Of a stretch of 39,290 nt of DNA, positions 1 through 39,290 are shown piece by piece. Source of the stretch: an uncultured Lentisphaeria bacterium. Its GTDB lineage: Bacteria > Verrucomicrobiota > Lentisphaeria > Victivallales > UBA1829. The position numbers and the translations under genes were made by a program. The stretch spans positions 1 to 39,290 of the forward strand of contig CASEFP010000230.1 of NCBI GenBank assembly GCA_949287225.1, given 5' to 3'. Position 1 is the first letter of the stretch, and each line of letters begins with the position of its first letter. The notes below the pieces were generated by a model. That model was not told the origin of the DNA. It saw nothing but the letters and a program-made list of their open reading frames with translations, and made no database searches.

Positions 1-129
1 AGAAACACGGTCGAACGCTTTTTCTTGCGAATCAAGCGCTTTCGTAAAATTTTTACGCGCTATGACAAGCTGGATATTATCTTCTCGGGATTTATTTTAT
101 TTGCCATGATTATAGATGCAATAGTGTGA
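1..129 (+). mobile_element. IS5/IS4-type transposase, C-terminal fragment (5' part outside window)
   Basis: The open frame from the first base to TGA at 127-129 encodes about 42 residues. They contain the stretch VERFFLRIKRFRKI followed by TRYDKL, which is the typical C-terminal end of IS5-group DDE transposases (the glutamate of the DDE triad normally lies in the VER.F..IK segment). The hydrophobic tail is also usual for the family. Only the end of the gene is visible, so it is unclear whether the element is intact to the left. No terminal inverted repeat could be assigned because the other end is missing. Confidence 0.75.
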
Positions 130-1043
130 ACAGATTCTAACAGATAGGAAAAATTCACCTGAATTCAAGCGGAAAAGGCAGTAAATATTCTGGATTCTCT
201 ACTATCACGACCAAAAAAGACTCAAAAAAATAGAAAGATATCAGTTCATGCAAAATTCAAAAGAGCACTGTTCCTTTTCCTTCCAACAGCGGATGAGATC
301 AAAAAAAATGATCGGAATCTTGTCGGAATTCCGCGCCCTGGTCAGGGAGGAAGAATCTGCACTCAAAAGGTCTCAGAAAATTCCGGAAGACAAAAAAGAG
401 AGAAAGCTCCCTTCCAATGCAGATTTTTCCCTCTATAAGAAGAAGTGGCGAAAATTGCAAATCCGCCCTCTGCAGAAGCCGCATCGGCGGACGGAAACAT
501 TGTATCGGATCAGCCCGTCAGCATTCTCTATTCCCGCGGAATCCGGATGGGGATGGCGGAGGATCCATGCAGAGAATCCTCCGCACAGATTCTAATCCCG
601 GAGATGGTTTCTCTTTCCCCTTTCAAGGAAAGTTTCCGGGAACAGGACACATTGTCTCCCTCGATCCTCCGCCGCGCTCTGAGGCGCCCTGCCCTGCAGC
701 AGCAGAAGCTTTGCTTCTTCCCGGCACTCTTTTTCTTCACAGTTCCTCTGGAGAAACATTTTCTGAGTTTTTTCACCTGATTTTATTCCAAGTATGAAAA
801 TCCTTTTTTCCCTCCCCTCTTCCGGGAGGAGGAAAAATCCCGGAGGAAAATTTAAGGGGAAAAGAGAGAGGAAGGAAGAAACAAAAGGGAAAAAAGGTCC
901 GGAAGAGAAAAATCAGGCGTGTCCCCCTTCCTTTCAGCATGACGGGGAAGACTCCCCCCGCCGGGAAAAGACGGGAGAAGCATTTCCCCTTTCCGGGAGA
1001 CACGCCCAGGCGTCATTCACACGAGGTGAAGCAAGCCTTGAGT
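130..1043. other. Gene-poor stretch between IS fragment and first chromosomal gene
   Basis: No convincing gene was found here. The first ~120 bases are AT-rich and probably include the right end of the insertion sequence. Two overlapping weak plus-strand frames exist, 248-595 and 445-780 (GTG start). Their products have no recognisable motif and biased composition, although reading from the first frame into the second gives a protein-like stretch, so a decayed gene is possible. The segment 780-960 is purine/pyrimidine-biased with no hairpin followed by a T-run. Confidence 0.4.
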
Positions 1044-3119
1044 TCAACGCTCGTTGTATTTTTCGTGCGGATAGAGGACCGGAGCATCCAACTGCATGAA
1101 TTCACCCGGCTGGAGAGTGATGAACTTCTTGTCGCCGAAATAATGCAGCACGCACTGACGCGGATGATCATAATCCAGATTCAGGAAGCAGACTTTTCCT
1201 CCATCGGGGAAGTAGGAGAAAATGATCCATCTGCAGTCCTCATCGGGCTTTTCAAAGTCGGGGCCTGTAATCCAGGCATGTCCGCGGCCCTGGAGAGCGA
1301 CATATTCATAGAGATAGTCCATCAGTCCGCGGTCATCGTCGAATGCGCCCGCTCCATTGTTGAGGTTGAGAGCGCCGGGATAACACCAGGTGTTCACGAA
1401 GTAGACCTCGCCCTTCCCGCTGCGGCAGCGGAGAATCACCGGACGCATGTCTTCATCATCGACGCTCAGGACTTCATAGCAGTCCTCCGGATTGGTGTAT
1501 TCCAGCTCACCGAGAGGAGCGGCAATGATGCCGAGACGGCGGGCGAGTTTCAGCCCCATGTCATTTACCTTGCGGGAAGGTCCGGTCGCCCAGTAGAAGC
1601 GGGATCCCTTGCCCTTCACCTTGAGTCCGCAAAGTTCGCTGAAGTCTCCGTGATTGACCAGATCCTCCAGTTCAAAGGAATCGTGACGGCGTCTCTTGTC
1701 CGTGGAAAGATGCGGAATGGCAAGGCAGAGTTTCCCGCCTGCTTTCACATACTCGGTCAGGACACGGTACTGCTTGTCCGAACAGGTGTTCCATCCGGAG
1801 AAAATCAGGACCTTGTAATTCCGGATCAGGAAATCCGAAGTCACCTGATCGTTCACGAAACTGACGATGTCCGCCTGACCGTACGGAGTTGCTCCGAAAT
1901 GCAAATTCTTGTTCGGCAGGAACATCTTCGGACGCGGGAAAAGAACGTTTTCCAAGATGGTGAATCCCGCTTCTGGCGCACCCGGCACCCAGTTCGGATT
2001 GTATTGGGCAATATTGTAGGCGGCAGCGATGGCGCCGTTGTATGCGGGAGCGCTTCCGGAGGAAAGATCCAGATTGCCTTTTGCTATGGCGATTGTCGCT
2101 TCCGGCTGTCCCGCGGGAGCGGGATGCGCCTTGGTATAATCGTAGAAATCGGAAATGATTCTGCGGTATTCGGTCGCGACAGGGGAACGGTGCCCGATAT
2201 TGACGAAGAGTTTCTCGGCTTCCTTCAGCAGGCGCGGTTTATCCTCTTCAGGCACCTTGGTACTGAGTTTATCCGTTGCACGCGGCATGGTCTGCATGGG
2301 GGAGTCTTCACAAAGGGAGGACTGAAGAGCCCAGTTGCCGCTCTCATTGATAATCATCTTCGCGCCCGTCATGTATTTCAGATACATGGCGGTTTTCAGC
2401 GTCTCCATCTTGTGCGGATTCGCATGCGGAAGATAGGAATACCATTCATGGGCAAGATGCGACCCCCAGATGGGAAGATGGAAGGAGCGGTACAAACCGC
2501 GGTTCAGCGCGGATGCGGTCGTGAGATTCCCGAAGGGGAAGTCCTCGGTGCAGGGGACATCCGTTCCCGCCGCCACTTCATAATCGATATAAAAGTTTGC
2601 GCTGGTCGCCATCACCAGGCCCCAGTCCGCGGCATGACGGGAATCGACCCAGTCCTTCACCTTCTTCATGAAAATCGCGGCGGCGTCTTCCAGACTCGCT
2701 TTCTTCGCTTCCTCCGGCGTCAGCTCGCGGTCGACGCTTGTCGAACCGCTGTAGAGCCCCATGGAAAAGCGTTCCCCGAAGTCATAGCCCAAATAGAATT
2801 TCCCGAGAGTTTTGAATTTCCGGGAAATTTCCTCGTCTGCATACGCGTAAAAAGCAATGGAATACAATCCGGCATCCGTCGCTTCCTGCATCAGTTTCCA
2901 GAGATCCTCCCCGCTCGCCCAGAACTGAAGAAGATTCCCCTGATTTTCCTCCTGACAGAGTTTCACAATCACATCATGCCCCGGTGCGTCCGGAGAGCAC
3001 CAGTAGCTGAAACAACGTCCGCCGCAATGAATGTTGGCGCCTCGGTGCGGATACACTCCGGATCCGATGAAAACACCGTTTTCCGGAAGTTCAATCTGAT
3101 TTACGAAATAGTCCGACAT
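1044..3119 (-). CDS. Glycoside-hydrolase-like protein with C-terminal amidotransferase-like domain (hypothetical)
   Basis: A protein of about 691 residues without a signal peptide, so probably cytoplasmic. The ATG at 3119 is preferred because GAAAGG lies just upstream; the open frame extends 33 codons further without a good ribosome-binding site. The N-terminal half resembles a TIM-barrel glycosidase (aromatic-rich, with motifs such as LGYDFGERF and INESGNWA). The middle part has a Rossmann/GATase-like segment (VLIFSGW... followed by YVKAGGKL), as in the trimerisation domain of GH42-like enzymes. The C-terminal ~100 residues look like a beta-sandwich. Substrate and activity cannot be named. 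Large glycosidase-like proteins of this kind are common in Lentisphaeria. It is divergent from the transporter gene to its right. Confidence 0.6.
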   Translation of the reverse strand: MSDYFVNQIELPENGVFIGSGVYPHRGANIHCGGRCFSYWCSPDAPGHDVIVKLCQEENQGNLLQFWASGEDLWKLMQEATDAGLYSIAFYAYADEEISRKFKTLGKFYLGYDFGERFSMGLYSGSTSVDRELTPEEAKKASLEDAAAIFMKKVKDWVDSRHAADWGLVMATSANFYIDYEVAAGTDVPCTEDFPFGNLTTASALNRGLYRSFHLPIWGSHLAHEWYSYLPHANPHKMETLKTAMYLKYMTGAKMIINESGNWALQSSLCEDSPMQTMPRATDKLSTKVPEEDKPRLLKEAEKLFVNIGHRSPVATEYRRIISDFYDYTKAHPAPAGQPEATIAIAKGNLDLSSGSAPAYNGAIAAAYNIAQYNPNWVPGAPEAGFTILENVLFPRPKMFLPNKNLHFGATPYGQADIVSFVNDQVTSDFLIRNYKVLIFSGWNTCSDKQYRVLTEYVKAGGKLCLAIPHLSTDKRRRHDSFELEDLVNHGDFSELCGLKVKGKGSRFYWATGPSRKVNDMGLKLARRLGIIAAPLGELEYTNPEDCYEVLSVDDEDMRPVILRCRSGKGEVYFVNTWCYPGALNLNNGAGAFDDDRGLMDYLYEYVALQGRGHAWITGPDFEKPDEDCRWIIFSYFPDGGKVCFLNLDYDHPRQCVLHYFGDKKFITLQPGEFMQLDAPVLYPHEKYNER

Positions 3120-3450
3120 TTCTGGCCTTTCTTTTCCTGTATTTCTGTTCTTTCTTTTCAATAAATAAAACATATTCGTAAAAAAAACGGCACAATCCTG
3201 CATCACAGTCTTCATCACAGTTCAAGGGGAAGACTCCTCCGCTGATATCGCGCCATAGAAAATACTCTATCCCGGATCCCGGTGTTTTACAAGTCCTTTT
3301 TGCTGAAAAGCGCCCTGGATTTCCTTCCGGAAGCGGCTTGTGGGCCGGGGTGACGGAGGTAAAAAAGAAAGACGGCATTTTTTCGCCCGGGCACGAGCCT
3401 TCTCTCCCCTGAGATCCGTTCATAGGGGAAAAACCAGTTTTTCCCGATAC

Positions 3451-3479
3451 TTGAAAAAAAAATGATTCGAGGCTATTGT
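3451..3479 (+). promoter_or_regulatory. Sigma70-type promoter for the BASS-family transporter
   Basis: TTGAAA at 3451-3456, a 17-base spacer and TATTGT at 3474-3479. Transcription would begin near 3486, which places the ATG at 3480 upstream of the transcript and argues for a later start codon (3498 or 3519) in the downstream gene. Confidence 0.55.
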
Positions 3480-3518
3480 ATGCACCCGTTTTCACAAATG
3501 GGATGGATTTATGAAAAA

Positions 3519-4601
3519 ATGATGAAATCTCGGTCACTGATTCGTCCGGCGATGATCTTTATCCCTTTCGCCACCGGTTTTCTTCTTCCTCAGGCCGCAC
3601 AACTGCAGTGGACCATCCGCTGGGCCTTGATTGTCATGCTTTTCCTCGCCTGTCTTCAGATCCGCTTCAAGCAATTGAAGCCGAAGGCCTTTCACTGGCG
3701 TGTACTGGCGGCAAATCTGCTGATCGGGGTTCTTCCCTACTGGATTTTCCATGCGATGGGGCCGGAATATGATCAGCTGGCGCTGGCGGCGTTTTTTGTC
3801 GGGATCACGCCTACGGCGAATGCGGCGCCGGTGGTGATGGCCTTCCTGAACGGAAGAGTCGCGTATGTGCTGACAGGTTTTGTCATTACGAACTTCTTTG
3901 TGTCCCTTTCTCTCTTCGCTCTGATTCCGATGGTCACGGGACAGTACACATTCGCATTTGCGGGGAAGGTGGCACAAAGTCTGTTTCTGGTCATGGGGCT
4001 GCCGATTGTGGCAGCGGTGCTGCTGAGGCTTTTTTATCCGCGGGCAAGGGAATGGCCGGCTAAATTGGGTAATTTCTCCTTCTCTCTCTGGTCCTTCACT
4101 CTATTCGTGATCGCCGCCGTGGCACGGACGCATTTCATTGAAAATCCGGATGAATCCCCGTTGCTCATCCTGGAAATCGCAGGTATTTCCCTCTTCCTTT
4201 GCGCAATCAGTTTCACAACGGGATATCTCATCGGGCCAAAACGCTGGAAACGCGAATGCAGTCAGATGCTCGGACAGAAAAATACAACTCTCACGCTCTA
4301 TCTGGCTCTCACCTATGCCAATCCGCTTGTCGCCATGGGCCCGATCTGCTACGTCCTCTGGCACAATTCCTGGAACGCATTCCAGATGTTCGCACATGAA
4401 AAAAAGCGCGAGTCGAAAAAAAGAAAGCGTTCCGGACAGTCCGGTCACGCCCGTTCCAAAAAACATTCCGGGATGCATCATGCCGAAAATCAGGCTTCCG
4501 TGCAACATCAGAAGAATGCAGATGGGCATCCCCCTGCCGCCACTGCATCTTCCGGACTTCCCGGACATCCGGAACATTCTGAACAGAAAAAGAAGCCCTG
4601 A
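3519..4601 (+). CDS. Bile acid:sodium symporter (BASS) family transporter
   Basis: A multi-spanning inner-membrane protein with about nine hydrophobic segments. The region around GITPTANAAPVVMAFLNG and the late segment beginning QKNTTLTLYLALTY are typical of the BASS/SBF fold (crossover helices carrying the sodium sites). The substrate is unknown; bacterial members move organic anions, sometimes pantoate or bile acids, with sodium. In-frame ATGs occur at 3462, 3480, 3498 and 3519. The promoter at 3451-3479 and the match to the family N-terminus favour 3519. After the last membrane helix the protein carries an unusual hydrophilic tail of about 65 residues rich in Lys, His and Ser. It is the only complete plus-strand gene in the window and is divergent from the glycosidase-like gene. 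Confidence 0.85.
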   Translation: MMKSRSLIRPAMIFIPFATGFLLPQAAQLQWTIRWALIVMLFLACLQIRFKQLKPKAFHWRVLAANLLIGVLPYWIFHAMGPEYDQLALAAFFVGITPTANAAPVVMAFLNGRVAYVLTGFVITNFFVSLSLFALIPMVTGQYTFAFAGKVAQSLFLVMGLPIVAAVLLRLFYPRAREWPAKLGNFSFSLWSFTLFVIAAVARTHFIENPDESPLLILEIAGISLFLCAISFTTGYLIGPKRWKRECSQMLGQKNTTLTLYLALTYANPLVAMGPICYVLWHNSWNAFQMFAHEKKRESKKRKRSGQSGHARSKKHSGMHHAENQASVQHQKNADGHPPAATASSGLPGHPEHSEQKKKP

Positions 4602-4890
4602 AAAAGAAAAAAGAAGGGGAAAAAACCGTTCCTTCCCTTCCGGGAAAACTGCCCGCTCTTCTTCCCGCAGATCATTTTCCCTTCGCAGACGACAGCAAAA
4701 AAGCATTCCTCCCGGGACTCCCCCCACACACTTCGAAATACGCCCCTCACGCAGAATACGGCTCTCCCCGCCCTCCCCCGGCAGGAGAAGACGTCACAGA
4801 CCGCATCTGACAGATCCGGACACAGCTCTTTCCCCCCCCCCAAAAAAACAGAGCAGCAGTTTTCCCTGTTGCCGTTTTCCATTTTTTCTG
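4602..4890. other. Convergent intergenic region with C10-A7 homopolymer
   Basis: This lies between the stop codons of two converging genes. It holds a C10 run at 4832-4841 followed by A7 at 4842-4848, and generally low-complexity purine/pyrimidine tracts. No gene was seen. Confidence 0.4.
4842..4870 (-). terminator. Possible intrinsic terminator after the Ca2+/Na+ antiporter gene
   Basis: On the minus strand, downstream of the antiporter stop codon, a short stem (AACAG pairing with CTGTT, loop of about 14 bases) is followed directly by a run of T. The stem is weak, so this is tentative. Confidence 0.25.
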
Positions 4891-5880
4891 TCAGAAGACT
4901 CCTGCCTGAGCCACAAGCCAGCACGTATAGGCGCAGTAAATCAGGAAGAAGAACGCCCCTTCGATCCGGCTGATCACAAATCCGGTCCGCATGACGGGCA
5001 GAAGCAGAATGGAACAGAAGAGCAGCATTCCCAGGTCCACAGGATGAATCCCCACATTTCGAATCGGACGCAGAAGCGGAGCAATCCCCATGATGCCGAG
5101 AATATTGAAGATATTGGACCCGACCACGTTCCCGATGGCAATATCCTTCTGATTCTTGAGCGCCGCCACAACAGAGGTCGACAGTTCCGGCAGACTCGTC
5201 CCCACCGCAACAATGGTCAGTCCAATCACCGCCTCACTCACTTCCAGCAGACGGGCAAAAAAGACCGCACACATCAGAAACACTTTTGCCCCGAAAATCA
5301 AAGCCGCCAGTCCACCCGCGACAAACAGAATCGCCACGGGAATTGAAATGGGACGACCTTTCTTCTCCTTGTCTTCTTCTCCTGCAACGGCCGATTCCGC
5401 TTCCTGAAGCGCTTCCGGATCCCTTCTGGCGCGCCAGATGCTGTAAAAGGTATAGGTCAGCAGCCCCAGGAAAAAGCACGCTCCCGCCACGCGTCCGATC
5501 CCCCCGCAGAAGAAATAAACTCCGGAAAAAACCAGTGTGACCAGAATCATCAGAGGGGTATCAAAACGCACCAGTTTGGCATCGACCTTCAACGGTGTAA
5601 TCATCGCGCAAAGCCCCAGGATCAGGGCGATGTTGCAGATGTTGGATCCGATGATGTTCCCCGCGCTGATGTCTCCGCTTCCTTCCAGAGAAGCCTCCAC
5701 ACTGACCACCAGCTCGGGCGCGCTCGTGGCAAATGACACCAGAGTCAATCCGATAATCAGCGGAGGCACTCCCATTCCTTCCGCGATGCGCACTCCGCCT
5801 TTCAGCAGAAATTCCGCGCCGTAATACAAAAGAAATCCCCCCAGAACTCCATAAAACACATTCAGCAAAATTTCAGGCAT
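4891..5880 (-). CDS. Calcium/sodium antiporter (CaCA family, YrbG/CaxA-like)
   Basis: A 329-residue integral membrane protein that probably exports Ca2+ in exchange for Na+ (or K+/H+). It shows the internal duplication of the family: each half has an alpha-repeat with SFATSAPEL or AVGTSLPEL, followed by GNIIGSNICN or GNVVGSNIFN, containing the ion-binding acidic and Asn residues. The halves are joined by a charged cytoplasmic loop of about 30 residues rich in Glu and Lys (near residues 150-180). The length is normal. The ATG at 5880 has GGAGGAG about 10 bases upstream. It lies 44 bases after pyrF on the same strand and may be co-transcribed with it. Confidence 0.92.
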   Translation of the reverse strand: MPEILLNVFYGVLGGFLLYYGAEFLLKGGVRIAEGMGVPPLIIGLTLVSFATSAPELVVSVEASLEGSGDISAGNIIGSNICNIALILGLCAMITPLKVDAKLVRFDTPLMILVTLVFSGVYFFCGGIGRVAGACFFLGLLTYTFYSIWRARRDPEALQEAESAVAGEEDKEKKGRPISIPVAILFVAGGLAALIFGAKVFLMCAVFFARLLEVSEAVIGLTIVAVGTSLPELSTSVVAALKNQKDIAIGNVVGSNIFNILGIMGIAPLLRPIRNVGIHPVDLGMLLFCSILLLPVMRTGFVISRIEGAFFFLIYCAYTCWLVAQAGVF

Positions 5881-5924
5881 TGGGAATGGTTCTCCTCCAC
5901 TTTCGTTCTCATTTCCGCAGCGGC

Positions 5925-6743
5925 TCAGCGGCGGAAGGCATTGATGGCGTTTTTCAGTTCAAGTGCGGCCTTTCCGGCGGCTTCGGCATAGTCCGTACCT
6001 GCGGAGGCGTAGATGATTCCGCGGGAGGAGTTGATGACAAGTCCCGTCCGGGAGGGAGTCAGACCGTTTCTCAAAACCGCCTCCAGATCCCCTCCCTGGG
6101 CGCCGATTCCGGGAACCAGAAGCGGAGTGTCTCCGACAATCCGCCGGATCTCACCGAGTTCTTCCGGGAAAGTCGCTCCCGCCACAAGCATGGTGTTCCC
6201 GTGAACATTCCACGGTCCGGAAACCAGACGTGCCACATGTTTATACAGCTCTTCCCCTCCGTTCACCCGGAGTTCCTGAATCTCCTTCGCCCCGGGATTC
6301 GATGTCCTGCAAAGCACGATGACGCCTTTGTCCGCATGGTCGAGGAAGGGTTTGAGCGCATCCATTCCCATATACGGGTTCACGGTCACGCCATCGGCCT
6401 GATAACGTTCAAACGCCTCTTTTGCATACATCTGGCTCGTGCTTCCGATATCTGCGCGTTTGGCATCCAGGATCACGGGGATCCACGGACATTTTTCATG
6501 AATGTATTCAATGGTCAGGCGCAGGTCCTCATCTGCGGAAAGTCCGGCGTAATATGCGGCCTGCGGCTTGTATGCGCAGGCATGCGGCAGTGTCGCATCC
6601 ACAATTCCGCGGTTGAATTCAAACAGAGGATGAGCGCATCCCCGGAGATGAGCGGGGATTCTGCCGAGATCCGGATCCAGCCCCACACAGACAAGTGAAT
6701 CGTTCTCTTCCCAGGCACGGGAAAGTTTTTCCATGAATGTCAT
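5925..6743 (-). CDS. pyrF: Orotidine 5'-phosphate decarboxylase (type 2)
   Basis: It catalyses the last step of UMP synthesis, decarboxylating OMP in the cytoplasm. The 272-residue product carries the catalytic signature DAKRADIGSTS, the early FVGLDP-like motif (CVGLDPDLGR) and a late phosphate-binding glycine region (LVPGIGAQGG). This is the arrangement of the longer type 2 PyrF enzymes. The ATG at 6743 has GGGAGA seven bases upstream; the open frame runs about 40 codons further upstream into the end of the LysR gene but that part is not conserved-looking. It lies 74 bases downstream of the regulator. Confidence 0.95.
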   Translation of the reverse strand: MTFMEKLSRAWEENDSLVCVGLDPDLGRIPAHLRGCAHPLFEFNRGIVDATLPHACAYKPQAAYYAGLSADEDLRLTIEYIHEKCPWIPVILDAKRADIGSTSQMYAKEAFERYQADGVTVNPYMGMDALKPFLDHADKGVIVLCRTSNPGAKEIQELRVNGGEELYKHVARLVSGPWNVHGNTMLVAGATFPEELGEIRRIVGDTPLLVPGIGAQGGDLEAVLRNGLTPSRTGLVINSSRGIIYASAGTDYAEAAGKAALELKNAINAFRR

Positions 6744-6817
6744 CAGGATTCTCCCATCGTTTTTTTCTTTGTATTTCCGTCTAAATTTCGTGTAATATCC
6801 GTTCTTTTCCGGAAATT

Positions 6818-7750
6818 TCAAGAGACGGGGCTGTCTTTTCCACCCCGCCGGACACGGGAAACGCAAAACTCAATGAATTTTTCCGCAAATAAACGGGAAT
6901 CGCTTTCCGGATAGATGAAGTTCAGAGGCCGTTCCATGCGCCCCTCCGACGGAACGGCGCAGCGCAGACGCCCCTCCGCCAGTTCCCGCCCGATCGCCAG
7001 GCGAGAGATCACGGATACGCCATATCCCTTTTCCAGCATGTTTTTAATGGCGTCGAAACCGCCGATTTCCTGGATGTCCGTTTTTTCCGGATCCGGGAAA
7101 ATCCGATGCTCCGTGCAGAAACGGTCAAAGTAGAAACGCGTCCCGGACCCCGGCTCACGGAGGAGAAAGCGAACTCCCGATCCCAGCAGTTCGCTCAGCG
7201 GCAGAATTCCGGCTTCCCCCCAGAACGGAAGAGAGGGATGACCCGCTATGACCAGTTCATCCCGAAGCAGTTCTCTCGAAAAAAAGAACTCGCCGTCAAA
7301 GGGTCCTTCCACCAGCGCCAGGTCGTAGGCGTGGTGTTTCAGAGAATCCTCAATTTCCTCCGTGTTCGCAATATGGAGTGAAAAACGGACTCGATTCCCC
7401 GTATGGGACAGATATTCGCCCATCAGACCCGGAAGGACATAGCCGCCGCAGGTCATGGTCGCCCCCAGACGGAGAGCACGGACACTGCGTGCGGAATCGC
7501 GTACTTCTCTGACGATGTTTTCGTCAAACGCCAGCAGTTCCTCCGCTTCGCGCCGGAGAAGTCTTCCCGCAGGCGTCAGACGCAGTTGACGGCCGTCCCG
7601 AATGAACAGCTCCGTCCCCAGATCCTTTTCCAGACTCCGGATCTGGCCGGTGACATTCGGCTGAGTCATCCCTAAAATCGCTGCGGCACGAGTAAAATTG
7701 CCGATGACGGCGGCTGTATGAAAAATTTTCAGTCGTCTGTCAATCAGCAT
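6818..7750 (-). CDS. LysR-family transcriptional regulator
   Basis: A 310-residue DNA-binding regulator. Residues 1-60 form the winged helix-turn-helix (FTRAAAILGMTQPNVTGQIRSLE is split across helices 2 and 3), followed by the linker helix. Two alpha/beta effector-binding lobes follow from about residue 90, with the typical late segment on a glycine-valine loop (GYGVSVISR). The domain order resembles CysL/CbbR-type regulators, but the effector cannot be predicted. It lies between the glycosyltransferase and pyrF, all on one strand. No divergently transcribed target is next to it, which is unusual for LysR genes, so the target may be elsewhere. Confidence 0.9.
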   Translation of the reverse strand: MLIDRRLKIFHTAAVIGNFTRAAAILGMTQPNVTGQIRSLEKDLGTELFIRDGRQLRLTPAGRLLRREAEELLAFDENIVREVRDSARSVRALRLGATMTCGGYVLPGLMGEYLSHTGNRVRFSLHIANTEEIEDSLKHHAYDLALVEGPFDGEFFFSRELLRDELVIAGHPSLPFWGEAGILPLSELLGSGVRFLLREPGSGTRFYFDRFCTEHRIFPDPEKTDIQEIGGFDAIKNMLEKGYGVSVISRLAIGRELAEGRLRCAVPSEGRMERPLNFIYPESDSRLFAEKFIEFCVSRVRRGGKDSPVS

Positions 7751-7841
7751 GGCGTCTTTTCATCTCCCGAGTCGGCTGCCTGTCCGGTGTTCATCCAACT
7801 GACGAAGAAGACCTCTTTTTCAGATTCACGCCCCGACATCT

Positions 7842-8801
7842 TCATGATTTCGAGTCTCTCCCCCGTGTGTCGAAATTGATCCTTTCCTCCTCGATGACAA
7901 GGGGGCGGTTCCGCACCTGGGTCCATACCGCGCCCAGATATTCCCCGATGATCCCGATGAAAATCAGCTGAACCGCGGAAAAGAAGAACAGCCCCGTGAC
8001 AAGCGGAGCAAGCCCCAGATTGAAGGTGTCCCAGAAGAGAAGCTTGTAAATCAGATATGCAAACGCCGTCAGAAAACTGAAAATCGCGAGCAGGAAACCC
8101 GTAAATCCGGCCAGGCGCAGAGGCAGTTTGGTATGATTGACAAAGCCCGTCATCGCCATATCGTAAAGGGTGAAAAAATTATTTTTCGTGCGTCCGTGTT
8201 TCCGGCGCTCCTGCACAAACGGAACCTCCGCACGGCGGAATCCGATTTCCCCGACGAGACCGCGGAAATAAGGATAAGGTTCATGAAAACGTTTGAGCGC
8301 GTCGAGAAACACCCGGTCGTAGAGCCCGAAGCCGGTGAATTTCGGTATCACCGTCTCCCCCGGCGCAAAAAAGGAAAGCGAAGCATAATAGCATTTCCGG
8401 GAACACTCCATCAGCAGCGACGCATGCGTCCCGCTCCGGACCCCCACCACCACTCGATACCCTTCCTCCCATTTCCGGATGAATTCCTCAATCACTTCCG
8501 GCGGCTCCTGAAGATCCGAACACATCCATACCGCCGCGTCTCCAGAGGCATTCAGAAGCGCGTTGAACGGAGAACGGATGTGCCCGTAATTGGCGGCATT
8601 CAGGATCACCTTGAATTTCGGGTCTGCCGCCGCGAGTTTCCGCAGAACGCTGCGGGTGCCGTCGGTGGAGCAGTTGTCCTCCAGGATGAATTCGTAATCA
8701 TATCCGGGGAATTTCTGCAGGACGGCGAGGCAGCGTTGATAGAGTTCTTCCAGATTCTCCTCTTCGTTGTAGCAGCCTGAAACAATGGAAATGGTTTTCA
8801 T
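7842..8801 (-). CDS. Family 2 glycosyltransferase, membrane-anchored (DPM1/GtrB-like)
   Basis: The 319-residue protein starts with a GT-A fold: a nucleotide-sugar site near the N-terminus (VSGCYNEEENL), EDNCSTDGT around residue 41, and a DLQEPPEVI metal/phosphate segment near residue 95. A KHGRTKNNF loop precedes two C-terminal transmembrane helices (about residues 230-258 and 265-290). This layout is found in polyprenyl-phosphate sugar transferases such as GtrB or ArnC, which load a sugar onto undecaprenyl phosphate at the inner face of the membrane. It is the last gene of the rfb operon, 54 bases after rfbH, so it may transfer the CDP-linked deoxy sugar or another sugar of the same glycan. 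The Shine-Dalgarno sequence is poor. Confidence 0.9.
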   Translation of the reverse strand: MKTISIVSGCYNEEENLEELYQRCLAVLQKFPGYDYEFILEDNCSTDGTRSVLRKLAAADPKFKVILNAANYGHIRSPFNALLNASGDAAVWMCSDLQEPPEVIEEFIRKWEEGYRVVVGVRSGTHASLLMECSRKCYYASLSFFAPGETVIPKFTGFGLYDRVFLDALKRFHEPYPYFRGLVGEIGFRRAEVPFVQERRKHGRTKNNFFTLYDMAMTGFVNHTKLPLRLAGFTGFLLAIFSFLTAFAYLIYKLLFWDTFNLGLAPLVTGLFFFSAVQLIFIGIIGEYLGAVWTQVRNRPLVIEEERINFDTRGRDSKS

Positions 8802-8855
8802 TTTTTCAATCGTTTTGTGGTCCGGTCGTTTTACGGGGTCCGGGTTTCGTTTTTT

Positions 8856-10214
8856 TCAAAGGGTGGTGGAAGCGTTCCGTTTATTTTGCGTGAAGGAAAG
8901 GATGGCATCGGCCATGTAATCGAGTTTTTCCGGAGTCATTCCGGGATAGAGTCCGATCCAGAAGGCGTCGTTCATGATGCGGTCGGTGTTCTGGAGGGTT
9001 CCGGAAATCCGGTAGTCCAGGCCCTCCCTCAGAGACTCAAAACAGGGGTGCTTGATCAGATTTCCCGCAAACAGATTCCGTGTCTGGATTTTTTTCGATT
9101 CCAGATAACGGGTCAGGTCGTTCCGGGCGAAACCGGCGCCGGGAAGGACGGTTATCAGAAAACCGAACCAGGAGGGATCGCTTTCCGGATAGCTCTCCAT
9201 CAGCTGGAACTGCGGCAGATCCCGGAGTGCGCTTGAAAGATGCCGGAAATGTTCCTTCCGCCGTTCGGTGAAAAACGGAAGCTTGTCCAGCTGGGCGCAG
9301 CCGACCGCAGCCTGCATGTCCGTCGCCTTGAGATTGTAACCGAAATGACTGTAGACGTATTTGTGATCGTATCCAGGGGGAAGTCTGCCGTACTGACGGG
9401 TGAAGCGGTGTCCGCAGGTGCCGTCTTTTCCGGAATCGCACCAGCAGTCCCGCCCCCAGTCGCGGAGGGAGAGGGCGATTTTTTTCAGAAGAGGATCATT
9501 CGTGTAGACCGCTCCCCCTTCGCCGGTGGTCATGTGATGAGGAGGATAAAAACTGGAAGTCGCCAGATCGCCCCAGGTCCCGGTGAAACGGTTGTCGTAA
9601 CGGGAACCGAGCGCATCGCAGTTGTCTTCGACAAGCCAGAGTCCGTGCCGGTCGCAGAAACTCCGGATGCGGCGGAGATCAAAGGGATTCCCGAGAGTGT
9701 GAGCAATCATGACCGCACGCGTTCTTTCCGAAAGGGCGTTTTCCAGCAGAGCCGGATCCAGATTGGCCGTACGGGAATCCACATCCACGAACACCGGAAT
9801 TGCTCCGTACTGAACGATCGGCGCAACCGTGGTGGGAAAACCGGCGGCCACGGTAATGACCTCGTCTCCGCGGGAGATTTTCCGCTCCCCCAGCAGAGGG
9901 GAAGTCAGACTCATGAAGGCAAGGAGATTCGCCGAGGAACCGGAATTCACCAGAAGCGTGAAGCGCACGCCCAGGTATTCGGAAAAACGTTCTTCAAATT
10001 CACGCGAATAGCGTCCGTATGTGAGCCAGAAATCAAGAGAGGAATCCACCAGGGAGCAGAGTTCATGTTCATCGAATACACGCCCGGCATAGTGAACAGG
10101 ATCCGTTCCGGGGTGGAAAGGCTTCTGCTCTTCCGCATGCATCAGCGAGTAATATTGTTTTGTCTTTTCCAGGATTTCCTTCCGGATTTCCACGGCCTTT
10201 TTTATTTTATCCAT
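8856..10214 (-). CDS. rfbH: CDP-4-dehydro-6-deoxyglucose 3-dehydratase (E1)
   Basis: It removes the 3-hydroxyl of CDP-4-keto-6-deoxyglucose to start 3,6-dideoxyhexose synthesis, using pyridoxamine phosphate and a [2Fe-2S] cluster. The 452-residue protein has the DegT/DnrJ aminotransferase fold. Two diagnostic features are visible: His-His (226-227, in PPHHMTTGEGG) in place of the PLP lysine, and cysteines 199, 257, 259 and 267 spaced C-X57-C-X1-C-X7-C, the iron-sulfur motif of E1. It overlaps the end of rfbG by 13 bases, implying coupled translation. The partner E1 reductase (E3) is not in the window. Confidence 0.95.
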   Translation of the reverse strand: MDKIKKAVEIRKEILEKTKQYYSLMHAEEQKPFHPGTDPVHYAGRVFDEHELCSLVDSSLDFWLTYGRYSREFEERFSEYLGVRFTLLVNSGSSANLLAFMSLTSPLLGERKISRGDEVITVAAGFPTTVAPIVQYGAIPVFVDVDSRTANLDPALLENALSERTRAVMIAHTLGNPFDLRRIRSFCDRHGLWLVEDNCDALGSRYDNRFTGTWGDLATSSFYPPHHMTTGEGGAVYTNDPLLKKIALSLRDWGRDCWCDSGKDGTCGHRFTRQYGRLPPGYDHKYVYSHFGYNLKATDMQAAVGCAQLDKLPFFTERRKEHFRHLSSALRDLPQFQLMESYPESDPSWFGFLITVLPGAGFARNDLTRYLESKKIQTRNLFAGNLIKHPCFESLREGLDYRISGTLQNTDRIMNDAFWIGLYPGMTPEKLDYMADAILSFTQNKRNASTTL

Positions 10215-11353
10215 TCGAGTTTCCTTTCTTCCGCCCGGAGCAGATACTCATCCAGATCCCACTCCGTGTTCAGCGTTCCCTCGGAGAGGAAGGCGCGGTA
10301 CCATTCGGCGGTCTTCCGGAAGGCTTCCGCGGAGTCCCACACCCCGTGCCAGCCGAGACGTTCTGCGGCCTTGCTGCAGTCCAGACGCAGAAGCGGCGCT
10401 TCATGCGGTGCATCGGGATCCGGCTCCATCCGGAAACGCACACGGTCCCAGATCCCGGCAAACTGTTCCGCCGCCGAACGAACCGTGACGAATTCGTCCG
10501 GAGAGGGTCCGAAATTCCATCCTTCTGCAAATTCCGAATGCCCCCGCCACAGCAGGCTGCCAAGCTGGAGATATCCGCTCAGAGGCTCCAGCACATGCTG
10601 CCAAGGACGCACCGCAGAGGGATTCCGGAGGGTGACAGTCTTCCCATCCTCCGCCGCCTTCATCAGATCCGGAACAAGACGGTTTTCCGCCCAGTCCCCT
10701 CCCCCGATGACATTTCCCGCGCGGGCACTTGCCAGAAGCAGTCCTGAACGGTCGCCGGAGGCCCGTTTCTCCTTCGAGCCCCCCGGACGCTCCTCCTCTC
10801 CTCCTCCTCCCCGGGAGGAATGAAAAAAAGAACGCCGCCAGCAGGAAACGGCCAGTTCCGCACAGCCCTTTGAAGCGCTGTAAGGATCATACCCGCCCAT
10901 GGGATCAGCTTCCCGGAAGGGACGGCCGGAACCGGAATTTTCATAACACTTGTCGGAGGTGACCGCCACAACGGCACGGACGGAATCCGTTCTGCGGCAG
11001 GCCTCCAGGAGATGGATCGTGCCCATGACATTGGTTTCAAACGTCTCAACCGGCTCCTCGCAGGAAAGACGCACCAGCGGCTGGGCCGCCAGATGAAACA
11101 CGATTTCAGGGCGGAAATCCGAAACAATTCTCTCCAATGTTTCCGGGCAGCGGATATCGGCGTATTCCGATCTCATATTTTTTCTTTTTCCCAGTCCGAG
11201 GAGCGAAAAATGGCAGTGACGCGTTTTCATGGGCAGCGCCACGCCGCAGATCTCCGCGCCCATGCGCAGAAGCCAGAGGGAAAGCCAGCTCCCTTTGAAG
11301 CCGCTATGCCCGGTGACAAGAACACGTCTGTTCCGATAGATCCCGCAAAACAT
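10202..11353 (-). CDS. rfbG: CDP-glucose 4,6-dehydratase
   Basis: It converts CDP-glucose to CDP-4-keto-6-deoxyglucose. The 383-residue short-chain dehydrogenase fold shows the NAD-binding loop VTGHSGFKG (residues 13-21), the HLAAQPLVR segment, a VTSDKCYEN active-site strand, Tyr158-X3-Lys162 (YSASK) and ARAGNVIGGGDWA. Between the YxxxK helix and the latter, about residues 178-204, is a low-complexity Gly/Glu/Arg/Lys-rich insertion not expected in the family. It follows rfbF by 21 bases and overlaps rfbH. Product flow is RfbF to RfbG to RfbH. Confidence 0.95.
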   Translation of the reverse strand: MFCGIYRNRRVLVTGHSGFKGSWLSLWLLRMGAEICGVALPMKTRHCHFSLLGLGKRKNMRSEYADIRCPETLERIVSDFRPEIVFHLAAQPLVRLSCEEPVETFETNVMGTIHLLEACRRTDSVRAVVAVTSDKCYENSGSGRPFREADPMGGYDPYSASKGCAELAVSCWRRSFFHSSRGGGGEEERPGGSKEKRASGDRSGLLLASARAGNVIGGGDWAENRLVPDLMKAAEDGKTVTLRNPSAVRPWQHVLEPLSGYLQLGSLLWRGHSEFAEGWNFGPSPDEFVTVRSAAEQFAGIWDRVRFRMEPDPDAPHEAPLLRLDCSKAAERLGWHGVWDSAEAFRKTAEWYRAFLSEGTLNTEWDLDEYLLRAEERKLEWIK

Positions 11354-11374
11354 CGATATGGCCGTCCTTCTCTC

Positions 11375-12208
11375 TCAGTTCATTCCGCCAGGCTGTTTAT
11401 CCCAGTATTTCGTCCAGGGGACATTTCCTTCCGCCCACATGCGGTTGAGAAGTTCATGTTCCCTGGGGGTGTCCATGCACTGCCAGAATCCGTTATGGCA
11501 GCAGGCGGCGATTTCTCCATCGCGCAGAGCCCGCTGCATGGGAAGGGCTTCCAGATAGAAATCCTCCGTCCCGGACAGATAGCGGGAAAGAAATTCTTTT
11601 TTCAGGACCATATATCCGCCGTTGATGAAGCCGTCCGTACGGGCCCGTTTTTCTTCAAAGGCGACGACCGAGCCTTCCTGTACGCGCATTTCTCCGAAAC
11701 GCCCCTCCGGATGTACCGCCGAAACCGTCATGAGTTTCCCCGCCTTCCGATGAAAATCAAGAAGTTTTTTTAGATTCACATCTGAGACGGCATCCCCGTA
11801 AGTAAGGAAAAAATCATGTTCGTCCTCCTCAAGATATTTCCCCGCGATACGGACACGGCCCCCGGTCATGGTCTCAATTCCGGTATCGGCAAGAGTGATT
11901 TCCCAGTCCGTTTCCGGTGTCGCACCGTGATAGACGATGGAATCCTTCTTCCCCGGACAGATGGTGATATCGGCGGAAAGCGCCCGGATGTGCAGAAAGT
12001 AATCGATGAAGACCTCCCGCTTGTATCCGAGGCAGAGAATGAAGCGTTTGACTCCGAATGCCGCGTATCCCTTCATGATATGCCAGAGAATCGGCCGGTC
12101 GCCGATGGGCACCATAGGCTTCGGCAGGAGTTCGGTCACATCGCGCAGACGGGTGCCTTTCCCACCGCAGAGAATCATGGCGGGCGGCATGATGCTGCTG
12201 TTTTTCAT
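11375..12208 (-). CDS. rfbF: Glucose-1-phosphate cytidylyltransferase
   Basis: It makes CDP-glucose from glucose-1-phosphate and CTP, the first committed step of the CDP-dideoxyhexose pathway. The 277-residue nucleotidyltransferase has ILCGGKGTRL and LLPKPMVPIGDRPILWHIM-type motifs at its N-terminus, split by about ten residues, and the YLEEDEHDFFLTYGDAVSDV region that is typical of RfbF rather than RmlA. The start at 12208 has AAGGA upstream; an in-frame ATG at 12271 lies at the predicted transcription start and is rejected. It is the first gene of the operon, led by the promoter at 12281-12309. Confidence 0.95.
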   Translation of the reverse strand: MKNSSIMPPAMILCGGKGTRLRDVTELLPKPMVPIGDRPILWHIMKGYAAFGVKRFILCLGYKREVFIDYFLHIRALSADITICPGKKDSIVYHGATPETDWEITLADTGIETMTGGRVRIAGKYLEEDEHDFFLTYGDAVSDVNLKKLLDFHRKAGKLMTVSAVHPEGRFGEMRVQEGSVVAFEEKRARTDGFINGGYMVLKKEFLSRYLSGTEDFYLEALPMQRALRDGEIAACCHNGFWQCMDTPREHELLNRMWAEGNVPWTKYWDKQPGGMN

Positions 12209-12280
12209 TCGTCGTATTCCTTTCCTTCCCGGGTGTATTCTCCGCCGGCGAGCTGTTCTTGCTGAACTCACATTGAGGGG

Positions 12281-12309
12281 AATATAACAGTGGCGAATGA
12301 AAATATCAA
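12281..12309 (-). promoter_or_regulatory. Sigma70-type promoter of the rfb operon
   Basis: Read on the minus strand: TTGATA (12304-12309), a 17-base spacer and TATATT (12281-12286). The expected start near 12274 gives a leader of about 65 bases before rfbF. Confidence 0.65.
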
Positions 12310-12353
12310 ATCAAAGCGTCTCTTCTTTTTGACTGTTCCAGGGGGCTTCTGTG

Positions 12354-12373
12354 CCCCGCACGGGGATGCGGGG
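12354..12373. other. Perfect GC-rich hairpin in the rfbF/pseudopilin intergenic region
   Basis: Arms CCCCGCA and TGCGGGG enclose a six-base loop. No T-run follows on either strand, so it is not a standard intrinsic terminator, but it sits between the end of the pseudopilin gene (12525) and the rfb promoter and could stop or insulate transcription. The rest of 12310-12524 shows no gene. Confidence 0.3.
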
Positions 12374-12524
12374 GAAAAAGGACTTTTCTTTTTTTTCTTC
12401 CGTTTTCATGCTTCAGAGACTTGAAGGAGAAGGGAAAAGGATAGTTCTAGCAGCATCTCCGGGCAAAAGAGAAGTTCGTGAAAACGCGTCGAGGAGAAGC
12501 GGCGGGAAAAATGAGGCGTCCTTT

Positions 12525-13283
12525 TTACTTCAGGATGTTGAACATGCTTACAGAACTGTTTGACCCGAGACTCTTGTGATGCCACGCGGTATCAGAGGCA
12601 ATGCTTTCCGCATGCCCGTCGAAAAAAACTCCATTGATGGTCCGGAGATGGCGCCCGTTGTAGAAATCATTCAGGCGGCATGCCACATACGAATGTTCCG
12701 GATTCGTCGTGCATCCGGGAGTTTTTCCCGTCCCGGGAAGGTAGTAGTTGTAAAAACCGGCATCATGCAGAAAAAGTTTGTCAGAAGTCTTTTTGACCAT
12801 GGAAACACGAATCCCCCGATTGGTTGCGGTGGCATCCAGATCCATCCGGATATCAGGAAGAGTGAGATCATAGCCTGTTGTTTGATAGAAAAAAAGATCC
12901 TGATTTCCTCCCCATACACCATTGGGACACATGAAAAGCGAAGGACTCGTCCTCGGATATACCCGTCCCCCCGGTCGAAACAATGGAGAGTAGCCGATCA
13001 GATCGCAGGGAGTCCAGCCCAGGTATTCGCCAAAAATTCTGTACCAGTGAATGGTCCTTCCGCCATTCGGAAAATGAATCCGAGGAGGAATGTAATATTC
13101 ATAAGCATTTGAATAGGATATATTTGTCATACCAAGCTGTTTCTGATTGCTCAAGCAGGTAATTCGTTTTGCCGTCTCCCTTGCCTGTTTCAGCGCGGGC
13201 AGCAGCAGAGCGGCAAGAATCGCAATGACCGCTATCACCACCAGAAGTTCGATCAATGTAAAAGAGTATTTCCCGCATCTCAT
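12525..13283 (-). CDS. Pseudopilin-like protein, prepilin N-terminus and H-X9-DG domain (copy 1)
   Basis: A protein of about 252 residues from the ATG at 13283 (an ATG at 13316 is also possible; neither has a strong ribosome-binding site). It begins with a short basic leader and a type IV-pilin-like hydrophobic helix starting FTLIELLVV, with Glu5 present. The residue before Phe is Ser rather than the usual Gly. Near the C-terminus His and an Asp-Gly pair are spaced exactly nine residues apart ([15 protein letters not shown]), the processing-associated H-X9-DG motif found in very large families in Lentisphaerae and Planctomycetes. The role is unknown; such proteins are thought to be exported and surface- or envelope-associated. 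It is a tandem paralogue of the next gene. Confidence 0.88.
13128..13208 (-). repeat. 81-bp identical block, copy in pseudopilin gene 1
   Basis: Base-for-base identical to 14032-14112 in the second paralogue. It encodes the segment just after the N-terminal helix ([14 protein letters not shown], then [12 protein letters not shown]). Flanking sequence on both sides has diverged. Confidence 0.9.
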
Positions 13284-13437
13284 TTTTTCTGCCACACCCC
13301 ATTCAATTTGAATCATTTGTTTCTTGTTCAGACTTCTTCCACTTCATCCGCGATTCCAGTCTTTCCTCACCATCTTTCACAAAAGGGCCCCGTAAGAAAA
13401 ATAAAAATCCTCTTCTCTATGGAAAATCGGCAGGAGG

Positions 13438-14190
13438 CTACTGCCAGGCAATAAACATCCCTGACGGATTTTTTTTCTGAGCCCATGCAGTGTCGGAGGC
13501 AATGTTTTCCGCGTGTCCGTCCAGAAAGACCCCGTTGATGGTCCGGAAATGACGCCCGTTATAAAAGCCTTCCTTGCGGCAGGAAACATACGCATGTTCC
13601 AGATTCGTCGTGCAACCGGGCGTTTTCCCTGTTCCGGGGAGATAATAATTCCAAAAGCCGGCATCATGCAGAAAAAGTTTTTCAGAAATTTTCCGAACCA
13701 TGGAAACACGGATGCCCCGATTGTTTTTTGTCGGCTCCTGATCCATGCGGATATCCGGAAGATTGCTGTAATAGCCGGTTGTCAGATAAAAAAACATATC
13801 CGCACTCCCGCCCCATATTCCTTTGGGGCACATGAAAACAGTAGGGCTGGTCCTGGGTTCCATTCTTCCTCCCGGACGGTAGAGAGGAAATGTGCTGACT
13901 GCATCACAAGGTTTCCAGCCCAGATATTCTCCCATAATCCGATACCAGTATACGATGCCAGCTGAAGCGCTGGAATAATATATCCGCGGATGGACAAAAT
14001 ATTCGCAATCCAATGAATAGGAGTGATTTGCCATACCAAGCTGTTTCTGATTGCTCAAGCAGGTAATTCGTTTTGCCGTCTCCCTTGCCTGTTTCAGCGC
14101 GGGCAGCAGCAGCGAAGCAAGAATCGCGATGACTGCTATCACAACCAGAAGTTCAATCAATGTAAAAACCCGTTTTTCCCAAGTCATCAT
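13438..14190 (-). CDS. Pseudopilin-like protein, prepilin N-terminus and H-X9-DG domain (copy 2)
   Basis: A 250-residue paralogue of the downstream gene. The ATG at 14190 follows AAGGGG. The leader is MMTWEKRV, then the hydrophobic helix [20 protein letters not shown]; the -1 residue is Val instead of Gly. The motif [15 protein letters not shown] keeps the H-X9-DG spacing. Most of the length aligns with copy 1, including shared segments [18 protein letters not shown] and [14 protein letters not shown]. The C-terminal tails differ. It has its own promoter, and copy 1 lies 121 bases downstream on the same strand, so the two are probably one transcript. Confidence 0.88.
14032..14112 (-). repeat. 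81-bp identical block, copy in pseudopilin gene 2
   Basis: Identical to 13128-13208 and in the same reading position within the paralogous gene. It is a coding duplicate, not an insertion-sequence repeat. Confidence 0.9.
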
Positions 14191-14282
14191 TCCTTCCCCT
14201 TTCCGCAGAAAAAAAGACTGCGCAAAATATTTTATTGTAATGACGCTGGAATACTTGTACAAAAAACAGGAGATTTTTTTCT

Positions 14283-14310
14283 AATATAGGACTGATTCCA
14301 GGCTTGTCAA
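14283..14310 (-). promoter_or_regulatory. Sigma70-type promoter of the pseudopilin pair
   Basis: Minus-strand TTGACA (14305-14310, consensus), a 16-base spacer and TATATT (14283-14288). The leader to the ATG at 14190 would be about 85 bases. Confidence 0.65.
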
Positions 14311-14384
14311 GCCACGTTTTTCCTCCGCAAGATCAAAAAAAACAGAATCACATGCAGAAAAACGGAGCCTGGAAATTGTTGATT

Positions 14385-14405
14385 GAGAAAGGGAAATCCC
14401 TTCTC
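14385..14405 (-). terminator. Inverted repeat downstream of the DUF5107 gene
   Basis: An imperfect stem (GAGAAGGGA pairing with TCCCTTTCTC, one bulge) lies just after the stop codon of the frame-corrected DUF5107 gene. No clear T-run follows, so terminator function is uncertain. Confidence 0.25.
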
Positions 14406-14424
14406 CTGATTTTCCGTTGTCCTG

Positions 14425-14610
14425 TCAGCAGGCATCCTTGCAGACGGGCTTTTTCCCGGCGCTCATGCGCAAGTCAAAGCGGAAAGGAATCCTGATTTCC
14501 GAAGGATCAAGATCCAGGCCTTTTTCCCGGGCTTCCAGAGAGCGGATCGAACGGTAGAGGTCGGAAAAAGTGGTTTCCCCTTCCTGAATGTCCGGGACGT
14601 CAAGCCCCCC
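14425..14610 (-). other. Out-of-frame true C-terminus of the DUF5107 gene
   Basis: Reading continues in the -1 frame after the heptamer G GGG GGC (minus strand, 14604-14610). About 60 codons then give a well-formed protein end (EGETTFSDLYRSIRSLEARE, later DPSEIRIPFRFDLRM) up to TGA at 14425-14427. One extra G in the run, or a -1 ribosomal shift, would join it to the main frame. Confidence 0.8.
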
Positions 14611-16445
14611 GCCTCCTCCAGAATCGTCTGCGCCGCACGCCAGTCCCCCGTCTCCGCCAGCGCGGACGCATACAGAAGACGGAGCATCGGAACAGCCTGC
14701 GATTTCTCCGGAAGCAACGGAAACAATTCAAGAATCATTTCCGCTTTCCCCGCCTCAAGAATGCCGCGGAAACACTCTTTGGCCAGAGAAATGTCGTATA
14801 AGCGTTTCCTCAGGACCGCACGGAAGAACGTGGCGGAGGACTCCTTCCTGCCCGTTGCACGGCAGAGATTCGCCATCGCATAGAGAGCCAACGGTGAAGA
14901 AGCAAGATGCAGAGAATTCCGGAAACACTCCTCCGCTCGCTCGAAATCCTCCCTGTAATAATGGCAGAGCCCCAGATGAAGCCAGGTGTTCCACTGAAAA
15001 GAGCCTGCTGTTCCGGCCGAAGACTTCTTCAGAAGTTCAAACCATTCCTTCTGAATCTGATAGGATGGAAAAACCGTTTCCGGATCCGTCTCCGGCAGAG
15101 ATCCGTATTTCAGGAGCCCGATCCAAGGTTCCTGCTCCGCTCCGGGTTCGCCGAAATCAAGATGCGCGGAAAGAGGAGGCTCGTTCCCGTGAAGACGCCG
15201 GAGATTTTCCAGCGCTCCCCAGGCAGAACCGCTGAAAAGCAGACGGCCCTTTTTCAATGCAAACGTCTCCCGGGTCCGGAGCAGCATCGAATCCAGACGG
15301 CTTTCCGGCAGAACCGCCTCCAGAGCACTCTCCGCTTCCCGTACGGCGGAGTCCCAGGAAGAGAAAATTTCTTCCGGCCGGGTTGTCAGAGAGCCGTACG
15401 CTTCCAGCCACTCCCATGCGCTCTCGGGCGGCATCGGACAGCACTCCATCTGCGTTTTGCAGAGTCCGGCCTGAATTTCCAGATAATCCGGCGCGGAAGG
15501 AGAACTCAGGCGTCTCTGCCAGTGGCGTCCGCCCGGAGACTGCCCCCAGACAAACAGTTTGCGTCCCGCAAGACGACGCGTCGACGCATGGACAAGTCCA
15601 AGACCGTCTTCCGAAATCAGAGCCTCAAATTTTCTCCGCCCGTCCGGAATGTTGAAAAAATGATCCTTCGGCAGCTCGTGATTCTTCGGAAAGGTGCAGT
15701 CAAACCCCTCCGCAAACGGCAGATCCCATTTGCTCAGCGGATGATGCTTCTCATCCTCATACGCATTGGAATACGTGCTCTCCGCAGGAGCCACAACGCG
15801 CTGGCGCCCGATCTCACGCACCGCAATGTTCGACCACCAGTACATCGGAACCACTTCCTTCCGGGGATTGACAACCCTCATCCGCGCAAAAAGAAATTCA
15901 GACCCCTCAGGAAGGAAAAAATCCATCTGCCAGGTCACACCGCGTTCCCGGCAGAATTCATACATCCGGAGCACCGGAGTCCCGTCTTCATCTTCCAGTT
16001 CCGCTGTGAACAGCGGGGACAGGGTATAGGCTCCGTGACCACGGCCGCCGATATTCCATTCGACACCCCCGGCTATCCAGGCGTTCCGAAGCGCAAAATT
16101 GACAGGTCGGAACACTGGATTCTCATAAATCAGGTCCCTCCCCGTGCGTTTGTCCTGAAGAGACCAGAGCCGGCCGCCGAGCCCGGGAAGAAAAACAGCT
16201 TTCAGATTTCCGTTTTCCAGAACGGCCGAATCAAAACAGAGGTCCTCTTCCTCTCGGCTGTACTGGTCCTGCATGCTATGCGGCATGATGTTCGGAAGCA
16301 TGCCGTAACCTATGAAAAGGCCGTCATCCTCTCCGGCCCGGCTTTCAAATTTCTGCCCCAGCGCATTCCTCATCGCGGGAAAGTGGTTTCCCTCACCGAG
16401 TTTATTCCCGCGGATCCGTTTCTTTTCCAAATACAGTCGGCTCAC
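14463..16445 (-). CDS. DUF5107 domain protein with C-terminal TPR repeats (frameshifted near its end)
   Basis: As read, 660 residues from a GTG at 16445. Residues ~40-340 form an aldose-epimerase-like beta-sandwich (FLPGLGGRLWSLQDK, GGVEWNIG, YWWSNIAVRE) matching DUF5107. The C-terminal half has TPR-like helical pairs (residues ~490-620: HLGLCHYYREDFERAEECF and similar). Such proteins are linked to carbohydrate use; a sugar-binding or mutarotase-type role is inferred only. From the G6 tract at 14605-14610 onward the frame yields an unlikely tail, while the -1 frame yields LDVPDIQEGE... ending FRFDLRMSAG..., the expected C-terminus. The true gene therefore probably ends at 14425. A promoter lies about 315 bases upstream. 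Confidence 0.85.
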   Translation of the reverse strand: MSRLYLEKKRIRGNKLGEGNHFPAMRNALGQKFESRAGEDDGLFIGYGMLPNIMPHSMQDQYSREEEDLCFDSAVLENGNLKAVFLPGLGGRLWSLQDKRTGRDLIYENPVFRPVNFALRNAWIAGGVEWNIGGRGHGAYTLSPLFTAELEDEDGTPVLRMYEFCRERGVTWQMDFFLPEGSEFLFARMRVVNPRKEVVPMYWWSNIAVREIGRQRVVAPAESTYSNAYEDEKHHPLSKWDLPFAEGFDCTFPKNHELPKDHFFNIPDGRRKFEALISEDGLGLVHASTRRLAGRKLFVWGQSPGGRHWQRRLSSPSAPDYLEIQAGLCKTQMECCPMPPESAWEWLEAYGSLTTRPEEIFSSWDSAVREAESALEAVLPESRLDSMLLRTRETFALKKGRLLFSGSAWGALENLRRLHGNEPPLSAHLDFGEPGAEQEPWIGLLKYGSLPETDPETVFPSYQIQKEWFELLKKSSAGTAGSFQWNTWLHLGLCHYYREDFERAEECFRNSLHLASSPLALYAMANLCRATGRKESSATFFRAVLRKRLYDISLAKECFRGILEAGKAEMILELFPLLPEKSQAVPMLRLLYASALAETGDWRAAQTILEEAGGLTSRTFRKGKPLFPTSTVRSALWKPGKKAWILILRKSGFLSALTCA

Positions 16446-16767
16446 AGCTGTCTCTTCCCTGTTGTTCTGTTGTCTTTTCAGGTTTCTTGTTTTTCAGGGC
16501 GAATGGATTGCTTTGTTTCTTAAGTCTCTGTGCTCCCTTTGTTTCTGTCCGCAGAGCACAAAGTGGACGGGAGGGGGGAGTCGGCATGATTTGTTTCCCG
16601 GGAGAGAAGACACATCATGCCGCTCAGGAGGGAAAAAAGACAGGCAGATCCGTACGGAGCGGGCTGAAAAAAGGATTTCTTCTTTTTCGACAGTGCTTCA
16701 GACGGATTTTCTTCCCCTCCGTCTTGCGGACAGGCATGAAAAGAGCTTCCATAACTCATGGGAAGGA
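16446..16767 (-). other. Long untranslated leader of the DUF5107 gene
   Basis: About 315 bases separate the promoter's start point from the GTG at 16445, with no credible gene on either strand. It contains a large inverted repeat (listed separately). The remaining segment 16797-16958 also holds no gene apart from the end of the Tad operon. Confidence 0.4.
16582..16622 (-). promoter_or_regulatory. Long inverted repeat in the leader of the DUF5107 gene
   Basis: Perfect 9-base arms, CGGCATGAT at 16582-16590 and ATCATGCCG at 16614-16622, are separated by 23 bases that include the palindrome TCCCGGGA. The outer bases GAG/CTC extend pairing after a one-base bulge. It could be an operator or an RNA hairpin. 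Confidence 0.45.
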
Positions 16768-16796
16768 ACAATAATGAGAGTCCCTCTCTTTGTCAA
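16768..16796 (-). promoter_or_regulatory. Strong sigma70-type promoter reading toward the DUF5107 gene
   Basis: Minus strand: TTGACA (16791-16796, consensus), exactly 17 bases, TATTGT (16768-16773). It reads away from the Tad operon end, toward the gene starting at 16445. Confidence 0.65.
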
Positions 16797-16933
16797 GGGC
16801 AAAAGGCGTTCGGAGATCGGCTTTTTTCCGCATGTGCGACAGAATCAAACTCAATAATTGCAATCAAACGTGAGAATGCAGGAGAAAATGCAGAAAAAAC
16901 AAAAATAAAATGCTTCGCGCGCGAGAGAGAAAA

Positions 16934-16961
16934 AAGAAGAAGAGAAAAGCGCCGTCGCTTA
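16934..16961 (-). terminator. Possible terminator at the end of the Tad operon
   Basis: Directly at the stop codon of the last gene, a short stem (AAGCG pairing with CGCTT across ACGG) runs into a T/C-rich tract on the minus strand. The stem is short; downstream is a further palindrome TCGCGCGCGA near 16915-16925. Confidence 0.3.
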
Positions 16962-18074
16962 CTTTAACCGGGACCACGATCTGCTGTTGAAAAGTGCATT
17001 GCTGTTGGGATCGAATACCGCGGTGGATGAATTTGAGGTGTTGAATCCGGAATTGCAATAGATGATCTCATTGTCGGAGTTGATCCATGCATGATCATAA
17101 CGGCGGTCGACAAACATCTTTTCGCCGGTGTTCGGGTTGGATACGGAATCGACAGCACGGATGTATTCAGACCACATATCAGCCACCTTCTCCTGTGTGT
17201 CGGAAGAAGAGGACGCGGCTCTCTGATAAGCCTCCATCTGCTGATTCCGGATCTGAATCTGAGCAGAAACCCAGCTTGCTGTCCGCTGATTGGAAATCCG
17301 GTTGACCAATGCTATGAAATTCGGATTGGGCTGAACACTTTTTATCATTTCCTCAAGACATGTCTGCGCCTTCAGTTCGTCCCCCTTCCTGCAGCAAAAA
17401 GAAAACAAGGAAAGAAACTCGACGGTTACAACTTGACTCAATGAAATTCTGCTTTCCAGCGCCATTACTGGAATCGATAATATTACAGTCCGCCGTTTTC
17501 CCCCGCCCTCCCCTTCATAACGGGCAAAAAACTCCCGCAGGAAACAGCCTGTTAATTGGATGCCCCTCTGCGCAGACTGCCTCCGTCTTGCGGCAAGCAG
17601 CTGGTTTTTCTCCGCATCCCCGACATCCCGGAAGCATGACTCAATCAGCACGACTCCGGAAAGATTGTAGTCCTTTTGAACCGCAGGCAGAAAGTTGTTC
17701 GCCAAAATGCGCGGATCATGAAGCAGCGGAACTTGACGGATTGTCCCGGGCATGCCGATCACGCAGGGAGAAGCAACGGCGGTTTTGATTTCGCTTTCAG
17801 GACTCATGATCCAGACATACCAGGTGACAGGCTGCGCCGGATTTTGAGACCATGTTGCCTTCCCTCCGGCAAACCATCCGCCTGGAACTCTGCAGCGGAC
17901 GACCGGAGTTTGCGTCTGATAGTCGATCAGATAAAAAAGGCCGTTTACAGTATTGGCATTCTTACGGGAAGACGGAGTCCGTCCTGAATCGTCGCCGCCG
18001 CTTCCCGCCAGACAATTCACGGAAAGCATCACAACAACAGACAAGAGCAGTTTGTTCAGGCTCTTTCTCATCAT
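16959..18074 (-). CDS. Exported protein of unknown function, last gene of the Tad operon
   Basis: A 371-residue protein with a clear N-terminal signal peptide (hydrophobic LLLSVVVMLSV, then NCLAG). The Cys is preceded by Asn, so a lipobox is doubtful and cleavage near LAG is more likely. No known domain is recognised. The central part is charged, and a Gln/Ser-rich helical segment (residues ~270-305) is followed by an aromatic, Asn-rich C-terminus with a paired-Tyr/Asn pattern. It lies 16 bases after the small pilin gene, so it is likely a periplasmic or surface component of the pilus system. ATGs at 18074 and 18071 are both possible; GAGG lies upstream. Confidence 0.7.
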   Translation of the reverse strand: MMRKSLNKLLLSVVVMLSVNCLAGSGGDDSGRTPSSRKNANTVNGLFYLIDYQTQTPVVRCRVPGGWFAGGKATWSQNPAQPVTWYVWIMSPESEIKTAVASPCVIGMPGTIRQVPLLHDPRILANNFLPAVQKDYNLSGVVLIESCFRDVGDAEKNQLLAARRRQSAQRGIQLTGCFLREFFARYEGEGGGKRRTVILSIPVMALESRISLSQVVTVEFLSLFSFCCRKGDELKAQTCLEEMIKSVQPNPNFIALVNRISNQRTASWVSAQIQIRNQQMEAYQRAASSSSDTQEKVADMWSEYIRAVDSVSNPNTGEKMFVDRRYDHAWINSDNEIIYCNSGFNTSNSSTAVFDPNSNALFNSRSWSRLK

Positions 18075-18090
18075 CCATTGCCTCTTTCTC

Positions 18091-18312
18091 TCAAGGGAAA
18101 GGCTGCGCCAGCATCCACATCAAACGGCGGAACCAGTCCACAGCGTAATTACCGAACAAACCGAAATGATTTTCTTCCGAAACGGAAACCCTTGCCATTT
18201 CGATTAGAGTGGTCCCGGCATCCCCCATTGCCAGAGACCCTCCCAGCAGAACAATCAGAACAACAATGACATATTCCATCAGCATGGAGCCTTGTTCTTG
18301 AGAAATATTCAT
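18091..18312 (-). CDS. Flp-type pilin-like protein (73 aa)
   Basis: A tiny protein whose N-terminus QEQGSMLMEYVIVVLIVLL matches the Flp/class IVb prepilin signal: Gly, then four residues, Glu5 and Tyr6 (G/SMLMEY), followed by a hydrophobic helix. The mature form would be about 65 residues, the size of Flp pilins. The C-terminus is aromatic (WFRRLMWML). It is likely to be exported and cleaved by a TadV-type peptidase. The start at 18312 has GAGG eight bases upstream. It sits between a lipoprotein and an exported protein near the operon end, far from the other pilin-like gene at 36047. Confidence 0.75.
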   Translation of the reverse strand: MNISQEQGSMLMEYVIVVLIVLLGGSLAMGDAGTTLIEMARVSVSEENHFGLFGNYAVDWFRRLMWMLAQPFP

Positions 18313-18332
18313 GGAGCAGGCCTCGTCTTCTG

Positions 18333-19223
18333 CTATTTGATCGCCTGTTCAAATGACGGACGGAAATCGGGATGCTTTTTCAGTTCATTTTCTTCCAGTT
18401 GAAACGCAAGATGTTCAAATGAGAGTTCTTCCAGTTTCCTGACGCAGGACGCCAGTTCGGCACCGCTCGGCGCAGAATAATATTTCATCATGGCCTTCCG
18501 GGCTGTGGAGAGGCGTGTCAAAAGACGGCGGCTCATCGGAATGCTTTTGCATTTCACGTTGTTCTTTTCCAAATAAAAATCAAGGTGGCGGGCATCAATG
18601 CTTTTGGACTTGTCCAGATCAATGGAGAGCAGAATGATTTCCGCCTGGCCGAGCTGATCGGTACAAACCCTCAAGAAGGTATCACTCCCGGGATTTATGA
18701 CCAGCCATTCGTTGGTGAGCGGTTCCCGTTTGCTTTCCGTATAGGAATCCACAAGCGTCCGTTCCACTTTCGCGGGAATTTCCTCGACACGGCTTCCCGA
18801 TTCAAAATTCATGAAGGGGTTCATGCCGTCAAACGCATATTTTGTGACCTCGCCGGACCATTCAAACGGAAACATGCCGAATGAAAACACGCTGATGACA
18901 TGAGACATAATCGCAAACGGGAAAAGCCCCAGACCGGTCAGGAATTCATAAGACTCCCGCCATCCCTCATACGGAGTATAGAGAGAAGAAATCTTGCGAA
19001 CCTGCCAGACCTCTACCTTAATGTTTTCCATCTGTTCCAAAGTTACTTTGAATGAGGAGGAATCGGGAATTTCCTTGTCCGTCGTCAAAATGTACTGCTT
19101 GCTCAGAACGGTTCTTGAATTTTCCGGGGTCTCCTTGGTGATGTCTTCCAGATGATTCGCACATCCAGCGGCAAGAAGGGAAACCAATGCCGCTGTTCCA
19201 GCCGATAAGATTTTCCTGTTCAT
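18333..19223 (-). CDS. Lipoprotein of unknown function in the Tad locus
   Basis: A 296-residue protein from the ATG at 19223 (AGGAG upstream); the open frame extends 50 codons further but without signal features. It has a textbook lipobox, LLAAGC, so it should be lipidated at the Cys and held on a membrane. A hydrophobic segment around residues 100-120 (FPFAIMSHVISVFSFG) follows. The rest is charged helix and strand with no recognised domain. Tad systems often include a lipoprotein pilotin or a TadD TPR lipoprotein; this one has no TPR pattern, so a secretin-helper role is only a guess from context. Confidence 0.7.
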   Translation of the reverse strand: MNRKILSAGTAALVSLLAAGCANHLEDITKETPENSRTVLSKQYILTTDKEIPDSSSFKVTLEQMENIKVEVWQVRKISSLYTPYEGWRESYEFLTGLGLFPFAIMSHVISVFSFGMFPFEWSGEVTKYAFDGMNPFMNFESGSRVEEIPAKVERTLVDSYTESKREPLTNEWLVINPGSDTFLRVCTDQLGQAEIILLSIDLDKSKSIDARHLDFYLEKNNVKCKSIPMSRRLLTRLSTARKAMMKYYSAPSGAELASCVRKLEELSFEHLAFQLEENELKKHPDFRPSFEQAIK

Positions 19224-19245
19224 GTCTGTATTCACTCCTGTATTG

Positions 19246-20262
19246 TTATTTTTGCACTTTGACGAATTCTCCGATGAATTTTCCGGACTCGTCCGTTCCG
19301 GTCTGCTTCCATTCCCATTCGCTCTCAAGGCGATATTCCCCGTGATCCAGGGGAAGGACTTTGCTGATTCCAAGCACCTTGCGGCTGCCGTCCTCCAGGC
19401 GTCCGGTATGAACGATGTAATTCAAGGCGGCAACCACCTGATTACGGATCGCATTGAGCGGGAGGTCAAACCCGGCATACATGACGCAGGTTTCCAGGCG
19501 CAGCAGACTGTCGTATGCGTTGTTCGCGTGAATCGTGGACATTGATCCGGAATGCCCTGTATTCATCGCCTGAAGCAGATCCAATGCCTCGGCCCCGCGA
19601 ATTTCTCCGAGGATGATGCGGTCAGGACGCAAACGCAATGCCGAATGCAGTAAATCGCGGAATGTCACTTCTCCTTTGCCGTCCTTGTCCGGACGGCGGG
19701 TTTCAAACGGCACAAGGTGCGGCTGGCGGAGTTGAAGTTCGCAGGAATCTTCAATCGTCAGAATGCGGTCGGCCGGATCTATATACGAACTCAACACATT
19801 GAGTATGGATGTTTTCCCGGACGATGTCGCCCCGCAGATCAGTATGTTCATCCGCTTTTGCACCAGAAGTTTGAGATAGTCCAGCATCTCCTGTGAAATG
19901 CTCTGCCAGCTCACCAGGCTTTCCGGAGAAAGGGAATCGGCCCGGAATTTCCGGATGGAAACAACCGTTCCACAACGGGAAAGCGGCGGAATCACAATAT
20001 GAACTCGGGAACCGTCCGGCAAGCGGGCATCAAGACGGGGGTATTCATCGTTCAGAACACGGCCGACTGACTTCGCAATATTGTTCGCAGCGGCTTGAAG
20101 CGCCGGTTCGCTGGGAAATTTCGATTCGATTTTGACAACTCTGCCGCCTTTTTCAATATAAATATTTTCCGGCCCGTTAATCATAATTTCGCTGACAAGC
20201 GGGTCGTCAAGCCAGGGTTTAACCGGTTCCAGAAACATGGCCAGGTAAGAAATCCCATTCAT
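19246..20262 (-). CDS. cpaF: CpaF/TadA-type secretion ATPase (second copy, no FHA domain)
   Basis: A VirB11/CpaF-type hexameric ATPase that powers pilus assembly at the cytoplasmic face. It has Walker A GATSSGKT (residues 146-153 from 20268), an Asp box around [10 protein letters not shown], Walker B-region [12 protein letters not shown], and [11 protein letters not shown]. At about 338 residues it is shorter than usual CpaF because it lacks the long N-terminal extension. AAGGAG is nine bases from the ATG at 20262 and only three from the ATG at 20268, favouring the former. It follows the small kinase gene by a few bases. It is a paralogue of the FHA-CpaF fusion at 27798-29456. Confidence 0.92.
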
Positions 20263-20275
20263 ATTCATCCGCTCC

Positions 20276-21169
20276 TTATGCCAGAAGTTTTTTCAATTTT
20301 CTGCATTCAGCTTCCGCTTCTTCTACGGGGAAACAATTGCAAATGAGTTTGGCATGACTGAAATCCAGCAGGACGGGAGACCCGTCATCCCGCAGTCCGA
20401 GATTCGACTTCCGGATATCACCATGCAAAATAAATCGTCTATGCAAATAGTCAAGCGCTCTGAAAAAACCGGCTGTCCTTCTCCGTTTCCCGATCACGTC
20501 CCCTGTATGACACCATTCCATTACACAGTATGGTGAATCGCCAACATCACTGGCGAAAACTTCCGGAAGGTTCGGGTGTTTCATTTGGCACAGCCATTCA
20601 AGTTCGTTCCGGAAACGGGATTCGCCTCCGGGAACGGGAATTTTCACGGCACAGGGCCGCCCCCGGAAATCAGCCAGATACACCTGAGACGTACTCCCCT
20701 TTGCGATGAAGCGCTTCAGTTTCGCGCCGTGAATCACGGGCGGCTCTCTCAACAGTCTTTCATCAAGCGGCATTCTTCCACAGAAAACATTCCTGACAAA
20801 TTCCGGAAGGCCTGAACCTTGCCGGAACAGAACGCTGCATTCCCACCAGTCTCTGAGCACGGCGTCAAATACATCGGCTTTGAGAGATGGGCGAATATCC
20901 GCCAGCAATGCCGTCAATCTGACCGCCGCCGCCCATTGCCAGTCCAAAAAGCCGACCTGGCCGCTGAAAACGGCAGCACGCCGATCCGGGCGGAACAGCA
21001 GAAAAAAATCCAGCGGACAGAAGCCGGAGAATTCTATCTGCACAGGATGAATCCGAAGCCATTCAAGTTCCATGCTGATTTGAACGGCATATGACTCAAA
21101 GGCGGTCTGCGGCGATTCAAACCCACGGCAAAGCGCCGGGATAACGTCATTCAGTCGGCGGAGTAACAT
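20276..21169 (-). CDS. Minimal atypical Ser/Thr protein kinase-like protein
   Basis: A 297-residue protein from the ATG at 21169, where GGAGGA lies five bases upstream and overlaps the PP2C gene end by 23 bases. Residues 1-145 are an unidentified domain. Residues ~150-297 are a reduced kinase fold: a glycine-loop remnant (AKGSTSQVY), Lys176 in CAVKI, Glu189 in the C-helix, the catalytic loop HGDIRKSN (249-256, HGD instead of HRD) and DFS (269-271) instead of DFG. The protein ends shortly after, so the activation segment and C-lobe helices are nearly absent. HGD and short C-lobes occur in Bud32/RIO- and phosphotransferase-like kinases. It may act on an unusual substrate or be a pseudokinase. 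Confidence 0.75.
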   Translation of the reverse strand: MLLRRLNDVIPALCRGFESPQTAFESYAVQISMELEWLRIHPVQIEFSGFCPLDFFLLFRPDRRAAVFSGQVGFLDWQWAAAVRLTALLADIRPSLKADVFDAVLRDWWECSVLFRQGSGLPEFVRNVFCGRMPLDERLLREPPVIHGAKLKRFIAKGSTSQVYLADFRGRPCAVKIPVPGGESRFRNELEWLCQMKHPNLPEVFASDVGDSPYCVMEWCHTGDVIGKRRRTAGFFRALDYLHRRFILHGDIRKSNLGLRDDGSPVLLDFSHAKLICNCFPVEEAEAECRKLKKLLA

Positions 21170-21971
21170 CGTCGTCCTCCTCTCCGTCCGGGGGGTCCGG
21201 AGTATCAGCTTCTTCCCGGCTGACGTCGGGAGTGATTTCCGGAAGTTTCCCGAAGGCAATGACAATGGCGGTGGCATTGTCGATTCCACCGTGTTTCAGA
21301 GAAGCGTCTATCAGGTCCCTCGCCTTCTGTTCCGGTGCGGAGACTGTGCTTAGAATCTGTTTTATCTCCAGTTCAGGGAGCTGGCGGGAAACACCGTCTG
21401 AACAGAGTAAATAAAGATCGTTGTCCATGAGTTCCAGATCCTGGGTCTCGAGAAAAAATTTCGGGCCGCACCCTGCGACGTTGGTCAGGACGCCCTGCAG
21501 ATGCTTTGCCAGTTTCTCCTCTGCCACTCCCATCGCGGAGGCAATGGTATGATCCGTGGTGAGCTGTTCCAATCCTTTTTTTCTCAGCCGATAACAACGG
21601 CTGTCTCCGGCAGAAAACAGCATTCCCAAAGTCGGCTGAAACGGAGAAAGAGCAATCCCGACAATAGTGGCGCCCATGCCGCGCATATTGTTCTCCGCTG
21701 CAAATTTCTGAATTCCGGCGTTTGCCTGATAGGAAAATTTCACCATCGCAGAGAGATTTTTCAAAGGAGAAAGCACAGCTTTCGAGAGGGTCTGAACAAC
21801 GATGGCACTTGCCCGTTCGCCGCCGTCCCCGCCGCCCATGCCGTCGGAGACGACGAACAATCCCCCCGAAGGCTGGCAGGTGTAAGAGTCCTGATTTTCC
21901 TTGCGGGCCAATCCCGTATCGGTATATGCCCCGGCATTGAAGTATTTTTTCTGAAACAGAAGAAACGGCAT
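21147..21971 (-). CDS. PP2C-family protein phosphatase
   Basis: It dephosphorylates Ser/Thr-phosphoproteins, using two metal ions, in the cytoplasm. Seen in 274 residues: RKENQD (23-28), SDGMGGGDGG (42-51) with the metal-binding Asp, MRGMGATIV, SAGDSRCY, TTDHT, LCSDGVSRQL and GIDNATAIV near the C-terminus, all family motifs in order. The last 30 residues are an acidic Pro/Asp/Glu tail. It starts six bases after the double-FHA gene, with AAGGTG inside that gene's end. It is the natural antagonist of the 1061-residue kinase encoded in the same operon. Confidence 0.94.
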   Translation of the reverse strand: MPFLLFQKKYFNAGAYTDTGLARKENQDSYTCQPSGGLFVVSDGMGGGDGGERASAIVVQTLSKAVLSPLKNLSAMVKFSYQANAGIQKFAAENNMRGMGATIVGIALSPFQPTLGMLFSAGDSRCYRLRKKGLEQLTTDHTIASAMGVAEEKLAKHLQGVLTNVAGCGPKFFLETQDLELMDNDLYLLCSDGVSRQLPELEIKQILSTVSAPEQKARDLIDASLKHGGIDNATAIVIAFGKLPEITPDVSREEADTPDPPDGEEDDDVTPPTE

Positions 21972-21977
21972 TGCTTG

Positions 21978-24359
21978 TCACCTTGGATATTTCTTGAATC
22001 CCCACATGCGGCGCACCACGGGATCTCCGGGGATGCCTTGGCGGAGAATGGAATCTCTGATTTCAATTTTCTGTTCGTCGGAGGCGGTATTGTATTCCCG
22101 TCCCAGCTGAATCAGCGGAAGCCGCATTTTCTTGAAGTCGCGGGCAAAGGATTCCATATCCGATTCCTTGACTTCCCCGCCCATCAGGAAAATGGCGATG
22201 GCTTTGCTTAAGATAGATTCCCGCAACGACTTGGAATCCTCGGCAGTGAAATACTTTGCTGCCAGTTTGTTCCGGAATTCAAGCACCTCTCCGGTACTTT
22301 CATAGAGACGCTGGAAAGCGCCGGCATGCAGCCAGTCGTTGTGTTTCTGATCAGCGAAGGTCCGGAAGGTTTGAATCGCTCCGAGCAGATTCCTGAATTT
22401 GACGATTTCAGGACGGAACTGGAACTCCGAATACACCGATTGGTCATAAGGGGCCGGAAGCGCATAGATGAATTCAAAGAATCCTTCGATCCCGAGAACA
22501 CGGTCGTATTCCCCCGCAGGCTCCGTCCTGAGACGGGAAGGCATCTTCTTTTCAAAGGCATCACAGGAAAATACTTTCTTCATAACATCCTGATTTTGAA
22601 ATATTGATACGCATTCCGGCAGGGAGGTATCCTTGCCCAGTCCTGCTTCGTTCAAATTGCGGATCAGCGGACGCAGATTGGCCGCGACGGCAAGGATAAT
22701 GTCGAATTGCCGCTCCTGCTGTTTCCTGAGCGTGGCGATATTCGCGTTGACGACGCATTGCTCCAATGTCGGGAGATCCAGACGGATCGAGTCGAGTTTT
22801 TCAAATTCCAGCTGCTGGACCGCAATCATGGCACGCTTGATCTGTTTTCCGGTCCTCTGCAGCATCGCCAGGGGAACCATGCAGCTTTCGATTCGGATGC
22901 GGATGTTCGGCTCGGCATGCTGCTTCAAATCATCCAAATCGCTCAGGACCATGGCGAGATTGTCCGATTCGGACTCGATTCTTGCGAGAATGCCCTCCAG
23001 TTTTTCCAAATACAGCAGGTTGTCTTCGATCTGCTTGCAGAGGATCACCGAGTCCGCCAGAAGTTTTTTCAAATAGACGGGAGGCTTTTGCGAGAAGAGT
23101 TTTTCAATCCCACCGATGACTTTTACGGATTGTTTCAAATCGGCGAGATTTTTCTGGTTCCGGTCGTCGCGCATGGAAGTTTCCGCCAGAAGATACGCAT
23201 CCAGCAATTTTTTAACGGTGAACGCTTCTTTGCGCATTTCAGGCGCAGTGGTGTCGTTCCATCCCCAGACATTGGGATCGGCATCGGTAATCATCCCGAG
23301 GATGTGAGAGGATTCAATCCAGTTGCCGGAATTCAGTGCCGACTTCGCCTTTCCCCAGTTGGCAAAAATCTTTTCCCATACGGTGATGGACTGGTCAAGT
23401 TCGTTATAAGCAATTTCATTCGCTTCCGAACCTCGGCGCGAACGCGATTCCTTCAGAAATTCACGAGCTTGATCGAAACGTTCGGCGGCAGCCTCGCGCC
23501 TGGCATAGTTCAAATACGTGTCGGAAGATGATTTGACACCCATCCAGAACCAGTTCAGAGCCAAAACGATGAAAATGGTCGCCGCGACAATGCCGAGGCT
23601 CGACCATATTCTGATCTTGGAATGCTCAATGCTTCCGTCCACGAATTTGAAATCGACGAAGGAAATACTGATGACATCATCGTCGACCAGCAGGCGCTCC
23701 GTACTGGAGGAGAGTTTTGTGCCGTTTACAAATGTGCCGTTTTTACTGCCGAGGTCGCGCAGCCAGCAGCCATCCGCCTTGCTGTTGAATTCGACATGAC
23801 GCTGTGAAACAAGCTGTTCGTCGATAACGAGATCGCAACTGGGTGCGGAGCCCGCCACCATCCTGGGAGAGTCCAGCCTGACCGACTGCCCTTTTTTGTC
23901 GGTATTGAGATACACCAACTCATGTCGCGCGGTATTGGACGCTTTGAGTTTCTCCACATAAAGGGTGCAGCTGCCGATGGCGAACTGATCGTCCGCGGCA
24001 AGGTTTTTTTCCTGAATTTTCCGTGCCTTGTAGAAAATTCCGTTACGGCTCCCCGTATCACGCAGGCACAGGCGCCCCTTGCGCATCAAAATCACGGCAT
24101 GATGCCCGCTGGCGACATTGTCTTCCTTGGGAATCACCCATGTACAGTCCGCGCTTCTCCCGATGGTGATGGTGTCTGAAGCGGAAAGATCGGCGACTTC
24201 GTACAACACCTTGTGATTGAATTCAAGCCGAAGACTCAGCCTTTCCTGAGCCGTTTTCTTCAAAGAAAGAGTGCGCACTACGGTATTGTGAAAATGCTTG
24301 AAAGTCTCGCGGGAGAACATCCGCTTGAAGAGACTTCTCCCCGAATTGCTTACTCCCAT
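21978..24359 (-). CDS. Double-FHA transmembrane protein
   Basis: A 793-residue protein from the ATG at 24359 (AGGAGGAACGT directly upstream, overlapping the previous gene by 10 bases). FHA domain 1 (residues ~45-135) has Gly-Arg 67-68, SGHH 84-87 and Asn106-Gly. FHA domain 2 (~155-240) has SQRH 185-188 and Asn207-Gly, but Ser replaces the Arg of the Gly-Arg pair. One transmembrane helix follows at ~252-275, then about 500 residues of mainly helical, coiled-coil-like sequence on the outer side. FHA domains bind phosphothreonine, so the cytoplasmic part would read kinase signals and the periplasmic part could touch the pilus machine. Confidence 0.88.
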   Translation of the reverse strand: MGVSNSGRSLFKRMFSRETFKHFHNTVVRTLSLKKTAQERLSLRLEFNHKVLYEVADLSASDTITIGRSADCTWVIPKEDNVASGHHAVILMRKGRLCLRDTGSRNGIFYKARKIQEKNLAADDQFAIGSCTLYVEKLKASNTARHELVYLNTDKKGQSVRLDSPRMVAGSAPSCDLVIDEQLVSQRHVEFNSKADGCWLRDLGSKNGTFVNGTKLSSSTERLLVDDDVISISFVDFKFVDGSIEHSKIRIWSSLGIVAATIFIVLALNWFWMGVKSSSDTYLNYARREAAAERFDQAREFLKESRSRRGSEANEIAYNELDQSITVWEKIFANWGKAKSALNSGNWIESSHILGMITDADPNVWGWNDTTAPEMRKEAFTVKKLLDAYLLAETSMRDDRNQKNLADLKQSVKVIGGIEKLFSQKPPVYLKKLLADSVILCKQIEDNLLYLEKLEGILARIESESDNLAMVLSDLDDLKQHAEPNIRIRIESCMVPLAMLQRTGKQIKRAMIAVQQLEFEKLDSIRLDLPTLEQCVVNANIATLRKQQERQFDIILAVAANLRPLIRNLNEAGLGKDTSLPECVSIFQNQDVMKKVFSCDAFEKKMPSRLRTEPAGEYDRVLGIEGFFEFIYALPAPYDQSVYSEFQFRPEIVKFRNLLGAIQTFRTFADQKHNDWLHAGAFQRLYESTGEVLEFRNKLAAKYFTAEDSKSLRESILSKAIAIFLMGGEVKESDMESFARDFKKMRLPLIQLGREYNTASDEQKIEIRDSILRQGIPGDPVVRRMWGFKKYPR

Positions 24360-25972
24360 ACGTTCCTCCTGAGTGTGAAATAGCGCAGATCGTCCGGAGA
24401 GGAGAAAACGGTCTTGCATAATTCCAAAACGGCAATCTCCTGCTGGCGGTCATTTTTCAGATTCGCCTCGAAGTATTGGATTTTCTGGCTGTTATACCAG
24501 ATGGTCTGCATGGAGCGAAGTCGCCGCAACTGTGTAAGGGCGTTCTGCATCAGTGCCGGATTATTGTTCCTGACACTTTCCATCAGAGTGTTCTGAAGCA
24601 GGAGATAAGTCCTTGCCCATTCAAACGGAGCCTGTTTTGCCAGGTGTTTTGACACTTCGTCCAGCATGACGGATGTATCGGCTCCACCTCTATAATCGGG
24701 ATTGCCCTCCCAATGTCCCTGCAAATACTGCAGTGAAAACTTCAGGAACGGGGTGTTGGAAATGAAATTCTGTCCGCGGGCCCGTTCTGAGACCGGGGTT
24801 TCCGCCATTCTCAGGTATGCCTGATCTCCGGTGCGGAAAAACAGGATCTCCCCATACCATGATTCGTTGTCCGCCTCTCGACGGTACTCGACACTCAAAC
24901 AGGGCAGCCCGTTTTCGGAGCCGATGAAAAACACATCGGAAATCTGTGCCAGATTCCATCTCTTATTGTCCTGCTGCAAATCGGAAAGCATAGAGGAAAA
25001 CACCTGTTTCCGGTCCTTGTAAAGAAAATCGATGGATTGTTTTTGAATGAAGATAATCCGAAGCGGAACCGAGGCGTCTTTCCCAAAACGGGTGGAGATG
25101 GTGATCCGGCCTTCTTTCTGTTCCACTTCGGTTTTCCCCTTGATGCTGGGATATGCCAGTGAAAACGCTCCCGCCTTGTGCCCGCCGTTGCCGGGATCGG
25201 TGAAGGCGCCGAGTTCCTTGCCGTCCGGTCCGACCGGCCAGCTCAGATTCACTTCTTTGGGCGACGACTTCAGGGAATAAAGCAATACCAGCACGGCAAT
25301 CGCGCCGATGCCTCCGAGAATATATTTGAAAAGTTTCCCCGTGGACCGCTTGCGGTCCGCGTTGCGCAGAAGATTCATTTCCTCCAGACTGGCAAGACGG
25401 GTACGCATCACATCCGTTTTCAGCACTTCCTCTCCATTTCCGAGTGCAGAGGAAGAAGAAGGCACCTGCTCCTGCACCTGCGGCGGCTGTTGTGCCAAAG
25501 GCTTCTCTTCCCCGTTGTTCAGCGGAATCTGTGTTTTGTTCCGGTCATCTGGGGAAGAAATCGTATTTTTGGTGAGCTGCCGCGGCGGAACGGCCGTTTT
25601 ATCCGGATCGTCAGCAGAGGCGGGAGAAGGCGCAGCGGGAATGACGGTTTTCATTTCTCCGGCTTCGGGAATCGGATCATCCTCCTGGATTTTCAAGTGA
25701 AGTTCCACTTTTTTCCCCAGGCAAAGCACATCGCCGTCGTTCATTTTTCTTCTGATATCCAATGGGTTTCCCTGAAAAATGGTTCCGTGGGAACTCAGGT
25801 TTTCTGCAAAAATCCCTTCCGGCGTCACCAGAAGTTTCAGATGTTTTCCGGAAACATCCGGTTCGGAAAGATGAATGTCGGCGGAATGGGAACGCCCTGC
25901 GATGTGTTCGCCCGGAGACAATTCCCCTTCCAGCGTCTTTTCGTGATCGACATATATAAGATATCTTATCAT
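24350..25972 (-). CDS. FHA-domain transmembrane protein
   Basis: A 540-residue protein. The N-terminal FHA domain (residues 1-100) has Gly26-Arg27 and SGKH 41-44; the late Asn-Gly is His-Gly (SSHGTIFQG). A disordered Pro/Ser/Gln-rich linker (100-210) contains three KTxxP repeats (108, 125 and 146). A single transmembrane helix lies at ~214-234, then about 300 residues outside the cytoplasm without a recognised domain, with aromatic strands and a helical end. The ATG at 25972 has GGAG nine bases upstream. It shares topology with the downstream double-FHA protein, and the two may form a complex. Confidence 0.88.
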   Translation of the reverse strand: MIRYLIYVDHEKTLEGELSPGEHIAGRSHSADIHLSEPDVSGKHLKLLVTPEGIFAENLSSHGTIFQGNPLDIRRKMNDGDVLCLGKKVELHLKIQEDDPIPEAGEMKTVIPAAPSPASADDPDKTAVPPRQLTKNTISSPDDRNKTQIPLNNGEEKPLAQQPPQVQEQVPSSSSALGNGEEVLKTDVMRTRLASLEEMNLLRNADRKRSTGKLFKYILGGIGAIAVLVLLYSLKSSPKEVNLSWPVGPDGKELGAFTDPGNGGHKAGAFSLAYPSIKGKTEVEQKEGRITISTRFGKDASVPLRIIFIQKQSIDFLYKDRKQVFSSMLSDLQQDNKRWNLAQISDVFFIGSENGLPCLSVEYRREADNESWYGEILFFRTGDQAYLRMAETPVSERARGQNFISNTPFLKFSLQYLQGHWEGNPDYRGGADTSVMLDEVSKHLAKQAPFEWARTYLLLQNTLMESVRNNNPALMQNALTQLRRLRSMQTIWYNSQKIQYFEANLKNDRQQEIAVLELCKTVFSSPDDLRYFTLRRNVWE

Positions 25973-25984
25973 GCTGATTTCTCC

Positions 25985-26893
25985 TTAAAACATTCCGACC
26001 ATACCGGAGGATTGAACCCGAAGATAGATCGGGACGAAAATAATGATAAATACCGAAGGCATGATGAACAAAGCCATCGGAATCATCATGAGCGAAGGCG
26101 CGCGCTGAGCCTTGCGCTCCGCCGCCGCGACACGGACGCGCCTCATTTCCTCCGCGTTAATCCGCAACGTGTCCGTGATGGATGCGCCCATTTCAGTTCC
26201 CTGGATCACCGCATTGACCATGCTTCGGAATTCGTCGATGCAAAGCCGATCCGCCATGGCCTTCAGTGCATCGTTCCGGTTGTTGCCGAGTTCCAGCATC
26301 TTCAACGTGATGCCGAATTCCTGTGTCAAAGGACAGATTTCCGAATGCTCCACATAGTAGCGGACTGCTGCGGAAAAATCCAGCCCCGCTGTCATGGCCG
26401 ATGAAATCAGGTCGATGGAAAACGGCAGGGCGCGGCGGATGGAATTCTGCCTTTCCTGTGCGAGATTTTGAATTTGCACAATCGGAATCAGCCAGCCGAT
26501 GAATCCGGCAATGAAAATTGCCGTAACAACATACATGATGTCCATTTCTAGAAGCAGCATGAATACGATCCCGCATACGGCGAACAACACGGCCCAGAGA
26601 AGCTGAGCGCAAAAGACATCCGACGAATCGAGCGGCAAGGCCGCCAGCTTCAGGTCATTGGCAATGGCTTCACTTTTATTCCGGAAGAGTTGTTTCATGC
26701 CCGAACCGAGCGTATCCTTCAGGATCTTGATCTCATTGTAAAATCCGCGGAAGGTGAACGGCAGACGCGGATCGGAATAAGCGCCGGCAGTCTGATTCTT
26801 TGCGGAGAAATAAAATTTCAGTCCGATCACCAGCAGAAACGCGGAAAGAAAGCTCAGCAGCCGCGCCAACAGCATATATACTTGTTCATCCAT
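25985..26893 (-). CDS. tadC: Tad pilus inner-membrane platform protein TadC
   Basis: A 302-residue membrane protein from the ATG at 26893 (AGGGA upstream). It has an N-terminal helix (residues ~5-28), a pair of helices in the middle (around WAVLFAVCGIVFMLLL and VTAIFIAGFIGWLIPI) and a C-terminal one, with a T2SS-F cytoplasmic domain (SIDLISSAMTAGLDFSAAVRY, then GTEMGASITDTLRINAEEMR). The motif order fits TadC, the partner of TadB in the platform that the ATPase turns. It follows tadB by 22 bases. Confidence 0.88.
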   Translation of the reverse strand: MDEQVYMLLARLLSFLSAFLLVIGLKFYFSAKNQTAGAYSDPRLPFTFRGFYNEIKILKDTLGSGMKQLFRNKSEAIANDLKLAALPLDSSDVFCAQLLWAVLFAVCGIVFMLLLEMDIMYVVTAIFIAGFIGWLIPIVQIQNLAQERQNSIRRALPFSIDLISSAMTAGLDFSAAVRYYVEHSEICPLTQEFGITLKMLELGNNRNDALKAMADRLCIDEFRSMVNAVIQGTEMGASITDTLRINAEEMRRVRVAAAERKAQRAPSLMMIPMALFIMPSVFIIIFVPIYLRVQSSGMVGMF

Positions 26894-26915
26894 GATCCCT
26901 GCCTTCTTTCCTGTT

Positions 26916-27782
26916 TTATATTTCGACGGTGACAATTTTTTTGATGAAAAGATATCCGATGGTTTCCAGAATCAGAACCACGATGATCGCCGCCCATCCG
27001 AGCACAGTGGTGACCAGCGGCTGCATCAGCTGGCGGTCCAGCAAATAAAGAATGACGAACGCCATCAGAGGAGCACAGGCCATGATGATGGATTCAAACT
27101 TGCCCTGTGCAGTCAGAGTGTTGATCTTGTCCTCCATGATGGAACGCTGGCGGATTGTGTCGATGATTTTGTCCAGGATGTCTGAAAGGCTTCCTCCGGT
27201 CTGCTGGGAGATGCCGACCGCAGTGACGAAAAGTTTCAAATTGTCATCAGGCATCCGTTTTTCCAGCCGCACGAGAGCCTCGGTCAAATCTATGCCGAGA
27301 CGATATTCGTAAAGCGTCATGGAAATTTCCTCCTGCATGACCCCGCCGATATCGCGCCCTACGACTTCCAGGGCCTGCGGAAGCGCCACGCCGGAACGCA
27401 TTCCGTTGTTCAAACCGAGTACCACATCCAGCAATTTGCTCTGGAACTCAAGGTTGCGCTTTTTCACCTTGTTCCTATAATACAGAAGCGGAAGCACATA
27501 CGCGGCTCCGGCCGCCAGCGCTATGAGAACGGGGACCGCCCACGCGGAAACCCCCGCCACCAGAAGAAGACAGAGCATAATCAATGCACCGACGGTTGCA
27601 AAACAGATTTGAATTTTCCGGAGTTTCGGTTTGGATATGAAATATTCCAGCTGCGTTCTTCCATCCCATCCGCCGGAACGCTCCGCGCCGCTGTGGTCCA
27701 GATCGGAAAACAGCGTGCGGCAGAGAATGTAACAGATGGCGGACACAGAGCAAAACACCATGAGAAGAACGAACCAGTGCAT
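26916..27782 (-). CDS. tadB: Tad pilus inner-membrane platform protein TadB
   Basis: A 288-residue membrane protein with an N-terminal helix, two helices at ~60-105 and a C-terminal pair. The T2SS-F domain contains GLNNGMRSGVALPQALEVV and GISQQTGGSLSDILDKI, typical of TadB. AAGGAG lies nine bases before the ATG at 27782. It sits between the FHA-CpaF ATPase and TadC, the classic cpaF-tadB-tadC order. Confidence 0.9.
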   Translation of the reverse strand: MHWFVLLMVFCSVSAICYILCRTLFSDLDHSGAERSGGWDGRTQLEYFISKPKLRKIQICFATVGALIMLCLLLVAGVSAWAVPVLIALAAGAAYVLPLLYYRNKVKKRNLEFQSKLLDVVLGLNNGMRSGVALPQALEVVGRDIGGVMQEEISMTLYEYRLGIDLTEALVRLEKRMPDDNLKLFVTAVGISQQTGGSLSDILDKIIDTIRQRSIMEDKINTLTAQGKFESIIMACAPLMAFVILYLLDRQLMQPLVTTVLGWAAIIVVLILETIGYLFIKKIVTVEI

Positions 27783-27797
27783 ACGATGAACTCCTTC

Positions 27798-29456
27798 TTA
27801 TGATCGGGGCACAAACACGGACATATCCAGCTTCAGATCGCCTTTCAGACGAAGTCTTTCCACAAAGGCCGGAATATTTCCCGTGGGATAATATTCCCCG
27901 ACGATTTTCCCGTTTTCATCATATCCGGTCTGTTTGAAAACGAAGATATCATGCATCAGCACAATGTCCTTTTCCCGTCCTGTGATCTCGGAAATCTGCA
28001 CGATTTTGCGTGAGCCGTCCGGCAGACGGTTCTGCTGAATAATCAGATTGACGGCGGAGGCGATCTGTTCGCGGATGGCGGTGATGGGAAAATCGATACC
28101 GGACATGAGCACCATGTTTTCCAGGCGTGAAATCGCGTCGCGGGGGGTGTTGGCGTGGCAGGTGGTGAGTGAACCGTCGTGCCCCGTGTTCATTGCCTGA
28201 AGCATGTCCATGGCTTCCGCTCCGCGGCATTCCCCGACGATGATACGGTCTGGACGCATACGCAAGGCATTGATGACCAGATCCCTGATCTGGATTCTCC
28301 CTTTCCCTTCAATATTCGCCGGACGCGATTCCAACGACACCAGATTGCGGTGGGAAAGTTTCAGTTCTGCGGAGTCTTCAATGGTAATGACACGTTCATC
28401 GGCCGGGATATATTGGGAAAGGACGTTGAGCAACGTTGTTTTGCCCGATCCGGTTCCGCCGGAAACGAGGATGTTCTGAGCGGCGCGCACCGCCTCCCGC
28501 AGAAACAGGTCAATGCCGGGAGTCATGCTTCCGAAGGCGATCAGGTCTTCGGAGGTCAACTTCTTTTTCGCAAACTTGCGGATCGTCACAGCCGCGCCGC
28601 GGAGTGAAAGAGGAGAAATGATCGCATTGACACGGGAACCGTCCGGAAGACGGGCATCCACCATGGGGCTGGCTTCGTCAATGTGGCGTCCGAGAGGCTC
28701 GACGATGCGCTGAATGATCGTATGAAGATGCTTGTCGTTGAAAAACCGTGCTCCGGTTTCGTAAATGCGCCCGCGGCTTTCCACAAAAATCAGATCCGGA
28801 CCGTTGACCATGATTTCATCCACCTTGTCGGAACGCAGCAAAGGGGAAATCGGGCCGTATCCGGTGAGTTCGTCCAGCAGAGACTCCCGCAGTTTTTCCA
28901 GCGGAATGGTGTGCGGCAATTCGTGGCGCAGTTCTTTGAGTGACAGGTCAAGCGCGGCAAGGAGTTTTTCGCGCATTTCGTCATTCGCGATCTGCTTGGT
29001 CGCTATTTCCTGAAGATTCAATTTCCCAAGCACATAATTGTGAATCCGGGTTTTGAGGGCCATCAGTTCGTCCGTGTAGAGGACGTTGGTGTCATCAAAA
29101 TCGAAAGTGCGGGAGACGTTTTTGTCTCCCTCATCCCGGGATTGCTTCAGTGGCGCGGAAACGGCCGATTTCACCAATCGGAGCTGAAACGGGCCGATGA
29201 AAACGGAATCACTCAGGGCAAATTCCGTGGCCGAGGTGATCGGTCCGTTTTGATTTCTGGTTCCGATTCCGCTGCCGAGATCGGAGATGAAGAATGTTTC
29301 CGGCCCGCCGAAGAGTTTCGCGTGTTTCCTGGACACGGAACTTTCCGGAAGGCGGATATCGCAGTTGTCGGAACGTCCGATCAGCCATTCGCCCTCTTTC
29401 TCTCCAAGGTCGATATGGCGGGCCGTCCCGTTTGCTTCTGTGATTTGCAGAAACAT
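27798..29456 (-). CDS. cpaF: FHA-CpaF fusion secretion ATPase
   Basis: A 552-residue protein that joins a phosphothreonine-reading FHA domain to a complete CpaF/TadA ATPase. FHA (residues ~1-95): Gly27-Arg28, SRKH 42-45; the Asn-Gly pair is Ile-Gly. ATPase (~140-552): helical N-domain, MVNGPDLIFVE, Walker A GGTGSGKT (333-340), TIEDSAELKL, RPDRIIVGECRG, and GHDGSLTTCHAN. It would drive Flp pilus assembly and could be controlled directly by a phosphorylated partner. The start at 29456 has GAGG 7 bases upstream. It is placed directly before tadB, like the standard motor gene, so it is likely the main motor and the shorter CpaF the accessory one. Confidence 0.93.
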   Translation of the reverse strand: MFLQITEANGTARHIDLGEKEGEWLIGRSDNCDIRLPESSVSRKHAKLFGGPETFFISDLGSGIGTRNQNGPITSATEFALSDSVFIGPFQLRLVKSAVSAPLKQSRDEGDKNVSRTFDFDDTNVLYTDELMALKTRIHNYVLGKLNLQEIATKQIANDEMREKLLAALDLSLKELRHELPHTIPLEKLRESLLDELTGYGPISPLLRSDKVDEIMVNGPDLIFVESRGRIYETGARFFNDKHLHTIIQRIVEPLGRHIDEASPMVDARLPDGSRVNAIISPLSLRGAAVTIRKFAKKKLTSEDLIAFGSMTPGIDLFLREAVRAAQNILVSGGTGSGKTTLLNVLSQYIPADERVITIEDSAELKLSHRNLVSLESRPANIEGKGRIQIRDLVINALRMRPDRIIVGECRGAEAMDMLQAMNTGHDGSLTTCHANTPRDAISRLENMVLMSGIDFPITAIREQIASAVNLIIQQNRLPDGSRKIVQISEITGREKDIVLMHDIFVFKQTGYDENGKIVGEYYPTGNIPAFVERLRLKGDLKLDMSVFVPRS

Positions 29457-29488
29457 TCCTTCACCTCATTTCCATATATTTTAGAATA

Positions 29489-31000
29489 TCAGAACCAGCG
29501 TTCCCAGAAGCTTTTTTTCTCATCGGCTTCCTGAGCGCGCTGCTGGTTGGTTTTGCCGGATTCATCCAGGGTGTCCGCGGTTTCGGCGGAAGGAGGCATC
29601 TTCAGCGGAGGCGTCCTGCCTGCAACCTGAGGATAGACCAGAAGCAGGACCTGATTATCGTTGAAGGAATCGGTTCTTTCCGCGCAGATCCAGTTCAAGA
29701 CCGGCACCTTGCGGAGGAAGGGAATGCCGGAGGGGCCGGAACTTTCTTCAATCATGTCCTTCATGCCGCCCAGCGCCACGGTTTCGCCGAGCTTGGCGAC
29801 GATGGTTGTGGAAACCTTGGTCTGTTTGAGATCGTAGTCGTTGTTTTCCTGAAGTGCGGGAGTGCTGATTTCAAGCTGCATGTCAAGTTTGACGCTGTCA
29901 TTGCCAATCAAACCGCCTTTGACGCGCATGATAAAACCATAGGGCACGTCATTGAGCGTTCCCGTTCCGCCGGATCCTCCGTAAACACGGACTTTCAGCG
30001 TGCCGCCTTCATGCAAGACCTTGTACTCGTTGGATTCATTGCTCATGAAGCTCAGGTGCCCGGCACGATGGAAACGTTTGCAGCCGCTTTCCGCCATCAG
30101 GTTCAGAATGGTGCTGACATCGGCTCCGAGATTGTAACTCTGATTGGTTCCGCCTTCAAAAATGGTGGAGAAGTTGAAGCCTTGCGCAATGTTCACTCCG
30201 CCTTTCAGCAGATTCGCTCCGATCGCGCTGGTATCGGCCTTTTTGACACCGACAAACACCACGCCGACATCCAGAAGAGTCGGCTTAATGACAACTTTAT
30301 TGATGAATTTGACTGGTTTGCTTCTGTCTTTGCCGTCAAAGGAAATCCAGTCCTGTGTGGAAATAAGCTGCTGGATGGTGGTCATATCTTCCTGGCAATA
30401 AACGGAACCGCGCAGAATCAATGTATCCTTTTCGTTTTGCAGGGACAAAGTGCCCGGGGAAAGGTCGGTAATATCCTGAACCACTTTGAAGCCGGATTTT
30501 TCAAACAGTTTTTTCAGTGAAAGCATGATTTCCGGCGCCGGACGGAACATTGTCAGATTGACGACGTTGCCGCCATAGCCGGGAAGCACCTTCAAGAGCG
30601 TTTCCCACCCTTCGATGCTGGAAACCTCGCCTTTCAATACGACTTTATTGCCGTTAATGCTGATTTCCACTTCCGGGACGCTGTCCAGGTCCTTCCGCAG
30701 TGCGTTGAAAACTTCGCGCACATTGTCATTGACCGTCACAGTGTAAAGTTTTGCGATCGTCCCTGCAGTGATGTGCAGATCCGATTTCCCGACAGCCAGA
30801 CCGGTTACGCGGATCTGGTCATTCGCTATCGGTTCGGCGGAGATGATCCCGCGGTCTGTGATATTGATGTCGGTCGCCCGGAAGCCCGGGCTCAGAATGA
30901 CAATTCCTTTCAGCGGGACAAAGACTTTTTCACTGTCCGCGGCCATGGCTCCAACGGCCACCCCCGCCAATGCGATCAGAGCGATAATTTTCTTTAACAT
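29489..31000 (-). CDS. cpaC: Tad secretin CpaC/RcpA
   Basis: The outer-membrane channel for the pilus. The 503-residue protein has a signal peptide ending AMA, an N-terminal pilus-secretin domain and a BON/N1-like region (SINGNKVVLKGEVSS...). The C-terminal secretin core includes GETVALGGMKDMIEESSGPSGIPFLRKVPVLNWICA in shorter motifs, notably VALGG and GIPFLRKVPVL, which end the beta-barrel gate. The tail is charged (EADEKKSFWERWF). Normal length. It follows cpaB by 21 bases, as in other Tad operons; AAGGAG precedes the ATG. Confidence 0.93.
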   Translation of the reverse strand: MLKKIIALIALAGVAVGAMAADSEKVFVPLKGIVILSPGFRATDINITDRGIISAEPIANDQIRVTGLAVGKSDLHITAGTIAKLYTVTVNDNVREVFNALRKDLDSVPEVEISINGNKVVLKGEVSSIEGWETLLKVLPGYGGNVVNLTMFRPAPEIMLSLKKLFEKSGFKVVQDITDLSPGTLSLQNEKDTLILRGSVYCQEDMTTIQQLISTQDWISFDGKDRSKPVKFINKVVIKPTLLDVGVVFVGVKKADTSAIGANLLKGGVNIAQGFNFSTIFEGGTNQSYNLGADVSTILNLMAESGCKRFHRAGHLSFMSNESNEYKVLHEGGTLKVRVYGGSGGTGTLNDVPYGFIMRVKGGLIGNDSVKLDMQLEISTPALQENNDYDLKQTKVSTTIVAKLGETVALGGMKDMIEESSGPSGIPFLRKVPVLNWICAERTDSFNDNQVLLLVYPQVAGRTPPLKMPPSAETADTLDESGKTNQQRAQEADEKKSFWERWF

Positions 31001-31021
31001 GGCGAACTCCTTATGGTTGAT

Positions 31022-31771
31022 TTATTTTTTTGGCGTTTGGGGAATATTGACAACTTCAAGGTCATTAACCATCGAACTGAACGTTTCCGGTGTCACCATT
31101 CCGGCATCCATCCGGTTCAGGGCGGTCGGATCGTTGCTCCTGCGCAGCACGGGAGTCAGTTCCGCAATCCGCGAAGCGGCGATCAGCGCCTGCGCCTGCT
31201 GCGGAGGAAGAAGAACGATAATAACCCCGTCCATGTTCTGGTCCCGCTTGCCGGACGGAATTTCCAGCACCCGGACTTTTGGGAACAGCACCATGGTCAC
31301 ATCTTTTTTGCCGGGAGGCACTCCGGCTCCGCCTTTGAAGTCGAGCTTGAATGTGCCTATAATCGCCACCTCGTCTCCGCTCTGCAGAAGCGATGCCATG
31401 GCCTTGTCCGCAATCTGGATGGCGACCGCCCATTCTCCTTCGCCGACCACATTGCTCATTCCCTGGGAAAGTCCCACATCCTGAATGAAAATGTAGTTGC
31501 CTTTCTGCACCGACTGTTTCAGACGCTGCCCGACAATCATGGACGATCGGTTCCATTTTATGGCCTGTGCCGGGACGGCGGATATCGGCACCTCCTTCGG
31601 CATGAAGAAACCCTCCGCGATAATCTCTCCGGCAGAAAGATCGCGGGTTGCCGCCACAATTTTCACTGTTTCCTCCACTTTGGCCGTGTTGGTGGAGATG
31701 ATCTTGCTTACGGCGAACACCGCTGCCAGCCCCAGCAGCACAGCAAGAATCAGGGGAATGGAATTTTTCAT
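31022..31771 (-). CDS. cpaB: Flp pilus assembly protein CpaB/RcpC
   Basis: A 249-residue protein with an N-terminal transmembrane/signal helix (PLILAVLLGLAAVFAV) and a SAF domain (VKIVAATRDLSAGEII through PISAVPAQAI), followed by the RcpC/CpaB beta-rich domain (VAIQIADKAMASLLQSGDEVAIIGTF). It is a periplasmic assembly protein thought to assist the secretin. It lies between the kinase gene (43 bases upstream) and cpaC. AAGGAA precedes the ATG. Confidence 0.9.
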   Translation of the reverse strand: MKNSIPLILAVLLGLAAVFAVSKIISTNTAKVEETVKIVAATRDLSAGEIIAEGFFMPKEVPISAVPAQAIKWNRSSMIVGQRLKQSVQKGNYIFIQDVGLSQGMSNVVGEGEWAVAIQIADKAMASLLQSGDEVAIIGTFKLDFKGGAGVPPGKKDVTMVLFPKVRVLEIPSGKRDQNMDGVIIVLLPPQQAQALIAASRIAELTPVLRRSNDPTALNRMDAGMVTPETFSSMVNDLEVVNIPQTPKK

Positions 31772-31814
31772 GTTCCGTTGTTCCTTATGTTACATGGTTT
31801 TATTTTCATTCCAA

Positions 31815-34800
31815 TCAATCCAGCGCTTTCCTCCGGCGCCTGGCCTTGTCGTTTCCCTGTTCCGCGGATTTCCCATACCAGTACTTCGCCTTGCCGACAT
31901 TGATCGGCACTCCGATTCCGTTTTCATAACTGTATCCGAGCTGATACTGCGCATCGGGATGTCCGGCTTGCGCGGCGGCTGTGAAGAACTCAATCATTCT
32001 CGTGTAATCCACCGGCTCGTTTCCGTCTCCGTCCTTGTATGCCATTCCGATCCGGAACAGGGCATCCGGATTTTTCTGATCCGCGGATTTTTTGTACCAT
32101 TCTATGGCCTTCCTGATGTCACGGTCCAGGCCGCCGCGTCCTTTTTCATAAAACAAGCCCACCTGATATTGAGCTTGCGGATGATTCAACGGCGGGTCCG
32201 CCGCGATCCGATAGCAGGAGAGGGCATCCGTGTCACTGGCGAACCAGCGGCCCTTCCCCTGTTCATTCATCTGCCCGAGTCGGAACATGGCTTCAGGATG
32301 CCCTTTTTCGGCGGCAGCCTTCAGTTTTTCCACGGCGTCCTTGTTGTCGCCGTCTTCTATCAGTTTTTCCGCTTCGGCGAATTCAGCTTCTCCGGGGACG
32401 GCGGCCTGCTGTTTCTGCTCAAGAACGATTTTATAGATGGATTCCGGCTGCAGTTCCGGAATGGGAATGCTGGATTCCGTCCCGCCGGAGATTCTCCATC
32501 TCAAGTTATAGGTCTTGAAAGGTGGGAGGGTGATATTCTTCTTCAGCGGCTCCCATATCCCGAATAGATTAATGGATATCTTTTCGTTGATTTTCGTTGT
32601 GATTTCCAGAGAGGCGTCTTTTTCCGAAAGATATATTTCAGTCGTGCATTTCGCCTGGTCCGGGGCGATTTTCAAAGACTGAACCGTCGGGCGGATTCCC
32701 TTCCCCTGCAGCGACAGCGTATGATTCATCCGGGTCACTTCCATTTCATACGGGAATTTTGTGATCTTCTTCCATTCGCCGTCATCAATGCGGAGTTCCA
32801 CAGCATGGTCCGTCAGGAATTCCAGCAGCTTGGCACTACCATAAACCTTCACGGTGCAGGCGCATACGTCATGTAAAAGATCTATCTTGACACAGGTGAT
32901 CGTCCGGCTGTCCGAAACCGGAAACGCTCTTTCAAGCGACTTGAAACCCGGGGCTGACACGGAAAGCCTGTATTGGCCAGCAGGAACACTGAATTGAACT
33001 TTCCCGTTGACCGGGACACGCTGCGAGGCCAGTTCACGGCCAGCTTCATTCGTCAGGACTGTTCGGGCTCCAACCGGAGTGATTTCTGCAAAAACTGTGA
33101 TTTTTTTCACTTCGGGCGGTTGCATATTTGGCGTTTTCGATACAGGTGGGCGGGATGATCGTTCGGCTTCCGCACGTCGGCGCTCTTCCGCCCGTTTGCG
33201 TTCGGCTTCCGCACGTCGGCGCTCTTCCGCCCGTTTGCGTTCGGCTTCGAGCTCGCGGCGCTCCTGCTCCAGCTGACGCTGTTCTTCCTCCAGTTTACGC
33301 TTTTCCTCTGCCAATCGCGCGCTGTCATGTGCGGAGGGCGGCGCCTCCGTTTCCGACTCCTCAGGCACGGGAAGAGGCGTTTCCGCTTCTTTTGGAACAG
33401 GGGTGTCAGCGGTCTCAGGCTCAGCAGCAGGCGCCGCCTGCTGGGCGGATGTGATGATGTCGGGAGCCGATTCCCCGGAAAGCGGTATATCGGAAGGAAA
33501 CACCTCCTCCGATGAAGATGAATTGTCGGAAACAAAGGGGGAGTCATGCAGTGTCTGTGAGGGGAGCGGGGCATCCGGAATGGGCGGTGGAGCGGTCAGC
33601 AAGAAAGTGATCGGCAGTCCGATCAATACAAGAGTCACCAGCGAGAGAACTCCGTAAAAAATCCGGATATCCCGGTGCATGGCATCGATCATGCGGGCGC
33701 AAAATTCGATTCTACACAGAGAGGTTTCCAATTGCAGCAGCACATGACGCATCAGCCAGGTCGAGACGGGATTGCCCCTGGTCGGAGTCAATGAAACAGG
33801 AGTGTAATTCCCGGCTCCGGATTGTTCCAGAAGTTCCCGGATGCTTTTCTGAGAGTCAAAATCGGGGGGGAGAATATTCAGCGCACGGATTTCCTTCAGC
33901 AATTCTTCCGCGCTGTGCTGACGCTGTTTTGCCTGTTTCGAGAGCATTTTCATGACCAGACGCGCTGTCTGCGGAGAGATGGAGTCCACCAGAGCTCGGG
34001 GATCCGGAACAGGAGCGGAAACTAATTTTGTCAGAATATCATAGGTGCTTTTCCCGGGATACGGGATTTCTCCGGTAAGCATTTCATATAATGTCGCGCC
34101 CAGACTGTAAATGTCGGCGCGGACATCCACCGAATGGGCGTCCTGCGCCTGTTCCGGAGCGAGATAGGCGGGAGTGCCCATCATGATATGGGATTTGGTC
34201 AGCTGAAGATTTTCTTCCGTATTTTTGGCGATACCGAGGTCGGCAAGTTTGACTTCGCCGCGCCGGGTCAGCATTACGTTGTCCGGTTTGATGTCGCGGT
34301 GGACGATCTTCTGCTCGGCGGCGGCCTTCAGCGCTTCCGCCACCGCTTCGGCGATGATGATAGCGTGTATTTCACTGAGATGAGGGATGCTGTGAAGCAC
34401 GTTGCGGACGGTTCCCCCGTCCACATATTCCATAATGATATAGCAAAGTCCGCTGTCGGATTCGTCTACGACGTCCAGCACATTGACGATGTTCGGATGG
34501 CTGATCGAACACGCCATCTTCGCTTCCTGAATAAAACGTTTGACAAATTCTCCGCCGCGTCCGTAAAGTTCGCCGGAAAGCACTTTTGCCGCCCGGAAAA
34601 CCCCAAGCGTTTCATGCCGTACCAGATAGACGCTGCCCATGCCTCCCTGACCAAGTTTCCTGACGATGGTGTAACGGTCGATCCGGTCGCCCGGCTGCAA
34701 ATCGTCCCCGATGTTTTTCTCTCCCGCTTCCGCAGGATTTTCCTGAATCATGGTAACGTCGGTCCGATGAGGATTGTCAGGAGTGTTGGCCACCATGGTC

Positions 34801-35000
34801 AGCTCGGTCTTCATCCTTCCCGCATCAGGAGAGGCTTCCTCAGGAGCGGGTGCGCTCACCATAGTCACTTCGGTGGAATACTTTATTTCATGATCTATCG
34901 ACGAAACAGCGGAACCCCTCTCCGAATCCGGCGGCACCCGGGAGGATGCCGCATCAGGAGAGGAATTCTGATTGTTTTTCCGTGTTCCGTTTCCGCTCAT
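31815..35000 (-). CDS. Transmembrane Hanks-type Ser/Thr kinase with Sel1 repeats
   Basis: A 1061-residue membrane kinase. Residues 1-100 are disordered, with three Thr repeats (TEVTMV 43-48, TELTMV 65-70, TDVTMI 80-85). The kinase domain (~108-375) has GQGGMG (117-122), Lys139, HRDIKPDN (234-241), DLG (254-256) and GTPAYLAPEQ, so it looks active. A transmembrane helix lies at ~447-469. Outside are a Pro/Glu-rich linker, an Arg/Glu/Ala coiled coil built on a 39-bp repeat, a PEGA-like beta domain (~640-710), further beta domains and four or five Sel1/TPR-like repeats (~905-1055). It overlaps the upstream gene by ATGA, so translation is coupled. It probably phosphorylates Tad and FHA partners encoded around it. 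Confidence 0.92.
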   Translation of the reverse strand: MSGNGTRKNNQNSSPDAASSRVPPDSERGSAVSSIDHEIKYSTEVTMVSAPAPEEASPDAGRMKTELTMVANTPDNPHRTDVTMIQENPAEAGEKNIGDDLQPGDRIDRYTIVRKLGQGGMGSVYLVRHETLGVFRAAKVLSGELYGRGGEFVKRFIQEAKMACSISHPNIVNVLDVVDESDSGLCYIIMEYVDGGTVRNVLHSIPHLSEIHAIIIAEAVAEALKAAAEQKIVHRDIKPDNVMLTRRGEVKLADLGIAKNTEENLQLTKSHIMMGTPAYLAPEQAQDAHSVDVRADIYSLGATLYEMLTGEIPYPGKSTYDILTKLVSAPVPDPRALVDSISPQTARLVMKMLSKQAKQRQHSAEELLKEIRALNILPPDFDSQKSIRELLEQSGAGNYTPVSLTPTRGNPVSTWLMRHVLLQLETSLCRIEFCARMIDAMHRDIRIFYGVLSLVTLVLIGLPITFLLTAPPPIPDAPLPSQTLHDSPFVSDNSSSSEEVFPSDIPLSGESAPDIITSAQQAAPAAEPETADTPVPKEAETPLPVPEESETEAPPSAHDSARLAEEKRKLEEEQRQLEQERRELEAERKRAEERRRAEAERKRAEERRRAEAERSSRPPVSKTPNMQPPEVKKITVFAEITPVGARTVLTNEAGRELASQRVPVNGKVQFSVPAGQYRLSVSAPGFKSLERAFPVSDSRTITCVKIDLLHDVCACTVKVYGSAKLLEFLTDHAVELRIDDGEWKKITKFPYEMEVTRMNHTLSLQGKGIRPTVQSLKIAPDQAKCTTEIYLSEKDASLEITTKINEKISINLFGIWEPLKKNITLPPFKTYNLRWRISGGTESSIPIPELQPESIYKIVLEQKQQAAVPGEAEFAEAEKLIEDGDNKDAVEKLKAAAEKGHPEAMFRLGQMNEQGKGRWFASDTDALSCYRIAADPPLNHPQAQYQVGLFYEKGRGGLDRDIRKAIEWYKKSADQKNPDALFRIGMAYKDGDGNEPVDYTRMIEFFTAAAQAGHPDAQYQLGYSYENGIGVPINVGKAKYWYGKSAEQGNDKARRRRKALD
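33161..33248 (-). repeat. 39-bp tandem repeat inside the kinase coiled coil
   Basis: Two perfect 39-bp units (33161-33199 and 33200-33238) plus a 10-bp partial copy. In frame they encode a 13-residue Ala/Glu/Arg/Lys heptad-like unit (AEERRRAEAERKR). Copy number could vary without shifting the frame. Confidence 0.9.
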
Positions 35001-35365
35001 GGCTTCTTTTCTTTCTTCGGCTCTTCTTTCAGCACACCCCAGGCAAATCCGGTGAGAGACACATCCTCACGCCAGTATTGCACCAGGATCCTATCTTTGC
35101 CGTTCCACCACATTTCCAGTGATTTCCAGTGGACACGGTCATATTCGACCGTCTTCAATTTCATCCAGCCCTGTTTCCGCAAGGAAAGATCAAAATTCCT
35201 TTTTGCAGCGATGTAGGAAAGAGACATGGTGCCGCATTGCCGCCACGTTTTTCCGTCCGCGTTTTCATCGGCGGAAAGTTGCGAATCCGCGGGGAGGCGG
35301 ATGTCCGCTGCCGCCGCCGCGAATGCAAGGGAAAATGCGCATAAAAATACCGACAGGAATTTCAT
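34997..35365 (-). CDS. Small exported protein of unknown function in the Tad locus
   Basis: A 122-residue protein from the ATG at 35365, where GGAG lies nine bases upstream; ATGs at 35380 and 35371 are possible. It has a classic signal peptide (KFLSVFLCAFSLAFAAAAA), so it is periplasmic. The mature part is Trp-rich (seven Trp in about 100 residues) and ends in a Lys/Glu-rich tail. No domain is recognised. It lies between tadE, whose stop overlaps its start region, and the kinase, whose ATG overlaps its TGA. That placement suggests a function tied to both, for example sensing by the outer part of the kinase. Confidence 0.65.
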   Translation of the reverse strand: MKFLSVFLCAFSLAFAAAAADIRLPADSQLSADENADGKTWRQCGTMSLSYIAAKRNFDLSLRKQGWMKLKTVEYDRVHWKSLEMWWNGKDRILVQYWREDVSLTGFAWGVLKEEPKKEKKP

Positions 35366-35367
35366 AC

Positions 35368-36042
35368 TCATTTGCTCCATGCCTCGAATTGCGGATTCCG
35401 AATATACTCGGCGCCGTCGCTGACGGAAAGCGACCGCGGCTTATCGTCTGGGACTCCTTCTCGATCAATGAAGGCGGTGCGGTATTCCACATACCACAGC
35501 GGCCCGCCCTGCGCAAGTTCGCGGCCCGATTTTTCACGGACATCGTAATTTGCGCGCATCAGCACGCTGTGGGTGTCCGGGCTCTCGATTTCACGCGATT
35601 TGAATGAAAGATTGTCCCATAACTTTTTATCAGGCGACTTGCCGATGTCGGCGAAAAGCTGAATCGCTCCTTTCCGACATCCCACCGCCCAGACAGGAAG
35701 AACCATCTTGAGTTCCGCCGCTCCGCGCACTACGGAATACCAGTCCGCCTTCGTTTTGCGGGATGAAAACGATTCCAGTTTCGTCCCCTCGGCGAATTCT
35801 CCGTCCGGGAAAAAAGCTTCCGACGCATCTTTCTTCACCTTGTCATCATCCTTATTCTCGTATCGGTTGCCGGAGAGCCAAACAGCGAAACGGTCGGCCG
35901 CGGTCAGCCTGTTGCGTCCGAGTTCCAAATCGCCGAGCAGATAGATTCCGCTGAAAAAAGCGATATACAAAGGAATCACGAGGATCGCTTCCATCAGAAC
36001 CGATCCCCGTTCCGTCATCATTTTTTCCAGCGTGTTCCTCAT
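35368..36042 (-). CDS. tadE: TadE-like pseudopilin
   Basis: A 224-residue protein with a cytoplasmic leader of about 12 residues and TERGSVLMEAILVIPLYIAFF: Gly, then Glu at +5 and a hydrophobic helix, as in TadE/TadF minor pseudopilins. The periplasmic part is charged and aromatic with no recognised domain. It begins four bases after the Flp-like gene with a weak ribosome-binding site, so it is probably translated in step with it. Minor pseudopilins are thought to prime or tip the Flp fibre. Confidence 0.8.
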   Translation of the reverse strand: MRNTLEKMMTERGSVLMEAILVIPLYIAFFSGIYLLGDLELGRNRLTAADRFAVWLSGNRYENKDDDKVKKDASEAFFPDGEFAEGTKLESFSSRKTKADWYSVVRGAAELKMVLPVWAVGCRKGAIQLFADIGKSPDKKLWDNLSFKSREIESPDTHSVLMRANYDVREKSGRELAQGGPLWYVEYRTAFIDREGVPDDKPRSLSVSDGAEYIRNPQFEAWSK

Positions 36043-36046
36043 TTCA

Positions 36047-36370
36047 TTACTGTCCGCCTTTTACGCCATGCATGTAGTCGGAATATTGGCTCGCGACTTC
36101 GGCATCCTTTTCCGTATCTTCCCGGAATCGCTGCTGAATTTCCGAAAAATCCTCATCCGGCAAGGGAGCCATGACATAGGACATCAGGGCAAACTGTTTG
36201 GTGACGGCGCGGGAGAATGTGATAACCATCATCACCGCGCCGCCTGCAATCAGAACGCAGAGAAGCACATACTCCATCGTAACGGCACCGGAAGCACTGA
36301 AAACGAGACGACGGAAAAATCCTGCCTTGCGTTTCCACCATGACCGTTTTGCCTTATTTTGCATGTGCAT
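36047..36370 (-). CDS. Flp-type pilin-like protein (107 aa)
   Basis: A small protein with a basic leader (residues 1-28) and then SGAVTMEYVLLCVLIAGG, a match to the Flp prepilin signal: Gly, four residues, Glu5, Tyr6 and a hydrophobic helix. The mature part is about 75-80 residues, slightly longer than common Flp pilins, with an acidic C-terminal extension. The ATG at 36370 has AGGAG a suitable distance upstream (a TTG three bases earlier is possible). Together with tadE it forms a pilin cassette. It is a candidate for the main pilin of this system. Confidence 0.8.
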   Translation of the reverse strand: MHMQNKAKRSWWKRKAGFFRRLVFSASGAVTMEYVLLCVLIAGGAVMMVITFSRAVTKQFALMSYVMAPLPDEDFSEIQQRFREDTEKDAEVASQYSDYMHGVKGGQ

Positions 36371-36396
36371 CAAGCTCTCCTGTATCGTTTCCGTTG

Positions 36397-36933
36397 TTAT
36401 CTGCCCAAATTGAGGAGTCCCTGAAGAAACTTCTGGCTTCTTTCATAATCCTCTTTATTGTTTTCCTTGAGCTTCTTGTCCGATTCCAGATGCCATTTCC
36501 AAATCTCTTTCCCGATCTTTCTGATCTGCTCCATCACCCATTGGTTCTTGCGGATGCCTTCTCCGAACACATCCACAATCGCAGTTTCCCATGCCTGCAG
36601 GAATTCTTTTTCGTTTGTAGCAAGACTGGCCTGAATTCCACCCCAGACAAGTGCATTCACTTTTTTTATTTTATCGACCCATCCGAGCCATTTTGCTCCG
36701 GCCTGCATCAGAGGATTCCCGCTTTTCTCCATAACTTTGGTGGTAAGTTTTTCAAGTTCTTCCTTTGACATAACGCTCTCGGTGGCTTTGCTCTTTTTCG
36801 CGGTATCGTTTTTCTGAACCGTTGAAGAGGTCTCCTTGGATTTTTCAGCCGCCACGAGGTCGACGGAAAGGAAAACACATCCGCATACCAATAGTATTGC
36901 CATTGAAAATCTGATTGTTCCGTTGTTTTTCAT
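36397..36933 (-). CDS. Exported protein of unknown function (178 aa)
   Basis: The ATG at 36933 is preferred because AAGGAG is eight bases upstream and only two from the ATG at 36939. A signal peptide (MAILLVCGCVFLSVDLVAA) ends near residue 30. A Lys/Ser/Thr-rich linker follows, then a mainly helical domain with many Trp (residues ~80-150). No known domain. It is paired with the exported protein just upstream (11 bases), and both precede the pilin genes. It could be a periplasmic assembly factor or secreted cargo. Confidence 0.65.
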   Translation of the reverse strand: MKNNGTIRFSMAILLVCGCVFLSVDLVAAEKSKETSSTVQKNDTAKKSKATESVMSKEELEKLTTKVMEKSGNPLMQAGAKWLGWVDKIKKVNALVWGGIQASLATNEKEFLQAWETAIVDVFGEGIRKNQWVMEQIRKIGKEIWKWHLESDKKLKENNKEDYERSQKFLQGLLNLGR

Positions 36934-36950
36934 AATCATGGCTCCTTAGT

Positions 36951-37943
36951 TTATTTGCTTTTGATGTTCATGATCTGCTGAGCAAACTTGTCGTTCAAAA
37001 AGAGCATGAGAAAACTGGGTTTCCCGTTTTCTTTCGGAACAGAAACCAAAATGGCAAGCTCCGGCCAAAGGGTCGAGGAATATGCGTAGACCGACTGATC
37101 TTTCCCATTCAAAAAGGCGGTAATGACGATGCTCTCTCTCGTTTCAGCGGGAAATGCAGTGAATTTTTCAAGCATGCTTTTGGCATTTCCGCCGGAAAAC
37201 ACTTTTCCCAGCTCGTCAGCGCTTCCGGATTGAAGCAGATCTCCGAAACGGTCCGCCTCCTTCAGCGCAGCACTGTTGCCGGGGTCCTTGAGCGAGGCAA
37301 GCAACTTCGCATTCAGATAAGCATTGAGTGTCACATCTGCAAACATGCCGTCCGAATCGTTTTTCAGATATTTGGCAAATTCCGCCGTTGCGTCCTTCCC
37401 TGAAAACTTGCTGTCAAAAACTTTTTTTGTGGCCTGATAGGTTTGAATGATCGCCAGATCAAAAGCCTCGCTTGTCGGAAAAATGGATTGCGCGGGTTTT
37501 TCCGCATCGAATTTTTCTCCACGGAAAACCGAACCCGGAAGGAAAATAAAGTTTTCCGGTGCGCTGAAACGCTCGGAATTATCCATCTGGAACAGGAGGA
37601 TGGAATCCTGCCATACATTGTAGAAAGCCGCAATTCCACTGTATTCATTCTGAGTGCCCGTGAAAACAACAGCGGTGGCAAAGAAATTTTTCAGCAACGG
37701 AGCACTGCCGTTTTCCAGGACTGTCGGCTGGATCATTTTTTCCCATTTTGCTCCGGCACCTTTGCTCATCCAATCCCTGACCGTCTTCACCGGCGTTTCC
37801 TTGGCAAAAATTCGCATGACGGAAATATTGCCTTCAAACGGATTTCCCACGGTGTCTTGTGTATTTTCTGCAAATGCCGTCTGCATGCTTCCCGCACACC
37901 CCATGATGAGTGCGGCCGTTGTCAGCAATTTTGTTGTCTTCAT
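36951..37943 (-). CDS. Exported protein of unknown function (330 aa)
   Basis: The signal peptide (TAALIMGCAGSMQTAFA) is followed by cleavage at AFA-E. The mature protein is soluble-looking, alternating strands and helices, with aromatic patches (AAFYNVWQDSILLFQMD, then ENFIFLPGSVFRG). No recognised domain. AGGAG lies 11 bases before the ATG at 37943. It sits between the TadG-like gene (23 bases) and the 178-aa exported gene (11 bases), so it belongs to the pilus operon. Confidence 0.65.
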   Translation of the reverse strand: MKTTKLLTTAALIMGCAGSMQTAFAENTQDTVGNPFEGNISVMRIFAKETPVKTVRDWMSKGAGAKWEKMIQPTVLENGSAPLLKNFFATAVVFTGTQNEYSGIAAFYNVWQDSILLFQMDNSERFSAPENFIFLPGSVFRGEKFDAEKPAQSIFPTSEAFDLAIIQTYQATKKVFDSKFSGKDATAEFAKYLKNDSDGMFADVTLNAYLNAKLLASLKDPGNSAALKEADRFGDLLQSGSADELGKVFSGGNAKSMLEKFTAFPAETRESIVITAFLNGKDQSVYAYSSTLWPELAILVSVPKENGKPSFLMLFLNDKFAQQIMNIKSK

Positions 37944-37966
37944 GCTGTTTTTTCTCCTGTTCTGTT

Positions 37967-39290
37967 TTAGTGGTGTAAATGCGACTTCGCAGCGGAAAAT
38001 TCTATGTTTGAATAGGAACTGAATTGATCTTTCCCCACAAAAGTCTTAGATGCGCCCAGCTTCTTTGCCAAATCTTCAAGCAGATTTGATTGGGGAGTCG
38101 AATCCTTGTCCCGCAGCGGCAAGAACAGGGCGTCCCAGTCCGCCACGCACAGATTGTCCTGGTCCTCGATACTTCCCGTATTGCGGTATTCCCCCTTTTC
38201 CCATTCGGGAAGACGATACCCGGCACGCGCTCCGGAAATGCTCCACATGGTCTGATTGCCGCCACCGACGTTGAATGCCGAATAGATCCCGGACTGTTCA
38301 CCGCCTCCGAAAATGAAGGCAAAGGGATTATTCAAAGGACGCGACACTCCTGCAATAATTGCTCCGTCAGGCTTAAAAAAGTTGGATTTCAATACCATCG
38401 GACATGCTTTCTCCCCGGTATAATACTCGTCTCTTCCCTGTTCGCCTGTAACAGGCGGAGCCGCCTGGGCGGAGAATCCGGCATAATGACACACGGTGTC
38501 ATGCCACCAGAGTTGATTGTAAGTGAACCATCTGGCGCTGAGAGTATTTCCGATCTGCTGATAATTCCGCTGGAATCCTTCGGCGCCGGCAAGAGTCAGC
38601 CATGTATTCGCTCCGATCCCGAGCGTCTCCTCGGCTGAAGTGGAAAAATCCCCGAATCCGAGAAAACGGCCTTCGTCATCGGATGAAAGGGCTTCAAAAT
38701 AAAGGTTCGCATCCTTCAACTCGTAAAGGGTCCATTGTATTTTGCGTTTTTCCCTGGTTTTTCTGTCATTTTCCGTCAGGGAGACATTGGCGTTGACGGC
38801 AAATTCCACCGCATTTTCAATCCGTGTCTTCATGCCGGAAATCAATTCCTTCTCCGCCTGATTCATGGAAGCGACACAGTTCCGCAGAGATTTCAGAAGC
38901 GACACCGGATTCTGCGCCGCATTCACGGCAAGCCCCCCGAGGATTTCCGGAATTCCCACGTTCTGCGATTCGTTCAGGCGGATTACCTGATGAGCAATCC
39001 CTTCACTTGCTCCGCCGGAAGGATCGACTCCGACCCGCCAGTTGACCGTCTCGATTTTGTGCCAGCAGCAGGCGCAGAGCTGCTGGGCGGCGGCAGTCAC
39101 GGCGCGGTCATGCTCCCAGCGCTCCGCCACTTTGGTCAGCCAGGCTCCGACGATGTGATCCATCTGGCGGCGCGTCATCATGACGTAATTCCAGGCCATT
39201 GCCTTGTTGATGACGGCGACACGGCTGATCGTGTCCGCCTGAACCAGCGCCCCGGAATACGCGGCGGCGTCTGCCGCGTTTTGCAGTTCG
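37967..39290 (-). CDS. TadG-like Tad pilus protein (N-terminus outside window)
   Basis: The frame is open from the window edge to TAA at 37967, giving about 440 residues; an internal ATG at 39199 is not the true start. The first visible residues, QNAADAAAYSGALVQADT, are the region that follows the membrane helix in TadG-type proteins (usually an ADAAALAGA-like stretch). The remainder is long, Trp- and Gly-rich, with no vWA motif that can be recognised. TadG helps couple the inner-membrane platform and the outer channel. Operon position before the pilin genes fits. Confidence 0.65.
   Translation of the reverse strand, partial: ELQNAADAAAYSGALVQADTISRVAVINKAMAWNYVMMTRRQMDHIVGAWLTKVAERWEHDRAVTAAAQQLCACCWHKIETVNWRVGVDPSGGASEGIAHQVIRLNESQNVGIPEILGGLAVNAAQNPVSLLKSLRNCVASMNQAEKELISGMKTRIENAVEFAVNANVSLTENDRKTREKRKIQWTLYELKDANLYFEALSSDDEGRFLGFGDFSTSAEETLGIGANTWLTLAGAEGFQRNYQQIGNTLSARWFTYNQLWWHDTVCHYAGFSAQAAPPVTGEQGRDEYYTGEKACPMVLKSNFFKPDGAIIAGVSRPLNNPFAFIFGGGEQSGIYSAFNVGGGNQTMWSISGARAGYRLPEWEKGEYRNTGSIEDQDNLCVADWDALFLPLRDKDSTPQSNLLEDLAKKLGASKTFVGKDQFSSYSNIEFSAAKSHLHH

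Follow-up and report, generated by a model that had tools for sequence, protein, structure and literature searches.

Little is known about how Tad pili switch between assembly, retraction and rest. The locus analysed here lies in a window (the whole stretch of DNA that was analysed) of 39,290 nucleotides from an uncultured Lentisphaeria bacterium, and it raises the question whether such a pilus can carry a phosphorylation switch of its own. One operon appears to encode all the roles that such a switch needs, namely writer, eraser, reader and acceptor, and one of the readers sits on the motor. Our analysis indicates that the locus probably encodes a pilus machine of Tad type that has its own phosphothreonine (pThr) circuit, a reading to which we give a probability of about 0.6.

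Organization of the locus and the pilus machine genes

The first-pass annotation had described 20 consecutive genes on the minus strand, and these ORFs were all found at the same positions, from 39.2 to 17 kb. The Pfam matches comprise a kinase with Sel1 repeats, CpaB, a secretin, FHA-T2SSE (CpaF), two T2SSF (TadB/TadC), an FHA protein, a double-FHA protein, PP2C, a partial kinase and a second T2SSE. They agree with the Tad core that had been named (two CpaF, TadB, TadC, CpaB and CpaC), and with the kinase, PP2C, minimal kinase and four FHA domains, one of them on the motor CpaF. The TadG-like assignment of g01 also stands; its N-terminus is lost at the contig end, and the intact orthologue of 489 aa matches Pfam Tad (TadE/G-like). 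The genes outside the signalling set are the following.

37967..39290, minus strand: g01, TadG-like, N-terminus cut off, open at the window edge
36951..37943, minus strand: g02, exported protein of 330 aa; signal-peptide-like start, conserved in A1 loci, no family match
36397..36939, minus strand: g03, exported protein of 180 aa; hydrophobic N-terminus, conserved in the closest relatives
36047..36373, minus strand: g04, pilin-like; SG/AVTMEY motif and hydrophobic stretch
35368..36042, minus strand: g05, TadE/F-like minor pilin candidate (RG/SVLMEA...); widely conserved in A-type loci, no Pfam match
34997..35380, minus strand: g06, small exported protein; hydrophobic N-terminus, conserved
31022..31771, minus strand: g08, CpaB/RcpC; TIGR03177 6.2e-26, above cut-off
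29489..31000, minus strand: g09, CpaC/RcpA secretin; Pfam Secretin 3.3e-15
26916..27782, minus strand: g11, TadB; T2SSF 2.5e-16
25985..26893, minus strand: g12, TadC; T2SSF 3e-15, start moved from 26935 on orthologue starts
19246..20268, minus strand: g17, second CpaF, without FHA; T2SSE 1.4e-55
18333..19223, minus strand: g18, lipoprotein with lipobox LAAGC; start moved from 19373
18091..18312, minus strand: g19, short pilin-like protein (QG/SMLMEY); conserved in A1 loci
16959..18074, minus strand: g20, exported protein; one weak 37-aa match in one relative

The claim of Flp-type pilins and TadE within the window calls for a correction: g04, g05 and g19 are pilin-like only in having a G/xxxxE motif and a hydrophobic stretch, and none of them reached the Flp or TadE models. 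A PHROGs search of the exported proteins returned nothing useful. With the likely starts corrected to 26893 (g12), 24359 (g14), 21169 (g16) and 19223 (g18), overlaps of ~4 to 26 bp remain between genes, while the longer overlaps that had been reported came from mis-called starts. The last gene, g20, may not belong to the operon and lacks conservation in relatives. A homologue of g18 stands beside g07 homologues in the distant loci G026, G027, G030 and G031.

Upstream, the operon extends past the window edge into contig C136 of the same assembly, whose sequence overlaps the end of the window exactly over 110 bp. At the head of the operon, this part encodes an ECF-type sigma factor followed by a small protein; Flp, CpaA/TadV and TadE are encoded there as well. 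In orthologues, the prepilin peptidase CpaA/TadV matched Peptidase_A24 (1.5e-15) and the Flp pilin matched Flp_Fap (5.4e-05, below the curated cut-off); genes at and beyond the window edge matched TadE (8.5e-10) and Tad (1.2e-05). The predicted products thus include CpaF/TadA, TadB, TadC, CpaB, secretin, Flp, CpaA and TadE/TadG, as in Tad/Flp (type IVc) systems. Another contig, C92, joins C136 via the same 110 bp as the window does. It may be a true second copy in the genome or a co-assembled strain; the bin contamination of 4.98% bears on this question.

In the search for TadZ/CpaE, none of the A or B loci examined showed a KGG-type Walker A. The one AAA_31 match in the genome is on another contig, and the TadZ_N model, which matched no control genome, was uninformative. 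We considered whether replacement of TadZ/CpaE is a trait specific to this subtype and rejected it; the deviant Walker A pattern is missing from type B loci too, so that its absence is not diagnostic.

Kinases, phosphatase and FHA proteins

31815..35000, minus strand: g07, transmembrane Hanks Ser/Thr kinase; Pfam Pkinase 5.5e-50, Sel1 1.7e-31
34743..34877, minus strand: Thr-motif array of g07 (TEVTMV, TELTMV, TDVTMI); candidate autophosphorylation/FHA docking sites
27798..29456, minus strand: g10, FHA-CpaF motor ATPase; FHA 9.3e-11, T2SSE 8.8e-66, best PDB match to CpaF structures
24350..25972, minus strand: g13 (FHA1), with FHA, disordered linker, TM and PsbP/Mog1/EagT6-like domain; FHA 5.3e-09, AlphaFold2 model and fold search
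25388..25681, minus strand: disordered linker of g13 with KTVIP, KTAVP, KTQIP and TRLAS; pLDDT ~30, motif enrichment
21978..24359, minus strand: g14 (FHA2), with two FHA, TM and large helical domain; FHA 4.2e-32 in two stretches, AlphaFold2, start moved from 24419
21147..21971, minus strand: g15, PP2C phosphatase; PP2C_2 1.4e-08, above cut-off
20276..21169, minus strand: g16, truncated kinase-like protein with HGD/DFS motifs; Pkinase 3e-08, above cut-off, start moved from 21289

The kinase g07 consists of an N-terminal Thr array, the kinase domain, a TM at about residue 450, and a periplasmic part with PEGA-like and Sel1 repeats. Its catalytic K/E/D/N/D and activation-loop T are intact, as in every full-length A1 copy. 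The K/E/D/N/D of g16 is conserved in 11/11 copies, and the seven metal/catalytic residues of the PP2C are conserved in all copies. PADLOC matches to the kinases reflect the kinase fold, and the neighbourhood is not one of defence, so a defence system was rejected.

The motor g10 fits the class III CpaF layout of N-terminal FHA, linker and CpaF core, and its FHA residues G27, R28, S42, R43 and H45 are invariant in the A-type alignment (A1 and A2 sequences). The pThr-binding Arg, Ser and His are present in three of the four FHA domains; in the fourth, FHA2b, the Arg is replaced in all copies. Intact kinase, intact PP2C and FHA domains with pThr-binding residues are therefore encoded together, as in a PpkA/PppA/Fha-type circuit.

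Most of residues 98-195 of g13, the linker, was predicted to be disordered (AlphaFold2 pLDDT ~30). Patterns for the linker and the kinase N-terminus were fixed on a first set of loci and then checked on a held-out set. The K-T-x-I-P-like linker pattern gave 39 matches in held-out A1 loci vs 9.7 expected from shuffled Pro/Thr-rich linkers, a crude null, and 0 in A2. Three held-out A1 linkers (G121, G124 and G138) scored zero with the fixed pattern, and two of these carry T-V-I-D and T-A-I-D instead. Thr arrays are kept in A1 linkers that otherwise do not align. The T-x-hydrophobic-T motif gave nine matches in held-out kinases vs 0.02 expected; it was not found in the five other kinases of the same genome that were readable. 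In an A1 subgroup (G100, G115, G119, G121, G179 and G019_C68) the nearby kinase is without the N-terminal array.

Conservation across Lentisphaeria

Rare company of the kinase, PP2C and FHA genes with the Tad genes in relatives had been named as one finding that would count against a phospho-controlled subtype. Synteny gave the opposite: class-wide, loci of this Tad type come with the kinase, PP2C and both FHA proteins, at protein identities down to ~25%, and in A1 loci these stand with FHA-CpaF. FHA-CpaF of this type forms one clade (support 100/100), found only in Lentisphaeria in the present analysis, with A2 as a subclade (100/100). PP2C was found in 17/18 A1 vs 0/8 A2 loci of the first set, and in 13/16 A1 and 0/4 A2 of the held-out loci from a class-wide search; where an A1 locus is without it, as in three held-out ones, the contig breaks off early. 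A genome that has no A1 locus mostly carries just one PP2C.

Phosphatase and arrays are both missing from the sister clade A2, as are key pThr-binding residues of two FHA domains: A1 retains the Ser of FHA1 and the Ser/His of FHA2a, which all first-set A2 loci have lost. These joint losses match what a real circuit predicts. Since A2 is one clade, they may go back to a single event and would then not count as independent evidence. At the genomic level only, the synteny, the single clade, the intact catalytic and pThr-binding residues and the candidate acceptor arrays give good support to the first-pass description of a distinct phospho-controlled Tad subtype.

Proposed circuit and alternative readings

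Conservation of the parts as a set suggests that phosphorylation may switch the pilus; both phosphorylation and its target are what we infer from sequence. The periplasmic PEGA/Sel1 part of g07, perhaps with the lipoprotein g18, would read an envelope cue and turn the kinase on, which would then phosphorylate its own N-terminal array and that of the g13 linker. The multivalent pThr arrays would bind the FHA domains of g13 and g14 and the six of a CpaF hexamer, and would thereby bring the FHA-bearing motor to the TadB/TadC platform and keep it there. Removal of the marks by PP2C would release the motor, after which the second CpaF, which has no FHA, could work by itself, e.g. in retraction. Such ordered assembly and motor exchange we infer as well. 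In its most specific form, a tentative proposal that we consider rather unlikely, the arrays of the kinase and g13 with the FHA domains of g13, g14 and every CpaF subunit would make a phosphorylation-dependent hub that places and loads the motor, stands in for TadZ/CpaE and chooses which CpaF engages.

The ECF-type sigma factor and small protein at the operon head could instead mean that kinase, phosphatase and FHA proteins control transcription of the operon, the FHA on CpaF being an old incidental fusion. In a known case, a Hanks kinase turns on a secretion system by phosphorylating an ECF sigma factor (PMC13147305). However, the motor FHA keeps Arg28, Ser42 and His45 in every aligned A1 and A2 sequence, and the membrane proteins g13 and g14 are encoded directly after TadC, which makes this reading unlikely. 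Motor-level and transcriptional control could coexist in parallel.

A structural role for g13 and g14, as scaffolds comparable to SctD/YscD of type III secretion or to GltG, with phosphate-free FHA domains and the kinase and PP2C acting elsewhere, seems to us quite improbable. In its favour, their FHA-TM layout resembles YscD (Yop-YscD_cpl and SctD matches), no copy of FHA2b retains the Arg, and A2 systems have survived although their FHA1 and FHA2a are degraded. In A1, however, the pThr-binding residues of FHA1 and FHA2a are retained, and the arrays are still present in otherwise unalignable linkers. A scaffold role may well be true of A2.

A Kil-like device for contact-dependent killing or predation with the same phospho-switch, in place of an adhesion pilus, is highly improbable: Myxococcus Kil has FHA-KilF and several FHA proteins, and Bdellovibrionales Tad clusters have FHA, double-FHA and PP2C-like genes in the g13-g14-g15 order, but Kil is without TadG and has a single ATPase (PMC8460266), whereas TadE, TadG, CpaA, Flp and two ATPases are encoded here, and the Bdellovibrionales FHA2 C-terminus has no detectable relation to g14.

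With the pThr circuit as the preferred reading, direct tests of motor control can address R28 of FHA-CpaF, the KTVIP/KTAVP/KTQIP threonines and the TxVTM threonines.

Comparison with known systems

FHA-CpaF fusions and FHA-rich Tad-like systems such as Myxococcus Kil are already known (PMC12019362, PMC8460266); the new part is the conserved, putative kinase/phosphatase/array circuit. Class III CpaF, with N-terminal FHA, disordered linker and ATPase, occurs mostly in betaproteobacterial Tad systems (PMC12019362). These share the FHA-fused motor and core Tad parts with the present locus, but PMC12019362 names no kinase or phosphatase circuit. No PP2C was near FHA-CpaF in the beta/gammaproteobacterial loci examined, nor was one found in other phyla, outside Lentisphaeria; the exception, Bdellovibrionales, has a PP2C-like gene, but its CpaF is without FHA. 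If the circuit is real, it hints at the purpose of the FHA domain in class III motors.

Kil of Myxococcus xanthus is likewise a Tad-like machine with FHA on its ATPase and with further FHA proteins, but it is split over two clusters, and no kinase is mentioned (PMC8460266); the present locus, which falls outside the Kil definition, combines in a single operon two ATPases, TadE/G, a kinase and PP2C. In the Bdellovibrionales clusters (L151, L169 and L170), which adjoin Flp, CpaA, TadE, CpaB, CpaC and CpaF, the PP2C is weak and apparently degenerate, CpaF is joined to a CpaE-like N-terminus, and no kinase was found within the flank examined. Only the FHA and PP2C domains align with ours; homology of the g14 C-terminal region to their double-FHA protein was considered and not detected.

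The T6SS PpkA/PppA/Fha pathway also encodes a membrane Hanks kinase, PP2C, FHA scaffold and machine together, and the outer-membrane partner in the A. citrulli T6SS parallels the lipoprotein g18 (PMC3953482, PMC12607579). If our reading is true, this kinase/phosphatase/FHA logic extends to a pilus. The machine is a different one, and the present locus differs further in having FHA on the motor itself and repeated Thr arrays.

Gene content and genome context of the operon

The first-pass annotation described 20 consecutive minus-strand genes that combine Tad pilus parts with signalling genes. Our analysis confirmed 20 minus-strand ORFs from the right edge of the window down to position 16959. 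Searches against Pfam and NCBIfam matched the Tad core (CpaB, CpaC, FHA-CpaF, TadB, TadC and a second CpaF) as well as the signalling genes, namely a Hanks kinase with Sel1 repeats (g07), a PP2C phosphatase (g15), a partial kinase (g16), and the FHA (g13) and double-FHA (g14) proteins. The two CpaF ATPases of this single Tad operon lie at 19246-20268 and 27798-29456, and only one of them carries an FHA domain.

The draft genome is 4.27 Mb in size, 94% complete and 4.98% contaminated, and the window is its contig C230. Its named relatives assign it to Victivallales, class Lentisphaeria. The contig end truncates g01, the first operon gene, and the genes upstream of it sit on contig C136. In relatives the 5' part of the operon encodes an ECF-type sigma factor, a small Cys-containing protein, Flp, prepilin peptidase and TadE, followed by a full-length TadG-like g01 of 489 aa. 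The start of C136, the window end (39290) and the start of C92 share an identical 110-bp overlap, which indicates that the assembly graph forks there. C92 carries a close copy of the locus, and C13 and C45 carry a more distant third copy. The source of the fork is either a second locus on C92 or a co-binned strain.

Conservation of the gene set

FHA-CpaF and PP2C were each used as a query against 60 relatives, and the loci were fetched and mapped. Kinase, FHA1 (the g13 type), FHA2 (the g14 type) and PP2C occur together in the loci of the window's kind (A1), so that the proposed association of these genes with the Tad genes held up under the synteny check. PP2C was found in 17 out of 18 A1 loci, either on the locus contig or, in G005 and G030, on its continuation contig; the contig of the remaining locus, G008, stops inside FHA2. 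Most genomes without an A1 locus have exactly one PP2C, located elsewhere.

In a class-wide search, 42 of 149 genomes, belonging to six families, had FHA2. Twenty further loci (16 A1 and 4 of the sister clade A2) then served as a held-out set, of which the contigs of G112, G121 and G179 match in length those of the earlier loci L102, L099 and L103 and are not wholly new. PP2C was present in 13 of the 16 held-out A1 loci, and the contigs of the other three (G176, G124 and G122) stop shortly after FHA2. No DNA similarity was found 3' of the operon between the window, C92 and the relatives; thus the gene set is conserved while its surroundings are not. Judged from sequence, the association of the kinase, PP2C and FHA genes with the Tad pilus is real and conserved, with specific testable residues.

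Active sites, binding sites and threonine arrays

Every full-length A1 copy of the g07-type kinase has intact K, E, HRD Asp, N, DLG Asp and activation-loop Thr, and all seven residues checked in PP2C are invariant. The small kinase g16 is short and its motifs read HGD and DFS; K, E, Asp, Asn and Asp are kept in 11/11 copies. FHA1 and FHA2a, the first FHA domain of g14, retain Arg, Ser and His in A1, and the Arg of FHA2b is replaced by Ser or Ala in all copies. That the FHA domains serve as scaffold only is a less likely explanation of these proteins.

The kinase N-terminus, ahead of the kinase domain, contains TEVTMV, TELTMV and TDVTMI, whose copy number differs among close relatives through tandem duplication. 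The g13 linker, disordered by prediction, contains KTVIP, KTAVP and KTQIP; K-T-x-I-P and K-T-A-L-P recur in distant genera whose FHA1 linker is otherwise unalignable. Patterns were fixed on the first loci and tested on the held-out loci against shuffles. The linker pattern gave 39 matches in held-out A1 loci versus 9.7 in shuffles, with none in three of these linkers and none in held-out A2. The kinase pattern gave 9 matches versus 0.02, and was written once the held-out kinases had been viewed, the motifs themselves having been described earlier. The kinase motif is absent from five other kinases of the same genome, and N-terminal arrays are lacking in the kinases of one A1 subgroup. The array threonines of g07 and g13 are candidate phosphorylation sites.

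A strongly expanded Thr array of about 10 tandem K/R-T-C/D-P-G-E repeats occurs in the FHA1 linker of G152:C12 (L206, L207), where another double-FHA gene follows 8 kb downstream.

In the predicted structure, g13 consists of an FHA domain, the linker, a transmembrane helix and a C-terminal domain (24350-25255), whose fold resembles, with moderate confidence, those of PsbP, Mog1 and EagT6, a chaperone of T6SS effectors (E about 1e-5). Besides its two FHA domains, the g14 model has a helix and a large helical domain; its fold matches cover the FHA part.

The sister clade A2

In a maximum-likelihood tree, all FHA-CpaF of the window's type form one clade (support 100/100), with A2 as a subclade inside it (100/100). 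The 12 A2 loci (8 first set, 4 held out) lack both PP2C and the Thr arrays of the FHA1 linker, and their short kinase adjoins CpaF2, the CpaF without FHA. In the first A2 set the pThr-binding site loses Ser in FHA1 and Ser or His in FHA2a; that of FHA-CpaF is retained. This joint loss fits a circuit of mutually dependent parts, but may represent one event, A2 being one clade. The CpaF of other Tad systems in the same genomes (type B) also has an FHA-like N-terminus, yet with Gly-Ser or similar at the expected Gly-Arg.

Proposed circuit and comparison with known systems

The best supported reading is that a phosphothreonine circuit acts on the pilus machine, its biochemical function being predicted from sequence. 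Kinase g07 would write phosphothreonine on itself and on g13, the FHA domains of g13, g14 and CpaF would read it, and PP2C would erase the marks. Conjectural parts of this scheme are the order of steps, an envelope cue and the idea that FHA-CpaF and CpaF2 replace each other as motor. The lipoprotein gene g18, which adjoins the kinase in several distant loci, might also take part.

The main rival is that control is transcriptional, via the ECF-type sigma factor. This factor may also be a second control layer, and the small Cys-containing protein, which has no family match, may be its anti-sigma factor. The two stand in this order at the operon head in L183 (G000:C136:1-5548) and L053:5840-6651.

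FHA on CpaF is already known from class III CpaF (PMC12019362). KilF of Myxococcus has FHA on the ATPase, with several FHA proteins alongside a Tad-like machine (PMC8460266); a Kil-like killing function is less likely here. Neither paper describes a pilus kinase or phosphatase. The Tad motor of PMC12019362 is single and bifunctional, unlike the two CpaF ATPases of the operon found here. A kinase/PP2C/FHA circuit tied to Tad pili was not found in the open PMC literature; T6SS provides a working precedent for such a circuit.

Bdellovibrionales Tad clusters share the FHA, double-FHA and PP2C-like order of g13-g14-g15, directly upstream of Flp and CpaA:

L151:110-4169, FHA, double-FHA and PP2C-like genes
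L169:258-4168, FHA, double-FHA and PP2C-like genes
L170:20-4091, FHA, double-FHA and PP2C-like genes

Their PP2C seems partly degenerate. This shared order hints that the link of FHA/PP2C genes to Tad is older or arose more than once.

Elsewhere in the window, a protein with an N-terminal methylation motif and DUF1559 similarity is encoded at 12525-13316, adjoined by a sugar-nucleotide and glycosyltransferase gene set at 7842-12271.
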